A DNA stretch of 64,000 nt from Serinicoccus hydrothermalis. Lineage in GTDB: Bacteria; Actinomycetota; Actinomycetes; Actinomycetales; Dermatophilaceae. Location of the stretch: the NCBI RefSeq assembly GCF_001685415.1, contig NZ_CP014989.1, positions 1,302,001-1,366,000 of the forward strand, in the 5' to 3' direction. Below the pieces are notes generated by a model, which saw nothing but the letters and a program-made list of their open reading frames with translations, did not search any database and was not told the DNA's origin. Of the stretch, positions 1-64,000 are shown in pieces. The position numbers and the translations under genes were made by a program. Every line of letters begins with the position of its first letter. The first letter of the stretch is position 1.

Positions 1-1
1 C

Positions 2-487
2 CGCGGCCGCGCCGAGGACATGGCGGCGAGCCGGCTCAAGCTGGACCTGGGCGTGCCGGTGCTCGAGCAGCTGGTCGCCGCCCGGATGCTGCAGGCGTCG
101 GACGAGATCCTGCCGCAGCAGCACGCCCGGCTGCTGGAGGGCCGCGAGATCCTGCTGGCCGGCCTGCGCGAGTACCTGCCGGAGTGGCGGGTGCGGGTGC
201 CCAAGGGTGGCATGGCCCTGTGGTGCGCCCTGCCTCACTCGGGGTCGACCGCGCTGGCGACCGCGGCACGGGCGTACGACGTCGCGCTCGCCTCCGGCCC
301 GAACTTCGCCGCGGGCGGTGGGCTCGACGGATGGGTCAGGCTCCCCTACGTGCTCGGCCGGGACCAGCTCGAGCAGGTCGCCCCTCGCCTCGCCCAGGCA
401 TGGGCGGACGTGCAGGCGGGCCACGTCACCCTCGCACGGGAAGAGCGGGGAGGTCGTCAGTCGGTCGCGCGTCGCATCATCGCCTGA
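2..487 (+). CDS. MocR/PdxR-type GntR regulator, C-terminal end (partial)
   Basis: This is the 3' end of a gene that begins before the window. The visible residues match the small, C-terminal part of the fold-type-I aminotransferase domain carried by MocR-family regulators (N-terminal GntR helix-turn-helix plus PLP-binding domain). The stretch with AASRLKLDLGVPVLEQL, the P(K)GGMALWCAL segment and the terminal LPYVLG..QLEQ...RLAQAW pattern are typical of the YczR/PdxR subgroup. The PLP lysine and the DNA-binding domain would lie upstream and cannot be seen. The reading frame is open to the window edge, so ATG 20 is internal. Such regulators often control a neighbouring transporter or PLP-pathway gene. 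The MFS gene 140 bases downstream on the same strand is a candidate, but nothing here proves it. Confidence 0.7.
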   Translation, partial: RGRAEDMAASRLKLDLGVPVLEQLVAARMLQASDEILPQQHARLLEGREILLAGLREYLPEWRVRVPKGGMALWCALPHSGSTALATAARAYDVALASGPNFAAGGGLDGWVRLPYVLGRDQLEQVAPRLAQAWADVQAGHVTLAREERGGRQSVARRIIA

Positions 488-532
488 CGGTGGCCTCACC
501 GCCGCCAGACGAGCGCCCCCTGCCGGACGAGA

Positions 533-538
533 TAGACT
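533..538 (+). promoter_or_regulatory. Candidate -10 (TAGACT) for the MFS gene
   Basis: TAGACT matches the actinobacterial TANNNT -10 pattern. It lies in the 140-base gap after the MocR gene and would give a leader of about 85 bases before GTG 628. No clear -35 is visible. Confidence 0.35.
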
Positions 539-627
539 GGAGGCGATTGACCAGGGTTCTGCGCGCCGGGTGGCTGGGACGGCGCGCGCGTCCGTCCCAG
601 CACGGACCGATGCGAGAGGCATACCCC

Positions 628-1905
628 GTGTCACCCGTCCAGTCCTACCGCCAGCTCTTCGCGCTCACCGGCCCGGTATACGTCCTGGTCGCCTTCGTCG
701 CGCGGCTCCCGCTGGCCATGTCCCAGATCGCCGCGCTGCTCGCCGTCTCCGGCGCCACCGGCTCCTACGCCGCCGGCGGCATGACCGCGGGTGCGCTCGC
801 CGTCGCCAACGCCGTCGGCTCCCCGGTCGCCGGGGCGCTCACCGACCGGGTGGGGCAACGCCCGGTGCTCGTGACCCAGAGCGTGCTCGGGACCCTCGGC
901 CTGCTGGCGCTGGCCGTCCTCACGCTCGGCGCCGGACCCGGCGAGCCGTGGTGGCCGCTGCCCGTCGTGGCCGCGCTCGCCGGGGTCTTCCTGCCGCAGG
1001 TGGGCACCATGGCCCGGGTCCGGTGGCGGCCGATCAGCGCCACCGGCCGACGGGGCGCCGAGCCGCGGCTCATGGATGCCGCCTTCTCCTACGAGGGCGC
1101 GGCGGACGAGGCGTCCTTCGTCCTCGGCCCGGCGGTCGTCGGCGTCATCGTCGCGATCGCCGCACCGGTGACCTCGCTCGTCGTCGCGGCCCTGCTCCTC
1201 GGCGCCTTCGGCACGTGGTTCGCCCTGCACCCGACAGTCACCCTCGTCGGCAGGGACACCGGCTCGCGCGCCGGCCGCGGCCGTCTGGTCACGCCGGCCC
1301 TGCTCGTGCTCGCGGGCGTCCAGCTGAGCATCGGCATGATCTTCGGGTCCATCCAGACCGGCACGTCGGTGCTCGCGACCCAGGCCGGGGCGCCCGGCCT
1401 CACCGGCCTGCTCCACGCCCTGCTCGGCGTCGGCAGCGTCCTGGCGGGGCTGGCCGTCGTGGCCCTGCCGGAGCACGTCGGGCACGTGCGCCGCCTGCGG
1501 ATCTTCACCAGCGCCCTGGTCGTGCTCGCGCTGCCGCTGCTGCTGGTCGGCTCACTGACCGCGCTGGCCGTGGCGCTGCTGGCCCTCGGCGTGGCCATTG
1601 CGCCGTCGATGATCACGACCTTCACGCTGGCCGAGCGCAATACCCCCGTGCGCCGGCTCGGTGGGGCGATGACCACGCTGGCGGCCACGACCGGCACCGG
1701 GTATGCCCTGGGCGCCGCCCTCGCGGGCCGCTTCGCCGACCTGGGCGGGCACCGTCCCGCCTTCGCCGTCACCATCGCCGCGACGCTGCTCGCCACGACC
1801 CTTGCCTGGACCGGGGCCGGTGCGGTGCGACGCGCCCTCGGTGCCGCCCGTCAGCCCGAGGCGAAGGACCAGGAGGCCCCGTCGCCGGTCGCTGCGACGA
1901 GCTAG
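628..1905 (+). CDS. MFS transporter
   Basis: A 425-residue integral membrane protein with twelve probable hydrophobic segments. The MFS loop motif between helices 2 and 3 reads GALTDRVGQRPVL (GxLxDRxGxRP type). It probably exports a small molecule; the substrate is not evident. GTG 628 is chosen over ATG 610 because GAGAGG at 614-619 stands eight bases before it, while no ribosome site precedes ATG 610. The heptamer GGCATAC (618-624) overlaps that ribosome site. The C-terminus ends in a short hydrophilic tail. The gene lies 140 bases after the MocR-type regulator on the same strand and ends three bases before the convergent sulfite-oxidase-like gene. Confidence 0.75.
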   Translation: MSPVQSYRQLFALTGPVYVLVAFVARLPLAMSQIAALLAVSGATGSYAAGGMTAGALAVANAVGSPVAGALTDRVGQRPVLVTQSVLGTLGLLALAVLTLGAGPGEPWWPLPVVAALAGVFLPQVGTMARVRWRPISATGRRGAEPRLMDAAFSYEGAADEASFVLGPAVVGVIVAIAAPVTSLVVAALLLGAFGTWFALHPTVTLVGRDTGSRAGRGRLVTPALLVLAGVQLSIGMIFGSIQTGTSVLATQAGAPGLTGLLHALLGVGSVLAGLAVVALPEHVGHVRRLRIFTSALVVLALPLLLVGSLTALAVALLALGVAIAPSMITTFTLAERNTPVRRLGGAMTTLAATTGTGYALGAALAGRFADLGGHRPAFAVTIAATLLATTLAWTGAGAVRRALGAARQPEAKDQEAPSPVAATS

Positions 1906-1908
1906 GGG

Positions 1909-3525
1909 TCAGGCGACGCGGAAGTCGACCGTGTGCCAGCCCGAGGCCCCGTTCGGTGCGGGCGGGGCCGTCTCCTCGGTCTGGGTCTCGCCGTCGGCGT
2001 CGGTCGCCCGCACCCGCACCTGGTGGTCGCCGGAGCTCGCGTCGGGCCAGGCATACGTCCACAGCCGCCAGGAGTCGACGGTCGGCTCCTCGAGCAGCGT
2101 GGCCTCCTGCCACTCCCCGTCGTCGACCTGCACCTCGACCCGCTCGATGCCGCGGTGCTGGGCCCAGGCGACCCCGGCGATCATCACCTGGCCGTCCTCG
2201 TCCGGCTCCAGCTCCCCGTTCGCGCGGGGCACGTCGATGCGCGAGGCCGTCTTGATGGGGCCGCGGGCCGACCAGCCGCGCGGCGTCCAGTAGCCCTCGT
2301 CGGCGTCGAACCGGGTCACCTTGAGCTCGGTCACCCATTTCGTCGCCGAGACGTAGCCGTAGAGCCCGGGCACCACGAGGCGCACCGGGTATCCGTGCTC
2401 GGCGGGCAGCGGCTCGCCGTTCATGCCCACGGCGAGCAGGGCGTCCCGGTCGTCGGTGAGCGCCTCGATCGGGGTGCCGGCGGTCCACCCGTCGGTGCTG
2501 CGGGAGAGCACCATGTCGGCCTCCGGCTGCACCCCGGCCCGCGCGAGCAGCTCCCGGACCGGCCAGCCCAGCCACCGCGCGTTGCCGACGAGGTCGCCGC
2601 CGACCTGGTTGGAGACGCAGGTCAGCGTCACGAGCGCCTCGACATGCTCCTCGCCGAGCAGGTCCTCGTAGGAGATCTCGATCTCCTCGTCGACCATCCC
2701 GGTGACCCGCAGCGTCCACCCCGACGCGTCCACGCGCGGCACCCGCAGGGCGGTGTCGATGCGGTAGAAGTCCGCGTTGTCGACGAGGTAGGGCGTCTGG
2801 CCGGCGATGTCGCTCGTCGCCCCCTCGGGGACCTCCACGGTCCGGGTGGGGGTGGGCAGGCCCAGCGCCTCGACGGTCCGCTGCGCGGCCCGCCCGACGG
2901 TGGACAGCGCCTGGCCCGCGGCGACGCCGAGCACCCCGAGGCCGGTGAGGCCACCGCCGAGGAGCAGGACGCTGCGCCGCGAGGACCCGCTCGCGGGCGC
3001 CGCCGCAGGGTGCCGCTCGCGGTCCGCCCCGTCGGGCCTGGCTGCGATCACCCGGTCCATGAGCCAGCCGAGCACCCGCGCACCCACGACCACCCCGATC
3101 GCGGTCGGGATGAGGTCGAGCACCCCGGTGGCGGGGCGGCTGATGACCGCGAGCAGACCCACCAGGCCGACGACCCCGAAGAGGCCGAGGCCCAGGCCGC
3201 GACGGCGCAGCGCGAGCAGACCGATGAGCGCGCACAGCACGGTGAGCGTGATGGCCATGCCGACCCCGAGCGCCAGCTTGTCGGCCGTGCCGAAGGTCTC
3301 CACCGCGAAGTCCTTGAGCCAGGGCGGGGTGCGGTCGACGAAGGCGCCCCCGACCGCGAGCAGGGGCGAGGCGGTGCCCGCCGAGCCCAGCCACCGGGTC
3401 CAGACCGCGGCCAGGACCTCGGCCAGACCGAGCGTGACGGCTCCGGCCGCGACCCCGGCCAGCGCCGCGGGCAGGCCTCGCCCCGGGGACCTCTGGGTCT
3501 GCGTCGGGTCAGGTCGGGTGGTCAC
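1909..3525 (-). CDS. Membrane-anchored sulfite-oxidase-family molybdopterin protein
   Basis: A protein of about 538 residues in three parts. (1) Four or so N-terminal membrane helices (about residues 18-160). (2) A further hydrophobic segment at about 184-207 preceded by SSRRSVLLLG, which looks like an internal twin-arginine signal. (3) A sulfite-oxidase-type Moco domain from about 230, with the cofactor-binding cysteine in TLTCVSNQVGGDLVGN (Cys about 303), then HGYPVRLVVPGLYGY and KWVTELKV, and a C-terminal Mo-co dimerisation (Ig-like) domain with VAWAQHRGIERVEVQVDDG. Family knowledge suggests oxidation of a sulfur compound or another oxyanion substrate outside the membrane; the substrate is unknown. 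GTG 3525 is preferred to ATG 3531 because GGAGGT abuts that ATG with no spacer but sits six bases before the GTG. Confidence 0.82.
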   Translation of the reverse strand: MTTRPDPTQTQRSPGRGLPAALAGVAAGAVTLGLAEVLAAVWTRWLGSAGTASPLLAVGGAFVDRTPPWLKDFAVETFGTADKLALGVGMAITLTVLCALIGLLALRRRGLGLGLFGVVGLVGLLAVISRPATGVLDLIPTAIGVVVGARVLGWLMDRVIAARPDGADRERHPAAAPASGSSRRSVLLLGGGLTGLGVLGVAAGQALSTVGRAAQRTVEALGLPTPTRTVEVPEGATSDIAGQTPYLVDNADFYRIDTALRVPRVDASGWTLRVTGMVDEEIEISYEDLLGEEHVEALVTLTCVSNQVGGDLVGNARWLGWPVRELLARAGVQPEADMVLSRSTDGWTAGTPIEALTDDRDALLAVGMNGEPLPAEHGYPVRLVVPGLYGYVSATKWVTELKVTRFDADEGYWTPRGWSARGPIKTASRIDVPRANGELEPDEDGQVMIAGVAWAQHRGIERVEVQVDDGEWQEATLLEEPTVDSWRLWTYAWPDASSGDHQVRVRATDADGETQTEETAPPAPNGASGWHTVDFRVA

Positions 3526-3531
3526 GGACAT

Positions 3532-3537
3532 ACCTCC
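3532..3537 (-). promoter_or_regulatory. Shine-Dalgarno GGAGGT that decides the start
   Basis: The complement of ACCTCC is a full GGAGGT. It touches ATG 3531 directly but is spaced six bases from GTG 3525, so the GTG is the likely start of the sulfite-oxidase-like gene. Confidence 0.6.
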
Positions 3538-3615
3538 ATGATGCGCGCCGCGGCTGGAGACTTCCTGGCGGATCTGCAGATCGTCACCGCTTCGTGAGGT
3601 GCGCTCCGGACGCGG

Positions 3616-3660
3616 CACGGGCGCCGACCCTGGTCGAGGACCAGGAGGTCGGCGCCCGTG
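3616..3660 (-). terminator. Long hairpin, probable terminator of the channel gene
   Basis: CACGGGCGCCGACC (3616-3629) pairs perfectly with GGTCGGCGCCCGTG (3647-3660). The apex adds CTGGTC-GAG-GACCAG. There is no T-run, as is common for actinobacterial terminators. It lies 15 bases past the stop of the TM-helix channel gene. Confidence 0.65.
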
Positions 3661-3675
3661 ACGCGGTGGAGCGGG

Positions 3676-4920
3676 TCAGGCGACCGGGGTGGACGGTCCG
3701 TCGTCCGCCTTCTGCTCGACCTTGTTGAGGGTGCGGGCGGCGGCGTCGCGACCACCCAGGCCGAAGGCCAGGGCGGCGGCAGCGGCGCCACCGACGACGA
3801 CCGCGCCGAAGGCGAGGTTGATGATCGAGTCCGCGATGCCCATGAAGCTCAGGCCCATCGCCACGAAGAGCGCGATCGTGGCCCAGTAGATGATGAGCCC
3901 CGAGGTGCCCGTCCCGACGGTCCGGCGCAGCAGGCCGGCGATGATGACACCGGCGGCGATGATCGCCGCACCGAAGAGGACACGGCCACCCAGCTCCAGG
4001 ACCTCCTCGAGGAAGTTGGTGATCTCCGGGAAGTTGAGGACCCGGGCCGCCATGACGCCGAAGAACAGGATGATGCCGACCTGGGCCACCCGGCCGATGA
4101 TCGAGCTGGCGCTCTGGCCCTCCGGCACGATGCCCAGCTCCGCCACGGACGTGTCGGTGCCCAGGCCGCGCAGCGTGCTCTCCAGCAGCTGGGCGGCGAA
4201 CCTGGCGATGAAGACGCCCAGGCCGAGCAGCAGCGCGGCCGCGATGATCCGCGGGATCGCGTCGAGGATCGTCCCCAGCATCGACTCGGCCGGGTCGGAG
4301 ATGGCCGAGATGCCCAGGATCTGGAGCGAGGCGATCGCCACGACGATGAGGATCAGCGCGAAGACCAGGTTGCCGACGACCGAGGACAGGCTGGTGGAGC
4401 TGGTGTCCATGCCGCCGCCACCACCGCGCACGACGCTCTCGCCGGCGCCACCCCCGGCGCCGCCGGCGGCGGAGGCGTCACCGAGCTGGCCACCGGTCAT
4501 CCGGGAGACGCCACGGTCGAATCCCGCGGTGTCGAGCCCGGTCTGGGTCAGCTGCCGGGCGATCTTGGCGATGATGTAGCCGACGAAGAGAACGAAGCCG
4601 GCACCGATGAGGTTGGGCAGGTAGGACAACAGGGTGTCCAGCATGCCCTGGACGGGCTGCAGCACGCCGTCCAGGTTGAACACCTGGAGCACCGCGACGA
4701 GGCCGAGCAGCCAGACCAGCAGCGAGGCGATCTGCCCCAGGGCCTCGCCCAGCGACTGACCGTCGGCGGACTGGCGCTGCAGGAACTTCGCCCTGCTCAC
4801 CAGCTTGGTGAAGGCCGTCTTCACCAGACGCGCCACGACCCACGTGACGATGAGGATGATGAGGGCGATCCCGACCTTCTCGGCCAGCCCCACCCAGTCG
4901 TAGTCCCGCCAGGTATTCAT
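3676..4920 (-). CDS. TM-helix repeat membrane protein (MscS/CmpX-like channel)
   Basis: A 414-residue polytopic protein built from repeated hydrophobic units of the conserved TM-helix type (PF05552). Each unit has a pattern like P.LIGAGFVLFVGYIIAKIARQL, seen at about residues 90-120, 200-225 and 270-300. Such proteins are grouped with small mechanosensitive channels (Pseudomonas CmpX), but the beta-domain of classical MscS is not visible, so gating by membrane tension is inference from the family. A Gly/Ala-rich hydrophilic loop (about residues 140-180) separates the repeats. ATG 4920 has AAGGAG eight bases upstream. A strong hairpin follows the stop. The 145 bases upstream are unusually A/T-rich for this window and probably hold the promoter. 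Confidence 0.7.
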   Translation of the reverse strand: MNTWRDYDWVGLAEKVGIALIILIVTWVVARLVKTAFTKLVSRAKFLQRQSADGQSLGEALGQIASLLVWLLGLVAVLQVFNLDGVLQPVQGMLDTLLSYLPNLIGAGFVLFVGYIIAKIARQLTQTGLDTAGFDRGVSRMTGGQLGDASAAGGAGGGAGESVVRGGGGGMDTSSTSLSSVVGNLVFALILIVVAIASLQILGISAISDPAESMLGTILDAIPRIIAAALLLGLGVFIARFAAQLLESTLRGLGTDTSVAELGIVPEGQSASSIIGRVAQVGIILFFGVMAARVLNFPEITNFLEEVLELGGRVLFGAAIIAAGVIIAGLLRRTVGTGTSGLIIYWATIALFVAMGLSFMGIADSIINLAFGAVVVGGAAAAALAFGLGGRDAAARTLNKVEQKADDGPSTPVA

Positions 4921-5058
4921 CTCTACTCCTTGGTCGATGTCACGAGACCCAGGCCAAGAAATGTGACCTGGACCACACGCACCGTAACAATCCTGAGATG
5001 AACCTGAGAGTCGAAACGCCGCCTCGGCGTGTTATTGGTGTTGAAGTTGTGACTGATG

Positions 5059-5073
5059 AGGTCTCTCAGACCT
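5059..5073 (-). terminator. Short palindrome past the MBL-fold gene
   Basis: AGGTCTCTCAGACCT has 6-base arms around CTC and overlaps the stop codon of the minus-strand gene. It could be a weak terminator; there is no T-run. Confidence 0.35.
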
Positions 5074-5827
5074 TGTGGATCTCACTCGCCACAGCCACGT
5101 CGACGACGCCCGACCACACCCCCTCGGCCGCCGCGGCCGCCGCGCTCCGCTCCGCCCACGGCGGCAGGTGGGTGAGCAGCAGGCGTGCCACGCCTCCCGC
5201 CGCGGCGACGGCCTCGGCCGCGCGCTGCGGGGTCAGGTGTATGCCGCGCGGCGCGTCCTCGTCCGGCCCGAAGCCCGCCTCGACCAGGGCGAGGTCCGCA
5301 CGGGCGAGCAGCGGCACCAGCGCCTCGCAGCTGTCGGTGTCCCCCGTGTAGGCGAGCACGCGCCCGCCGGCCTCGACCCGCAGGCCGAAGGCCGGCACCG
5401 GGTGACGGACGGCATACGGCGTGAGCGTGAACGGCCCGACCCGCACCAGGGCGCGGTCGGCGAGCTCGCCCCACGCCAGACCCGGCATGGGCTCGTCGCC
5501 GCGCACGCCGTGCGCCCGCATCATCCGCTGCGCCACGCCCGGCGGACCCCAGACCGGCAGCTCGTCCGTGGCCGGCGCGGGGCCGTGCCGGCGCAGCACG
5601 TGCAGCCCGGTGAGGTCGAGGCAGTGGTCCGCGTGCAGGTGGGAGAGCAGGACCGCGTCCAGGGCCAGGGGGTCGGTATGCCGCTGCAGCGGCCCGAGCG
5701 CGCCAGGGCCGAGGTCGAGCAGCAGCCGCCACTCCCGCCGCCCGTCGTGCGCCGTGACGAGGTAGCAGCTGGCCGGTCCCTCCGGGCCGGGCACCGAGCC
5801 GGAGCAGCCGATGACGGTGAGCCTCAT
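5066..5827 (-). CDS. MBL-fold hydrolase resembling Rv1339 (cyclic-nucleotide phosphodiesterase-like)
   Basis: A 253-residue metallo-beta-lactamase-fold protein. It opens with MRLTVIGCSGSVPGPEGPAS. It has the metal motif LLSHLHADHCLDLTGL (HxHxDH), then AYTGDTDSCEAL (third ligand Asp) and LLLTHLPPW (last His). The order and wording match M. tuberculosis Rv1339 as I remember it, which is described as an atypical class II cyclic-nucleotide phosphodiesterase; RNase Z and arylsulfatase-like proteins are the other branch. In mycobacteria the gene sits next to murI, and here murI lies 5 kb away. ATG 5827 is chosen over 5845 because the domain starts there. The gene stands alone, with the CNNM pair downstream. 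Confidence 0.75.
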   Translation of the reverse strand: MRLTVIGCSGSVPGPEGPASCYLVTAHDGRREWRLLLDLGPGALGPLQRHTDPLALDAVLLSHLHADHCLDLTGLHVLRRHGPAPATDELPVWGPPGVAQRMMRAHGVRGDEPMPGLAWGELADRALVRVGPFTLTPYAVRHPVPAFGLRVEAGGRVLAYTGDTDSCEALVPLLARADLALVEAGFGPDEDAPRGIHLTPQRAAEAVAAAGGVARLLLTHLPPWAERSAAAAAAEGVWSGVVDVAVASEIHKV

Positions 5828-5867
5828 GGGCCCATGCTGCCGCACCGGCCCGACGGACCCGGGCGGC

Positions 5868-6884
5868 TCAGGCCTCCGAGCGCTCCAGCGGCAGGACGCG
5901 GTGCATGATGTCGGCGATGCTCACCAGCCCGACGAGCCGTCCGTCGTCACGCAGCACGGCCAGCTGCTCCCCCGACTGGCGCATCGTGGTGAGCGCCTCG
6001 TAGACCGGGGTGGCGGCGGGCAGCACCAGCGCCGGGCGGGCCAGCGTCTCGGCGGGCCGGTCGCCCGGGTGCAGCAGCGTGTCCCGCACGTGCACCACCC
6101 GGGGGTCGGTGGTGTCGTCGTCGAGCATGAGGATGCGCTTGTGACCGGTGCGCGCCGCGGCCTGCTGCACGTCGCCGATCGAGGCGTCCGAGCCCACGGC
6201 GGCGAGGTCGACCTGCTCCGGCGCGACCTGGGCCAGGGTGAGCTCCTCCAGCTCGAGGGCGTCGGAGATCTGCTCCTGGTAGCTGCTCTCCAGGGCACCC
6301 TCGGCGGCCGACTGCTCGACCAGCACGCGGATGGTCTGGGCGTCCTGCCCGCCGACGGCGGCGCGGTCGACCGGCGTGACGCCGCTGGCCGACACGAGGC
6401 GGTTGGCGATGGTGTTGACCCACACGAGCAGCGGCCGGACGACCGTGATGAAGCCGCGCATCGGCAGGGCGACGAGGCGCGCCGCCCGCTCCGGGTGCGC
6501 GATGGCCCAGGACTTGGGCGCCATCTCCCCCACGACGAGGTGCAGGAAGGTGACGAAGAGCAGGGACAGGGCGAAGGACATACCCCCGGCGAACCAGCCC
6601 GGCAGCCCGAGGTCGGCGAGGATCGGCCCGAGCCAGTAGTCCAGCGCGGGCTTGGTGACCGCGCCGAGCGCGAAGGTGCACGCGGTGATGCCGAGCTGCG
6701 CACCGGCGAGCATGACCGTGAGCTCGTTCATGCCGCGCAGCGCGGCGCGGGCCGAGGCGGAGTGCTCGGCCTGGCTCTCCAGCCGGCCGCGGCGGGCCCC
6801 GAGCAGCGCGAACTCGACGATGACGAAGAGCGCGCTGAGCACGATGAGCAGCGCGGTGACGAGGGTGACGGTCAGTCCGTTCAT
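5868..6884 (-). CDS. CNNM/HlyC-CorC family membrane protein (second of pair)
   Basis: A 338-residue protein. A DUF21/CNNM transmembrane domain covers about residues 1-190 (four helices; hallmark GAQLGITACTFALG and VGEMAPKSWAI). A CBS pair follows at about 200-335, ending QSGEQLAVLRDDGRLVGLVSIADIMHRVL. The C-terminal CorC_HlyC domain of the longer family members is absent. The family is linked to Mg/Co tolerance and membrane integrity. Its ATG overlaps the stop of the upstream paralogue by four bases (ATGA), so the two are translationally coupled and likely work as a pair. Confidence 0.85.
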   Translation of the reverse strand: MNGLTVTLVTALLIVLSALFVIVEFALLGARRGRLESQAEHSASARAALRGMNELTVMLAGAQLGITACTFALGAVTKPALDYWLGPILADLGLPGWFAGGMSFALSLLFVTFLHLVVGEMAPKSWAIAHPERAARLVALPMRGFITVVRPLLVWVNTIANRLVSASGVTPVDRAAVGGQDAQTIRVLVEQSAAEGALESSYQEQISDALELEELTLAQVAPEQVDLAAVGSDASIGDVQQAAARTGHKRILMLDDDTTDPRVVHVRDTLLHPGDRPAETLARPALVLPAATPVYEALTTMRQSGEQLAVLRDDGRLVGLVSIADIMHRVLPLERSEA

Positions 6885-8329
6885 CGCTGGTCCTCCTCGG
6901 TCGCGGCGTCGGTATCGGTCTCGGTACGGGTCGCGGCGTCGGTCCCGTCCTCTGCGTCGTCCTCCGGCTCCGGGTCCTGCGCGAGGGCCCGCTCGACCAG
7001 CCGGACGCCCAGCAGGCTCGGCACGTGCCGGTCGATCTCGCGCACCTCGATCTCGACCGACCGACTGACGCGCTCCTCGAGCACCATCTCGGCGGGCGCC
7101 TCGGCGAGGTCGACGACGACGGTCTGGCCGACCTCCGGCAGGGCGCCGAGCTCGGCGATGACGAGGCCGGAGACCGTCTCGTAGTCGCCCTCGGGCAGGT
7201 CGTGGCCGAGCGCGCGCTGCAGCTCGTCGACGTGGACGTCGCCGTCGGTCCGCCAGAGGTGCTCGTCCTCGGCGACGATGCCCTCGGGCACCTCGTCGTC
7301 GTGCTCGTCGGTGATCTCGCCGAGCAGCTCCTCGGCCAGGTCCTCCATCGTGAGGACCCCGGCGAAGCCGCCGTACTCGTCCACGACGCAGGCCAGCTGC
7401 TGGCCCGAGCTGCTCAGCTCGGAGACCGCGTCCGGCAGCGCCATGAGGGTGGGCACGATGAGCGGCTCGCGCATGATCTGCCCGGCGTGCTCGGCGTCCG
7501 GCTGCCGCAGCAGGTCGACGAGGTTGACCACGCCGACGGGCTGACCCTGGTCGTCGATGACGGGATAGCGGGTATGCCCCTCCGCCATGAGCTGGCGCAG
7601 CTCCTCGACCGGGGTGTCGGGGCTGATGACGTCCACCCGCGAGCGGGGCACCTGTGCGTGCTCGACGTCCTGGTCGGGGAAGTCGAGGATCCGGTCCAGC
7701 AGCACCGAGAGCTCGGCCGGCAGGTCGCCGCTGTCCCGGGACTCGGCGACGATCCGCTCCAGCTCCTCGGCCGTGGCGGTGGTGTCGAGGTCGTGGATCG
7801 GCTCGATGCGCACCAGGCGCAGCAGCGCGTTGGCGGACCAGTCGAAGACCTTGATGAGCCAGCCGAAGACGGCGAGGTAGATGAGGGTGGACCGGGCCAG
7901 CGTCCGGGCGAGCGGGCCGCTGTTGGCGATCGCGAGGTTCTTCGGGTAGAGCTCGCCGAAGATCATCTGGACGACCGTGGCGATGGCCAGGGCAGAGACC
8001 GTGCCGACGGTGAGGCTGAGCGCCTCGGGCACACCGGTGCCGCCGAGGATGACCGCCAGGCCGCGCCCGACGAGAGGCTCCGCGACATACCCGACGAGCA
8101 GGCCGGTCACGGTGATCCCGAGCTGGGCGCCGGAGAGCATGAAGGACGTGCGGCGGGTCACCCGCAGGGCTCGCTCGGCGGCGTCGTCACCCCCTTCGGC
8201 CTCGGCCGCGAGCCGCAGCCGGTCGACCGACATGTAGGCGAACTCCTGGGCCACGAAGTAGCCGTTGGCCGCGATGATGAGGGCGATCGCGAGGATGCCG
8301 ACGAGCAGGAGCAGGATGGCGGTGGTCAC
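6881..8329 (-). CDS. CNNM/HlyC-CorC family membrane protein with CBS and CorC domains
   Basis: A 482-residue protein. It has a CNNM/DUF21 membrane domain (about 1-195; motifs SGAQLGITVTGLLVGY and FGELYPKNLAI), a CBS pair (about 210-340; TRYPVIDDQGQPVGVVNLVDLL and CVVDEYGGFAGVLTMEDL), and a CorC_HlyC domain (about 350-440; DGDVHVDELQRAL, YETVSGLVI). A Thr/Asp/Glu-rich tail follows. The likely role is divalent-cation efflux or membrane homeostasis, from family knowledge. The start is GTG 8329 with GGGAGG nine bases upstream. The 145 bases between it and pitA show no gene. It is the first gene of a two-gene operon. Confidence 0.87.
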   Translation of the reverse strand: MTTAILLLLVGILAIALIIAANGYFVAQEFAYMSVDRLRLAAEAEGGDDAAERALRVTRRTSFMLSGAQLGITVTGLLVGYVAEPLVGRGLAVILGGTGVPEALSLTVGTVSALAIATVVQMIFGELYPKNLAIANSGPLARTLARSTLIYLAVFGWLIKVFDWSANALLRLVRIEPIHDLDTTATAEELERIVAESRDSGDLPAELSVLLDRILDFPDQDVEHAQVPRSRVDVISPDTPVEELRQLMAEGHTRYPVIDDQGQPVGVVNLVDLLRQPDAEHAGQIMREPLIVPTLMALPDAVSELSSSGQQLACVVDEYGGFAGVLTMEDLAEELLGEITDEHDDEVPEGIVAEDEHLWRTDGDVHVDELQRALGHDLPEGDYETVSGLVIAELGALPEVGQTVVVDLAEAPAEMVLEERVSRSVEIEVREIDRHVPSLLGVRLVERALAQDPEPEDDAEDGTDAATRTETDTDAATEEDQR

Positions 8330-8474
8330 GGCGCCGTCCTCCCGGTATGCGCGGGCAGGGACGGGCCGTCAGGACAGCCAGGGGGCATGGATCCGTTCTT
8401 CGGGTCTGCGGGTGGGCGAGGGCGAGGTCCCAGGATACGCGAGCGAGCGGCGGTGCCCCGTCGCCGCCCGTCGG

Positions 8475-10046
8475 TCAGGGGAGCAGCATCCCGCGCAGCG
8501 CGAAGAAGAACAGGGCGGAGAGCAACCCCGCCACCGGGACGGTGATGACCCAGGCGGAGGCGATCTTGAGGATGTGCGAGCGGCGGACCAGCTGGCGCTT
8601 GAGCGCCTTGCGCAGCTTCTTGCCCTGCGCGGCGGTGATGACGGCCTCCGGGCCCATCTCCTGCAGCGTGTCCAGCATCCGCCGCTTGTCCTCGGGCCGC
8701 GCCTCCCGGAAGGCCTCGAGCATCCCCTCGACCTTGGCGAAGTCGGTGTCGTCGCGGTGGGCCCGGAGCACCTTCTCGATCGCCCGGTTCATCCGGTCGT
8801 CGAGGAACTCCCGGAGGAAGCCGACGCCGAAGATCCCGCCGAGCGCGACGTGGGTCGAGCTCACCGGCAGCCCGAGCTGGCTCGCGACGATCACCGTGAG
8901 CGCGGCCGCCAGCGCGATGCAGAAGGCCCGGGACCGGTCCAGCTCGGTGATCTCGCTGCCGACCGTGCGGATGAGCTTCGGCCCGAAGAGGGCCAGGCCG
9001 ACCGAGATGCCCAGGGCGCCGATGACGAGCACCCAGAGGGGGATCCCCGCCTCGCCCCCGGCCGCTCCCCCGTCGAGCACCTCGACGATGCCGGCGAGCG
9101 GGCCGACCGCGTTGGCGACGTCGTTGGCGCCGTGGGCGAAGCTGAGCAGCGCCGCGGCGCAGATGAGCGGGATGGTGAAGAGGCTGTTGACCCCCTCGGT
9201 GTCCTGGGTGAGACCGGGCGCGGCGCGGATGACCATCGGTCGGACGACGGCATACGTGATGACGGCGATGACGAGGCCGCCGAGCAGCGCGACCGGGAAG
9301 GAGATGCTGACGAGGTTGGACAGCCCCTTGAGGGCGAGGTAGGTGGCGAACGCCCAGGCCATGACGGCGATGAGCAGGGGCACCACCCGGGTCGCGGAGT
9401 CCACCGGCCGGTCGTGGAAGAGCACGGTGCGCTTGAGGAGGTAGAGCGTCCCGGCCGCGATGAGGCCACCGACCAGCGGCGAGATGACCCAGCTCATCGC
9501 GATGGAGCCCATGACGTCCCAGTTGACGACCGCCCAGCCGGAGGAGGCGACGCCGCCGCCGAGCACACCGCCGACGATCGCGTGGGTGGTCGACACCGGC
9601 GCACCCATGAAGGTCGCGATGTTGAGCCACAGCGCCGCCCCCAGCAGCGAGCCCAGCATCACCCAGACGAAGACCTGCGGGTCGGCGATGCTGTCCGGGT
9701 CGATGATGCCGCTCTTCACGGTTTCGACCACGTCGCCGCCGGCGATGATCGCTCCGGCCGCCTCGAAGACCGCCGCGATGCCGATCGCGGTGGCCATGGT
9801 CATCGCCATCGAGCCGACCGCCGGGCCGACGTTGTTGGCGACGTCGTTGGCCCCGATGTTGAGGGCCATGTAGCCGCCGATGACGGCCGCCGCGATGAGC
9901 AGGTATGCCTGTTCCACGTCCCCGAAGGCCGCGCCGGTGAAGACGATGACGCCGACGATGAAGAGGATGGCGACGCCGATCCGCCCCACCTCGCCTCGGG
10001 TGCTCCTGGTGGCCTTCTCCACGGGCCGGAAGTCCACCTGCGTCAC
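8475..10046 (-). CDS. pitA: PiT-family low-affinity phosphate permease
   Basis: A 523-residue transporter with the two inverted signature repeats of PiT carriers: NIGANDVANNVGPAVGS at about residue 63 and AHGANDVANAVGPLAG at about 310. It also has GAPVSTTHAIVGG and LPVSSTHVALGG. The central hydrophilic region and the basic C-terminal loop (GKKLRKALKRQLVRR) are typical. It would import phosphate (as metal-phosphate) with protons. The start is GTG 10046. No pit accessory protein (DUF47) gene is adjacent. A repeat resembling a Pho box lies 25-45 bases upstream, suggesting control by phosphate. Confidence 0.9.
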   Translation of the reverse strand: MTQVDFRPVEKATRSTRGEVGRIGVAILFIVGVIVFTGAAFGDVEQAYLLIAAAVIGGYMALNIGANDVANNVGPAVGSMAMTMATAIGIAAVFEAAGAIIAGGDVVETVKSGIIDPDSIADPQVFVWVMLGSLLGAALWLNIATFMGAPVSTTHAIVGGVLGGGVASSGWAVVNWDVMGSIAMSWVISPLVGGLIAAGTLYLLKRTVLFHDRPVDSATRVVPLLIAVMAWAFATYLALKGLSNLVSISFPVALLGGLVIAVITYAVVRPMVIRAAPGLTQDTEGVNSLFTIPLICAAALLSFAHGANDVANAVGPLAGIVEVLDGGAAGGEAGIPLWVLVIGALGISVGLALFGPKLIRTVGSEITELDRSRAFCIALAAALTVIVASQLGLPVSSTHVALGGIFGVGFLREFLDDRMNRAIEKVLRAHRDDTDFAKVEGMLEAFREARPEDKRRMLDTLQEMGPEAVITAAQGKKLRKALKRQLVRRSHILKIASAWVITVPVAGLLSALFFFALRGMLLP

Positions 10047-10069
10047 CGGTCACCTCGTCTCACGTGTCG

Positions 10070-10091
10070 TGCGGTCCAACGTCCGGTGAAC
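10070..10091 (-). promoter_or_regulatory. Candidate Pho box upstream of pitA
   Basis: On the minus strand GTTCACC (complement of 10085-10091) is followed 11 bases on by GTTGGACC (complement of 10073-10080). This is the spacing and consensus of actinobacterial PhoP direct-repeat units. Only the first unit is exact. Confidence 0.4.
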
Positions 10092-10122
10092 ACTAACTCA
10101 CCACGGCGGTGGCGGGGTCCCG

Positions 10123-10260
10123 GTGAGCCGCCGCCGCGACGCCGACGACGACATCGCGGCCATCGCCTCGGCCAGCGGTGCATGGGTCGGCCGCGACGTC
10201 GACGGCGCCGGCTACGTCGAGACGCTGCGCTCCGGGTCTCGGCTGCGCGAGAAGGCATGA
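10123..10260 (+). pseudogene. Short VapB-like antitoxin, N-terminus missing
   Basis: A 45-codon frame from GTG 10123 to TGA 10260, overlapping the toxin start by four bases (ATGA). Its sequence (IAAIASASGAWVGRD, then [15 protein letters not shown]) resembles only the toxin-binding C-terminal part of VapB-type antitoxins. The DNA-binding half that normally precedes it is absent, because an in-frame TGA lies at 10087-10089. It was found by reading upstream of the toxin. It may be a decayed antitoxin or a natural mini-antitoxin. Confidence 0.5.
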
Positions 10261-10634
10261 CCGCGCTCGTCGACACCTCCGTGCTCATCGACACGCTGCA
10301 CGGTGACGCTGCCGCGACCTCGCTGCTGCTGTCCTGCCGCCGGGCCGGACCGGTTCATGCCAGCGAGATCACGCGAGCCGAGGTGCTCCGCGGGATGCGC
10401 CCTCGCGAGCGGCGGGCCACCGAGAGCCTTCTCTCCACCCTCACCTGGCACCCCCTCGACACCGGCCTCGCAGAGCTGGCTGGGGACCTCGGGCGTCGCT
10501 GGCTGCCCACCCACCGCGACATCGACACCGCCGATCTCGTCATCGCCGCCACAGCGGTGCACCTCGAGGTCCCGCTGCTGACGCGCAACGTCAAGCACTT
10601 CCCCATGTTCCCCGACCTCGCGGCACCCTACTGA
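10257..10634 (+). CDS. vapC: VapC-type PIN-domain toxin
   Basis: A 125-residue PIN-domain ribonuclease. The acidic residues expected of the fold are present: Asp in [12 protein letters not shown] (residue 6), Glu in [11 protein letters not shown], and the C-terminal [26 protein letters not shown] (two Asp/Asn positions). It should cut RNA, commonly tRNA or rRNA in this family, and be held in check by the overlapping upstream antitoxin. That antitoxin lacks a recognisable DNA-binding half, so autoregulation is doubtful. The last seven bases overlap the convergent murI stop codon. Confidence 0.85.
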
Positions 10635-11455
10635 GCGGCGAGCCGCTCGTCGGCCCGCCCCACGAAGGCGCGGTGCACCTGCTCCACCTCCGGACCGAGG
10701 AACCGTCGCGCCAGGTAGTGGAAGCCGTCCGGGTCGCCGGTGGTCAACCACTGGTGGACCGGCTCGTTGTCCTGCGCCGCGAGCAGCCCGGAGTCGGTGA
10801 GCACCCGGAAGAGATCGGCCGCGGTCGCCGCCGCGGACGAGACGAGCTGGACCTGCTCGCCGAGGACGTACTGCAGCGCCTGCGTCAGCAGCGGGTAGTG
10901 CGTGCACCCCAGGATGAGGGTGTCCACGTCGCGCTCCTGCAGCGGCGCGAGGTAGTCGCGCGCCACCTCGATCACCTCCGGACCGCTCGTCACCCCCGCC
11001 TCGACCAGCTCGACGAAGCGCGGGCAGGCCTGGCTCGCGACGTGCACCGAGGGCGGGGCCGCGACGAAGGAGTCGAGGTAGGCCCGTGACTGGTGCGTCG
11101 CGGCCGTCGAGATCACCCCGATCTTCCCGTTGCGGGTCACCGCCATCGCGCGCCGCACGGCCGGCCGGATGACCTCGACGACGGGCACGGCATACCGCTC
11201 CCGGGCGTCGGCGAGCACCGCGGCGGACGCGCTGTTGCACGCGATGACCAGCGCCTTCACCCCGTGCTCGACCAGCCGGTCCAGGCACTCGAGGGAGAAC
11301 TCGCGGACCTGCGCGATGGGGCGCGGCCCGTAGGGGGTGCGCGCGGTGTCGCCGAGGTAGAGCACCGACTCGTGCGGCAGCTGGTCCAGCACCTCGCGGG
11401 CGACCGTGAGCCCGCCGAAGCCGGAGTCGAAGACCCCGATGGGCGCCTCGGTCAT
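10628..11455 (-). CDS. murI: Glutamate racemase
   Basis: A 275-residue racemase making D-glutamate for peptidoglycan. It has the two catalytic cysteines in VIACNSASA (about residue 74) and LGCTHYPLL (about 184), plus [12 protein letters not shown] at the N-terminus and [13 protein letters not shown]. Only the N-terminal start at ATG 11455 gives the normal length; upstream codons belong to the vapC region. The gene is tightly packed between toxin genes. It begins 13 bases after the stop of the minus-strand vapC and its end overlaps the plus-strand vapC by seven bases, so it may share a transcript with vapBC. Confidence 0.93.
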
Positions 11456-11468
11456 GATCGACGCCCGA

Positions 11469-11897
11469 TCATCGGACCGGGTCCACGACGTCCAGTTCGG
11501 CGAAGCGGCCGAAATCGGTGTCGTGCGTCGCGACCGCAGCACTCTCGATGAAGGCGTGGGCGGCGATCTGGGCGTCCGTGGTCAGCGCCGCGGCCGTGCC
11601 GACCCCCGCCAGGACCTCGAGCGTGCGGTTGAGGTGTTCTCTCCCGCTGTCCAGGATATGGACGCCTGGCTGAGCGAGCCACGACTCGACGACGGCCTGC
11701 GCCTGCTGGACGCTGAACGGTCGGGTGAGCACGCGACGGCTGGTCGCGATGCGGATGAAGCCGAACACGACGACGGGCGCCAGGCCCACGGGCCGGCCCG
11801 CCGACAAGGTCTCCTCCCACCACGTACGGGCTCGGTCGTGCTCCGGGAAGGCATCGACGTGCGCATAGAGGAGGACATTGACATCGGGGACGATCAT
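11469..11897 (-). CDS. vapC: VapC-type PIN-domain toxin of a complete vapBC pair
   Basis: A 142-residue PIN-domain toxin: [17 protein letters not shown] gives the first Asp, the mid-region [13 protein letters not shown] carries the helix with the expected spacing, and the C-terminus has [28 protein letters not shown] with the remaining acidic residues. The predicted activity is endoribonuclease. Its ATG overlaps the antitoxin stop by four bases (ATGA), and the pair lies immediately upstream of murI on the same strand. Confidence 0.88.
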
Positions 11898-12145
11898 CGG
11901 TGGCGCTTGTCCACGATCGTCTCGTCCTCCAGCTCGTCGGCGAGCTCGTTCAGTCGTGCTGGGTCGACCCCGACCACCAGCTCACTGTGGTGCACGTCGA
12001 CGCGGTAGGGGCGGGGAGCCTGCGCTGGTCGAAGGGCCTGCCGCAGGGCGTCGTTGACGACGCTCTTCATGGAGGTCCGCCGGTCATGGACGGCCTGCTC
12101 GAGCAGCCGGACCACGTCCGCGTCCAGGGTCAGCGTGGTCCTCAT
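11894..12145 (-). CDS. vapB: VapB-type ribbon-helix-helix antitoxin
   Basis: An 83-residue protein whose N-terminus MRTTLTLDADVVRLLEQAV, followed by TSMKSVVNDALRQAL, is a ribbon-helix-helix DNA-binding domain. The acidic C-terminus ([17 protein letters not shown]) would bind and neutralise VapC. ATG 12145 is chosen because the conserved beta-strand starts there. Palindromes at 12151-12185, just upstream, are likely operator sites for autoregulation by the VapBC complex. Confidence 0.85.
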   Translation of the reverse strand: MRTTLTLDADVVRLLEQAVHDRRTSMKSVVNDALRQALRPAQAPRPYRVDVHHSELVVGVDPARLNELADELEDETIVDKRHR

Positions 12146-12150
12146 GAAGA

Positions 12151-12185
12151 CATCATGATGCATCGTGCGTGTGGCATCAAGATGC
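12151..12185 (-). promoter_or_regulatory. Probable vapBC operator palindromes
   Basis: CATCATGATG (12151-12160) is a perfect palindrome, GATGCATC (12157-12164) overlaps it, and GCATC-AA-GATGC lies at 12174-12185. All three are built from GATG/CATC half-sites, suited to a ribbon-helix-helix dimer. The last overlaps the end of the FAH-family gene. Confidence 0.5.
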
Positions 12186-12956
12186 GTCCCCGGCCACGAA
12201 GGGGTTGGCGAGCGCGCCGATGCCCTCAATCTCCACCTCGCACCGCTGCCCGGCGGTGATCGGACCGACCCCCGCGGGCGTGCCGGTGAGGATGACGTCG
12301 CCGGGCAGCAGGGTGAAGGCCGCCGATGCGTGCGCGATGACCTCCTCGATGCCGAAGTGCATGTCGGCGGTGGTGCCGTCCTGGCGCACCTCGCCGTCGA
12401 CCGTGCAGGAGATCCGCAGGGCGGAGGTGTCCAGGTCGGTCTCGAGCCACGGCCCGAGCGGGGTGAAGGTGTCCATGCCCTTCGCCCGGGCCCACTGCCC
12501 GTCGCCGCGCTGCAGGTCGCGCGCCGTCACGTCGTTGGCACAGGTGTAGCCGAAGATCACCGACCGGGCGTCCTCGACGGCGACGTCCTTGCACATCCGT
12601 CCGATGACGACGGCGAGCTCGGCCTCGTAGGAGATCTCGGTCGCGAAGCCGGGGATGACCACGGGGTCACCGGGCCCGCTGACTGAGGTGTTGGGGATGA
12701 AGAACATCATCGGCTCGGCCGGCAGCTCGTTGCCCATCTCGCGCGCGTGGTCCTCGTAGTTGCGGCCCACGGCGACCACCTTGCTGCGCGGGATGACCGG
12801 CGCCAGCAGCCGCACGTCGGCGACGTCGAAGGTCTCGCCGGTCAGGTCGATCTTGGTGTAGAGCGGGTCGCCGGAGATCTCGGCGATCCGCTCCCCGGCC
12901 CCGTCGACGAGGCCGAAGCGGGGGTCGTCACCGTCGGTGAAGCGGCAGATACGCAT
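12177..12956 (-). CDS. Fumarylacetoacetate hydrolase family protein
   Basis: A 259-residue protein of the FAH superfamily. An N-terminal barrel-like lead (MRICRF..GDDPRFGLV) is followed by the catalytic domain with VGRNYEDHAREMGNELP, the metal ligands in ISYEAELAVVIG (ExE), DVTARDLQRGDGQWARAKG, and GDVILTGTPAGVGP near the end. Members hydrolyse or decarboxylate 2-oxo acids such as acylpyruvates or oxaloacetate; the exact substrate is not set by the sequence. The start ATG 12956 appears leaderless, with TACCCT six bases upstream. Confidence 0.88.
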   Translation of the reverse strand: MRICRFTDGDDPRFGLVDGAGERIAEISGDPLYTKIDLTGETFDVADVRLLAPVIPRSKVVAVGRNYEDHAREMGNELPAEPMMFFIPNTSVSGPGDPVVIPGFATEISYEAELAVVIGRMCKDVAVEDARSVIFGYTCANDVTARDLQRGDGQWARAKGMDTFTPLGPWLETDLDTSALRISCTVDGEVRQDGTTADMHFGIEEVIAHASAAFTLLPGDVILTGTPAGVGPITAGQRCEVEIEGIGALANPFVAGDAS

Positions 12957-12962
12957 GCCGTC

Positions 12963-12968
12963 AGGGTA
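12963..12968 (-). promoter_or_regulatory. Leaderless -10 (TACCCT) of the FAH-family gene
   Basis: TACCCT on the minus strand, six bases before ATG 12956. It overlaps a copy of the dispersed heptamer (12966-12972). Confidence 0.55.
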
Positions 12969-12987
12969 TGCCGTCGGCGTCGCCTCG

Positions 12988-13323
12988 TCAGTGGTGGCCC
13001 GAGCCGGTGAGCTGCAGGCCGACGATGCCGCCGACGATGGCGACCAGACAGATCACCCGGGCCACCGAGACCGGCTCACCCAGGGCGAGGATCCCCCAGA
13101 GCGCGGTGCCGACGACACCGATCCCCACCCAGACGGCATACCCCGTGCCGAGCGGGATGGTCCGCAGCGACCAGCCGAGCCCGATCATGCTCGCGGCGAG
13201 CGCGACGCCGAAGAGCACGCTGGGCCACAGCTTGGTGAAGCCGTCCGAGGCGGTGAGGGCCGCGGCCCAGACGCTCTCGAGGACACCGGACAGGATGAGG
13301 ACGATCCAGGAGATGGCCACCAT
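12988..13323 (-). CDS. sugE: SMR-family exporter, SugE/Gdx type
   Basis: A 111-residue protein with four membrane helices. The glutamate essential to small multidrug resistance transporters is in LSGVLESVWAAALTAS (about residue 16), and the SugE-like signature IPLGTGYAVWVGIGVVGTALWGI follows. Gdx proteins export guanidinium, while other SMR members export quaternary ammonium compounds; sequence alone favours the SugE/Gdx branch. ATG 13323 is preceded by GGGGAGGG. A hairpin lies in the leader, but I do not see a guanidine riboswitch. Confidence 0.82.
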   Translation of the reverse strand: MVAISWIVLILSGVLESVWAAALTASDGFTKLWPSVLFGVALAASMIGLGWSLRTIPLGTGYAVWVGIGVVGTALWGILALGEPVSVARVICLVAIVGGIVGLQLTGSGHH

Positions 13324-13346
13324 GATGACGCCCTCCCCGGGCGCGC

Positions 13347-13376
13347 CACGTCGTCGTCGGAGCCGGGTACGACGTG
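13347..13376 (-). promoter_or_regulatory. Leader hairpin upstream of sugE
   Basis: CACGTCGT (13347-13354) is perfectly complementary to ACGACGTG (13369-13376), with a 14-base loop. The hairpin ends about 25 bases before the sugE start codon and could be an operator or an RNA element. Confidence 0.35.
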
Positions 13377-13478
13377 CCTCGTCCGGGGAACCGCCCACCG
13401 CGGGCGTCCACGTCGAGAATCTCACACGGGCGACGGTCGGGGCCAGCTCCGCGCGCCCTCGCGGCACGGGGTCGGCGC

Positions 13479-13484
13479 TAGGCT
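13479..13484 (+). promoter_or_regulatory. Leaderless -10 (TAGGCT)
   Basis: TAGGCT ends eight bases before GTG 13493, the usual layout of leaderless actinobacterial promoters. Confidence 0.5.
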
Positions 13485-13492
13485 GGACCGCC

Positions 13493-14377
13493 GTGCCGAC
13501 CCCCACCACCGACCTCCAGCTCCTCGAGGCAGAGGTGTGGCGGGCGCGCGCCGGCGCGCACGCGGAGGCCGTGGACGCGCTGACCGCCGGCCGCCTCGCC
13601 CGCCAGGTGGAGGGGCGGACCCACCCCGTCGACGACTTCCTCTGGGAGTACTACGCCTTCCGCCCGGCGCAGCTCGCGCGCTGGCACCCCGGTCCGGGCG
13701 TCGGGCTCGCCGACGCCCACGAGCGCGCGGCGTGGAGCGGCTACCTCGTCGACGGGAGCGGGATGGCATACCTCGACGTGGCCGGCTTCGTGCGGCGCCG
13801 CGGCCGGACCGTCGCCTTCGTCCGCGACCTGCTGACCGCGACGCTGTCCCGGCCGGGACGCTTCGGCTGCTTCGGGCTGCACGAGTGGGCGATGGTCTAC
13901 CGCGCCGACGAGACGAGGCACGACTGGCCGCTGCGGCTGGGGCGCGAGGGCACCGACGCGGTGGTCGAGGGCCACCAGGTCGCGTGCTCGCACTTCGACG
14001 CCTACCGCTTCTTCACCCCGGAGGCCGCACCGCGCAACGCGCTGCGCCCGACCCGGGAGAGCCAGGTCGAACACGAGCAGCCGGGCTGCCTGCACGCAGG
14101 GATGGACGTCTACAAGTGGTGCTTCAAGCTCGCCCCCGCGATGCCCAGCGACCTCACCCTCGACGCCTTCCTGCTCGCCCGGGACATCCGCGAGCTCGAC
14201 ATGCGGGCCGCGCCCTACGACCTGCGCGCGCTGGGCTACGAGCCGGTCCGGATCGAGACGGCCGAGGGCAAGCGCGAGTATGCCGCCGCCCAGCGGGACT
14301 TCACCCGCCGGTCGAACGCGCTGCGCCAAAAGCTGCTGGGGGCGCTGGACGCGCTCCCGGCGACGCCGGCGAGGTGA
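13493..14377 (+). CDS. Conserved actinobacterial protein of unknown function
   Basis: A 294-residue soluble protein. Proteins of this type are, as I recall, often labelled 3-methyladenine DNA glycosylase in actinobacteria, but I see no helix-hairpin-helix or Gly-Pro-Asp motif to support that. Distinctive segments are HPVDDFLWEYYAFRPAQLARWHPG near residue 40, CFGLHEWAMVYR near 122, HFDAYRFFTP near 160, and GCLHAGMDVYKWCFKLAP near 195, the last with conserved Cys/His/Tyr/Trp that could form an active site. There is no signal peptide or membrane segment. GTG 13493 is chosen because a TAGGCT hexamer lies eight bases upstream. It is divergent from sugE and convergent with ilvE. Confidence 0.7.
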   Translation: MPTPTTDLQLLEAEVWRARAGAHAEAVDALTAGRLARQVEGRTHPVDDFLWEYYAFRPAQLARWHPGPGVGLADAHERAAWSGYLVDGSGMAYLDVAGFVRRRGRTVAFVRDLLTATLSRPGRFGCFGLHEWAMVYRADETRHDWPLRLGREGTDAVVEGHQVACSHFDAYRFFTPEAAPRNALRPTRESQVEHEQPGCLHAGMDVYKWCFKLAPAMPSDLTLDAFLLARDIRELDMRAAPYDLRALGYEPVRIETAEGKREYAAAQRDFTRRSNALRQKLLGALDALPATPAR

Positions 14378-14386
14378 GCCCCGCCC

Positions 14387-15487
14387 TCAGACGAGCTGGT
14401 AGAGCCAGCCGTGGCGGTCCTCGGCGCGGCCGTACTGGATGTCGAGCAGCTCGGCGCGCAGGTCCTCGGTGAGCTTGTGCTCCTCCGGCATGTCCAGCTC
14501 GCCGCCGCTCCAGGCCAGCCGGCCCACCGGCGTGATGACCGCGGCGGTGCCGCAGGCGAAGACCTCGGTGATGTCGCCCGAGGCCACGCCGTCGCGCCAC
14601 TCGTCGAGGGTGAAGCGGCGCTCCTCGACCTGGTGCCCGCGCTCGCGCAGCAGGTCGAGCAGGGAGGAGCGGGTGACGCCGGGAAGGATCGTCCCGGTGA
14701 GCTCGGGGGTGACGACCCGGCCGTCGGCATACAGGAAGAAGAGGTTCATGCCGCCGAGCTCCTCGACGTAGCGGTGGTCGACCGCGTCGAGGAAGACGAC
14801 CTGGTCGCAGCCGTGCTCGATGCCCTCGGCCTGGCTGGCGAGGGATGCGGCGTAGTTGCCGCCGCACTTGGCCGCGCCGGTCCCGCCCGCGGCGGCGCGG
14901 ACGTACTGGTCGCTGACCCACAGGCTGACCGGCTTGAGGCCTCCGGGGAAGTAGGAGCCGGCGGGTGAGGCGATGACGCTGAAGAGGTAGCGGTTGCTCG
15001 GACGCACCCCGAGGGCCTCCTCGGTGGCGATCATGAAGGGCCGCAGGTAGAGGGACATCTCCCCCGCGTCGGCACCCGGCACCCAGGCCTCGTCGAGCGA
15101 GACGAGCTCCTTGATCGCGTCCAGGAAGAGCGTCGGCGGCAGCTCGGGCATGGCGAGCCGGCGCGCGGAGTTGTTGAAGCGCTCGGCGTTGCGCTCGGGA
15201 CGGAAGGTCCAGACGGTGCCGTCCTCGTGCCGGTAGGCCTTCATCCCCTCGAAGATCTCCTGCGCGTAGTGGAAGACCGCGGCGGAGGGGTCCAGCGGGA
15301 TCGGCCCGTAGGGCACGACCCGCGCGTCGTGCCAGCCCTGCTCCTTGTCCCACTCGACCATCACCATGTGCTCGGAGAAGAGGCTGCCGAAGCCGGGGTT
15401 GGTCAGGAGCTCGGCGATCTCCGCCCGCGAGCGACGGTCGCTCGCCTCGGTGACCGCGAAGGACGGGGACGACGCTGTCTGGGTCAT
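14387..15487 (-). CDS. ilvE: Branched-chain amino acid aminotransferase
   Basis: A 366-residue class IV (fold type IV) aminotransferase acting on leucine, isoleucine and valine. Signatures are [39 protein letters not shown], the PLP lysine in AAKCGGNYAASL, GGMNLFFLY, GTILPGVTRSSLLDL and FACGTAAVITPVG. ATG 15487 is chosen because TAGCCT stands seven bases upstream (leaderless). It is divergently arranged, 293 bases from a ketol-acid-reductoisomerase-like gene, an obvious metabolic pairing. Confidence 0.95.
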   Translation of the reverse strand: MTQTASSPSFAVTEASDRRSRAEIAELLTNPGFGSLFSEHMVMVEWDKEQGWHDARVVPYGPIPLDPSAAVFHYAQEIFEGMKAYRHEDGTVWTFRPERNAERFNNSARRLAMPELPPTLFLDAIKELVSLDEAWVPGADAGEMSLYLRPFMIATEEALGVRPSNRYLFSVIASPAGSYFPGGLKPVSLWVSDQYVRAAAGGTGAAKCGGNYAASLASQAEGIEHGCDQVVFLDAVDHRYVEELGGMNLFFLYADGRVVTPELTGTILPGVTRSSLLDLLRERGHQVEERRFTLDEWRDGVASGDITEVFACGTAAVITPVGRLAWSGGELDMPEEHKLTEDLRAELLDIQYGRAEDRHGWLYQLV

Positions 15488-15494
15488 GTGCTCA

Positions 15495-15500
15495 AGGCTA
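15495..15500 (-). promoter_or_regulatory. Leaderless -10 (TAGCCT) of ilvE
   Basis: TAGCCT on the minus strand, seven bases before ATG 15487. Confidence 0.6.
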
Positions 15501-15767
15501 TCCGCCTGACGGGACGTCACGACCAGTCGGTTGGTTGACGCAAGGTCAAGTGAGGGGCGGCTGACCTGCGGGTATGCCGGTCCCGCGCCGCCCGCACGGT
15601 GGTGCCTCACCGTGTGCCGAGGCATGTGTCACACGCGTGCTCCTGGGCACACCCGGGACACCAGGAAGCGCACGACACCGCGCACAAGCGTGCCCGGCCG
15701 CCCCGGCCCCGTCCTCTCCCCGGTCCCTGGGCACCCGGCCGGACCCGGCGGGCCCTGGCGGCCCTCG

Positions 15768-15773
15768 TAGGCT
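15768..15773 (+). promoter_or_regulatory. Leaderless -10 (TAGGCT) of the IlvC-like gene
   Basis: TAGGCT on the plus strand, seven bases before GTG 15781. Confidence 0.6.
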
Positions 15774-15780
15774 AGGAGCC

Positions 15781-16578
15781 GTGACCACCCTCGATCCGGA
15801 CAGCGCCGACCTGACCCTGCTCCAGGACCGCCAGGTGGCCGTCCTGGGCTTCGACGCCGTGGGTGCGGCGCACGCGCTCAACCTGCGCGACAGCGGGGTC
15901 GACGTCTGGGTGGGCACCGACCCGGCGAGCCGGCTCGCCGCCCGTGCCGAGATCGAGGGGCTGCCCGTCGTGGCACCCGAGGAGGCGGCGGCGCGGTGCG
16001 ACATCCTGCTCGTCCCAGGATCGGCGAGCAGCGAGCGCGACGGGGACGGGGTGCAGCGACTCGTGGACGAGCACTGCGAGCCGGGCGACCTCGTCGTCGT
16101 CACCGGCGCCGACGCGGTCAGTGCCGGACGGCTCACCGTGCCGGAGGGGGTGGACCTGGCGCTGCTGCGCGCCATCGGCGACGGGGACCGGGTGCGGGAG
16201 GAGTACCTCGACGGACGCGGCTGCCCCGCCCTCGTGGCCGTCGAGCACGACCGCAGCGGCGCCGCGTGGGCCACCCTCACCGCCTACGCCGCCGCCATGG
16301 GGGCGCTGCGCTCCGGGGCCGTCGTCACCACCCTGGAGCACGTGGCCCGGGCCGACCGGGTCGCCCGGGACCGCATCCAGACGCAGATGCAGAAGGCGCT
16401 CGAGTCGGCCTACGACGGGCTGGCCACGCAGGGCGTCGAGCCCGAGGTGGCCTACGTCGCGCTCGTCCACGAGCTCAAGACGCGCGTCGACCAGGTCTAC
16501 TCCGCCGGGTTCGGCGGGACCCACCCCCTGGAGCAGGCCGGCCGCACCGTCCGCGAGATGACCAGCTGGCTGCGCTGA
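15781..16578 (+). CDS. Degenerate ketol-acid reductoisomerase-like protein
   Basis: A 265-residue protein colinear with class I KARI (IlvC, about 330-340 residues) but missing key parts. The N-terminal Rossmann region reads VAVLGFDAVGAAHALNLRDSG where KARI has GYGSQG, so the middle glycine is Asp. VREEYLDGRGCPALVAVEHD matches the KARI segment before the knotted domain. The C-terminal domain keeps VEPEVAYVALVHELKTRVDQVYSAGF. The metal-binding DLFGEQ block is gone, and the first Glu of the second ligand pair is Ala. Catalysis of the valine/isoleucine pathway step therefore looks impossible. A regulatory or other dehydrogenase-like role is open. It is divergent from ilvE with a leaderless promoter. 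Confidence 0.7.
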   Translation: MTTLDPDSADLTLLQDRQVAVLGFDAVGAAHALNLRDSGVDVWVGTDPASRLAARAEIEGLPVVAPEEAAARCDILLVPGSASSERDGDGVQRLVDEHCEPGDLVVVTGADAVSAGRLTVPEGVDLALLRAIGDGDRVREEYLDGRGCPALVAVEHDRSGAAWATLTAYAAAMGALRSGAVVTTLEHVARADRVARDRIQTQMQKALESAYDGLATQGVEPEVAYVALVHELKTRVDQVYSAGFGGTHPLEQAGRTVREMTSWLR

Positions 16579-16608
16579 GCCGCCCCCACCTCCGGCGCAG
16601 CACCCGGT

Positions 16609-17448
16609 TCAGCGCAGGAAGAGCCGGCGCAGCCGCAGCGTCGTGAGGGCCAGCCCGAGCACGGTCATCCCCACGAAGTAGAGGACGTGCACCCAGGTGG
16701 AGGCGTCGAAGTGCCCCACCGACAGCTGGCGCATGAGCTCCACGCCGTGCCACAGCGGCATCGCCATGATGAGCCACTGGATCCACTCCGGGTAGATCTC
16801 GATGGGGTAGAGCGTCGCCGAGAAGAGGAACATCGGGAGCAGCGCGAAGTTGATGAGGTCCATCTGCTGGAAGGTCGTGAGGTAACTCGTCACCGCCATC
16901 CCGAAGGCGGCGAACCCGAAGGCCACGAGCAGCGCCGCCGGCACCATGAGCACCGCCCACCAGGAGGTCACCAGACCGAGCACGGTGAGCACCCCGAGGA
17001 AGCCCAGGGCGTAGAGCAGGCCGCGGAACAGCGCCATGAGGATCTCGCCGAGCGCCACGTCCAGCGGGCCGAGCGAGGTCTGCAGCATCGCCTGGTAGAG
17101 CTTGGAGAGCCGCAGCTTGAAGAAGACGTTCCAGGTCGAGTCGTAGATCGCGCCGTTCATCGCCGACGTCGCGAGCAGCGCGGGGGCGATGTACGCGGCA
17201 TACTCGATCGGCGCTCCACGGGGACCCTCGACCGCACCGACCAGCGCGCCCATCCCCAGCCCCATCGCGAGCAGGTAGAGCACCGGCTCGACGAAGCCGG
17301 ACACGAGCAGGATCCAGTTCTGGTTGCGGATGACCCGGGCGTTGCGCTCGACGACCGCGCGCACGTTGCCGGACGACAGCGACGCGAGCAGGGGTATGCC
17401 CGTGCCCACCGCGGTGGCGTCGCGAGGACCGTCGGTCGTGGCGCTCAC
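16609..17448 (-). CDS. ABC-2 type permease (NodJ/DrrB-like), second subunit
   Basis: A 279-residue protein with six hydrophobic segments and the ABC-2 signature region FALLPMFLFSATLYPIEIYPEWIQWL. The N-terminus (RNARVIRNQNWILLVSGFVEPVLYLLAMGLGMG) is the usual NodJ/lipo-oligosaccharide exporter start. The start is GTG 17448, overlapping the upstream permease stop by four bases (GTGA). It probably pairs with the other permease and the ATPase upstream in an exporter. The substrate is unknown; the family handles lipo-oligosaccharides, polyketides and other hydrophobic compounds. Confidence 0.85.
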   Translation of the reverse strand: MSATTDGPRDATAVGTGIPLLASLSSGNVRAVVERNARVIRNQNWILLVSGFVEPVLYLLAMGLGMGALVGAVEGPRGAPIEYAAYIAPALLATSAMNGAIYDSTWNVFFKLRLSKLYQAMLQTSLGPLDVALGEILMALFRGLLYALGFLGVLTVLGLVTSWWAVLMVPAALLVAFGFAAFGMAVTSYLTTFQQMDLINFALLPMFLFSATLYPIEIYPEWIQWLIMAMPLWHGVELMRQLSVGHFDASTWVHVLYFVGMTVLGLALTTLRLRRLFLR

Positions 17449-18296
17449 GACCGCAGCCTGCGGGTGTAGGTCCGCACCGACCACCGCAGCCCGAGGGCCG
17501 CGAGGGTGAGCAGGAACAGCAGGTGGACCGCGGCCATGGGCAGGCCGACGGAGGCACCGTAGGACGCCCACCGGGCCAGCTCGGTCCCGTGCCACACCGG
17601 CGAGATCCACCCGATCCAGTGCAGGTAGCCCGGCATGGCCGACAGCGGGAAGAAGGTGCCGGAGAAGAGGAACATCGGCATGACGACGAAGCGCTGGATG
17701 AGCGAGAACTGGAAGCCGTCGTCCAGCGTGGCGGCGTAGGCCTGCAGCGGGGCACCGAATCCTGCTGCCGCCAGCATGCCGATCGGCACCACGAGGAACG
17801 ACTGCGCCCAGCCGGCCGGAGCCGCCCCGAAGGCCAGCATGACCAGCCAGAAGACGAAACCCTGCGCCAGGAAGCGCAGCATCACGGCGGTGAAGTGGCC
17901 CAGCGCGACCTGGCTCGGCTCCAGCGGCGAGGCGACCGGGCCGTAGTAGAGCCGGTTCCACTTGAAGCCGCTCATGACGGGGAACGTCATCTCGGCCGAG
18001 ACCGACATGACGACCGTCGACACGAGCAGGGCCGGCGCGACGAAGACGAGGTAGTCCACGCCCGCCACCGAGCCGACCCCGCGGTCCACGAGCGCCCCCA
18101 GACCCACCCCGAGGGCGATCATGTAGAGCAGCGGCTGCGCGACGGCATACAGGGCGATGGGCAGCGCGAAGGCACGCATGCCCCGCAGCACGGTCTCGGC
18201 GTAGAACCACACCCCCGAGCGCCGGGCGCGCACCGCCATCTCCGCGTGGTCCGGCGCCCGGCCGGAGGGGGCCAGGGCGGGCTCGACCTCACTCAA
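17445..18296 (-). CDS. ABC-2 type permease (NodJ/DrrB-like), first subunit
   Basis: About 283 residues if TTG 18296 is used, which overlaps the ATPase stop and would be coupled. ATG 18239, 19 codons later, has GCGGAG just upstream and is the alternative. Six hydrophobic segments are present, with the ABC-2 pattern RFVVMPMFLFSGTFFPLSAMPGYLHWIGWISP and the MSGFKWNRLYYGPVASPLEP loop of NodJ-type permeases. It is a paralogue of the next gene, so the transporter is likely a heterodimer. Confidence 0.82.
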   Translation of the reverse strand: MSEVEPALAPSGRAPDHAEMAVRARRSGVWFYAETVLRGMRAFALPIALYAVAQPLLYMIALGVGLGALVDRGVGSVAGVDYLVFVAPALLVSTVVMSVSAEMTFPVMSGFKWNRLYYGPVASPLEPSQVALGHFTAVMLRFLAQGFVFWLVMLAFGAAPAGWAQSFLVVPIGMLAAAGFGAPLQAYAATLDDGFQFSLIQRFVVMPMFLFSGTFFPLSAMPGYLHWIGWISPVWHGTELARWASYGASVGLPMAAVHLLFLLTLAALGLRWSVRTYTRRLRS

Positions 18297-19212
18297 CGAG
18301 CGACCTCCCGGTGAGCCGCAGGAAGACGTCCTCGAGCGAGGAGCGGCGGACCAGCGAGGTGACGGGGTGCAGCCCGCGGGCCGCGACCTCCTCGAGCGCC
18401 GCCTCACCGTCCGGGGTGTAGACGAGGATCCGGTCGGGCAGCACCTCGTTGCGCTCCCCCACCCCCTCGAGCTGCTGGACGACCGTGGCGTTGCGGGCCG
18501 ACCCGAAGCGCAGCTCCAGCACCTCCCGCGTCGAGTGCTGCCGGATGAGCTGCGCCGGCGAGCCCTCGGCGACGATCCGGCCCTGGTCGACCACGACGAG
18601 CCGGTCGCACAGCTGCTCGGCCTCGTCCATGAAGTGCGTGGTGACGACCAGCGTCGTGCCGGACTCCTTGAGCCGGAAGAGCCGGTCCCACAGCACGTGC
18701 CTGGCCTGGGGGTCCAGACCGGTGGTGGGCTCGTCGAGCAGCAGGATGCGCGGCTCGTTGACCAGGCCGCGGGCGATGGTGAGCCGCCGCTTCATCCCCC
18801 CGGAGAGGTTGACCACCTTGTCCCTGGCCTTGGCCTCGAGCTGGGCGAAGGCGAGCAGCTCGTCGGCCTTCGCCGCGAGGTAGGACCGGGACAGCCCGAA
18901 GTAGCGGCCGTACATGACGATGTTCTCCCGGACGCGCAGCTCCTCGTCCAGGTTGTCCTGCTGCGGGACCACCCCGAGGTTGGCCCGCACCGCCGGCCCC
19001 TGGGTCCCGGGGTCCAGGCCGAGCACGTCCAGCGTTCCACCCGTGCGGTCCAGCGTCCCGCCGATCATGCGCATGGTCGTGGACTTGCCCGCGCCGTTCG
19101 GCCCGAGCAGCCCGAAGCTCTCGCCCGCCTCGACCTCGAAGTCGATCCCGTCGACGGCGTGGACCTCGCCGTAGGTCTTGCGCAGCCCCCGGGCCGTGAT
19201 CACCGCCGTCAC
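18289..19212 (-). CDS. ABC transporter ATP-binding protein (NodI/DrrA-like)
   Basis: A 307-residue ATPase. Walker A is GLLGPNGAGKSTTMRM (about residue 37), the Q-loop is VVPQQDNLD, the signature is NLSGGMKRRLTIARGL, Walker B is ILLLDEPTTGLDPQ, and the H-loop is VVTTHFMDEAEQL. The C-terminal extension with HPVTSLVRRSSLEDVFLRLTGRSL is typical of NodI/DrrA drug or lipo-oligosaccharide exporters. GTG 19212 overlaps the sixA stop (GTGA). It energises the two permeases encoded just downstream. Confidence 0.92.
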   Translation of the reverse strand: MTAVITARGLRKTYGEVHAVDGIDFEVEAGESFGLLGPNGAGKSTTMRMIGGTLDRTGGTLDVLGLDPGTQGPAVRANLGVVPQQDNLDEELRVRENIVMYGRYFGLSRSYLAAKADELLAFAQLEAKARDKVVNLSGGMKRRLTIARGLVNEPRILLLDEPTTGLDPQARHVLWDRLFRLKESGTTLVVTTHFMDEAEQLCDRLVVVDQGRIVAEGSPAQLIRQHSTREVLELRFGSARNATVVQQLEGVGERNEVLPDRILVYTPDGEAALEEVAARGLHPVTSLVRRSSLEDVFLRLTGRSLVE

Positions 19213-19727
19213 GAGGACCGCCCGGTATGCCGCCCCACCAGTCGCGCGCAGCCCAGCGCCACCTCGGACCAGGGCAGGTCGAGCTCGAGCACCGCGGCGG
19301 TCGCGGTCGGCATACCGCCCGACATCTCCTCGCGCAGGACGGGCGGTATGCCGCGCGCCTCCTCGTCGGCGAGCTCCCAGGCGGTCGTCGACATCACGGG
19401 CTCGTGGCCCACCACCCACAGGATGTCGACGTGGTCCGGCACCTCGCGGACCGCCTCCAGGACGCCGTCCACGCCGCCGTCGTAGACCCGCCGGGCGGGC
19501 CAGGTCTCGACGCCGCCCTCCTCGAGCATCGCCTCCAAGGTCTGCACGGCGCGCACCCCGGTCGAGACCACCGCGAGGTCCGGGGCGAGGCCCACCTCGC
19601 GCAGCGTCTGCCCGAGCACCGTGGCGTCGCGGCGGCCGCGCGGCTCCAACCGGCGTTCGTGGTCACCGCCCGGACCGGGCGCGGTCGGCTCCGCCTTGGC
19701 GTGGCGGACCAGCACGAGTGTGCGCAT
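19209..19727 (-). CDS. sixA: SixA-type phosphohistidine phosphatase
   Basis: A 172-residue histidine-phosphatase-superfamily protein. The catalytic RHA motif is in MRTLVLVRHAKAEP (His 9). The second arginine is in HERRLEPRGRRDA, and the second histidine in WVVGHEPVMS. SixA removes phosphate from histidine phosphotransfer proteins in E. coli; here the partner is unknown. ATG 19727 sits in the sequence AGGTATGC, so a near copy of the dispersed heptamer contains the start codon, with GGAGAGG immediately upstream. It is first in a four-gene chain in which each gene overlaps the next by four or eight bases. Confidence 0.85.
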   Translation of the reverse strand: MRTLVLVRHAKAEPTAPGPGGDHERRLEPRGRRDATVLGQTLREVGLAPDLAVVSTGVRAVQTLEAMLEEGGVETWPARRVYDGGVDGVLEAVREVPDHVDILWVVGHEPVMSTTAWELADEEARGIPPVLREEMSGGMPTATAAVLELDLPWSEVALGCARLVGRHTGRSS

Positions 19728-19790
19728 ACCTCTCCTTCCGGGCCCGCCCGCGCGGGCGGGACCATCATCGCCTGTCCGCCCGAGGCACGC

Positions 19791-19828
19791 GGCAGGGCCG
19801 GGGCGGTGGTGCCCGCCCCGGCCCTGCC
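19791..19828 (-). terminator. Strong hairpin terminator after the subtilase gene
   Basis: GGCAGGGCCGGGGCGG (19791-19806) pairs perfectly with 19813-19828 around a six-base loop. The stem is 16 bp. It lies about 40 bases past the subtilase stop and before sixA. No T-run follows. Confidence 0.75.
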
Positions 19829-19867
19829 GGTCACTCCTCCGGGAAGACCCGGTGGATCAGGTCGGCC

Positions 19868-22750
19868 TCAGCCGACCCAGCCCGGGTACTCCTCGTTGAG
19901 CCGGTCCTCGACCGTCTGGGACACCGCGTTGGTGCCACCGAGGATGACGACCCGCTCCGGGCTGAGCCGGTCCAGCTCGGCCAGCGTCGCCGAGGGCAGC
20001 TGACCCGGCTTGGTCAGCAGCACCGGCACGTCCTCGGTGCCCGCGAGCGCAGACCCGGCGAGGGCGTCGGGGAAGTCGCGGCCGGAGGCGATGTAGACGA
20101 GCGGGACGTCCGGCCCGTGCTCCTGCGCGATCGCGACCGCGGTCTCGTAGCGGTCCCCGCCGGAGACCCGCTCGTCCGCACCCACCGCGGTGAAGACGGT
20201 CTCGCTGACCGCACCCTCGCCGCCGAGGACGACGACGTTGTCCGCGTCGAGGCTCTCCAGCGCGGCCGCGGTGGCGGCCGGCACCATGTCCGGACGGGTC
20301 AGCAGGACCGGGGCGGTCTCGCTGCCCGCGCGGGCCGCGCCGGTGAGGGCGTCGGCGTAGGCGGTGTCGTCACCGGAGGCGAGGTAGACCGTGTCGACGT
20401 CCTCGCCGAACATCATGGCGAGGTTGGCGGAGGTCTCGTAGCGGTTCGCTCCCTCGACCCGGCTCACGTCGCCGTAGGCACCGAGCTCGGCCTCGACGTC
20501 GCCGTCGACCGCACCGTCGCCACCGAGGATGACGATGTTGCTCGGGTCCAGCGTGCCCAGCGCCGCCGCCGTGGCGTTCGGCAGCTGGTCGGTCTTGGTG
20601 AGCAGCACCGGGGCGGGGTCACCGTCCGGCGTGGTCATCATCTGCGGGACCAGGCCCTGCGAGGCCGCCGGCGAGCCGGACATGGCGTCCGCGAAGCCGG
20701 TGCCGGAGGCGATGTAGACCGTGTCGATGTCGGGGTAGAGCGCCGAGATCTCCGCCGCGGTGGCGTAGCGGTCCGTGCCGAAGACGCGCTCGACCATCGG
20801 GTCGGGCTCGCCGCCGTCGGACTCCTGGCCGCGGGCCAGGACCGGGATCTCCACGACCGTCTCGCCGGAGGTCCAGCTGAGGTCGCCCTCCTGCCACTCG
20901 TCGACCGGGGCGCCGGTGTTGGCGACGGTGATGGTCACCTCGGCGGTGCCACCGGCCGGCACGGTCACCGAGGCCGGCTCGACGGTGACGGACAGGGTGT
21001 CCGGCCCGGCGAAGGAGGCCTCGAAGGTCGCGTCCGCCGCACCGGGGTTGGTGACGGTGCGGGTGAGGGTGGTGGGCTCGGCGCCCAGCGCCGGGACCGA
21101 GACGGAGGCCGCGTTGAGGTCGTAGCCCGTGCTGGGGTCGGCCAGGAAGGCGTCCCAGTCGGCCTCGGTCGAGTCGAAGACCAGACCCGGCTCGAGGAAG
21201 GCGCGCGGCTCGACGAAACCGGTGCCGCCGACGAAGGCCTCGTTGCTCTCGGCGTTCGCGTAGTCGATCGTCGAGGTCAGCATGGCCGACTTGATCGCCA
21301 TCGGGGACCAGTCCGGGTGCGCACCGGCCAGCAGCGCGCCCAGGCCCGCGATGTGCGGCGAGGACATGGAGGTGCCGGTCAGGTAGCCCCAGTTCGGGCC
21401 GTCCTCGTCACTGGCGTAGGGGGCCAGCACGTTGATGCCGGGGGCGCCGATGTCCGGCTTGAGGATCGTCTGCTCGGCGTCGTCGACGGCCACCGGGCCG
21501 CGGCCGGAGAAGGCGCCGATCGAGGGGACCGGGCCGTCCTCCTCGCGGTGCGTCGAGGCGCCGACCGTGGTCTGCCACGGACCGACGTGCGCGACCGTCA
21601 CCCCGTCCTCGGCGGAGTTGCCCGCGGAGGCGGCGACGAAGACCCCGGCGGCGGCGGCGTTCTTGAAGGCCAGGTCGACCGGGTCCTGGTAGCTCTCGGG
21701 GTCGCCGCTGATCGAGAAGTTCAGCACGTCGACACCGTCCGCCACGGCGGCGTCGATCGCCGCGATGGAGTCCTCGGGGGCGCACCCCGCGGTGCCGTCG
21801 GTGAAGTCGTAGCAGACCTTGTAGGCCGCGACGTGCGCGCCCGGGACCATGCCGGCCATGTCGTAGGTGTTGCCGCTGGTGTCCTCGACGCTGACCTCAC
21901 GCCCGGCGGCGGTGCCGGCGACGTGCGAGCCGTGGCTGTCGGTGTCGAGCGGGCTGACGCTGTCGTCGTCCGCGACCTCGAGGCCGTAGCTGCGGGCACC
22001 CGCGACGAAGTAGCGCGCGCCGACGAGCTTGTCGGTGCAGGCGGCGGCCGGGAAGTCGGCCGCGTCGTCACCCTCGCCGGTCTCGCACTCGCCCGCCCAG
22101 GTGGCGGGTGCGGCAGGCATACCGTCGGCGGCGAAGGCCGGGTTGTCGTAGGCGATGCCGGAGTCGATGACCCCGACGACCGTGCCGGCGCCGGCGGACA
22201 TGGGGCCGCCGAGCTGGGACCACACGCCACCCTGGCCGCGCAGGCCGAGCAGGTCCGGGGAGACGTCGGTGTCCGGCTGGGCCGGGGCGCCGTCGGGGGC
22301 GTTCACGACGTCCGTCAGCTGGCGCAGCGTGGACTTGGTCACCGAGACCACGTCGGGGCGCTGCGAGAGCGCGGCGGCCTCGGCGGCGGTCAGGTGGGCG
22401 GAGAAGCCGTTGAGCGCCACCGTGTAGCGGTAGGTCGGCTCGGCGGCGACGGTCTTCAGGACCTTGTCCTGCTGCGCCCGGAGCCGGTCGGCGTAGGCGA
22501 CCGCGTCGCTGGAGGTGGTGTCGACCTTGGCCATCGACGACCCGGCGGTGGCCGGGTTGGTCGCCAGCGGGAGGTCCTTGAGCACCACGATGTAGGTGCC
22601 GTCCTGGTAGTCACCGGTCGTCGCGACCGGTCCGGCCGGTGCCGGCCCGTCGATCGCGGAGGCGGCTGCCGGTGCGAGCCCGGCCACGAGGCTGAGTCCA
22701 GCCACCGCGGCCAGGGCACGGCGGGCCCCCGACGTTGTCCGTTGCGTCAC
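19868..22750 (-). CDS. Secreted S8 (subtilisin-family) protease with three cell-wall-binding repeats
   Basis: A protein of about 960 residues. A signal peptide covers residues 1-32 (VTQRTTSGARRAL then a hydrophobic core, AxA-like cut near SAAS-AIDG). An inhibitor-I9 propeptide lies at about 48-140 (DGTYIVVLKD). The S8 catalytic domain spans about 150-560, with Asp 196 in VVGVIDSGI, His 276 in DSHGSHVAGT and Ser 461 in GTSMSSPHIAG. An Fn3-like domain follows (about 575-660; TNPGAADATFEASF), then three CWB2 repeats (about 670-960) marked by RVFGTDRYATA, RVEGANRYETS and RVSGGDRYETA and by VILGG/VVLGG motifs. It is probably anchored non-covalently to the wall and processes extracellular protein. 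GTG 22750 is the start. A -35/-10 pair lies about 95-120 bases upstream and a hairpin terminator follows. Confidence 0.92.
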   Translation of the reverse strand: MTQRTTSGARRALAAVAGLSLVAGLAPAAASAIDGPAPAGPVATTGDYQDGTYIVVLKDLPLATNPATAGSSMAKVDTTSSDAVAYADRLRAQQDKVLKTVAAEPTYRYTVALNGFSAHLTAAEAAALSQRPDVVSVTKSTLRQLTDVVNAPDGAPAQPDTDVSPDLLGLRGQGGVWSQLGGPMSAGAGTVVGVIDSGIAYDNPAFAADGMPAAPATWAGECETGEGDDAADFPAAACTDKLVGARYFVAGARSYGLEVADDDSVSPLDTDSHGSHVAGTAAGREVSVEDTSGNTYDMAGMVPGAHVAAYKVCYDFTDGTAGCAPEDSIAAIDAAVADGVDVLNFSISGDPESYQDPVDLAFKNAAAAGVFVAASAGNSAEDGVTVAHVGPWQTTVGASTHREEDGPVPSIGAFSGRGPVAVDDAEQTILKPDIGAPGINVLAPYASDEDGPNWGYLTGTSMSSPHIAGLGALLAGAHPDWSPMAIKSAMLTSTIDYANAESNEAFVGGTGFVEPRAFLEPGLVFDSTEADWDAFLADPSTGYDLNAASVSVPALGAEPTTLTRTVTNPGAADATFEASFAGPDTLSVTVEPASVTVPAGGTAEVTITVANTGAPVDEWQEGDLSWTSGETVVEIPVLARGQESDGGEPDPMVERVFGTDRYATAAEISALYPDIDTVYIASGTGFADAMSGSPAASQGLVPQMMTTPDGDPAPVLLTKTDQLPNATAAALGTLDPSNIVILGGDGAVDGDVEAELGAYGDVSRVEGANRYETSANLAMMFGEDVDTVYLASGDDTAYADALTGAARAGSETAPVLLTRPDMVPAATAAALESLDADNVVVLGGEGAVSETVFTAVGADERVSGGDRYETAVAIAQEHGPDVPLVYIASGRDFPDALAGSALAGTEDVPVLLTKPGQLPSATLAELDRLSPERVVILGGTNAVSQTVEDRLNEEYPGWVG

Positions 22751-22842
22751 TGCAATAACCCCTGTTTCAGAGTGGTGCCGGATCGCCGCGGGGCGACCGG
22801 CAGATGGGGCCGGGCCTCCCTCGGGCACCGGCTGAGCAGCAC

Positions 22843-22871
22843 CCTATACCGAGGTCGGTAGGTTGGCGCAA
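22843..22871 (-). promoter_or_regulatory. Promoter of the subtilase gene
   Basis: On the minus strand TTGCGC (complement of 22866-22871), a 17-base spacer, and TATAGG (complement of 22843-22848). It gives a leader of roughly 85 bases. Confidence 0.55.
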
Positions 22872-22940
22872 GGGTCGATCGAGAACTCGCCAGTTGTTCA
22901 CCTTCGCCGACATCGACGCAGGTCACAGGCGGATGAAAGG

Positions 22941-23885
22941 TCAACTACCCACCTGGTGGGCGAGCTCGCCCGCGTCCCGGTATGCCTCGAGCTGGAACCG
23001 CAGGTAACTTCCCATCCGGGGCAGCGAGGCGGGCGAGGCTCCCCCGACGTGCGGGACGACGAGCACTCCCGGCGTGGTGAACAGAGGGTGCCCGTCGGGC
23101 AGCGGCTCGGGGTCGGTGACGTCCAGCGCTGCCCGGAGCCGGCCCGACCCGCACTCCCGCAGGAGCGCGTCGGTGTCGACGACCGGGCCGCGGGCGATGT
23201 TGACGACGAGCGCCTGGTCCGGCAGCGCCGCGAGCTCGTCGCCGCCGATCAGCCCCCGGGTCCGGTCGGTCAGCGGGAGGGTCAGCACGACGACGTCCGC
23301 CGTGCCGAGCAGGTCGGGCAGCTCGTCCACACCGTGGACCTGGTCGACGAGGTCGTCGCCGGCCCGCGCCGTGCTCGCGACGGCGACGACCTCGCACTCG
23401 CAGGCGAGAAGGCGACGCGTCAGCGCGGTCCCGATGCCGCCGTAGCCCACGACGAGGACCCGGGAGTCCGCCAGCGAGCGCCAGGGACCGGGGACCGAGC
23501 GGTCCCACCGAGCCTCGTGCTGGCGCAGGACGTGGTGCGGCAGGTGGCGCTGCGCGGCGAGGACGAGCGCCAGCCCCAGCTCGCTGGTCGCGGTGTCGTG
23601 CACCCCCACGGCGTTGGCCAGCTGCACCTCCTCGGGCAGGAAGGGCAGGGCGTGCTCGTAGCCGGCCGAGGCGAGCACGACGGCCCGCAGGCCGGGGACC
23701 TCGTCCATGCGCTTCAGCCACGGACCCGCGATCATCGACAGCGCGAGCACGTCCACGTCGCGCCCGCCACCAGGGACGACCTGCTCGTCCTGGTGGTCGT
23801 AGGGGACGACCTCGACCCCCTCCACGTCGCCGAGGTGCGGCATCAGCTCCTCGGGGACGGCCGCGACGGGCGGGCGCGCGGGCAT
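22941..23885 (-). CDS. D-isomer-specific 2-hydroxyacid dehydrogenase
   Basis: A 314-residue NAD-dependent dehydrogenase. The Rossmann motif is VLVVGYGGIGTALTRRL (about residue 142). The catalytic Arg is in LVVNIARGPVVDTDALL, Glu in DVTDPEPLPDGHPLF, and the His in LVVPHVGGASP. Substrate is not evident (glyoxylate/hydroxypyruvate or phosphoglycerate-like acids are family options). The start ATG 23885 lies within a heptamer copy (GGTATGCC), eight bases after the gatB stop, so it is probably the last gene of the gatCAB operon. Confidence 0.87.
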   Translation of the reverse strand: MPARPPVAAVPEELMPHLGDVEGVEVVPYDHQDEQVVPGGGRDVDVLALSMIAGPWLKRMDEVPGLRAVVLASAGYEHALPFLPEEVQLANAVGVHDTATSELGLALVLAAQRHLPHHVLRQHEARWDRSVPGPWRSLADSRVLVVGYGGIGTALTRRLLACECEVVAVASTARAGDDLVDQVHGVDELPDLLGTADVVVLTLPLTDRTRGLIGGDELAALPDQALVVNIARGPVVDTDALLRECGSGRLRAALDVTDPEPLPDGHPLFTTPGVLVVPHVGGASPASLPRMGSYLRFQLEAYRDAGELAHQVGS

Positions 23886-23893
23886 ACCGGCGC

Positions 23894-25453
23894 TCAGCCC
23901 TCGACGCCGAGCGTGCTGAGGATGAGCTCGCGCGCCCGGGCCGCGTCGGCCTGGCCGCGCATCTTCTTCATCACCTGGCCGATGAGGGCGCCGACGGCCT
24001 GCGTCTTGCCGCCGCGGATCTTCTCGACCACGTCGGCGTTCTCGGCGATGACCTCGTCGACCGCGGTCTGCAGCGCCGAGTCGTCCTGGACCAGCTCGAG
24101 GCCACGCGCGTCGGCGACCTGCGTCGGCGTGCCCTCACCGGCCAGGACGCCGTCGAGGGCCTGGCGGGCCATGGAGTCGTTGAGCCGGCCGCCGGTGACG
24201 AGCCCGTCGAGCTCGGCGACGTCGGCCGGGGTGACCCCGAGGGCGAGCAGGTCGACCGCGCCCCCGTCCTCGCCCGCGGTCTTGGCCCGGCGGGCCAGCT
24301 CGCCCATCCACCACTTGCGGGCGGCGGCGGGCGTCGCTCCCGCGGCGACGGTCTCCTCGATGACCTCGGTCGCGCCGGCGTTGACGACGTCGCGCATCTC
24401 GAGGTCGCTGTAGCCCCACTCGCCCTGCAGCCGGCGGCGCCGCTCGGCGGGGTTCTCCGGCAGCGTCGCCCGCAGCCGCTCGACGTCCTCGCGCGTCGGG
24501 GCGACGGGGACCAGGTCGGGCTCCGGGAAGTAGCGGTAGTCGTCGGCGTCGGACTTGGGCCGCCCGGAGGTGGTGATCCCGGTGTCCTCGTGCCAGTGCC
24601 GGGTCTCCTGGAGGATCGACTCCCCCGCGTCGAGCACCGCGGCGTGCCGGGTCATCTCGTAGCGGACGGCACGCTCCACCGAGCGCAGGCTGTTGACGTT
24701 CTTGGTCTCGGTGCGGGTGCCGAAGCGCTCGCTCCCCGTCTGCATGAGCGAGACGTTGGCGTCGCAGCGCAGCGAGCCCTGCTCCATCTTGACGTCGGAG
24801 ACGTCCAGCGCGCGCAGCAGGTCGCGCAGCGCACCGACGTAGGCCCGGGCCACGTCCGGCGCCCGGTCGCCCGCCCCGGTGAGCGGCTTGGTGACGATCT
24901 CGATGAGGGGTATGCCCGCGCGGTTGTAGTCGACGAGGGAGTGCGACGCGCCGTGGATGCGGCCGGTGGCGCCACCGACGTGGGTCGACTTGCCGGTGTC
25001 CTCCTCCATGTGCGCCCGCTCGATCTCGACGCGAAAGGTGAACGGCTCCTCGTCGACCCCGTCGCGGGGCGGCACCTCGACGTCGAGCCAGCCCTCGAAG
25101 GCGATGGGCTCGTCGTACTGGCTCGTCTGGAAGTTCTTCGGCATGTCGGGGTAGAAGTAGTTCTTCCGGGCGAAGCGGCACCAGTCCGCGATCTGGCAGT
25201 TGAGCGCCAGGCCGATCCGGATGGCCGACTCCACCGCGGTGGCGTTGACCACCGGCAGCGCGCCGGGCAGGCCCAGGCAGACCGGGCAGGTCTGGGTGTT
25301 GGGCTCGGCGCCGAAGAGGGTCGCGCACCCGCAGAACATCTTCGTCGCGGTGCCCAGCTCGACGTGCACCTCGAGCCCGATCACCGGCTCGTAGCGGGTC
25401 ATCAGCTCCTCGAACGGGACGACGGCCTCGCGCGTGGACGTGCTCGTGCTCAT
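23894..25453 (-). CDS. gatB: Asp-tRNA(Asn)/Glu-tRNA(Gln) amidotransferase subunit B
   Basis: A 519-residue GatB. It has the kinase-like core ([15 protein letters not shown]; zinc cysteines in [25 protein letters not shown]), the [13 protein letters not shown] motif in which Ile is encoded by the rare ATA inside a heptamer copy, and the YqeY-like tRNA-binding tail ending [16 protein letters not shown]. With GatA and GatC it converts mischarged Glu-tRNA(Gln) or Asp-tRNA(Asn). ATG 25453 overlaps the gatA stop by four bases. Confidence 0.97.
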
Positions 25454-26988
25454 GCGTTCACCTCGATCTCGCGGGCCTGCTCGATGACGTAGCCGCCGTG
25501 CACCTCGCGCAACCTGGCCTCCAGCGCCGCGCCGACGGCATACAGGCGCTGGTCCTGCATCGCCGGGGCGAGGATCTGCAGGCCGACGGGCAGACCGTCC
25601 TCGTCGGCGGTGCCGGACGGGATCGACATGCCGGGCACGCCAGCGAGGTTGGCGGGGATGGTGGCGATGTCGTTGAGGTACATCGCCATCGGGTCCTGCG
25701 TCTTGTCGCCCAGGGGGAAGGCCGTCGTGGGTGCGGTCGGGCTGACCAGCACGTCGACCTGCTCGAAGGCCGCCTCGAAGTCGCGCGCGATGAGCGTGCG
25801 GACCTTCTGCGCCTGGCCGTAGTAGGCGTCGTAGTAGCCGCTGGAGAGGGCATACGTGCCCAGGATGATGCGCCGCTTGACCTCGTCGCCGAAGCCCGCG
25901 TCGCGCGAGGCACCCATGACCTGCTCGGCGCTGGGGCTGCCCCCGGGCACCTCGCGCAGGCCGTAGCGCATCGCGTCGTAGCGGGCCAGGTTGCTGCTGG
26001 CCTCGGAGGGGAGGATCAGGTAGTAGGCCGCCATGGCATACCCGAAGTGCGGGCAGGAGACCTCGCTGATCTCGGCGCCGAGAGCGCGCAGCTGCTCCAA
26101 CGACTCCTCGAACCGGGCCAGGACGCCGGGCTGGAAGGCGCCCTCGCCGGTGCCGCTGATCTCGCGCACCACCCCGACCCGCAGGCCGGTGAGGTCACCG
26201 GTGGCGCTGGCGCCCACGACGTCCGGGACCGGCGCGTCGACCGAGGTCGAGTCCATGGGGTCGTGCCCAGCGATGACCTCGTGCAAGAGCGCGGCGTCGG
26301 CGACGGTGCGGGCGCACGGACCGATCTGGTCCAGGCTCGAGGCGAGCGCGATGATGCCGTAGCGGCTGACCGCGCCGTAGGTCGGCTTGGTGCCGACGGT
26401 GCCGGTCACGGCGGCGGGCTGGCGGATCGAGCCGCCGGTGTCCGAGCCGATCGCCAGCGGCGCGAGGTATGCCGCCACCGCCGCGCTGCTGCCGCCGCCG
26501 GACCCGCCGGGGATCCGGGACAGGTCCCACGGGTTGCGGGTCGGGCCGAAGGCGGAGTGCTCGGTGGAGGAGCCCATGGCGAACTCGTCCATGTTGGTCT
26601 TGCCCAGGATCGGCATCCGGGCCTCGCGGAGGCGGGTGACGATCGTGGCGTCGTAGGGCGGCACGAAGTCCTCGAGCATCCGGCTGCCCGCCGTGGTCCG
26701 CATGCCCTGCGTGCAGGCGATGTCCTTGACGGCCACCGGGACGCCGGCGAGGCGGGGCAGCGCCTCCCCCGTCGCCCGGGCCACGTCGACCTCGGCGGCG
26801 GTGGCGAGCGCGCCCTCGGCGTCGACGAGCAGGTAGGCGTTGAGGGTGGGGTTGAGGCGCTCGATGCGGTCCAGGTGGGCCTGGGTCAGCTCGACCGAGG
26901 TGAGGGTGCCGGCGGCGAGCCGGTCGGCCATCTCGACCGCGGTGAGCCGGGTGAGGTCGGTGGCGTCGCTGGTCGTGGTGTCGCTCAT
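25450..26988 (-). CDS. gatA: Asp-tRNA(Asn)/Glu-tRNA(Gln) amidotransferase subunit A
   Basis: A 512-residue amidase-signature enzyme. The catalytic Lys is in [14 protein letters not shown], the cis-Ser and nucleophile Ser in [13 protein letters not shown], and the glycine-rich [14 protein letters not shown] precedes them. It releases ammonia from glutamine for GatB. ATG 26988 has GAGGAG six bases upstream and lies one base after the gatC stop. Confidence 0.97.
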
Positions 26989-26989
26989 C

Positions 26990-27286
26990 TCACTCCTCGT
27001 CCAGGATGCGCGGCACCGCGAAGCGGTCGTCCTGCGCCTGCGGGGCGTTGGCCAGGGCCTGCTCACGGGTCAGGCTGGGCCGCACCTCGTCCGGGCGCGT
27101 CACGTTGGTCAGCGGCAGCGGGTGGGACATCGGGGGCACGTCGGCCGAGGCCACCTCGCCGACCTGGCCCACCCAGTCGACGATCTGGTCGAGCTGGCCG
27201 GCGAACCGGTCGAGCTCGGCGTCCTCGAGCTGGATCCGGGCCAGCATGGCGACGTGCGCGACGTCCTCGCGCGAGAGGTTGGACAT
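26990..27286 (-). CDS. gatC: Asp-tRNA(Asn)/Glu-tRNA(Gln) amidotransferase subunit C
   Basis: A 98-residue GatC ([62 protein letters not shown]), the linker subunit that holds GatA and GatB together. It is the first gene of the gatC-gatA-gatB-dehydrogenase operon. ATG 27286 is leaderless, with TAGACT seven bases upstream. Confidence 0.95.
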
Positions 27287-27293
27287 GGCCGCC

Positions 27294-27299
27294 AGTCTA
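27294..27299 (-). promoter_or_regulatory. Leaderless -10 (TAGACT) of the gatCAB operon
   Basis: TAGACT on the minus strand, seven bases before gatC ATG 27286. Confidence 0.6.
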
Positions 27300-27331
27300 G
27301 GTCGCGCGCGTTGCGGCCCTGTTGCCCGGCA

Positions 27332-27376
27332 CCTGGGGCGGGCGCGCATACCCCTGGGGCGGGCGAGCGCATACCC
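27332..27376. repeat. Short tandem repeat
   Basis: Two tandem copies of CCTGGGGCGGGCG followed by CGCATACC, differing by a two-base insertion in the second (27332-27352 and 27353 onward). Each carries CGCATAC, a one-base variant of the heptamer. It abuts the palindromic element at 27385. Confidence 0.7.
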
Positions 27377-27384
27377 CTGGGCCC

Positions 27385-27485
27385 GACCTGGGCAAGGTTG
27401 TGCACCGGGACACGGACCTGGGCAAGGTTGTGCACCTCAGGCAGCGCTCTCGACGCGGTATGCCGTGCAGAACCTTGCCCAGGTC
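27385..27485. repeat. Intergenic palindromic repeat element, copy 1
   Basis: GACCTGGGCAAGGTTGTGCACC occurs twice in direct order (27385-27406 and 27415-27436). Its inverse, ending AACCTTGCCCAGGTC, closes the element (27465-27485). The core includes CAGCGCTCTCGACG and a heptamer copy. The 21-base arms match with one mismatch and could form a long hairpin. A sister copy lies at 38539-38609. No transposase is near, so this looks like a REP-like or miniature non-autonomous element. Confidence 0.85.
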
Positions 27486-27549
27486 CGTCCGGGGGCTCGG
27501 TGCGCGCGCCCTGGCCCGATAAGCCGTCGCCGGCTGTTCGGGAGCCCGG

Positions 27550-27555
27550 TAGCGT
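27550..27555 (+). promoter_or_regulatory. Leaderless -10 (TAGCGT)
   Basis: TAGCGT on the plus strand, six bases before GTG 27562. Confidence 0.5.
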
Positions 27556-27561
27556 CGCCGC

Positions 27562-28371
27562 GTGAGCACCGACCTGACCCGCACCCCGGACGCGGAGGAC
27601 TTCCGTGCGCTGGCGCGCAGTGCGCCGTGGCGCTTCAGGACGCTGCACTGGACGCACCGCGCGCAGGATGGTGGCAGCTCGGCGCGGGACGAGCCGGCGC
27701 AGGCCTGGCTGGACCGGGAGGAGCCCCGGCTCACGGTGCGGCAGGGACGCGAGGTCTTCACCCACACCGAGGTGCCCTACGGCACCGCCCTGAACATGGT
27801 CTGGGAGCCCGGGGAGGAACGCCCCTCAGGGCCCCCTCCGCCCTACGTCCCACCCGGCCGGGACGAGGGCGTGACCTTCCGCGAGGACGGCCTCGTCTCT
27901 GCGCGGCCGCAGGGCTGGGCGTGGGACCACTCCGACCCCATGTGGGGCGACTACCGCTGGACCGCCATGCTCGACCCGGCCGAGCTGGCCGACGGCATGT
28001 CCCCCGGCGAGGACGACGGCCCTGCCGTGCAGGTGGACGGCGTCGACGTCACCGACGTGACCGAGGTCGAGCTGCGGGGTCGCCGCACCTGGCAGGCGGT
28101 GTGCCGCCCGCTCGTCGACGCCTACGACCCCCGGTGCGGGTGCTGCCCGCTGCTGGACAGCGTGGCCAGCCGGCTGGTGGAGTACGGCCCCGACGACCCG
28201 ACCCTGGCGACGTCCCGGGAGAGCCTGCCGGCGGCATACCTCGTCAGCCTGGACGTGCGGACCGGGGTCGTCGTCGACGTCTCACCGCAGGACGGCGACG
28301 GGGCGGGGTGCAGCTTCGGCAACGAGATCCACGCCGTCGACGAGCCGCTCAGGCCGCCAGCGGCTCGCTGA
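27562..28371 (+). CDS. Conserved protein of unknown function
   Basis: A 269-residue soluble protein that I do not recognise with certainty. Visible features are a Trp/His-rich N-terminal half (APWRFRTLHWTHRA), an acidic proline-rich middle, a compact Cys motif DPRCGCCPLLDS at about residue 192 (CxCC), and a C-terminal beta-rich part (YLVSLDVRTGVVVDVSPQDG) followed by CSFGNEIHAVDEPL. The cysteine cluster could bind metal. GTG 27562 is leaderless (TAGCGT six bases upstream). The gene follows the palindromic element at 27385-27485, and its 3' end overlaps the convergent FMN-reductase gene by 23 bases. Confidence 0.65.
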   Translation: MSTDLTRTPDAEDFRALARSAPWRFRTLHWTHRAQDGGSSARDEPAQAWLDREEPRLTVRQGREVFTHTEVPYGTALNMVWEPGEERPSGPPPPYVPPGRDEGVTFREDGLVSARPQGWAWDHSDPMWGDYRWTAMLDPAELADGMSPGEDDGPAVQVDGVDVTDVTEVELRGRRTWQAVCRPLVDAYDPRCGCCPLLDSVASRLVEYGPDDPTLATSRESLPAAYLVSLDVRTGVVVDVSPQDGDGAGCSFGNEIHAVDEPLRPPAAR

Positions 28372-28909
28372 CCAGGCGGCGCATCGTCGCCGCCACCGCC
28401 TCCGCGACCTCGCGGTCGGTGAGGTCCGCGCCGTCGAAGGCCGCGAGCGAGGAACCCAGCCCGACCGTGGTCTCCAGCGGTCGGGCGCCGGCGATGGTCA
28501 GCACGCGCACGGCGTCCTCGCGCGCCCACTGCGCCGCCCGCGGCGAGGCGGCGGCTCCGAGCACGGCCACGGGCATACCCTCCAGCGCGGCCTCGCCACG
28601 CGGGCGCGAGGCCCAGTCGATGGCGTTCTTGAGCACGCCGGGCAGGCTGCCGTTGAACTCAGGCGTGACGACCAGCAGGGCGTCGGCGGCGGCCACCTCG
28701 GTACGGAAGGTCGTCACGGCTTCCGGCAGGTCCTCGCCATCCAGGTCCTGGTCGTAGTGGGGCAGCAGGGCGGGCAGCACGCTGACGTGCGCGTCGATCC
28801 CCGGCGGCAGCTGGGCGATCGCCGCTTCGGCCAGACGCCGGTTGGAGGAGTCGACCCGCAGGCTGCCGACGAGCACGAGCACGGTGGTGGGAGAAGTCTG
28901 ATCGGTCAC
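28349..28909 (-). CDS. NADPH-dependent FMN reductase-family protein
   Basis: A 186-residue flavodoxin-fold oxidoreductase. It has the FMN-phosphate loop VLVGSLRVDSSNRRLAEAA, the conserved VVTPEFNGSLPGVLKNAIDWASR block, and GMPVAVLGAAASPRAA. It likely reduces flavin or quinone-like substrates with NAD(P)H. The start is GTG 28909. Convergent with the preceding unknown gene, overlapping by 23 bases. Confidence 0.87.
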   Translation of the reverse strand: MTDQTSPTTVLVLVGSLRVDSSNRRLAEAAIAQLPPGIDAHVSVLPALLPHYDQDLDGEDLPEAVTTFRTEVAAADALLVVTPEFNGSLPGVLKNAIDWASRPRGEAALEGMPVAVLGAAASPRAAQWAREDAVRVLTIAGARPLETTVGLGSSLAAFDGADLTDREVAEAVAATMRRLVSEPLAA

Positions 28910-29022
28910 CCGGTCGACAACGGGAACCCGGGGCAGGACATTCCGGGCAGGGCGCTCGGTCCGGTGATCGCGGGTGGACCCGGTGGTCGGTGCCCCCGCC
29001 CCCGGCGTGGCACGGTCGGGGG

Positions 29023-29553
29023 ATGAACATCACCCTCTTCTGGAACGGCTGGACGCCCATCGTCCACGGCGCCCTCATCGCAACCGTCGGCTACCTCGTG
29101 CTGGTGCTCCTGCTGCGGGTCACCGGGCCGCGCACCATGTCGAAGATGACGCCGCTGGACTTCGTCATCGCCGTGACGCTCGGCTCCGCGTTCGGCCGCA
29201 CCATCACCGCCCAGCAGGTCTCGCTCGTCCAGGCGGTCTGGGTGCTGCTCGTGCTCGTCGCGCTGCAGTGGGCCCTGGCCTGGGCCCGGGCGCGGTCGGA
29301 GCGGGTCCGGGGCCTGGTCGACCACCCGCCGGTGGTGCTGTATGCCGACGGCCGGCCGGTGCAGCGGGCGCTGCGGCGGCACCGCCTCGTCGAGTCCGAC
29401 CTGCACGAGGCGGCGCGGAGTGCCGGGCACGGGTCGCTCGAGCAGGTGCACACCGTCCTGCTGATGCGCGAGGGCAGCCTCGGCGTCGTCACCTACGACA
29501 ACATCGGGGACGCCTCGAGCATCCGCCCCTTCACCCAGCGCGGCCACGCCTGA
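29023..29553 (+). CDS. DUF421 (YetF-like) membrane protein
   Basis: A 176-residue protein with three N-terminal membrane helices (HGALIATVGYLVLVLLLRVTG, TPLDFVIAVTLGSAFGRTI, VWVLLVLVALQWALAWA), then the DUF421 soluble domain (VDHPPVVLYADGRPVQRALRRHRLVESDLHEAAR and EQVHTVLLMREGSLGVV). The YetF domain has no settled function; it is often found in envelope or sporulation contexts. ATG 29023 follows a GGGGG run. Its end is four bases from the convergent mycoredoxin-like gene. Confidence 0.82.
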   Translation: MNITLFWNGWTPIVHGALIATVGYLVLVLLLRVTGPRTMSKMTPLDFVIAVTLGSAFGRTITAQQVSLVQAVWVLLVLVALQWALAWARARSERVRGLVDHPPVVLYADGRPVQRALRRHRLVESDLHEAARSAGHGSLEQVHTVLLMREGSLGVVTYDNIGDASSIRPFTQRGHA

Positions 29554-29557
29554 GCGG

Positions 29558-29815
29558 TCAGGCTGCCTTCAGCCGCTCCTTGACCATGCCCGGGTTCGGG
29601 TTGGTGTGGGGTATGCCGTCCATCACCACGGTCGGCACGACCTCGTTGCCGTCGTTGACGCTACGGACGAAGGCGGCGGCCTCCTCGTCGTCCCAGATGT
29701 TGATCCAGGTCGCGCGGTCGCGCAGCTTCCCGAGCCGCGCCTTGAGCATCGCGCAGAAGCCGCAGCCGGGACGCCAGTAGACGACCACGTCCGCACGGGA
29801 ACATTGCTCTGTCAT
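29558..29815 (-). CDS. Glutaredoxin/mycoredoxin-like protein
   Basis: An 85-residue thioredoxin-fold protein with a CGFC active site (residues 18-21) in VVVYWRPGCGFCAMLKARL, and EVVPTVVMDGIPHTNPNP with the cis-proline. Actinobacterial mycoredoxins carry a similar CGYC site and reduce mycothiol mixed disulfides, so that role is likely. Leaderless start with TAGGGT six bases upstream, overlapping the promoter of the divergent MFS gene. The Gly-Ile-Pro codons use ATA within a heptamer copy. Confidence 0.88.
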   Translation of the reverse strand: MTEQCSRADVVVYWRPGCGFCAMLKARLGKLRDRATWINIWDDEEAAAFVRSVNDGNEVVPTVVMDGIPHTNPNPGMVKERLKAA

Positions 29816-29821
29816 GGCCAG

Positions 29822-29831
29822 ACCCTACGCT
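29822..29831. promoter_or_regulatory. Overlapping divergent leaderless -10 hexamers
   Basis: TAGGGT on the minus strand (29822-29827) serves the mycoredoxin gene and TACGCT on the plus strand (29826-29831) serves the MFS gene. They share two bases, and each lies six bases from its start codon. Confidence 0.6.
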
Positions 29832-29837
29832 GTGGCG

Positions 29838-31301
29838 GTGACGGATCAGCCGCAGGGCGGATACCTCGACCGGCACTCCCCGCGCGGCCGGGCGATGCTC
29901 GCCGCGGTGACGCTGGGCTCCGGCATCGCGATCCTCGACGGGTCGATCGTCAACGTCGCGCTGCGCACCATCGGGGAGTCCCTGTCGGCGTCGCTGCCGC
30001 AGCTGCAGTGGGTGGTCGGCGGCTACCTGCTCTCGCTCGCCTCGCTCGTGCTCGTGGCCGGGGCGCTGGGCGACCGCATCGGCCGCCGGCGGGTCTACCT
30101 CATCGGGATGGCGTGGTTCATGCTCGCCTCCGCGCTGTGCGCCCTGGCCCAGGACCCGGGACAGCTCATCGCGGCCCGTCTCGTGCAGGGGGTGGGGGCG
30201 GCCCTGCTCACCCCGGGCGCGCTCGCGCTCATCCAGGCGAGCTACGCCCCCGGTGAGCGGGCGCCGGCGATCGGCACCTGGGCGGGGGTGTCCGGGATCG
30301 CCGCCGCGATCGGGCCGCTCATCGGTGGCGCGATCGTCGACACCACGAGCTGGCGCTGGATCTTCGCCATCAACGTGCCGCTGTGCCTGGCGGTCATCGC
30401 GCTGGCCTGGTGGTCGGCCCCCGAGAGCCGCGACGAGGAGTCGACCGGGCGCTTCGACCTGGTCGGCTCGGCGCTGGTCGTCGTGACCCTGGGCGCCTCC
30501 ACCTGGGCGCTCACCACGGCCGCCGAGGCACCGACCGCCGCACTGGTGCTCGCCTGGGTGGTGACGGCGGTCGCGGCGGCCACCTTCCTGCTGTGGAGCC
30601 GGCGCGCGAGCCACCCGCTCGTGCCGCTGCACCTCTTCGGCTCGCGGGTCTTCTCCGCGGCCAACGCGATGACGCTGCTGGTCTACGGCGCGCTCGGGGC
30701 CGTCATGCTCTTCGTGGTCATCCAGCTCCAGGTCACGTCCGGGTGGTCGGCCACCGCCTCCGGGCTGGCGGGGCTGCCGGTGACGGTGGCGCTCCTCCTG
30801 CTCTCGAGCCGCGCCGCGGCGCTGGCCGACCGGGTCGGACCACGGATCCCCATGACCGTAGGGCCGGTCGTCTGCGGCGTGGGCACGGTGCTCATGGTGG
30901 GCATCGGGCGCGACACCGGGTGGACCGGCGTCGCGCCCGGCATGGTCGTCTTCGCCCTCGGCCTCGCCCTGCTCGTCTCCCCGCTGACCGCCGCGGTGCT
31001 CGCCGCCGTCGCGGACCGGTATGCCGGTCTGGCCAGCGGCATCAACAACGCCGTCGCGCGCACCGGCTCGCTGCTCGCCGTGGCCGCGCTGCCCGCGCTG
31101 GTCGGTCTGTCCGGCGACGACTACGCCGACCCCGTGGCCTTCACCGAGGGCTACCGGTGGGCGATGCTGGCGTGCACGGCCCTGCTCGTGGGCGGGGGCG
31201 TCATCAGCTGGTTCGGGCTGCGGCCCGAGGTCACCGGACCTCCACCCGCAGGTGCCGCTCGAGGCCGGAGAAGGCATGCCGGTCCCTCGACACCAGCGTG
31301 A
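29838..31301 (+). CDS. MFS transporter, DHA2 (14-helix) type
   Basis: A 487-residue drug:proton antiporter-like protein. It begins near LGSGIAILDGSIVNVALRTI (DHA2 helix 1), then QLQWVVGGYLLSLASLVLVAGALGDRIGRRRVY (motif A), and GALALIQASY...ERAPAIGTWAGVSGIAAAIGPLIGG (motif C region). About 14 hydrophobic segments. GTG 29838 is chosen because TACGCT lies six bases upstream. The last 20 or so residues ([16 protein letters not shown]) are read antisense to a broken PIN-toxin gene, so the natural C-terminus may have been altered by that rearrangement. Confidence 0.88.
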   Translation: MTDQPQGGYLDRHSPRGRAMLAAVTLGSGIAILDGSIVNVALRTIGESLSASLPQLQWVVGGYLLSLASLVLVAGALGDRIGRRRVYLIGMAWFMLASALCALAQDPGQLIAARLVQGVGAALLTPGALALIQASYAPGERAPAIGTWAGVSGIAAAIGPLIGGAIVDTTSWRWIFAINVPLCLAVIALAWWSAPESRDEESTGRFDLVGSALVVVTLGASTWALTTAAEAPTAALVLAWVVTAVAAATFLLWSRRASHPLVPLHLFGSRVFSAANAMTLLVYGALGAVMLFVVIQLQVTSGWSATASGLAGLPVTVALLLLSSRAAALADRVGPRIPMTVGPVVCGVGTVLMVGIGRDTGWTGVAPGMVVFALGLALLVSPLTAAVLAAVADRYAGLASGINNAVARTGSLLAVAALPALVGLSGDDYADPVAFTEGYRWAMLACTALLVGGGVISWFGLRPEVTGPPPAGAARGRRRHAGPSTPA

Positions 31302-31497
31302 AATCGTGGGCCGCCGCGGTGGCGGCGATCATCCGATCCATGACCTGGGAGCGGGGCGACGAGCCACCGGCCGTCTCCTGGGTGATGATCCGGTCGTATG
31401 CCTGGACGCAGTCGTCGTCGAACGCGATCCCCGGACCGAACCTCTCGCGCAGCGCCAGGTAACGGGCCACCCCACCAGCCTGGTCCGCGTAGACAAT
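31231..31497 (-). pseudogene. Remnant of a vapC (PIN toxin) gene, internally deleted
   Basis: Directly after the ligA stop, and in the same frame, the minus strand reads IVYADQAGGVARYLALRERF and continues to MDRMIAATAAAHDFTLVSRDRHAFSGLE. IVYAD is the usual first strand of a PIN domain, and the later part is its C-terminal third with both acidic residues. The middle (roughly 50-70 residues) and the start codon are missing. GTG 31470 could start a 79-codon fragment. No antitoxin is adjacent. The remnant overlaps the MFS 3' end by 71 bases. Confidence 0.65.
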
Positions 31498-33708
<2,211 letters not shown>

Positions 33709-34299
33709 TCAGCGGGTACTCTTGAAGTAGGCGGTCGACTCCTTCTTCCACAGGAAGAAGAGGACGGCCGCGGCGATGATGGCGGAGACGGCGTTCAGCA
33801 GCAGCACGAACGTCCCGCCACTGGCACCAGGGATGATGCTGCTGCCGAGCAGCCCGAACACGAAGCTGATGAGGTTGAGAACGGCCAGGACCGTCGCGAC
33901 GATGCGCGCCCATCCCTTGCCCTTGCCGCAGAAGCGACCGATGAGGAACCACAGCACCGCGGCGATCAGTCCGGTGACCAGGGCACTGATGGGGGTCAAG
34001 GCCACCTGCTGGTCGATCATCTCCGGGGTCATCGACCCGCCCATCGCCTCCGAGGCCTGCGACAGCCGGTCGCGGATGCTGTCCTCGCTCTCGAAGAAGC
34101 CCACGATGCCGGTGACGAGCGAGACCACGCCCCCGGCGTACATGAGCTTCTCCGCCAGCCCCACCGGCTGCGGCTTGGCGACCGCACCCGCCGGGGCGCC
34201 GCCGTGGGCGTCATAGCTCGGCGCGGCCTGGTAGCCCCCCTCGTGCTGCGGTGCGTTCGGGTCGTGATGAGGGTCCTCGTGACCCGGGTTCTGCGACAT
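33709..34299 (-). CDS. Membrane protein of unknown function
   Basis: A 196-residue protein. A His/Pro/Gly-rich, probably disordered N-terminus (about 1-45) is followed by four hydrophobic segments: LMYAGGVVSLVTGIVGFF, ISALVTGLIAAVLWFLIGRF, VATVLAVLNLISFVFGLLGSSII and VLLLNAVSAIIAAAVLFFLW. The region between the first two (ESEDSIRDRLSQASEAMGG) is amphipathic. Similar small proteins occur widely in actinobacteria without known function. ATG 34299 has AAGGGGAG six bases upstream. It sits between the MetE-like gene and ligA. Confidence 0.7.
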   Translation of the reverse strand: MSQNPGHEDPHHDPNAPQHEGGYQAAPSYDAHGGAPAGAVAKPQPVGLAEKLMYAGGVVSLVTGIVGFFESEDSIRDRLSQASEAMGGSMTPEMIDQQVALTPISALVTGLIAAVLWFLIGRFCGKGKGWARIVATVLAVLNLISFVFGLLGSSIIPGASGGTFVLLLNAVSAIIAAAVLFFLWKKESTAYFKSTR

Positions 34300-34365
34300 G
34301 TCTCCCCTTCCATGGGCGTGCCGGACGCACGCGTGACGCCGTAACCCTAACGGGGCAGGAGTGAC

Positions 34366-35352
34366 CTAGGCGACAGCCGCCTCGGCGAGCCTGGACGCGA
34401 CCTGGGAGAGGCTGCGCGTCGTCCGCAGCGCCTCCGCAGGGCTCGCCGACGCCAGCCCGCAGGCCGGGGTGAGGCCGACGTCGGCGAGCGCGGCGACCGG
34501 GAGCCCGACCTCGTGCCACCGGCGCAGCAGCGGCTCGAGGGGGTCGGTGGCGACCGGGTCGATGCCCGCCCACAGCAGACGGCCTCCCTCGACCGCCGCC
34601 GCGACCTGCTCGAACCGCCCCCGCCCGACCTGCGCGAGGTCCAGCGCGAGGAACCCCGCCCCCGCCTCCGCGACCACGTCCACCGGCGGGTCGCCGGCGC
34701 AGGTGTGGACACCGCATACCTGCGCAGCGGGCTGGTCGAGCACCTGCCGCAGCGCGGTCACGACCTCGCCGCGGTCCGGCGTGCGCAGCACGCGGTAGCC
34801 CGACTCGGAGCGGATCCGGCCCAGCAGCACGGCGGCGAGCGAGGGCTCGTCCACCTGCAGGACCAGCTCTGCGCCCGGCACCAGGGTCTGCACCCGCGCG
34901 AGGTAGGCCCGCACCCCCTCGGTCAGCGAGTCCACCACGTCCCGGGTCGCCCCGGCGTCGTCGAGCACGCGGTCGCCGAGCGGACGCCACAGCGCGGCGG
35001 CGAGCGTCCAGGGGCCGGCGACCTGGACCTTGAGCGGACCGGCATACCCGTCGAGCGCCTCGGCCAGCTCGTCCAGGTCCTCGGTGAGCAGGGAGGAGGC
35101 GCGCTCGGCGTCGCGACCCGGGCGGTCCACCAGCCGCCACCCCTGCGGCTGCAGGTCGACCGGGAGGTCCACGAGCAGGTGCGCGGCCCGCCCGACCATG
35201 TCAGCGCCGGGGCCGCGGGCGGGCAGCTCGGGCAGGTAGGGGACGGGGCGGACGCCGTCGCGCGGACCCTGCGCGAGCTCGCCGCAGACCACCGCGAGCG
35301 CCTCGCGCACCCGGGTGCCGGGCCAGGATCCGATACCGGTGACGTCGACCAC
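34366..35352 (-). CDS. MetE C-terminal-like (cobalamin-independent methionine synthase family) protein
   Basis: About 328 residues, matching only the C-terminal (catalytic) half of MetE (about 750). It keeps GIGSWPGT at the N-terminus, VQVAGPWTLAAALW, the zinc ligands HxC in QVCGVHTCAGDPP, and the distal Cys in LTPACGLASASP. Family members of this size (as for Rv3015c near ligA in M. tuberculosis) may be methyltransferases with other methyl donors. The true acceptor is unknown. GTG 35352 is chosen because TAGAGT lies seven bases upstream; GTG 35361 overlaps that hexamer. Confidence 0.8.
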   Translation of the reverse strand: MVDVTGIGSWPGTRVREALAVVCGELAQGPRDGVRPVPYLPELPARGPGADMVGRAAHLLVDLPVDLQPQGWRLVDRPGRDAERASSLLTEDLDELAEALDGYAGPLKVQVAGPWTLAAALWRPLGDRVLDDAGATRDVVDSLTEGVRAYLARVQTLVPGAELVLQVDEPSLAAVLLGRIRSESGYRVLRTPDRGEVVTALRQVLDQPAAQVCGVHTCAGDPPVDVVAEAGAGFLALDLAQVGRGRFEQVAAAVEGGRLLWAGIDPVATDPLEPLLRRWHEVGLPVAALADVGLTPACGLASASPAEALRTTRSLSQVASRLAEAAVA

Positions 35353-35359
35353 GGCGGAC

Positions 35360-35365
35360 ACTCTA
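35360..35365 (-). promoter_or_regulatory. Leaderless -10 (TAGAGT) of the MetE-like gene
   Basis: TAGAGT on the minus strand, seven bases before GTG 35352. It argues against the upstream GTG 35361. Confidence 0.5.
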
Positions 35366-35370
35366 GGTGC

Positions 35371-36075
35371 TCAGGCCAGCAGGCTGACCACCACGGCCAG
35401 GACCACCGTGTTGAAGACGAACGCGACGACGGTGTGCACCGTGGCGGTCCGGCGCACCTGTCCCGTCCGCAGGTCGACGTCGGTGGTGCCGAAGGTCGTC
35501 GAGACGGCGAGGGCGAGGTAGGCGTAGTCGGCGAGCGGGCGGTACTGCACCTCCTTGCCCGGGAAGCCCAGGGCCTTGCCCCCGCTCTGCACGTCCTCGA
35601 CGAGGTAGGCGACGGTGAAGGACACGGCGACCGCGACCCACGACACCACGACGAGCGAGACCCCGAGCAGCACCCGCACCCCGGCGGAGAAGGCAGAGTT
35701 CTCGATCACCTCGCCGGGCATCCAGACGATGGTGACCAGCAGCGCCGCCGCCCCGATGAAGAGCGACACCCCCGGCCCGGGCGCGGTGCCGTAGACGTAG
35801 CGCTGCGCCCACGAGCCGCGGTCCTCGGCCCGTGCCCACTCCTCCATCTCGGCCCGCGAAGAGCGGACGAGCACCACGAGCGTGAAGACGGTGTAGATGA
35901 CGAGGTAGATGAGCAGGAAGATCACCGCACTGTCGCTGACGTGGGCGGGGATCTCCTCGAGGCTGCGCGGGCGTCCGCGCACGAGCAGGGCCACCGGCAG
36001 GGACAGCAGGATCACCAGCACGGTGCGCCGGGACTCGGGCAGCCACCAGGGCCAGCTGCGCATCTTCGTCAGCAC
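35371..36075 (-). CDS. DUF1345 membrane protein
   Basis: A 234-residue protein with five or six hydrophobic segments and the DUF1345 pattern [21 protein letters not shown] near the C-terminus, as in small membrane proteins related to the potassium-channel superfamily. The function is unproven. GTG 36075 overlaps the mnmA stop and suggests coupling; ATG 36063 is an alternative. It is downstream of mnmA on the same strand and eight bases ahead of the MetE-like gene's promoter. Confidence 0.78.
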
Positions 36076-37199
36076 GCGGCGCGCCCCGTGCCGGTGATGG
36101 TGGCCGAGCCCACCACCCGGGTGCCGTCGTAGAGCACCACGGACTGGCCGGGTGCGACGCCCCGGACCCGCTCGGCGAGGCGCACCGTGACCCCCGCCGG
36201 TATGCCCTCGCCCGCGTCCTCCCGCATGCTCACCCGGGCGGGGTACTCCCGGCCGTGGGCCCGGATCTGCGCGCCCAGCTCCATCTCGGTGCCGGCCGCC
36301 GGCGGGGTGCCGCACCACCGCAGGTGCTCCCCCTCGAGGAGGTCTACGCCGAGCAGCTCCTCGGGGCCGACGACGACGGTGTTGGTGCGGGTGTCGGTGG
36401 AGACGACATACCGCTTGCTGCCGTCGGCCGGCGGGACCTTCAGCCCCAGGCCACGTCGCTGGCCGACGGTGTAGCCGTGCGCGCCCCCGTGCTCGCCCAG
36501 CACCTCGCCGTCGGGGTCGACGATCGGGCCGGGCCGCTCGCCGAGGCGCTTCGCGAGGTAGCCGCGGGTGTCGCCGTCGGCGATGAAGCAGATGTCGTGG
36601 CTATCCGGCTTCTTCGCCACCGAGAAGCCGCGCTCGCGCGCCTCCTCGCGGATCTGCGGCTTGGTGGTGTCGCCGAGCGGGAAGAAGCTGCGGGCCAGCT
36701 GGTCCGCGTCGAGCACGCCGAGCACGTAGGACTGGTCCTTGGCGTCGTCCACGGCGCGGTGCAGCTCGCGCCGGACCCCGCCGGGGGCGTCGGCGTCGTC
36801 GTGCTCCTCGACCTGGGCGTAGTGGCCGGTCGCGACGGCGTCGAAGCCGAGAGCGAGCGCCTTGTCGAGCAGCGCGGCGAACTTGATCTTCTCGTTGCAG
36901 CGCAGGCAGGGGTTGGGGGTGCGGCCGGCGGCATACTCCCTCTCGAAGTCCTCGACGACGTCCTCGCGGAAGCGCTGCGCCATGTCCCAGACGTAGAAGG
37001 GGATGCCGAGCCGGTCCGCGACCCGGCGGGCGTCGCCGGCGTCCTCGATGGTGCAGCAGCCGCGGGCCGACTCGCGCAGGGTCGAGGCGGACTGCGCGAG
37101 GGCGAGGTGGACGCCGACGACCTCATGGCCGGCGTCGAGCATGCGGGCTGCCGCGACGGCCGAGTCGACCCCGCCGCTCATGGCGGCGACGACGCGCAT
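36069..37199 (-). CDS. mnmA: tRNA-specific 2-thiouridylase
   Basis: A 376-residue PP-loop enzyme. The ATP loop is [16 protein letters not shown] (about residue 7). The catalytic cysteine is in [16 protein letters not shown] and the second in [23 protein letters not shown] and GQRRGLGL are also present. With sulfur from IscS it makes 2-thiouridine at tRNA wobble position 34. ATG 37199 overlaps the iscS stop by three bases, so sulfur donor and user are translationally coupled. Confidence 0.96.
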
Positions 37200-38440
37200 C
37201 AGGCGCTCCTCGCCGTCGAGGGGCGGCTCGCGGCGTGGGCGCGGCGGGCGCGCTCCAGCGCGGGCGGCAGCGCGGCGAGGAAGGCGTCGACGTCGGCCTG
37301 GCTCGACGCGTGGCCGAGGGTGAGCCGCAGCGCGCCCTTCGCCTCCTCCTCCGGTATGCCCATCGCCAGCAGCACGTGGCTGGGCCGCGGCACCCCTGCC
37401 TGGCACGCCGACCCGGTCGAGCAGGCGACGCCGGCGGCGTCGAGGAGGTAGAGCAGCGAGTCGCCCTCGCAGTCGGCGACCCGCAGGTGGGCGTTGCCGG
37501 CGAGCCGCTCGGTGGTGTCCCCCGGGGTCCAGGGGCCGGAGACGGTGATGCCGGGGTCGAGGGCGAGCGCGCCCTCCACGAGGGCGTCACGGAGCCGGGC
37601 GAGGTGGCGGGCGTGGCTGGCCTGGTGCTCGGCCGCGTGCGTGACCGCGAGCGCGAGCCCGGCTATGGCGGCGGTGTCGAGGGTGCCGGAGCGCAGCCCC
37701 CGCTCCTGGCCGCCGCCGTGGGTGAGGGGCACCGGCGCCTGGTCGCGCCCGGCGGTGAGCACGCCGACCCCGAGGGTGCCGCCGATCTTGTGGCCGGTGA
37801 CGACGCCGAGGTCGACCGCGCTGAGGTCGAGCGGCGCCTGGCCGAGGGCCTGCACGGCGTCGGAGTGGATCGGTATGCCGTGCTCCCGCGCGAGCGCCGC
37901 GAGCTCGGGCACCGGCTGGATCGTGCCGACCTCGTTGTTGGCCCACATGACGCTGACCAGCGCGGCGGTGCCGGGGCCGCCGTCGGCGTCCAGCGCCCGC
38001 TCGAGCGCGTCGGGGGTGATGCGGCCCTGCGCGTCCGGCTCGACCCAGGTGACCCGCGCGCCCTCGTGGGTGACCAGGTGCTCGACCGGGTCGAGGACGG
38101 CGTGGTGCTCGATGCCGCTGACCACGATGCGGTCGCGCGCCGGGTCGGCGGCCCGGCGGGCGGCATACGTGCCCTTGACGGCGAGGTTGTCCGCCTCGGT
38201 GCCGCCGGAGGTGAAGACCACCTCGGAGGGCCGGACCCCCAGCGCCTCGGCGACCTGCTCGCGCGACTCCTCGACGACGCGCCGCGCCCGGCGGCCCGGA
38301 TCGTGCAGCGAGCTGGCGTTGCCGGTCTCACGCATCTCCCGCGCGACGACCTCGACCACCTCGTCCAGCACCGGCGTCGTCGCGGCGTGGTCGAGGTAGG
38401 CGTGGGCGGCCTGGGGGTGGTGGCTGGGCGTCGTGTTCAT
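37199..38440 (-). CDS. iscS: Cysteine desulfurase (IscS/NifS family)
   Basis: A 413-residue PLP enzyme. It begins with [15 protein letters not shown]. The substrate motifs are [13 protein letters not shown] and [12 protein letters not shown], the PLP Lys is in [14 protein letters not shown], and the persulfide Cys in [13 protein letters not shown]. It provides sulfur to the overlapping mnmA product. Two Gly-Ile-Pro stretches (MGIPEEE and HGIPIHSD) use the rare ATA codon inside heptamer copies. ATG 38440 has TAGACT 11 bases upstream. Confidence 0.95.
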
Positions 38441-38538
38441 GACGGTGAGCCAGTCTACGAGCGGCCGGGCCCCGCCGGCGCATCCGCGCAGGGTGGCGGC
38501 GGCAGCCGGCGGCGACAGGCATGCCGGAGCCCCCGCTC

Positions 38539-38609
38539 GACCTGGGCAAGGTTCTGCACCGGAAGCAGCGCTCTCGACGTGGCATGCGGTGCGCAACCTT
38601 GCCCAGGTC
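38539..38609. repeat. Intergenic palindromic repeat element, copy 2
   Basis: GACCTGGGCAAGGTTCTGCACC (38539-38560) and its near inverse (38588-38609) flank a core with GCAGCGCTCTCGACG that is shared with copy 1 at 27385-27485. The arms mismatch at two bases. It lies in the 246-base gap between iscS and etfA, which holds no gene. Confidence 0.85.
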
Positions 38610-38686
38610 GGAGGATCGGGCGCCGGAGTGGGCCGCTCGGTCAGGTGTGGCGAGGGTCGACCGCCCGGTATGCCGGGGGCCGGGCG

Positions 38687-39643
38687 TCAGCCCTTGTTCT
38701 GCTGCACCTTGTCGGCCGCCTGGGGCAGGACGGTGAAGAGGTCGCCGACGACGCCGAAGTCCACGAGCTCGAAGATCGGGGCCTCCTCGTCCTTGTTGAC
38801 CGCGACGATCGTCTTGGAGGTCTGCATGCCCGCGCGGTGCTGGATCGCGCCGGAGATGCCGGCCGCGACATACAGCTGCGGGCTGACCGAGACACCGGTC
38901 TGGCCGACCTGGTGGGAGTGGGGGTACCACCCGGCGTCCACCGCGGCCCGCGAGGCGCCGACCGCGGCGCCGAGCGAGTCGGCGAAGGACTCGACCGGGC
39001 CGAAGTCGCCGCCGGTGCCGCGCCCGCCGGAGACGACGATCGCCGCCTCGGTGAGCGAGGGGCGGCCCGACTTCTCCTTCTCGGCGCGGTTGGTGATGCG
39101 CGCGGCCTTCGCCGACTCGGACACCTCCACCGACACCTCCTCCTCGGTCGGGGTCGCCGGGGACTCCTCCGCGCTGACGCTGTTGGGCTTGACGGTGACG
39201 ACCGGGGTACCCCTGGTCACCGTGGTCGTCACGGTGTAGCTGCCGGCGAAGACCGACTGCGTCGTGCCGACGCCGCCGTCGACCGGCTGCACGTCGACGG
39301 CGTCGGTGACGATGCCGGACCCGGTCTTGATCGCGAGCCGGGCGGCGACCTCCTTGCCGTCGTTGCTCGAGGCCACGAGCACGGCCACCGGCGAGACCCG
39401 GCCGACGAGGTCGGCGAGCAGCTCGGCGACCGGCGCCACGAGGTGGTCGGTGTAGACGGCGTCCTGCGCGAGGTAGACCTTCTCGGCGCCGTAGCGCGCC
39501 AGGTCCTCCTTGGCGGACTCATACCCCTGACCGACGAAGACGGCCGAGGGCTCGCCGAGGCGGCGGGCGGCGGTCAGCATCTCGGCGGTGGTCTTGCGGA
39601 CGTCTCCGTCGACGTGGTCGACCAGGACGAGGACTTCACTCAT
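38687..39643 (-). CDS. etfA: Electron transfer flavoprotein, alpha subunit
   Basis: A 318-residue EtfA (FixB type). N-terminal MSEVLVLVDHVDGDVRKTT. The C-terminal FAD-binding domain carries SGGRGTGGDFGPVESFADSLG, ASRAAVDAGWYPHSHQVGQTG, and LYVAAGISGAIQHRAGMQ followed by IVAVNKDEEAPIFE. With EtfB it passes electrons from acyl-CoA and other dehydrogenases to the respiratory chain. It lies 30 bases after etfB in one operon. A REP-like element follows. Confidence 0.96.
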   Translation of the reverse strand: MSEVLVLVDHVDGDVRKTTAEMLTAARRLGEPSAVFVGQGYESAKEDLARYGAEKVYLAQDAVYTDHLVAPVAELLADLVGRVSPVAVLVASSNDGKEVAARLAIKTGSGIVTDAVDVQPVDGGVGTTQSVFAGSYTVTTTVTRGTPVVTVKPNSVSAEESPATPTEEEVSVEVSESAKAARITNRAEKEKSGRPSLTEAAIVVSGGRGTGGDFGPVESFADSLGAAVGASRAAVDAGWYPHSHQVGQTGVSVSPQLYVAAGISGAIQHRAGMQTSKTIVAVNKDEEAPIFELVDFGVVGDLFTVLPQAADKVQQNKG

Positions 39644-39673
39644 GTCGAAACTCCTTGGGCTGTCGTGGTCGGG

Positions 39674-40453
39674 TCAGGCGAGCTTGCGGTCGGCGAGGAA
39701 CTGGGCGAGCGCCTCGCCGCCCTGGCCCTCGTCGGTGACGACCTGGCCGGCCTCGCGCGGGGGGCGGGCCTTGGTGTCGGTGACCATCGTCCACGCGGCG
39801 CCGAGCCCGACCTGGGAGACGTCGATGTCGAGGTCGTCCAGGCCCCAGGTCTCGACCGGCTTCTTCTTCGCCGCCATGATCCCCTTGAAGGAGGGGTAGC
39901 GCGGCTCGTTGATCTGGTCCGTGACCGACACGACGGCCGGCAGGCTGGCCTCGACGGTCTCGGAGAAGGACTCGTTGTCGCGGCGGATCGTCACGGACCC
40001 GTCGCCCACGGTGAGCTCGGAGGCGAAGGTGACCTGCGGCATACCCAGGCGCTCGGCGAGCATCGCCGGGACGACCGACATCACGCCGTCGGTCGAGGCC
40101 AGGCCGGTGAGCACGAGGTCGACGTCGCCGATCTTGGTGATCGCCTCGGCCAGGATGAGCGAGGTCGCGACCGAGTCCGAGCCGGCGATGGCGTCGTCGA
40201 GCACGTGCACGCCCTTGTGGGCGCCCATCTGCAGGCTCTTCTTGATCGCGGTGGCGGCGTCGTCCGGGCCCATGGTGAGCACGGTCACCTCGCCCTCGCC
40301 CTCCTCGACGATCTTCAGCGCCTCCTCGACGGCATACTCGTCCAGCTCGGAGAGGATGCCGTCGACACCCTCACGGTCGGTGGTGTGGTCGGCCTCGAAG
40401 GCGCGGTCGCCCTGGGCGTCGGGAACGTACTTCACACAGACGACGATGTTCAC
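39674..40453 (-). CDS. etfB: Electron transfer flavoprotein, beta subunit
   Basis: A 259-residue EtfB (FixA type): MNIVVCVKYVPDAQGDRAF, ELDEYAVEEALKI, VLTMGPDDAATAIKKSLQMGAHKGVHVLDD, and VLTGLASTDGVMSVVPAMLAERLGMPQVTFAS (the AMP/NAD region). It is first in the etfBA operon. A 16-base perfect palindrome lies 47 bases upstream and may be an operator. Confidence 0.96.
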   Translation of the reverse strand: MNIVVCVKYVPDAQGDRAFEADHTTDREGVDGILSELDEYAVEEALKIVEEGEGEVTVLTMGPDDAATAIKKSLQMGAHKGVHVLDDAIAGSDSVATSLILAEAITKIGDVDLVLTGLASTDGVMSVVPAMLAERLGMPQVTFASELTVGDGSVTIRRDNESFSETVEASLPAVVSVTDQINEPRYPSFKGIMAAKKKPVETWGLDDLDIDVSQVGLGAAWTMVTDTKARPPREAGQVVTDEGQGGEALAQFLADRKLA

Positions 40454-40500
40454 TGCTCACGTCCTCGTGGTTGCGGGTGGTCGTTGCTGCCATGATGCCA

Positions 40501-40516
40501 CTTGACGCTCGCGTCA
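40501..40516 (-). promoter_or_regulatory. Perfect palindrome, candidate operator of etfBA
   Basis: TTGACGCTCGCGTCAA is a perfect 16-base palindrome containing TTGACG on both strands. It lies 47 bases before the etfB start and may combine a -35 with an operator for a TetR-like fatty-acid or redox regulator. Confidence 0.5.
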
Positions 40517-40548
40517 ACTCCACCGGGCGGGGTATGCCCGTGCGCCCG

Positions 40549-41280
40549 TCACAGGAAGAGCGTCGGCACCCAGCTGATCGCCATGACGCCGAGGGTGAGC
40601 AGCGGGTAGAGCAGCACGCCCACCCGCCGGGAGACGGCACTGCGGCGCGGCACCTCCCCCGGGCCGGTGATCTCGTCCTCGACCGGGTTCACGGCGGCCA
40701 GCACGCTCGAGGCCGCCAGGGCGAGGGCGCCGACGGCCATGACCGGGAGAACCGGGAGCGTCGCGATCTCGGTGCGGAGCAGGAGCAGGCAGGCCACGAA
40801 GACGGCGAACGGCGTGATCATGACGCCCCAGGCGAGCAGCGGGCGGTCCACGACCAGGCGCAGCAGCGCCGTGGGGCGGAGCAGGAGGGCGGCGGTGCCC
40901 AGCGCGGTGAGCCCGAGGACGGCGAGGTAGCCGGTGGTGATGCGGACCGGGCTGTCGGCCAGCCAGGCGGTGAAACCGGCCAGGACGAGCACCATCCCGG
41001 CGAGCCCGAGGACCAGCTCGAGGACGGTGCGCCGGTCCAGCCGCCGGCGCTCCCCCTCGGGGAGCGCACGGGCATACCCGACGGGGTCGCCGAAGGCCTC
41101 GGACGCGGGCTCGCCCGATTCCCGGACGTGGCTCTCGACGGTGGCCAGCTGGTCGCCGATGACGCGCGGCATGACACCGCGCAGGTTCTGCTCGGTGACG
41201 AAGGCGCGCACCCACCCGGGCTCGACGCTGGGCGCGAGCCGCTCGGGGTTGGCGCTGGGACGGTCGGAGATCGAGCTCAT
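40549..41280 (-). CDS. HAAS-domain membrane protein paired with PadR
   Basis: A 243-residue protein. The N-terminal part (about 1-85: RAFVTEQNLRGVMPRVIGDQLATVESHVRESG, then ASEAFGDPVGYARAL) is a helical HAAS-like domain of the kind found beside PadR regulators. Five hydrophobic segments follow. The pairing suggests that it transmits an envelope signal or is the target of the PadR protein. ATG 41280 is preferred, with AAGGG ten bases upstream; GTG 41289 is possible. The gap to padR is about 15 bases. Confidence 0.72.
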   Translation of the reverse strand: MSSISDRPSANPERLAPSVEPGWVRAFVTEQNLRGVMPRVIGDQLATVESHVRESGEPASEAFGDPVGYARALPEGERRRLDRRTVLELVLGLAGMVLVLAGFTAWLADSPVRITTGYLAVLGLTALGTAALLLRPTALLRLVVDRPLLAWGVMITPFAVFVACLLLLRTEIATLPVLPVMAVGALALAASSVLAAVNPVEDEITGPGEVPRRSAVSRRVGVLLYPLLTLGVMAISWVPTLFL

Positions 41281-41295
41281 GGTGCGCACGGCCCT

Positions 41296-41640
41296 TCAGA
41301 CGGTGCGGGCGGCCGCGTCGGTCAGCCCCCGCGTGACGGTGGTGAAGTCGGCCCAGCGAGCTGCCTGCTCACCGGCCAGGACGCGCCCCTGCTCGGTCAG
41401 GGCGTAGAACTTGCGGCCGGGCCCGCCCTCGCCGGGGCGCCACTCGACCGCCACGTGCCCGGCCTCCTCGAGGCGGGACAGCAGGGGGTAGAGGGTGCCG
41501 CCCTTGACCTTGCCCAGGCCGGCCTCGGCGAGGCGCTGAGTGATGGCGTAGCCGTAGCTGGGTCCGTCGAGCAGGATGCGCAGCACGCACACCCCGAGCA
41601 CCCCACGGAGCCACTCGCCCGGCCACTGGTCCGCTTCCAT
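41296..41640 (-). CDS. PadR-family transcriptional regulator
   Basis: A 114-residue regulator. Winged helix of the PadR type: GVLGVCVLRILLDGPSYGYAITQRLAEAG, KGGTLYPLLSRLEEAGHVAVEW, GPGRKFYALTEQGRVL. Its likely targets are its own promoter and the HAAS gene cotranscribed behind it. ATG 41640 is fixed by the conserved N-terminus. TTGACA, a 17-base spacer and GATCAT precede it, with palindromes between. Confidence 0.88.
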   Translation of the reverse strand: MEADQWPGEWLRGVLGVCVLRILLDGPSYGYAITQRLAEAGLGKVKGGTLYPLLSRLEEAGHVAVEWRPGEGGPGRKFYALTEQGRVLAGEQAARWADFTTVTRGLTDAAARTV

Positions 41641-41643
41641 GAC

Positions 41644-41675
41644 TAGATGATCTACCTGACTAGTCAGCCTGTCAA
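41644..41675 (-). promoter_or_regulatory. padR promoter with overlapping operator palindromes
   Basis: On the minus strand TTGACA (complement of 41670-41675), 17 bases, GATCAT (complement of 41647-41652), six bases, then ATG. The palindrome TGACTAGTCA (41657-41666) lies in the spacer, and TAGATGATCTA (41644-41654) covers the -10. Confidence 0.55.
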
Positions 41676-41711
41676 CTAGTCCGTCCGGCGGGTACGCCCA
41701 CGCACCCCCGG

Positions 41712-41797
41712 GGAGGATCGGTGCAGCTGGACCGATCCTCCGCAGATCAGGACGCGACAGCGGGGAGGATCGGTGCAGCTGCACCGATCCTCCCCGC
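41712..41797. repeat. Two adjacent palindromes, one perfect over 38 bases
   Basis: 41760-41797 is a perfect palindrome with half-site GCGGGGAGGATCGGTGCAG. 41712-41741 is a shorter copy around the same GGAGGATCGGTGCAGCTG core with an imperfect centre. They lie between the crotonase stop and padR, and may be a terminator pair or a REP-like element. The following 41798-41870 holds two direct copies of GGGTGAGATC-type sequence. Confidence 0.8.
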
Positions 41798-41890
41798 TGG
41801 GTGAGAGGTCTGCGGCAGGCCGGGTGAGATCCCCGCCGGGTGAGATCTCTGCGGTTTGCCGGGGGCCGTATGCCGCAGCCCGCCGTGGCC

Positions 41891-42691
41891 TCAGCGGCCG
41901 GTGAAGCGCGCCTTGCCCGGGCCCTCCTCGACGAAGGAGGTCATGCCGATCTTGCGGTCCTCGGTGGCGAAGACGCCGGCGAACTGCATCGCCTCGATCG
42001 CCAGCCCGGTCTCGAGGTCGCCGTCGAGCCCGCGGTCGATCGCCTCCTTGGCCGCGCGCAGCGCGAGGGTGGGGCCGCCGACGTAGCGGGACACCATCTC
42101 CCGCGCGACCTGGTATGCCTGTCCCGGCTCCGCGACGCGGTCCACCAGGCCCATGGCCAGGGCCTCGTCCGCGTCGACCATCCGCCCGCTGAAGACGAGG
42201 TCCTTCGCCCTCGCCGGGCCGACCAGCCGCGCGAGCCGCTGGCTGCCGCCGGCCCCGGGGACGACCCCGAGCAGGATCTCCGGCTGCCCGAGCTTGGCGT
42301 CCGAGGCCGCGACCCGGAAGTCGGCGCACAGCGCGAGCTCGTTGCCCGCGCCGAGGGCATACCCCTCGATCGCGGCGACGACCGGCTTGGGGATCCGGGC
42401 CACGGCGGAGAAGCACTCCTGGATGACCGGCGCGCGCCGGACCATGTCCGCGTAGGACATGTCCTGCATCTCCTTGATGTCCGCGCCGGCGGCGAAGACC
42501 TTCTCACCGCCGTAGAGGACGACCGCCCCGACCTCGTCGTCGTCGGCGACGATCCCGGCGGCCTCGCCGAGGGCGTCCTGCACCTCGATCGAGAGCGGGT
42601 TCATCTTCGGCCGGTCGACCCGGATCGTGGCGATGCCGTCCTCGACCTCGACCCGGACGAGGTCGCTGGCGGTGGGGACGGTCCTGCTCAC
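41891..42691 (-). CDS. Enoyl-CoA hydratase/isomerase (crotonase) family protein
   Basis: A 266-residue crotonase. The oxyanion hole is in VFAAGADIKEM and GYALGAGNELALCAD. The two catalytic glutamates are in GNELALCADF and LGQPEILLGVVPGAGGSQRL, so true hydratase activity is expected. A role in fatty-acid beta-oxidation is likely, and thiolase and etfBA are also in this window. GTG 42691 overlaps the stop of the YbjN-like gene (GTGA). Confidence 0.9.
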   Translation of the reverse strand: MSRTVPTASDLVRVEVEDGIATIRVDRPKMNPLSIEVQDALGEAAGIVADDDEVGAVVLYGGEKVFAAGADIKEMQDMSYADMVRRAPVIQECFSAVARIPKPVVAAIEGYALGAGNELALCADFRVAASDAKLGQPEILLGVVPGAGGSQRLARLVGPARAKDLVFSGRMVDADEALAMGLVDRVAEPGQAYQVAREMVSRYVGGPTLALRAAKEAIDRGLDGDLETGLAIEAMQFAGVFATEDRKIGMTSFVEEGPGKARFTGR

Positions 42692-43284
42692 GACTGGTCC
42701 TGCGGGTCGCCCTCGCCCGTGCTCTCGCCGCCCGACGAGCCCTGGTCCCCGGACCGGCCCTGCGGGCCGACCGACAGCCACGGGCCGACCTCGGTGCCCT
42801 CCGGGGCGCCCTCGGGCAGCTCGGGCTCGAGGCCCTGCTCGGCCTGGGACTTCGCGACGACGTTGCGGTGCCACAGCTGCAGCGCCTGCAGCAGCAGCCC
42901 GGTCGCGATCTGGATCTTGGGCTTGGGCTTCTCGGCCCGGGCGATGATCTGCTCGACGGCCAGCACGAGGTTGCCGCTCGCGATGCCGGCCTTGACGAGG
43001 TTGACCCCGAGGGTCACGTCGTTGCAGCCGTTGAGCCGGGTCAGCAGGTCCTCGGGCACGCTGCTCGCGATCTGCCACTGGCCGAAGACGCGCATGATGT
43101 CGAACTGCTCGCCCTCGATGACCTTGACGAAGAGCTTCTGGTTCTGCACCTCGAAGGACACGTCGCCGGCCTTGTCCAGGTTGGGCGACATCTGCAGGTC
43201 CTGCAGCGCGTCGAGGACCCGCCCGGTCAGCGGGTGCTCCTGCGGCGGGGGCGGGAAGTTGGGCAGCGAGGTCGGATCACTCAT
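42688..43284 (-). CDS. YbjN-domain protein
   Basis: A 198-residue protein. The N-terminal and middle part resemble the YbjN / putative sensory-transduction domain (DVSFEVQNQKLFVKVIEGEQFDIMRVFGQW, LLTRLNGCNDVTLGVNLVKAGIASGNLVLAVEQII). The C-terminal 50 residues are Gly/Glu/Ser-rich and probably disordered. The function is unknown; the fold resembles type III secretion chaperones. It is coupled to the crotonase gene by a four-base overlap. Confidence 0.72.
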   Translation of the reverse strand: MSDPTSLPNFPPPPQEHPLTGRVLDALQDLQMSPNLDKAGDVSFEVQNQKLFVKVIEGEQFDIMRVFGQWQIASSVPEDLLTRLNGCNDVTLGVNLVKAGIASGNLVLAVEQIIARAEKPKPKIQIATGLLLQALQLWHRNVVAKSQAEQGLEPELPEGAPEGTEVGPWLSVGPQGRSGDQGSSGGESTGEGDPQDQS

Positions 43285-43330
43285 GACTCCAACGTAACGG
43301 CTCGGGCGCGACCCAGCGTCCCGACCCGGG

Positions 43331-44743
43331 TCAGCGCCCGACCACCTGGACGCTGAGGTTGCCGTGCACGGTGCTGTAGACCCGTGCTCCCCGCCGCGGC
43401 TCGGGCAGCACGGACTGCAGCGGCGCGGCCACGCGCACCCTCTCCGTCCCGCCGTCGCCGGCCACGTGGACGGACAGGTCGAAGAAGGTCCGTCCTCGGG
43501 CCGCGAGCGCGGAGCCGGGCACGTCGACCCGGAAGACGGAGACCGCGGGCCTGCCGGCCGGCTGGTCCAGGCTGCGGGGCCGGCCCAGGTCGACCGTCGT
43601 GGTCGTGTCCTCCCCGCGGGTGCGCAGCGACAGCTCCAGCCCCCGCGAGCGCTCCCCTACGCAGGCACCGTGCACCTCCAGGGTCAGCCGGAGCCGGCCC
43701 CGCCACCACCGCCCCCGCACCGCCAGGGCCGCGGCCAGAGGTCGGTCGATGCCCTCCCGCGGGGACTCGGTGAGGCCGGCGAGGTCGCCGGCCCGCACCA
43801 GGCGGGACAGCGTCCGGAAGGGTTCGACGAGCCGGGCCTCCAGCTCGGGCGGGACGTGCTCGGTGAGGAAGCGCTAGTGCGCGGCCAGGAACTGGCGGCG
43901 TCGCTCCGGGGAGGTCTCGGCCCACCGGGCCGGGCGGTAGTGGTTGAGGCACTTGCGCCGGTAGAGGTCGAGCACGATCCGGTCGGCGCGACCGGGGTCC
44001 GGGTCGTGCTCCCGGACCAGCCTGCTCACCTCGGCGACCGACCAGGTGTAGCCGTCCGGGTCGATGGTCTGCGAGCTGATGTTGCGCCCGTCGTCGCGCA
44101 GGGTGAGACGGTAGAAGGCATACCCGCCGAGGTAGGACACCCGGTCGGCCAGGAGGTAGGCGCGGGCGAGCATCATCCCGTCCTCGAGCCGCACCTTCTC
44201 CTCGGGGAAGCGCAGCTGCTCGCGCTCCAGGAAGCTGCGCCGGAAGAGCCTCTGCGGCGTGAGCGTGTGGAAGACCCGCTCCAGGTCGGCGTCGACCCGC
44301 GTCGCCCGGAAGAGGTGGGGCACGGACCGCCCCACGCCGACCGAGCGCGGGACGAGGACGTCGCTGCCGTGCTCGTCGGCGAACTCCACCATGCGGCGCA
44401 GTGCCTCCGGGCCCAGCTCGTCGTCGGCCTCGGCGAGAGAGACGTAGCGGCCGCGGGCCAGGTCCAGGCCCCGGTTGCGGGGCCGCCCGGGCCAGCCGCT
44501 GTTGTCCTGGTGGACCACCCTCGCCCGCGGGCGCCCGCCCGCCCAGGCGTCGAGCACCGCCGGGCCGCCGTCGGTCGAGCCGTCGTCCACGAGGATCACC
44601 TCGAAGGCCGTCTCGTCCAGGTCCTGCGCGGCCAGCGGGCGCAGCAACGACTCGAGGTAGGGCATGGCGTCGTGGACCGGCACGACGACGGACACGCTGA
44701 TGCCCTCGTGCTGCGGACCGGTGCCCGACGCGACGTCGCCCAC
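43331..44743 (-). pseudogene. GT2-type glycosyltransferase interrupted by an in-frame TAG
   Basis: From GTG 44743 a family 2 glycosyltransferase runs: ISVSVVVPVHDAMPYLESLL, DDGSTDGGPAVLDAWA, SGWPGRPRNRGLDLARG, and SLAEADDELGPEAL (the DxD-like site). It reaches RRRQFLAAH and then TAG at 43874-43876. The same frame continues without a break, RFLTEHVPPELEARLVEPFR, to a stop at 43331, adding a beta-rich C-terminal domain of about 180 residues. Whether this is a true nonsense mutation, readthrough or a sequence error cannot be told here. A CAG-to-TAG change would explain it. The truncated 289-residue protein could still hold the GT-A fold. Confidence 0.75.
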
Positions 44744-44792
44744 CCGGGACCCCCTCTCCCACCCCCCGACCCCGCGGCCGGCGCCGCAACCT

Positions 44793-44813
44793 TGCGACAG
44801 CTGAGTTGTCGCA
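44793..44813. promoter_or_regulatory. Inverted repeat upstream of glgX
   Basis: TGCGACA and TGTCGCA face each other across GCTGAGT (44793-44813). It lies between the divergent glycosyltransferase and glgX, about 50 bases before glgX, and may be a regulator site. Confidence 0.4.
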
Positions 44814-44851
44814 CGCGCCGGGCGGATCGCGCTGGGACGCAGACCCCTCGG

Positions 44852-44857
44852 TAGTCT
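44852..44857 (+). promoter_or_regulatory. Leaderless -10 (TAGTCT) of glgX
   Basis: TAGTCT on the plus strand, six bases before GTG 44864. Confidence 0.6.
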
Positions 44858-44863
44858 GCGCCC

Positions 44864-47002
44864 GTGCCCCGCCGCAGCATCGAGCGCCCGCCCCCGCTGG
44901 GCCTCACCAGCACCGACGCCGGTCCCGAGGTCGCGGTGCTCGCCCGCCACGCGACCGCGGTGGAGGTATGCCTGTCCACCCCCGACGGCGAGCGCCGGAT
45001 CCCGTTGCGCCGCAACGCCCACGGGATCTGGTGGGACCTCGTGCCCGAGCTGGTGCCGGGGACCCGCTACGGCTTCCGCGTGCACGGCCCGTGGTCCCCC
45101 GACGAGGGGCACCGGCACAACCCGGCCAAGCTGCTCCTCGACCCCTACGCCCGGGCGGTCGACGGCGAGGTGACCTGGGGCCCGGAGGTCTACGGCCACG
45201 TCGTGGGCGAGAACGGCTGGACCGACCCCGACACCCCCGACGACCGCGACTCCGCCACCCACGTCCCCCGCTCCGTCGTCGTCGACCACGACGGCTTCGA
45301 CTGGGGGCAGGACGCCCGGCCGGACGTGCCCTGGACCGAGATGGTGCTCTACGAGGCGCACGTGCGCGGGCTCACGATGCGGCACCCGGGCATACCCGAG
45401 GAGATCCGCGGGACCTATGCCGCGCTCGGCCACCCGGCGCTGCTCGAGCACCTCACCAGCCTCGGCGTGACCAGCCTGGAGCTGCTGCCGATCCAGGCCT
45501 TCACCTCCGAGCCGGCCCTCGTGGGCCGCGGCCTGGTCAACTACTGGGGCTACAACTCCCTCGGCTACTTCGCGCCGCACGCCGGGTATGCCGCCGCCAC
45601 CGACCCGCAGGGCGTCGTGGACGAGGCCAAGGGCGCGGTGCGGGCGCTGCACGAGGCGGGCATCGAGGTGATCCTCGACGTCGTCTACAACCACACCGCG
45701 GAGCAGTCGGTCCGGGACGGCCCCACGCTGTCCTTCCGGGGCCTGGACAACCGCACCTACTACCGCCTCGACGACCGCGGGAGGGACATCGACGTCACCG
45801 GCTGCGGCAACACGCTGGACCTGCGGGACCCGCAGGTGGCGCGGATGGTGCTGGACTCGCTGCGCCACTGGGTGCAGGACTTCCACGTCGACGGCTTCCG
45901 CTTCGACCTCGCCCCGGCGCTGGCCCGGGGGCGCGACGACGCCTACGACCGGGAGCACGCCTTCCACGTCGCGCTCGAGGCCGACCCGGTGCTCAGCCGG
46001 GTCAAGCTCGTCGCCGAGCCGTGGGACGTCGGGGTCCACGGGTGGCGGACCGGGCAGTTCCCCGCGGTCTTCGCCGAGTGGAACGACCGCTTCCGCGACG
46101 CGACGCGCACCTTCTGGCTGGCCGACGTGGGACGGCGCCTCCACGGCCAGCCCGGGCACGGCGTGCGGGAGCTCGCGACCCGGGTCGCCGGGTCGGCGGA
46201 CCTCTTCGCGCGCGACGGGCGGGGGCCCATCGCCTCGGTCAACCTCGTCACGGCGCACGACGGCTTCACGCTCGCCGACCTCACGGCATACGAGCACAAG
46301 CACAACCACGCCAACGGCGAGGACAACCGCGACGGGCACGGCGACAACCGCTCGTGGAACCACGGCGTCGAGGGGCCGGACGCCGACCCCGAGGTGCTGC
46401 GGCACCGCCGTCGCTCGATCCGCAACCTGCTGGGCACGCTGCTGCTCTCCCCGGGGGTGCCGATGCTCGTCGCCGGGGACGAGCTGGGCCGCACGCAGCA
46501 GGGCAACAACAACGCCTACTGCCAGGACTCGGGGCTGACCTGGGTGGACTGGGAGCTGGCGGAGTGGCAGCGCGCGCTGCTCGCGGACACCACACAGCTG
46601 CTCGCCCTGCGCCGGGAGCTGGCGCTGCTGCGCGGGCCGGAGTTCGCCCGCTTCGACGCCGTGCCCGGGCGGACCCGCCTGCGCTGGTTCGACGAGCACG
46701 GCGAGGTCATGACCGAGGAGCGCTGGAACGACCCGCACCGGTGCACGATCACCGTCGTGCACGACACCCTGCACCAGGACGACCGCGCGGCGGTCGCGCT
46801 CCTGCTCCACGCCGGGACCGGGCGCACCACGACGAGGCTCCCGGACCTCGACGGCGTGGAGGGCTGGGAGGTGCGCTTCGCCAGCGGGACCGGCAGCCCG
46901 GCGGGCTCGGAGGTGGGCGCCGGGGCCGAGGTCGAGGTCGGCGCGACGACCCTGACGGTCCTCACCGCCAGGGTCGGGGCGGGCCGTCCGGCGGACGGGT
47001 GA
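44864..47002 (+). CDS. glgX: Glycogen debranching enzyme
   Basis: A 712-residue GlgX/TreX-type GH13 isoamylase. An N-terminal CBM48 (about 10-100: VEVCLSTPDGERRIPL, RYGFRVHGPWSPDEGHRHNPAKLLLDPYAR) precedes the barrel. Conserved regions are DVVYNHTAEQ (about 270), GFRFDLAP with the nucleophile Asp (about 347), AEPWD with the acid/base Glu (about 383), and TAHDGFT (about 463). It cuts alpha-1,6 branches from glucan. It opens the plus-strand glucan cluster. GTG 44864 is leaderless. HPGIPEE uses ATA within a heptamer copy (45389-45395). Confidence 0.95.
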   Translation: MPRRSIERPPPLGLTSTDAGPEVAVLARHATAVEVCLSTPDGERRIPLRRNAHGIWWDLVPELVPGTRYGFRVHGPWSPDEGHRHNPAKLLLDPYARAVDGEVTWGPEVYGHVVGENGWTDPDTPDDRDSATHVPRSVVVDHDGFDWGQDARPDVPWTEMVLYEAHVRGLTMRHPGIPEEIRGTYAALGHPALLEHLTSLGVTSLELLPIQAFTSEPALVGRGLVNYWGYNSLGYFAPHAGYAAATDPQGVVDEAKGAVRALHEAGIEVILDVVYNHTAEQSVRDGPTLSFRGLDNRTYYRLDDRGRDIDVTGCGNTLDLRDPQVARMVLDSLRHWVQDFHVDGFRFDLAPALARGRDDAYDREHAFHVALEADPVLSRVKLVAEPWDVGVHGWRTGQFPAVFAEWNDRFRDATRTFWLADVGRRLHGQPGHGVRELATRVAGSADLFARDGRGPIASVNLVTAHDGFTLADLTAYEHKHNHANGEDNRDGHGDNRSWNHGVEGPDADPEVLRHRRRSIRNLLGTLLLSPGVPMLVAGDELGRTQQGNNNAYCQDSGLTWVDWELAEWQRALLADTTQLLALRRELALLRGPEFARFDAVPGRTRLRWFDEHGEVMTEERWNDPHRCTITVVHDTLHQDDRAAVALLLHAGTGRTTTRLPDLDGVEGWEVRFASGTGSPAGSEVGAGAEVEVGATTLTVLTARVGAGRPADG

Positions 47003-47032
47003 CTGCGCGTGGTTTCCCGGACGGAAGCCGGG

Positions 47033-47038
47033 TAGGTT
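47033..47038 (+). promoter_or_regulatory. Leaderless -10 (TAGGTT) of the glgE operon
   Basis: TAGGTT on the plus strand, seven bases before GTG 47046. glgE-treS-pep2/glgB-pgm could be transcribed from here separately from glgX. Confidence 0.6.
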
Positions 47039-47045
47039 TGGCCAG

Positions 47046-49136
47046 GTGACCGAGCACTCGACCACGACCGCCCAGTCCCGTCCCGACGCCCCGGCGTCCG
47101 CCTCCTCCGGCATCGACCGCTCCGCCCTGGCCAGGTTCGGCCAGGAGCCGCTGGGCCGCATCCCCGTCCTCGACGTCGAGCCCGTCGTCGACGGCGGCCG
47201 GCGCCCCACCAAGGCCGTGACCGGCGAGATCTTCACGGTCACCGCGACCGTCTTCCGCGAGGGGCACGACGCCGTCAACGCCACCGTGGTCCTCGTCGAC
47301 CCCGACGGCGGCGAGCACCACGTGCCGATGACCTGCACCAACCCGGGGCTCTCGCACTGGCAGGCGCAGGTGCATGCCGACCGCGAGGGCGTCTGGACGT
47401 TCCGGGTCGAGGGCTGGTCCGACCCCTACGCCACGTGGGAGCACGACGGCACGATCAAGGTCGAGGCCGGGGTGGACGTCGAGCTCATGCTCGAGGAGGG
47501 GGCGCGCGTCCTGGAGCGCTCGCTCGACGCCGACGAGCACACCGAGGTTGACCGCGAGGTGCTCGAGCAGGCGGCCCACACCCTGCGCCGCAGCGCCCTG
47601 CCGGTGGCCGACCGCCTGCACGCCGGCACCTCGCCGGAGGTCGAGGCGGTGCTCGCCCGGACCCCGCTGCGCGAGCTGGTCAGCGCCTCGCCGTCCACCA
47701 CTCTGCTCGTGGAGCGCCCGCTCGCGCTCACCGGCGCGTGGTACGAGATCTTCCCCCGCTCCGAGGGCGCCACCCAGGACCCGGACACCGGGCTGTGGAC
47801 CAGCGGCACCTTCGGGACCGCCCAGGAGCGGCTGCCCGCGATCGCCGACATGGGCTTCGACGTCGTCTACCTCACGCCCGTCCACCCGATCGGCTCGGCG
47901 AACAAGAAGGGCAAGAACAACACCCTGGACGCCGACGAGCTCGACCCGGGCTCGCCCTACGCCATCGGTGCCGCCGCGGGCGGGCACGACGCCCTGCACC
48001 CCGACCTCGGCGACTTCGACGACTTCGACGCCTTCGTCGCGCGCGCCGGCGAGCTCGGGCTCGAGGTGGCGATGGACATCGCGCTGCAGGCCTCCCCCGA
48101 CCACCCCTGGGCCAGCAGCCACCCGGAGTTCTTCCAGATCCGGGCCGACGGCTCCATCGCCTACGCCGAGAACCCGCCGAAGAAGTACCAGGACATCTAC
48201 CCCGTCTTCTTCGACAACACCCCGGACGCCGTGTATGCCGAGATCCGGCGGGTGATCCAGGTGTGGATCGACCACGGCGTGCGGATCTTCCGCGTCGACA
48301 ACCCGCATACCAAGCCGGTGAACTTCTGGCAGTGGCTCATCGCCGACGTCGCCCAGGACCACCCGGACGTCATCTGGCTGGCCGAGGCCTTCACCAAGCC
48401 GATGATGATGCGCACCCTGGCCAAGGTCGGCTTCCAGCAGTCCTACACCTACTACGCGTGGCGCAGCACCGCGGCCGAGCTGCGGGAGTACGTCACCGAG
48501 CTGGCGACCGAGACCGCGCCCTACATGCGCCCCTCGTTCTGGCCGACGACGCACGACATCCTCACGCCCTACATGAGCAACGGCGGCGTGACCGCGCACC
48601 TCGTGCGCTCGGCGTTGGCCGCCACGCTGGTGCCGACCTACGGGATCTACGCCGGCTTCGAGCACGTCGAGGACGTCCCGCGCCCCGGCGCCGAGGAGCA
48701 CGTCGACAACGAGAAGTACGAGTACAAGAACCGCCGCTGGGACGAGCCCGCCGACGGCCGACCCGACCTGTCCGGCTGGCTCACCATGCTCAACCGGATC
48801 CGGCGCGAGCACCCGAGCCTGCACTGGCTGCGCAACGTCAGCTTCCACCAGGCCGAGGACGAGAACCTGCTGGTCTTCTCCAAGCACGGCGGCGGCGCCG
48901 GGGACGGCTCGGCGCAGGACACGGTGCTCGTCGTGGCCAACCTCGACCCCTACGCGGTGCGCGGCTCCCGGCTGCACCTGGACCTGCCCGCCCTCGGGCT
49001 GAGCTGGGGCGACCGCTTCCGCGCCCACGACCTCGTCACCGGCGCCACCTGGACCTGGGACGACGCGCCCTACGTCGAGCTCGGACCCGGCTACGGGCAC
49101 GAGCCGGTCCACATCATCCACGTCACCACGGCCTGA
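47046..49136 (+). CDS. glgE: Alpha-1,4-glucan:maltose-1-phosphate maltosyltransferase
   Basis: A 696-residue GH13_3 enzyme. N-terminal domain N (about 35-120) with [24 protein letters not shown] and a long helical insert; the catalytic barrel has [35 protein letters not shown], the nucleophile Asp in [14 protein letters not shown] (about 417), and Glu in WLAEAFTKP (about 445). It extends alpha-1,4-glucans with maltosyl units from maltose-1-phosphate, the product of maltokinase encoded two genes downstream. This is the hallmark gene of the GlgE pathway. The start is GTG 47046, leaderless. Confidence 0.97.
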
Positions 49137-49146
49137 GAGGAGCACG

Positions 49147-50922
49147 ATGCGCGGGCTGAACCTGCACCAGCCAGGGCTCAAGAACGACCCGGACTGGTTC
49201 CGCAAGGCGGTCTTCTACGAGGTCCTGGTCCGGGCCTTCGACGACTCGACCGGCTCGGGATCGGGCGACTTCTCCGGCCTGATGAACCGGCTGGACTACC
49301 TGCAGTGGCTCGGGGTCGACTGCCTGTGGATCCCCCCGTTCTACGCCTCGCCGCTGCGCGACGGCGGCTACGACGTGGCGGACTACACCGCGGTGCTGCC
49401 CGAGTTCGGGACGCTGCCCGACTTCCGCGAGCTCATCAGCCAGGCGCACGCCCGGGGCATCCGGATCATCACCGACCTCGTCATGAACCACACCAGCGAC
49501 CAGCACCCGTGGTTCCAGGCCAGCCGGTCCGACCCCGAGGGCCCCTACGGCGACTTCTACGTGTGGTCCGACACCGACGAGCGGTATGCCGACGCCCGGA
49601 TCATCTTCGTCGACACCGAGACCTCGAACTGGACCTTCGACCCGGTCCGCCGACAGTTCTTCTGGCACCGCTTCTTCTCCCACCAGCCCGACCTCAACTT
49701 CGAGAACGACGCCGTGCAGGCGGCGATGTTCGACGTCGTGCGCTTCTGGATGGACCTCGGCATCGATGGCTTCCGCCTCGACGCCGTGCCCTACCTCTTC
49801 GAGGAGGAGGGCACCAACTGCGAGAACCTCCCCCGCACGCACGAGTTCCTCGCGGCGCTGCGGGCCATGGTGGACGAGGAGTACCCGGGCCGGGTGCTGC
49901 TCGCCGAGGCCAACCAGATGCCGGCCGAGGTGGTCGACTACTACGGCACCCCCGAGGCGCCCGAGTGCCACATGTGCTTCCACTTCCCGGTCATGCCGCG
50001 GCTCTACTACTCGCTGCGCGAGGAGAAGGCGGAGCCGATCATCCGGGTCATGGACGAGACGCCGGCGATCCCGCCCGGCACCCAGTGGGGCACCTTCCTG
50101 CGCAACCACGACGAGCTCACCCTGGAGATGGTCTCCGGGGAGGAGCGCTCGGCCATGTACGGCTGGTACGCCCCCGACCCGCGGATGCGCGCCAACGTCG
50201 GGATCCGCCGCCGGCTGGCGCCGCTGCTCGACAACTCCCGCGAGGAGATCGAGCTCATCAACGCGCTGCTGCTCTCCCTGCCCGGCTCGCCCTGCCTCTA
50301 CTACGGCGACGAGATCGGGATGGGCGACAACATCTGGCTCGAGGACCGTGACGCGGTCCGCACCCCGATGCAGTGGACCCCGGACCGCAACGCCGGCTTC
50401 TCCACCGCCGACCCCGGCAAGCTCTACCTCCCGGTGATCAGCTCGCTGGTCTACCACCACAACGGGGTCAACGTCGAGGCCCAGATGGCCAGCGGCTCCT
50501 CGCTGCTGCACTGGAACCGCGGCATGCTCCAGGTGCGGGCCCAGCACGAGGTCTTCGGGACCGGCGACTACCTCCCCTGCGAGGCAGACAACGACGCCGT
50601 CCTCGCCTTCGCCCGGGCGCTGCCGGAGGGCGACGACCGGGACGACGAGGAGCGCGAGGGGCACCCCGGGGTGCTCTGCGTCAACAACCTCTCCTCCCGG
50701 CCCCAGGCGACGACCATCACCCTGCCCGAGCGGCTCCGGGGCGCCGACGTCCGCGACCTCTTCGGCGGGCTGAACTTCCCCGACGTCGCCGCCGACGGCA
50801 CGATCACCCTGACCCTGGGCTCACGCGGCTTCTTCTGGCTCGGGCTGCGTCCGCCCAAGGCCCCGGAGCGCGCCGAGCCCGCCACCACCGACGACCAGGT
50901 CCCGACCGAGGAGGCGTCCTGA
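49147..50922 (+). CDS. treS: Trehalose synthase (maltose alpha-D-glucosyltransferase)
   Basis: A 591-residue GH13_16 enzyme interconverting trehalose and maltose. Motifs: [55 protein letters not shown] (nucleophile Asp about 211), LLAEANQMP (Glu about 254), and [13 protein letters not shown] (about 318). No fused maltokinase domain is present in this protein; that domain is in the next gene. ATG 49147 has GAGAGGAG five bases upstream, and its TGA overlaps the start of the next gene (TGATG). Confidence 0.97.
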
Positions 50923-53900
50923 TGGCCACCCTCACCCCGACGTTCGAGGAGTTCCTGCCCGCCTGGGTCGCCCGGCAGCGCTGGTACCGCGGCAAGCAGG
51001 CCGGGACCCCCCGGCTGCGGCACGGCGGCAGCATCCGCTGGCAGGACCCCTTCGGCGAGGTCGGCATCGAGGACCACGTCCTCGTCGACGAGTCCGGTGC
51101 GGAGCCGATCGTCTACCAGGTGCCCCTCACCTACCGCGCCGAGGCGGTGCCCTTCCTCGAGCACGCCCTGGTCGCGACCGCTGAGCACGACGAGCTGGGC
51201 ACCCGCTACGTCTACGACGCGACGCACGACCCGGTCTTCGCGCACGTGCTGCTCTCGGAGATGTATGCCGAGCACGACGTCCCGGCGGCGCAGGCGCGTC
51301 GCCTCGCGCCCGCGGGGCCCGCACCGGCGCTCGCCGCCTCCCGGGTGCTCATCGGCGAGCAGTCCAACACCTCGATCATCGTCGACATGCACGGCGAGGA
51401 CCGGCCGGTCATCATCAAGCTGTTCCGGGTGCTGGCCGAGGGGGAGAACCCCGACGTCTCGGTCCAGACCGCGGTGAGCCGGGGTGGCTCGCGGCAGGTG
51501 CCGGACCCGGTCGGCGCGGTCGAGGGTCGCTGGGTCTCCCCCGACGGCGCCGAGGCGCACGGGCACCTCGCCTTCGCTCAGGAGTTCCTGCCCGGCACCG
51601 AGGACGCATGGCGGCGCGCGCTCGTCGCGGCCGGGGCGGACGAGGACTTCACCGAGGGCGCCCGCTCGCTGGGCGCCGCGACCGCCACGGTGCATACGGT
51701 GCTGCGGGAGGCCTTCGGGAGCCACGCCGGCGCCGGCCGCCGTTCCGAGCTGGTCGCGCAGATGCGCACCCGCGCCGAGCAGGCCTTCCGGGACGCCCCC
51801 GAGCTGGAGGCATACCGCGACCCGGTGCTCGCGATGTATGCCGAGCTCGAGTCCTCCGACCTGCCCGACCTGCAGCGGATCCACGGCGACTACCACCTGG
51901 GCCAGGTGCTCGACGCGCCCGACCGTGGCTGGGTGCTCCTCGACTTCGAGGGCGAGCCGCTGCGGCCGCTCGCCGAGCGCACCGAGCCCGACCTCGCGCT
52001 GCGCGACGTCGCCGGCATGCTCCGGTCCTTCGACTACGCGGCGGCCTCGGCCGCCCTCGCCGGCGTCGGCGACCGTGGCGCCTGGGCGGCCGCGGCCCGT
52101 GAGGCCTTCCTCGAGGGCTACGCGAGCGGGTCCGACGACGACCTGCGCGCCGGGCAGGCGTCGCTGCTGGCGGCCCTGGAGCTCGACAAGGCGCTCTACG
52201 AGGTCAGCTACGAGGCGCAGAACCGCCCCGACTGGGTGGTCATCCCGGTCGCCGCCGTGCAGCGCCTCCTGGGCGCCGCGGGCGACGTGCCCGAGACCGG
52301 CACGACGAAGGAGACCCCTGTGAGCACGAGCGACACCCCCGAGACCCGCACGGCCGACACGCCCAGCACGAGCGACGAGGCCCCTTCCCGACCGGACACC
52401 CCTTCCGTCCGGCCCGAGGCGGACGCAAGGGGTGTCCGGTCGGACGAGGAGGCGCCTGGTGCAGGGCCCAAGGCGGACGCACGGGGTGTCCGGTCGGAGG
52501 ACGTCCCAGAGCCTGAGGATGTCCCGGAGCCCGACGGCATCGCCGACGACTACGGCGCCTCGCTCATCGAGGTCGAGCGGCACGACGGCCCGCTGGACCA
52601 CCCGCCGACCGGGGACCGGCGCGCGGCCAGCGGCGCCGCCCCGGAGTATGCCTCCGGCCGCGGTGCCAGCGGCGGCTACCCGCACGCGCCGGTGCCGCCG
52701 CCGGAGGAGATGCAGGTCGGCACCCTGCCGCCCGGGCGACGCACCCGCGAGGAGCTCGAGCTCGGCCCGCGCCCCGGCCGCTCTGCCAGCGGCTGGTCCG
52801 GGGAGCCACAGGGCGACCCCGAGGTGCGGCACGCCGCGGCCTGGGACGAGGCCACCGGGTCCGAGCAGGTCGTCACCTCCCGACCCGGTGACCGCACGCC
52901 GCTGGAGGAGCCGAGCGCCCCGCCGGCCCCCCACACGCTGCCGCTGGACCTGGACGAGGCGGCCGACGTCGTCGACGGCCTGCACCGCACGCCCCAGGTG
53001 CTCCTGGGGGCGCACGCCCACGAGGGCCACGTCACGGTCCGGACCCTCCAGCCCGAGGCCACCGATGTCGAGGTGCTGCTCGCGGGCGGTGACACCGTCC
53101 CCATGACGCACGAGACCGGGGGCATCTGGGTCGCCGTCCTCGACCGCGAGACCGTCCCGGCCTACCGGCTCAAGGTGTCCAGCGGCACCGGTTCCGCCGT
53201 CGTGGACGAGGCATACCGGCACGGGCCGAGCCTGGGCCAGACCGACCTGCACCTCATCGGTGAGGGCCGCCACGAGGAGCTGTGGCGGGCGCTCGGCTCG
53301 CACGTCATGACGGTGCGGGACGAGCTGGGGCAGGTCACCGGGACCCGTTTCGCGGTGTGGGCGCCGCACGCCGAGGCGGTGCACGTCGTCGGCGACTTCA
53401 ACGGCTGGAACGGCGCCACCCACGCCCTGCGCGCGCACGACGACTCCGGTGTGTGGGAGCTCTTCGTGCCCGGCGTCGCCGAGGGTGCGCACTACAAGTA
53501 CGACATCACCGGCCCGGACGGCGTGCGCCGCGCCAAGGCCGACCCCATGGCACGGGCCAGCGAGGTCCCGCCCTTCAACAACTCGGTCGTCACCGTGAGC
53601 ACCCACCGCTGGGGCGATGCCGCGTGGATGGCGCAGCGCGCCGCCGGGGACGTCCACCACGGCCCGATGAGCATCTACGAGGTGCACCTGGGCAGCTGGC
53701 GCAAGGGTCTGGGCTACACCGAGATCGCCGACCAGCTCGTGCCCTACGTCGCCGAGATGGGCTTCACCCACGTCGAGCTCATGCCCGTCATGCAGCACCC
53801 CTACGGCGGGTCTTGGGGCTACCACGTCACCGGCTACTACGCCGCGGACAGCCGGTTCGGGCACGAGGACGGCCTGCGCCACCTCATCGACCGGCTGCAC

Positions 53901-55481
53901 CAGGCCGGGGTCGGCGTCATCCTCGACTGGGTGCCAGGGCACTTCGCCACCGACCCGTGGGCGCTGGCCCGCTTCGACGGCACCCCGATCTACGAGCACC
54001 CGGACCCGCGCAAGGGCTGGCACCCGGAGTGGGGCTCCTACATCTTCGACTTCGGGCGGCCGGAGGTGCGCAACTTCCTCGTCGCCAACGCCACCTACTG
54101 GCTGGAGGAGTTCCACGCCGACGGGCTGCGCGTCGACGGCGTCGCCTCGATGCTCTACCTGGACTACTCCCGCGAGGAGGGCCAGTGGGTGCCCAACCGG
54201 CACGGCGGCCGGGAGAACCTCGAGGCCGTGGCGCTCCTGCAGGAGGCCAACGCGACGGCATACCGGCGCTCCCCGGGCGTGGTGATGATCGCCGAGGAGA
54301 GCACCTCCTGGCCGGGCGTCACCGCCCGCACCGACGAGGGCGGGCTGGGCTTCGGCTTCAAGTGGAACATGGGCTGGATGCACGACACCCTCGGCTATCT
54401 CGGCGCCTCCCCCTTCGCCCGCGCGCACCAGCACCACGCGCTGACCTTCTCCCTCGTCTACGCCTTCGGCGAGAAGTACATCCTGCCGATCAGCCACGAC
54501 GAGGTCGTGCATGGCAAGGGCTCGCTCGTGCGCAAGATGGCCGGCGACGCGTGGCAGAAGTTCGCCACCACGAGGGCCTTCCTCGCCTACCAGTGGAGCC
54601 ACCCGGGCAAGCAGCTGCTCTTCATGGGCTCGGAGTTCGCGCAGGCGCGCGAGTGGGCCGACGGCGGGTCGCTGAGCTGGGAGCTCACCGAGCAGCCCGA
54701 GCACGCCGGGATCCAGAGGCTGGTCCGCGACCTCAACCGCCTGTATGCCGAGCTGCCCGCCCTGTGGCAGATCGACCACCACGAGGACGGCTTCAGCTGG
54801 CTGGACGCCAACGACGCCGGCCGCAACCAGTACTCCTTCCTGCGCTGGGGCAACGAGGGCGACCTCGGCCCGGGGCTGCGCCCGGTCGTCGCGGCCGTGG
54901 TCAACTTCAGCGGCATACCCCACCATCAGGTGCACGTCGGACTGCCCTACGGCGGCCGCTGGCGCGAGGTGCTCAACACCGACGCCGAGGACTACGGCGG
55001 CTCGGGCCAGGGCAACATGGGCTCGGTCGAGGCGGTCGACCACCCGCACCAGGGCCAGCCCTGGTCGGCGCTCATCACGGTCCCCCCGCTGGGCGCGGTC
55101 TGGCTGGTGCCGGACCCCGTGGACGAGCAGGACCTCACCCGGCGCTCCGAGCCGGAGACCGCCGCGGCCACGACGGCCGAGGAGACCGGCGAGGTCGTCA
55201 CCGGGGCGACGGAGGAGGACACGGACGTGGACAGCACCGACAACGGCACCGAGGACGGCGCCGAGGGCCTCGACGAGGGCTCCACCGAGGAGCTGGCCCA
55301 CGGCGAGCTCGCCCCGGAGCACCCCTTCGTCGCCGAGGGTGGCCAGCCGATCGACCACGAGGAGCGCACGACGGTCGCCACGCTGGACGAGAGCGACGGC
55401 GAGGCGGCCGGCCAGGACTTCTCGAGGTTCGGCGTGGCCCACCGGTCGGACGGCGACGAGGCCGCCGACGAGGAAGAGTGA
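50922..55481 (+). CDS. Maltokinase-branching enzyme fusion (Pep2/Mak + GlgB)
   Basis: One open frame of 1519 residues. Residues 1-460 are a maltokinase: [28 protein letters not shown] (ATP Lys), [12 protein letters not shown] (catalytic Asp about 321) and [11 protein letters not shown]. Residues 460-670 are an Asp/Glu/Pro-rich, probably disordered linker containing a palindromic repeat. About 680-1400 is GlgB: a first CBM48 ([21 protein letters not shown]), a second ([20 protein letters not shown]), [25 protein letters not shown] (nucleophile Asp about 1071), MIAEESTSW, and [14 protein letters not shown] 120-residue acidic tail ends it. It would make maltose-1-phosphate and add alpha-1,6 branches. 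AAGGAG plus GTG 52320 may also give a separate GlgB. ATG 50922 overlaps the treS stop. Confidence 0.88.
52308..52322 (+). promoter_or_regulatory. Internal ribosome site and in-frame GTG start for GlgB
   Basis: AAGGAG (52308-52313), six bases, then GTG (52320-52322) in frame within the fusion. It is a textbook initiation site at the maltokinase/linker border. A separate GlgB of 1053 residues could start here. Confidence 0.5.
52388..52497 (+). repeat. Palindromic repeat inside the coding linker
   Basis: A 24-base arm (52388-52411, beginning CCGACCGGACACCCCTT) faces its inverse (52420-52443) across eight bases, with one mismatch and 17 perfect terminal pairs. A third arm at 52474-52497 repeats the second with one change. 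It encodes linker sequence such as [14 protein letters not shown] and [10 protein letters not shown]. Reading frame is kept. It resembles a protein-coding palindromic element inserted in a disordered region. Confidence 0.85.
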
Positions 55482-55494
55482 GAGGCAGAGGCTG

Positions 55495-57168
<1,674 letters not shown>

Positions 57169-57187
57169 GCGCTCAGGGTCCGCCGGC

Positions 57188-58183
57188 TCAGTAGAGCGCG
57201 CTCATGAGCGCCCGGCGGGCCTTGCCGACGCGCTCGTCCTGGCTGCCGATGACGTCGAAGAGGCCGAGCAGGTGGTTGCGGGCCCGGTCGCGGTCCTCGC
57301 CGCTGGTGCGGCGGACCGTCTCGACGAGGCGGCCGAAGCCGTCCTCGACGTGCCCGCCCACCAGGTCGACGTCGGCGGCGTCGATCTGCGCCTGCACGTC
57401 CTCCGGCCGGTCCGCGGCGGCCTGCCGCACGGCGGCCAGGTCCATCGAGGCGGTGCGCTCCAGCAGCCGGACCTGGCCGAGCCCGAGCCGGGCCAGCTCG
57501 TCGGCCGGGTCCTGCTCGAGCGCCTTCTCGTAGGCGGAGATCGCGCCCGCCCAGTCGCCGCGGTCGATGGCGTCGTAGGCCTCCTGGTGCAGCGGCGGCA
57601 GCTCCTCGGCCGGCTCCTCCTGCTCCCCGTTCTCCTCCGGCACCCCGTCGTCGTCGCCGACCTCCACCCGGCCGGTGACCGCGTTGGTGACCGCCGCCTC
57701 GAGGAACTTCTCGAGCAGCTGGTCGACCTGCTCCATCGGCTGCACGCCGAGGTAGAAGGGCATCGGCTGGCCGCTCAGCAGACCCATGACGACGGGCAGG
57801 GAGGACACCTGGCCGAAGACCTGCTGCAGCACCGGGGTCAGCGCCTGCAGGATGCCGGGGCTGCCGGAGATGTCCACGCCGGCGACCTGGAAGCGGCCGC
57901 CCGAGGTGCGGGCGCGCTCGGCGAGGTCGCGCAGGTGGGTGAGCGACTCGGGCAGCTGCGGGCTCCACAGGACCATGACCACGGGCGTCGTGAGGCTAAC
58001 GTTGACGACGGACTCGAAGGTCTCGTCGCTCACCTGGACCAGGGCGCCGCTGCGGCCCGGCACTCCCCCGCCGGACCCTGCCTGCGGCGCGGCGCCGCCC
58101 GAGGGCGCGCCCGCTCGCGGGGAGAGCTGGGAGAGGTCGACGGCTCCGCGCAGCGCGGCGGTGGAGAAGGGCTGATCGGTCAT
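57188..58183 (-). CDS. Thioredoxin-fold/TPR protein (CnoX/YbbN-like) without the CxxC site
   Basis: A 331-residue protein. A disordered Gly/Ser/Pro-rich start (about 20-47) leads to a thioredoxin fold (about 48-160: VVMVLWSPQLPESLTHLRDLAE, then QVSSLPVVMGLLSG with the cis-Pro). The position of the CxxC reads SPQLPES, so no redox cysteines remain. TPR-like helices follow (LHQEAYDAIDRGDWAGAISAYEKALEQDPADELARLGLGQ). This layout matches CnoX/YbbN co-chaperones, some of which also lack the cysteines; a holdase role is inferred. ATG 58183 is leaderless. Convergent with pgm. Confidence 0.82.
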   Translation of the reverse strand: MTDQPFSTAALRGAVDLSQLSPRAGAPSGGAAPQAGSGGGVPGRSGALVQVSDETFESVVNVSLTTPVVMVLWSPQLPESLTHLRDLAERARTSGGRFQVAGVDISGSPGILQALTPVLQQVFGQVSSLPVVMGLLSGQPMPFYLGVQPMEQVDQLLEKFLEAAVTNAVTGRVEVGDDDGVPEENGEQEEPAEELPPLHQEAYDAIDRGDWAGAISAYEKALEQDPADELARLGLGQVRLLERTASMDLAAVRQAAADRPEDVQAQIDAADVDLVGGHVEDGFGRLVETVRRTSGEDRDRARNHLLGLFDVIGSQDERVGKARRALMSALY

Positions 58184-58189
58184 GCGTCC

Positions 58190-58195
58190 AGGGTA
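58190..58195 (-). promoter_or_regulatory. Leaderless -10 (TACCCT)
   Basis: TACCCT on the minus strand, six bases before ATG 58183. Confidence 0.55.
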
Positions 58196-58235
58196 GGCCG
58201 TGCGCGGGGTGCTCCCCGACGCGGCCGGTGGGTGA

Positions 58236-59336
58236 CTACTCGCCGGAGGCGTCCACCAGCTGCTCGGAGGCGGCGATCATCTCCGGCTTGAACTCGACGT
58301 CCTCCGAGGGGGCCCGCATCGCGACGAAGACCGACGTGCGCAGGGTGGCCTGCGAGGTCAGCACCTCGGTGTCCTGGAAGGCGCGGAAGGCGTCCGGGGT
58401 CGTCAGCTGCGTGCCCGCGTCGACCACGAACTGGGTGTCGCGCAGCAGCGAGCCCATGACGAAGCCGGTGCCGTCCTCGAACAGCAGGGTGGTGACGTCG
58501 TCGGAGACGAGCCAGTTCTTCTCCCGCAGCTCGGCCTGACCGTCGAGCTGCGCCGCCTGCTCCTCCGCGGCGTCGCGGACGGCGGGGGCATACCCGTGGG
58601 TGCGGTAGTCGGGGACCTCGTCGGGCTGCGGCCACTCGGTGTAGGCACCCACCGACTTGAGCAGCTCGCGCGGCTGCATCGTCAGCTCACCCTTGCCCTC
58701 GCGCAGCACGGGGCTGCCCGCGGAGCGGCCGTCGAAGGTCGGGACCTCGGTGCCCGGCAGCATCGCGGCCTCCCAGGTGATGCGGAAGTCCTCGGTCTCG
58801 CCGCTGTCGCTCGTGAGCAGGTGCAGGCGCGGCGCCCCCTCCTCGGGGACGCTCTGCACGAGCAGGTAGGCGGGGGTCTCGCCGTCGTCGCGGCTCACCG
58901 CGAGCACGATGGGCTCGACCGGGTTCTCCTCGAGGTCGACCTCCGCGGGCTCCCCGTCCACGCCCTCGAGGCGGTCGGCCGCCTTGTGCGCGCGCAGCGC
59001 GGTGCCGGCGAGCGAGGCCTCCTGGGCCTCCTGGATGTCCTCGCCGTCGCCCTGGTCGGCGCGGACCCGCTCGGTCAGCACCTCGGTGGCGACCTCCTCG
59101 GCGTCCTCCAGCGAGATCGCGCCCGCGTCGGCCTCGGTCGTCATCTCGACCGTGGTCTCGCTGGCGTCGTCGGCGGCGGCGGCCTCGGTGGCCGTGGCAG
59201 TGTCGTCGGCGGTGGCGGTGGTGCCGCCCTGGTCGGCACCCTCGGTCGGGTCGCCGGCCGTCTCGTCGCCGGAGCACGCGGCAAGAACGAGGGCCGAGCT
59301 CAGCGTGGCGGCGGCGGTGATCCTGGAGAACTTCAT
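58236..59336 (-). CDS. Lipoprotein of unknown function
   Basis: A 366-residue lipoprotein. Signal peptide MKFSRITAAATLSSALVLAAC with the lipobox LAAC (Cys 21), then an Asp/Glu/Thr/Ala-rich low-complexity linker (about 22-80). The globular part has no motif that I can name; it shows alternating beta-type segments (EPIVLAVSRDD, PAYLLVQSVPEEGAPRLHLLTS, FVMGSLLRDTQFVVDAG) and resembles the generic secreted actinobacterial lipoproteins. ATG 59336 is chosen because the signal peptide starts there and TACCAT lies six bases upstream. Confidence 0.78.
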   Translation of the reverse strand: MKFSRITAAATLSSALVLAACSGDETAGDPTEGADQGGTTATADDTATATEAAAADDASETTVEMTTEADAGAISLEDAEEVATEVLTERVRADQGDGEDIQEAQEASLAGTALRAHKAADRLEGVDGEPAEVDLEENPVEPIVLAVSRDDGETPAYLLVQSVPEEGAPRLHLLTSDSGETEDFRITWEAAMLPGTEVPTFDGRSAGSPVLREGKGELTMQPRELLKSVGAYTEWPQPDEVPDYRTHGYAPAVRDAAEEQAAQLDGQAELREKNWLVSDDVTTLLFEDGTGFVMGSLLRDTQFVVDAGTQLTTPDAFRAFQDTEVLTSQATLRTSVFVAMRAPSEDVEFKPEMIAASEQLVDASGE

Positions 59337-59342
59337 AACGAT

Positions 59343-59348
59343 ATGGTA
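59343..59348 (-). promoter_or_regulatory. Leaderless -10 (TACCAT) of the lipoprotein gene
   Basis: TACCAT on the minus strand, six bases before ATG 59336, in a locally A/T-rich stretch. Confidence 0.55.
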
Positions 59349-59373
59349 AACATCGCCCTCGCGCGCGGCGAAA

Positions 59374-60144
59374 TCAGCGATCTCCCAGGGAGGTCTCCGC
59401 ATCGGCGTCGCGCCGGTCCCGCGTCCGCACCCCGTCCTCGTCGGCCGGACCGCTCACGATCCGCTCCAGGACGAGGTAGAGACCATAGATGGCGAGCAGG
59501 GCGGCCGTCACGTGCAGGAGCAGCGCCAGGGCCACACCGATGATGACACCGGCCCGCCAGTACCTCCCCCAGGAGACCGCGAGCACGCTCGGGACGAGGA
59601 CGGCGAAGAGCGCGCCCAGCGCCAGCTCGGCCGGCCAGGGCCGGTCCCCCATCCACGGCACGACGTCCCACACGTCGAAGAAGTCGAGGGTCGCCGCCGT
59701 GCCGAGCAGGGTCACGAGGCCGAGCAGGCCGACCAGCTGGATGCGCTTGACCAGGTCGCCGCTGGCCCACAGCGTGCTGATCGTCACCGCGGCCCACATG
59801 AGCCAGGCCCGGACCCGGCCGGTCCCCAGGGCGATCATCGCCGTGCGAAAGATCCGGTCCGCCTCGTGCCGCCGGACCGGCGGGCCCTCATGGCTCCCCG
59901 GCCGGACCAGCGCGTCGTGCAGGACCGCCGCGGGCAGGAAGTCACCGCTCTTGGGCACCAGCCAGGTGAACAGGTCCGGGACCGAGGCGAAGTCGGTGAC
60001 GAAACCGGCGGGGACGACGAGGGCGTCGGCATACTCCGGCGTGGTGTAGCCGACCGCGCGCAGCAGGGTGAAGTCCCGACCGTCGACGCTGCGCAGCTCC
60101 AGCCGGAGCGGACCACCAGTCTCGACGTCGAAGAACTCGCCCAT
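59374..60144 (-). CDS. DUF1353 protein with C-terminal membrane helices
   Basis: A 256-residue protein. The first 110 residues are a DUF1353 domain (VVPAGFVTDFASVPDLFTWLVPKSGDFLPAAVLHDALV, then EADRIFRTAMIALG), a small domain best known from phage genomes, with conserved Asp/His. Four or five hydrophobic segments follow (AWLMWAAVTISTLWA, LVGLLGLVTLLGTAATL, LALGALFAVLVPSVLAVSW, AGVIIGVALALLLHVTAALLAIYGLYLVL). No phage genes are near, so it seems to be a chromosomal membrane version. The function is unknown. Confidence 0.75.
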   Translation of the reverse strand: MGEFFDVETGGPLRLELRSVDGRDFTLLRAVGYTTPEYADALVVPAGFVTDFASVPDLFTWLVPKSGDFLPAAVLHDALVRPGSHEGPPVRRHEADRIFRTAMIALGTGRVRAWLMWAAVTISTLWASGDLVKRIQLVGLLGLVTLLGTAATLDFFDVWDVVPWMGDRPWPAELALGALFAVLVPSVLAVSWGRYWRAGVIIGVALALLLHVTAALLAIYGLYLVLERIVSGPADEDGVRTRDRRDADAETSLGDR

Positions 60145-60156
60145 GGTGCTCCTCCT

Positions 60157-61131
60157 CTAGCCCGCGAACCTGTCCGTCGCGCGGATGAGCGCGTCGAGGT
60201 TGCCCGGTTCGGAGAACGCATGCCCCGCGTCAGATACCACCTGGAAGTCGGCGTCCGAGAGCCGGGCGGCGAGGTCGAAGGCGGTGCGGGCCGGGGTGCA
60301 CATGTCGAGGCGGCCCTGGACGATGACCGTCGGCAGGTGGGCGATCCGGTGGGCCTGGTCCAGCAGCGCGCCCTCGCGCAGGAAGCCGCCGTGCACGAAG
60401 TAGTGGTTCTCGATCCGGGCGAAGGCCACGGCCTGGGCGGGCTCGGTGGCCTTGCGGTAGCCCTCCTCGTCCGGCAGCACCGAGATGACCCGGGACTCCC
60501 AGCCGCTCCACGCCTGGCCCGCGGGCACGTGCACCGCGGGGTCGGGGTCGAAGAGCAGCTCGTGGTAGGCCAGCTGCATCTCGTGCCGCCGCTCCGGGGC
60601 GACCGGGGCGACGAACTCCGCCCAGTGGTCGGGGTAGACGTGCTCGAGGTGGCCGCGCTCGTACATCCAGGAGAGCTCGGCGGGGCGCAGCGTGAAGATG
60701 CCGCGCAGGACGAGCTCGGTGACCCGCTCAGGGTGCGCCTGGGCGTACGCCAGCGAGAGGCAGGAGCCCCAGGACCCGCCGAAGACCTGCCAGCGCTCGA
60801 TCCCCAGGTGCTCGCGGATCCGCTCCATGTCGGCGACGAGGTGGGTGGTGGTGTTGGTGGCCCAGAGCGCGTCGTCGACCGTCGTCGAGGCGTGCGGGGT
60901 GGACCTGCCCGCCATCCGCTGGTCGAAGAGCACGATGTGGTAGCGCTCGGGGTCGAAGACCCGACGCTGCTTCGGGCTGGTGCCGCTGCCGGGGCCGCCG
61001 TGCACGAAGACGACCGGCTTGCCCTCAGGGTTGCCGGACTCCTCGACGTAGACCTCGTGGCCGTCGCCGACGTCCAGCATCTGGGTGCGGTAGGGCTCGA
61101 TCTCGGGGTAGAAGGTGCGTCGCTCGCTCAC
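60157..61131 (-). CDS. pip: Proline iminopeptidase (alpha/beta hydrolase)
   Basis: A 324-residue S33 peptidase. VVFVHGGPGSGTSPKQRR holds the oxyanion-hole motif HGGPG, and the nucleophile Ser is in VFGGSWGSCLSLAYAQAHP (GxSxGS). RLDMCTPARTAFDLA supplies the Asp and VSDAGHAF the His. The usual FDQRGCGRS stretch reads FDQRMAGRSTPHA, a mild change. It removes N-terminal proline from peptides. GTG 61131 overlaps the stop of the GNAT gene (GTGA). Confidence 0.9.
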   Translation of the reverse strand: MSERRTFYPEIEPYRTQMLDVGDGHEVYVEESGNPEGKPVVFVHGGPGSGTSPKQRRVFDPERYHIVLFDQRMAGRSTPHASTTVDDALWATNTTTHLVADMERIREHLGIERWQVFGGSWGSCLSLAYAQAHPERVTELVLRGIFTLRPAELSWMYERGHLEHVYPDHWAEFVAPVAPERRHEMQLAYHELLFDPDPAVHVPAGQAWSGWESRVISVLPDEEGYRKATEPAQAVAFARIENHYFVHGGFLREGALLDQAHRIAHLPTVIVQGRLDMCTPARTAFDLAARLSDADFQVVSDAGHAFSEPGNLDALIRATDRFAG

Positions 61132-61736
61132 CCTCCGACGGTAGCGCTCCGGTCCGACCTCCCCGGCGCGGGGCGGACCATGCGCAGCTCGACGACGCCC
61201 TCGTGGCCGTCCAGGCCCTCCGTGCCGTCCGGCGCGAAACCCTGCTGCTCGTAGAAGCGGACCGCGCGGTCGTTGCCCCGCGCCACCCAGAGGTATGCCG
61301 CGCGGTCGCCGAGGGCGCGGGCCAGCAGCTCCTGGGCGAGGCCGGTGCCGTGGAGCTCCGGCGCGACGTTGAGGGTGAAGAGCTGGTGCGGGGTGGGTGG
61401 GTCCTCGTCCCGGGCCGGGCCGTGGAGGCAGAAGCCCGCGGGCTGCCCGTCGCTGGTCGCGAGCAGGATGCCGCGGCCGTCGTCCGGCACCGCGCCGGCG
61501 TCGTAGGCCGCGACCACCTGGTCCCACATCGGTCGGAACTGCTCGGGGTCGAGGGCGTCGACGACCTCGTCGGACATGATCCCGCGGTAGGTCGCCGCCC
61601 AGACCCGGGCGTGCAGCGCCGCGATTCCCTCGGCGTCCCCGGCCCGCGGCTCCCGGAGCTCCCAGGTCGCACGGACCGGCTCCTGCGACCCGTCGCGTCC
61701 CGAGGTGTACCCCGGGGGCTGTGCGGGCTCGCTCAT
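61128..61736 (-). CDS. GNAT-family N-acetyltransferase
   Basis: A 202-residue acyltransferase. A short hydrophilic start is followed by the GNAT fold: REPRAGDAEGIAALHARVW, HQLFTLNVAPELHGTGLAQELLARAL (motif A with the acetyl-CoA loop), and YLWVARGNDRAVRFYEQQGFAPDG (motif B). The substrate is unknown. ATG 61736 lies 17 bases from the thiolase stop, suggesting an operon thiolase-GNAT-pip. Confidence 0.85.
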   Translation of the reverse strand: MSEPAQPPGYTSGRDGSQEPVRATWELREPRAGDAEGIAALHARVWAATYRGIMSDEVVDALDPEQFRPMWDQVVAAYDAGAVPDDGRGILLATSDGQPAGFCLHGPARDEDPPTPHQLFTLNVAPELHGTGLAQELLARALGDRAAYLWVARGNDRAVRFYEQQGFAPDGTEGLDGHEGVVELRMVRPAPGRSDRSATVGG

Positions 61737-61753
61737 CCTCCGACCGTCGCCGC

Positions 61754-62959
61754 TCAGCGCTGCGGGACGGTGACGATGAGGGCGTCGCCCTGGCCGCCGC
61801 CGCCGCAGAGCGCGGCCGCGCCGGTGCCGCCGCCACGGCGCTGGAGCTCCAGCGCGAGGTGCAGCAGGATGCGGGCCCCGGACATCCCGATCGGGTGGCC
61901 GAGCGCGATGGCCCCGCCGTTGACGTTGACCTTGTCCTCGTCGAGGCCGAGCTCGGCCACGGAGGCCAGGCCGACGGCGGCGAAGGCCTCGTTGATCTCC
62001 ACGAGGTCCAGGTCGGTCGGCTCGATGCCCAGCTTGGCGCAGGCGGCGGCGATGGCGCGCGCCGGCTGGCTCTGCAGCGTGGAGTCCGGCCCGGCCACCA
62101 TGCCGTGGGCGCCGATCTCGGCGATCCACTCCAGACCCAGCTCCTGGGCCTTGGCCTTGCTCATCACGACGACGGCGCACGCGCCGTCGGAGATCTGCGA
62201 GGCCGAGCCGGCGGTGATCGTGCCGTCCTTCGTGAAGGCCGGCCGCAGCTTGCCCAGGGACTCGGTGGTGGTGTCGGCCCGGATGCCCTCGTCGGTGCTC
62301 ACGGTGACCGGGTCGCCCTTGCGCTGCGGGATCTCGACCGGGACCACCTCGTCGGCGAAGAGGCCCTCGTCCCACGCGGCGGCCGCCCGCTGGTGGCTCC
62401 GTGCGGAGAAGGCGTCCTGCTCCTCGCGGGTGAAGCGACCCTCGTCGTCGGCGCTGTTGGCGGCCTCGGTCAGCCCGCCCATCGCCTGGTCGGTGAAGAC
62501 GTCCCAGAGCCCGTCGTAGGCCAGGTGGTCGCGCATCGTCACGTCGCCGTACTTGAAGCCCGAGCGCGACTTCTCCAGCAGGTGCGGCGCCTGGCTCATC
62601 GACTCCTGGCCCCCGGCGACGACGACCTCGACCTCGCCGGCCCGGACGAGCTGGTCGGCGAGCGCGATCGCGTCGATGCCGGACAGGCAGACCTTGTTGA
62701 TGGTCAGCGCGGGGACGTCCATGGGGATCCCGCCGGCGACGGCCGCCTGGCGCGCCGGGATCTGCCCGGCCCCCGCGGTCAGCACCTGGCCCATGATGAC
62801 GTAGTCGACCTGGTCCCCCGAGACCCCGGCGCGCTCCAGCGCACCGGCGATGGCGTGACCCCCGAGCTCGGCCCCGGACAGGCCGGAGAGCGACCCGAGC
62901 AGCCGCCCCATCGGGGTGCGGGCTCCCGCGACGAGGACGGACGTGGTGGCTTCGGACAT
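61754..62959 (-). CDS. Acetyl-CoA acetyltransferase (thiolase)
   Basis: A 401-residue thiolase. The nucleophile Cys is in [18 protein letters not shown] (about 91). [13 protein letters not shown] and [19 protein letters not shown] carry the His, and [14 protein letters not shown] the second Cys. It condenses or cleaves acetyl-CoA units in fatty-acid or short-chain acid metabolism, in keeping with the crotonase and etfBA genes in the window. ATG 62959 has GGAGGAG about ten bases upstream. A heptamer copy sits 30 bases upstream within GACAGGTATGCCTGTC, an inverted repeat. Confidence 0.94.
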
Positions 62960-63035
62960 GGGCTCGACTCCTCCGGCGACGGTGACAGGTATGCCTGTCT
63001 CGTCACTGTAACCGGGCCGCGCGCTTGCCCCCGGG

Positions 63036-64000
63036 TCAGCCTCCGTGGACCACCTGGCCGTCGAGCACCGTCGCGCTCACCAGGGTGTAGCGGAACCGGC
63101 GGGCCCGCTCGGCGCTCGTGGCGGCCTGCGCCAGCGGGTCCTGCTCGAGCAGGACCAGGTCGCCGCGGTCGCCCTCGCGCACGCGCTGCCCGTCCACCGA
63201 GGCGGCCAGCGCCTCCCGCGGCGTGATCTCCTGCTCGGGGTGCCAGCTCTCGCCGTCCTCCGGGCCGCGGTGCACCGCCGCGGCCATCGCCAGCCAGGGG
63301 TCCAGCGGCGACACCGGCGCGTCCGAGCCCAGCGTCAGCTCGATGCCCGCGTCGAGGAAGCTGCGCAGGGTGAAGGTCCGGTCGGTGCGGTCGGGCCAGC
63401 ACTGCTCGGTGACCGAGCGGTCGTCCAGCAGGTGCGCCGGCTGCACGCTGGCCACCACCCGCTGGGGCAGCTCGGCCCAGCGCCGCACGTCCAGCGGGTC
63501 CACGAGCTGGGCGTGCTCCACCGACCCGACGGCGCCCGTGGCCGCGAAGGCGTCGAGCACGGCGCCCACCGCGGCGTCCCCGATGGCGTGCAGCGCGGCC
63601 CGTAGCCCCGCACCCTTCGCCCTCGCCAGCAGCTCGGTGAGCTCCTCCACCGGGTAGTTCGCCGCCCCGGCGGGGTCCTTGAGCAGGTGACCGTCGGCAT
63701 ACGGGGCGCAGCACCACGCCGTGCGCGTGTTGAGCGAGCCGTCGGTGATGATCTTCAGCGGGCCCATCGTCACCAGGCCGTCGGTGGCCCGGATGGGCGC
63801 GCCGGTGCGCAGCCCGGCGGCGATGGCGTCCTCGAGGCCCTCGGGGTAGACGCCGGTGCGCGCGCGGAGCGGGGGCATACCCTCGGCGGTCCGCTCGCGC
63901 CACTGCTCCCACGGCCGCCCGAACTCCAGATCGACGATCCCGACCACGCCGAGGGTGTGCGCGGCCTGGATCGCCCGGGAGACGGCGTACTCCGACTCCT
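63036..64000 (-). CDS. Amidohydrolase (YtcJ-like), C-terminal part (partial)
   Basis: The 3' part of a gene that begins beyond the window; the frame is open to base 64000 ([17 protein letters not shown]). It matches the C-terminal half of the amidohydrolase-3 TIM barrel: [33 protein letters not shown] (metal His), [10 protein letters not shown] (metal His), and [13 protein letters not shown] (metal Asp). The N-terminal metal-binding HxH would lie outside. Substrate is unknown; family members hydrolyse N-acyl or formamide-type bonds. Confidence 0.87.

Follow-up and report, generated by a model that had tools for sequence, protein, structure and literature searches.

Several words iterated throughout genomes have been described, including the cyanobacterial palindrome HIP1, polar motifs (for example KOPS) and Chi, which in E. 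coli has a strand skew. The closest described systems for the word studied here are the DNA uptake sequences DUS and USS. According to the parts of the cited papers drawn on here, known uptake sequences number 1,471 and 1,965 copies and orientation is reported to make no difference to uptake in Haemophilus (PMC1939737), uptake sequences are spaced about 1,000 bp apart and USS has overlapping terminator-like pairs (PMC7811141), and the DUS of Neisseriaceae comprises clade dialects as well as relatives without the motif (PMC3630211). The initial annotation of the DNA analysed here knew of no such motif in actinobacteria, and we likewise found no description of such tagging in this group in the open-access literature searched.

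GTATGCC is enriched genome-wide and against codon usage

The window, by which we mean the whole 64,000-nt stretch analysed from Serinicoccus hydrothermalis, contains 74 exact copies of GTATGCC, 37 per strand, and our recount agrees with the initial annotation. The forward-strand copies lie at 1701..1707, 5239..5245, 5676..5682, 7572..7578, 9903..9909, 12966..12972, 14278..14284, 15572..15578, 17394..17400, 19225..19231, 19346..19352, 22980..22986, 24910..24916, 26467..26473, 27458..27464, 29340..29346, 29611..29617, 31019..31025, 31396..31402, 36200..36206, 37354..37360, 37873..37879, 38668..38674, 40532..40538, 41868..41874, 42113..42119, 44966..44972, 45586..45592, 48233..48239, 49584..49590, 51263..51269, 51836..51842, 52646..52652, 54743..54749, 56817..56823, 61293..61299 and 62989..62995, and the reverse-strand copies at 618..624, 2050..2056, 5411..5417, 9249..9255, 11189..11195, 13135..13141, 13765..13771, 14726..14732, 17197..17203, 18144..18150, 19309..19315, 22116..22122, 23881..23887, 25537..25543, 25849..25855, 26035..26041, 28233..28239, 28572..28578, 32839..32845, 35041..35047, 36930..36936, 38162..38168, 40038..40044, 40331..40337, 41071..41077, 42356..42362, 44117..44123, 45389..45395, 46285..46291, 51809..51815, 53210..53216, 54257..54263, 54912..54918, 58587..58593, 60028..60034, 63696..63702 and 63874..63880. 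Dinucleotide shuffles of the window (n = 100) gave a mean of 2.25 copies and a maximum of 7, and a second-order Markov model predicted 3.4; thus, the five or six copies first allowed for by chance were too generous an estimate. The excess is not confined to the window, since the whole genome holds 3,177 copies (1,573 and 1,604 by orientation) against 149 (80 and 69) of the reversed control word. The word, whose core is GTATG, is about 50-fold denser here than in motif-poor relatives, and its overall spacing is about one copy per kb in many genomes of the family.

GTATGCC acts against codon usage. If the excess were an artefact of codon usage or of amino-acid pairs, the prominence of Tyr-Ala, the largest coding class with 166 of 346 coding copies, would be in keeping with it. 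However, this explanation is refuted by within-gene synonymous shuffling of 464 kb of this genome, in which the 346 coding copies fell to 31.6 (sd 4.5, maximum 41, 60 runs); the observation also withstood in this way the refutation test set in the initial annotation. In the same sample, the rare codons ATA (41/55) and CAT (32/153) are recruited, and the intergenic density of 1.18 copies per kb exceeds the coding density of 0.84, so that we give an artefact of this kind practically no chance. Silent coding slots hold the word in 345 of 879 cases in the 464-kb sample, compared to 6 of 693 in motif-poor relatives. As the initial annotation had stated, copies fall between genes and in every codon phase, all six phase and orientation classes being filled both in the window and in the 464-kb sample. 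Its statement that TAT occurs almost only inside the motif is roughly right, as 34 of the 44 TAT codons of the window lie there and the others do not.

Copies in the two orientations are spaced independently

Neighbouring copies alternated in orientation in 252 of 395 cases in this genome, in 209 of 335 in other genera (p = 6.7e-6) and in 46 of 70 in a metagenome-assembled genome (MAG) of Nocardioidaceae. Relatives including the own genus gave 316 of 498, a figure that includes 18 own-genus loci, omitted from the 209/335, which are not independent because they share partial orthology with one another and with the window. In this genome, the exclusion length was 350 bp (250-500) for pairs of like orientation and 50 bp (10-50) for pairs of opposite orientation; the corresponding values in other genera were 400 bp (250-600) and 5 bp (1-10). 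Correspondingly, slots were 12% occupied where a same-orientation copy lay closest, and occupancy climbed to 55% as such a copy became more distant; for opposite-orientation copies it stayed at 33-50% at all distances up to 2.5 kb. Inverted pairs less than 100 bp apart were not clearly in excess, with 11 seen versus 21.2 expected in this genome and 24 versus 20.7 in relatives. These data reveal that the two orientations of GTATGCC are spaced independently, which is a new finding. Because the orientations are spaced separately and none of 452 unrelated control 7-mers matched this orientation-specific spacing, GTATGCC appears to be read with polarity.

The initial annotation had proposed a check of strand balance. 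Forward and reverse counts agreed across 21 sampled stretches more tightly than expected by chance (chi2 7.6, 21 df), and there is therefore no ori-ter polarity, nor the strand skew along replichores that marks KOPS and AIMS.

The spacing also bears on whether the word results from modification or mutation bias, in which a methylated or hypermutable GTACGCC would turn into GTATGCC, or is a site kept for restriction-modification or defence. GTACGCC is indeed scarce, as previously noticed from about six copies: we counted 7 in the window versus about 17 expected from motif-poor relatives, and in a further count 48 versus 157 expected from the same source. However, this deficit of 109 equals only about a quarter of the GTATGCC excess of 408, and aligned sites in relatives often hold words two or three changes away, for example CTACGCG. 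Moreover, mutation bias does not produce a spacing that depends on orientation and extends across hundreds of bases, and a modification site alone leaves both this spacing and the saturation of slots unexplained. We therefore regard an origin of this kind as unlikely.

The motif is found essentially in one family and occurs in dialects

With thresholds set in this analysis (rich, at least 150 copies per Mb; poor, at most 50 per Mb), 110 of 186 Dermatophilaceae genomes were motif-rich, 57 poor and 19 between, and apparent losses were scattered. One genome of the intermediate class, G038 (55 per Mb), was placed with the poor set in the occupancy and residue comparisons. The word takes the form of dialects, the octamer GTATGCCG in most genera sampled and GGTATGCC in this genome, so that GTATGCCG(Y)G contrasts with GGTATGCC. 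A further dialect, GTATGMCG, was found in the single Nocardioidaceae MAG. When GTATGMC counts across 364 genomes of the class were judged by eye, no other family was comparable, with one genome (G783) mildly raised (346 versus 92). The motif essentially belongs to one family.

No replacement word was seen in motif-poor groups, for which samples were small. The enriched 6-8-mers of 10 groups of motif-poor genera were codon-like words, plus one word at the locus L027; these groups represent 18 of 20 stretches, the other two having only 3,956 and 347 bases, and with 20-80 kb searched per group a weakly enriched word would be missed. Two candidate dialects were rejected, namely the L027 word, which is a local one-strand repeat cluster, and the GTACGCC-rich loci of Aeromicrobium, which accompany a general excess of CGTACG.

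This distribution can be set against the idea that the word is bound by a protein which organises, segregates or replicates the chromosome. Its genome-wide spread and same-strand spacing would suit such a role, and polar motifs of this sort are known, KOPS among them. The balance of forward and reverse copies without ori-ter polarity argues against such a site, as does the fact that entire genera, and individual members of otherwise rich genera, lack the word. In addition, an island-like 20-kb stretch carries only one copy, yet it is still replicated and segregated. A role of this type is thus unlikely.

In a tree of 31 proteins of the DNA-entry channel ComEC, the rich or poor state required 6 changes, at least 4 of which were forced by supported branches, as for a dispensable trait. 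The motif-poor state probably reflects loss.

Search for a reader of the motif

The initial annotation had suggested a comparison with competence genes, which turned out not to distinguish the two classes. ComEC was found in 180 of 186 family genomes, the T2SSE ATPase in 185 of 186 and DprA in all 80 genomes of a subset, in each case including this genome, whose comEC has a ComEA-like helix-hairpin-helix protein upstream. ComEC, ComEA, DprA, T2SSE (Tad-like) ATPases and AdnAB-like genes all occurred in rich and poor genomes alike, so that no reader gene was found among them and, since poor genomes have the same genes, the transformation machinery is not diagnostic. Classical type IV (N_methyl) pilins of PF07963, as would be expected of a type IV minor pilin receptor like that of DUS/USS, were detected in only 4 of 186 genomes, this genome not among them; a receptor may instead be of the Tad type. 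In Micrococcus luteus, according to the part of the source drawn on here, transformation requires Flp/tad genes, and comEA and comEC are present (PMC4322843). No report of competence was found for the present group, for which Serinicoccus alone was searched by name. The gene content of the Tad-like/helicase locus, named from sequence, was alike in 11 rich genomes, 8 of them from one genus, and 9 poor genomes.

At the residue level, no ComEC column cleanly separated rich from poor among 61 sequences, in which the fragments from G015 and G114 are mostly gaps. The best of 777 columns was shared by 27 of 31 rich versus 9 of 27 poor sequences (p = 3.4e-5, uncorrected for kinship). A threonine that separated the classes in the first 30 sequences failed after 30 more were added. 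With the same two fragments omitted, mean dN/dS of ComEC was 0.24 versus 0.33 (8 and 6 genera, respectively; p = 0.08 for pN/pS in a Mann-Whitney test). As this weak difference disappeared when ComEC was measured against seven control proteins, we do not claim relaxed constraint in poor lineages.

An alternative reader would be an end-resecting helicase-nuclease, most plausibly AdnAB, reading GTATGCC on one strand as a Chi-like recombination signal. Each orientation would then serve breaks approached from one side and would therefore be spaced on its own, and polar reading with separate spacing of the orientations is what is expected of Chi. A gene pair that we call AdnAB-like on the strength of its PDDEXK_1 match, size and gene order was syntenic in 20 of 20 loci chosen by that match, with one gene of G114 cut by a contig end. 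However, poor genomes carry the pair just as rich ones do, the presence of PDDEXK_1 nucleases does not separate the classes, and among rich-conserved columns those separating 11 rich from 9 poor genomes numbered 0 of 296 and 1 of 375 (weakly). RecC, which reads Chi in RecBCD, occurs in 49 of the 110 rich genomes and in 35 of the 57 poor ones and is therefore not the reader. GTATGCC shows no strand skew, and it would be odd for an essential repair cue to be lost here and there with no substitute apparent, as was the case in small samples. A Chi-like signal is thus a possible reading but a doubtful one.

A candidate polar self-recognition signal

Based on the enrichment, slot saturation, orientation-specific exclusion, dialects, scattered rich and poor distribution and near absence from the island-like stretch that we observed, we tentatively prefer to see GTATGCC as a genome-wide polar self-recognition signal for homologous DNA exchange, acting in uptake or entry-processing during natural transformation. 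Among the roles raised by the initial annotation, uptake or a Chi-like signal fits best, and RecBCD Chi, a one-step mutation hotspot or modification site alone, and a replication-strand or segregation signal are disfavoured. The density of 3,177 copies per 3.6 Mb resembles that of known uptake sequences and supports the uptake reading, and the fact that none of the competence genes examined splits rich from poor genomes counts against it.

In the proposed mechanism, the word would have a polar reading, in the simplest case from one of the two DNA strands, and ComEC would admit DNA as a single strand. A dedicated reader might favour word-bearing strands, for example by binding them, pulling them in or protecting them, and biased transfer would consequently carry copies through the population. 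This spread would stop once about half of those silent slots had been filled which lack a same-orientation copy within roughly 0.4-1 kb. Polarity is not known as a trait of uptake sequences, given that Haemophilus uptake is reported to be orientation-independent. We lean, on balance, towards the broader view that genomes tag themselves here in a third, independent way, beyond those of Neisseriaceae and Pasteurellaceae and this time among Gram-positive Actinobacteria. The tag would be read on one strand and not as a duplex without regard to orientation, and would be either a ComEC-type entry signal or the first regulatory (Chi-like) sequence of AdnAB.

The motif, its dialects and the rich and poor sister species make DNA self-recognition in actinobacteria directly testable, with the quantitative prediction of an effect in one orientation over a range of about 0.4 kb. 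As these genera have been little studied, the word might also prove useful for tagging DNA in their transformation.

Comparison with known systems

Similar to HIP1, GTATGCC is a short word iterated genome-wide, but HIP1 is palindromic, whereas GTATGCC is non-palindromic and its orientations behave independently. GTATGCC shares with Chi (RecBCD, AddAB) that it is short, non-palindromic and over-represented, and its spacing points to a polar action as well. It differs from Chi in that the distribution of RecC does not match it, in the lack of strand skew, and in being about 50-fold denser than in poor relatives, set against codon usage and lost or absent in many relatives.

The resemblance to DUS and USS includes the huge genome-wide enrichment in both orientations and, as far as the parts of the papers drawn on here describe these systems, about one copy per kb, copies in coding and non-coding DNA, dialects and motif-free relatives (PMC3630211, PMC1939737, PMC7811141). 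Different from these known uptake sequences, GTATGCC is a candidate recognized here from sequence; it occurs in Actinobacteria, in a family of which only 4 of 186 genomes have PF07963 pilins. Its close inverted pairs are not clearly over-represented, unlike USS with its overlapping terminator-like pairs in the same partial sources, and it shows an orientation-specific exclusion, in contrast to the orientation-independent uptake reported there for Haemophilus.

GTATGCC is abundant throughout the genome

A recount of the window agreed with the initial annotation, which had reported 74 exact copies of GTATGCC (reverse complement GGCATAC), 37 in each orientation. The claimed excess over composition also held, with 100 dinucleotide shuffles giving a mean of 2.25 copies (maximum 7). 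Among window 7-mers with at least 12 occurrences, GTATGCC was second in enrichment to the Tyr-Tyr codon word CTACTAC. The excess extends beyond the window (bases 1,302,001-1,366,000 of the contig): the whole genome (3,597,394 bases, single contig) contains 1,573 forward and 1,604 reverse copies (3,177), compared to 80 and 69 (149) of the reversed control word. In a 464-kb sample of this genome (the window and twenty 20-kb stretches), 416 copies were found, 346 of them in genes predicted by a simple codon-usage finder made for this analysis, not by annotation. The excess persisted against a codon-shuffled background, since synonymous shuffling within these genes left 31.6 copies (sd 4.5). Copies had also been noticed between genes, and their intergenic density (1.18 per kb) indeed exceeds the coding one (0.84). 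Rare codons are recruited into the word in this sample, including 166 of 268 TAT, 41 of 55 ATA and 32 of 153 CAT codons.

Motif-rich and motif-poor relatives are intermixed

The family, which we infer from the names of related strains to be GTDB Dermatophilaceae, was represented by 186 genomes. With thresholds chosen within the analysis, 110 genomes in 32 genera were rich (at least 150 copies per Mb; observed 163-1,383), 57 in 19 genera were poor (at most 50; observed 5-44) and 19 were between. By agreement of motif counts between named strains and the genomes scanned, Serinicoccus and Ornithinimicrobium species form one genus group with this genome, whose LigA is 86-87% and 79-81% identical to theirs, respectively (named genomes); Arsenicicoccus bolidensis represents another rich genus. 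No comparable genome was seen among 272 from 18 other families of the order, the top ratio to the reversed control being about 2.9 (genomes with at least 50 copies, judged by eye). A class-wide scan of 364 genomes with GTATGMC found one non-family genome at a ratio of 3.8, and three MAGs of Nocardioidaceae, a family of another order, were raised 3.1- to 4.0-fold.

When 31 ComEC proteins were placed on a tree, rich genomes were interspersed with poor ones (6 changes, at least 4 of them forced by well-supported branches), and three genera contain both kinds of members. The trait must therefore have changed repeatedly, most simply by loss and perhaps after a single origin. The motif is dispensable over evolutionary time.

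Coding sequences are drawn toward the whole word

In this genome, 345 of the 879 silent slots (coding positions where GTATGCC can be written silently) are filled, comprising Tyr-Ala (165/332), Met-Pro (23/35), His-Thr (32/56), Gly-Ile (41/126), Ala-Tyr (76/300) and Val-Cys (8/30). Filling was 30-40% in four other rich genomes (45-57% for GTATGCCG) and 19-49% in small samples of its own genus, compared to 6 of 693 slots in 500 kb of motif-poor stretches. For most relatives, the sequence samples were 20-100 kb long. Four Serinicoccus loci, related and therefore non-independent, carry 63 aligned copies, 49 of them intact in this genome; conversely, 49 of this genome's 103 copies are intact in those loci, against 35-40% for all aligned 7-mers. 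The reported scarcity of GTACGCC was borne out in the 464-kb sample (48 seen, 157 expected from poor relatives). One-step mutation as the source of the motif was nevertheless rejected, because this deficit is only about one quarter of the GTATGCC excess, and aligned places in relatives often differ from the word by two or three bases, reading CTACGCG, CTACGCC or GCACCCC. What acts is a cumulative pressure toward the whole word.

A 20-kb stretch of this genome (2,140,001-2,160,000) holds a single copy. It has a lower GC (0.682) and, by eye, transposase-like, MerR-like, mercuric-reductase-like and ArsR-like genes, and is probably a mobile metal-resistance island; from this one stretch, recently acquired DNA seems to be untagged. 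Other repeats were seen outside this genome. In 22-kb loci of Aeromicrobium sp. Root344 and 9AM, there are 47 and 48 copies of the palindrome CGTACG, compared to 9-19 in six other Aeromicrobium loci of similar length. ACAAGTA, found 13 times on one strand at 13,798-19,634 of a fetched stretch (G089, C1), often paired 30 bases apart, is a local repeat cluster.

The motif has a GTATG core and several dialects

Compared to poor relatives, variants altering the last two positions were raised (GTATGTC 4-fold, GTATGAC 3.6-fold, GTATGGC 2.4-fold, GTATGCG 3.3-fold and, on a small base, GTATGCA 13-fold), whereas those altering positions 1-5 were not, except GTAGGCC (1.9-fold; 126 versus 67.7 in the 464-kb sample). 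The core is therefore GTATG. The base following the word is G in 90-99% of copies in four other genera (100 kb each; consensus GTATGCCG(C/T)G). Here, 60% of copies are followed and 70% preceded by G. The Nocardioidaceae bin MGR_bin180 (112.6 kb) holds 41 GTATGCCG and 31 GTATGACG (Markov expectation 3.2 and 2.4) and a second bin (52.6 kb) 11 and 15, metagenome counts in which contamination is possible. In three Arsenicicoccus-group genomes (G005, G006, G009), the reversed control CCGTATG is itself high (764-1,014 copies), part of which may reflect copies in CCGTATGCC context, as 62% of 21 copies have a C immediately before the word.

The two orientations are spaced separately

Within stretches, forward and reverse counts matched more closely than expected by chance (chi2 7.6 on 21 df), and the variance of strand imbalance over the 110 rich genomes was 0.63 of the binomial value. 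Consecutive copies were oppositely oriented in 252 of 395 pairs in this genome (p = 4.6e-8) and 316 of 498 in other rich genomes (p = 2e-9), where 18 loci are from its own genus and partly orthologous to one another and to the window; without them, 209 of 335 pairs alternated (p = 6.7e-6). Alternation was individually significant in the own-genus set and two further rich genomes (G164, G145), and fell short singly in G103 (p = 0.17), G079 (0.07) and Arsenicicoccus (0.48, 18 pairs). Same-orientation pairs were depleted up to about 800 bp, the observed-to-expected ratio in this genome climbing from 0.15 through 0.45 and 0.53 to 0.80 over consecutive bins. For opposite pairs the ratio scattered around 1, with values in this genome of 0.52 for distances under 100 bp and 1.56 for 100-200 bp, and a range of 0.67-1.20 in other genomes. 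Among 455 7-mers of like frequency, only the motif and two overlapping words showed this pattern; the second-best values were 0.571 for alternation (motif 0.638) and 0.80 for the same-pair ratio (motif 0.62). Sampling from silent slots, which preserves gene orientation and codon opportunity, gave 0.527 (sd 0.027, maximum 0.593, 200 runs) versus 0.633 observed. Orientation-specific spacing is a newly found property of the motif.

Slots were filled more often the farther away the nearest same-orientation copy lay. In distance bins ending at 150, 300, 600, 1,000, 1,500 and 2,500 bp and in the open-ended bin above, 12, 20, 38, 47, 55, 53 and 30% of slots were filled; for the nearest opposite copy, the values were 33, 50, 41, 48, 44, 45 and 14%. 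Motif-poor islands may explain why both series fall in the final bin. Four other genomes showed a similar, noisier same-orientation trend, with opposite copies within 300 bp also scarce in G079 (1 of 21 slots filled). When the value of a second copy was lowered as exp(-d/l), the same-orientation l was 350 bp (250-500; likelihood ratio 36 versus no repulsion) in this genome and 400 bp (250-600; ratio 30) in other genera, whereas the opposite-orientation l was 50 bp (10-50; ratio 5.6) and 5 bp (ratio 0.3). Redundancy is almost only between same-strand copies, indicating that the putative reader is polar, most simply through reading one strand. Because strands are balanced in the sampled stretches, its action is not tied to replication direction.

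Candidate roles in DNA exchange

GTATGCC has the profile of a tag for self-recognition during DNA exchange or the processing of DNA ends; a search of the open-access literature, with bioRxiv preprints outside its scope, found no published description of such a motif. A polar self-tag for DNA exchange, the core shared by the uptake and Chi readings, is likely.

That the word is a Chi-like signal, read by a helicase-nuclease, seems rather unlikely to us, even though polarity is a hallmark of Chi and an AdnAB-like pair (named from PDDEXK_1 match, size and order) was present in all 20 loci inspected, the response of AdnAB to Chi being described as unknown in PMC4824097. Against this reading, the pair is equally common in poor genomes and no residue clearly tells the two groups apart; RecC is carried by 49 of 110 rich genomes and by 35 of the 57 poor ones; and small samples of poor genomes showed no replacement word. 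RecC (RecBCD) is patchy across the family (89 of 186 genomes) and splits within genera, for example G008 versus G005-G007 and G009.

We tentatively prefer a role in uptake or entry processing. ComEC lets a single strand through, according to PMC7811141, which would make redundancy strand-specific. In this genome, comEC is preceded by a ComEA-like gene, and T2SSE ATPases are present; judged by eye, 29 of 30 other ComEC loci also have a ComEA-like protein upstream. However, no tested competence gene separates rich from poor genomes, and Haemophilus uptake is reported to be orientation-independent. Full-length T2SSE matches (E below 1e-124; G050, G086, G180, G182) and PF07963 pilins (G054, G086, G180, G182) suggest that only these few family members have classical type IV pilus systems. 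Micrococcus luteus, which has comEA/comEC, needs Flp/tad genes for transformation, as PMC4322843 reports. With regard to uptake, the density, dialects and motif-free relatives of GTATGCC mirror those of DUS, the uptake sequences of Neisseriaceae, as portrayed in PMC3630211, PMC1939737 and PMC7811141.
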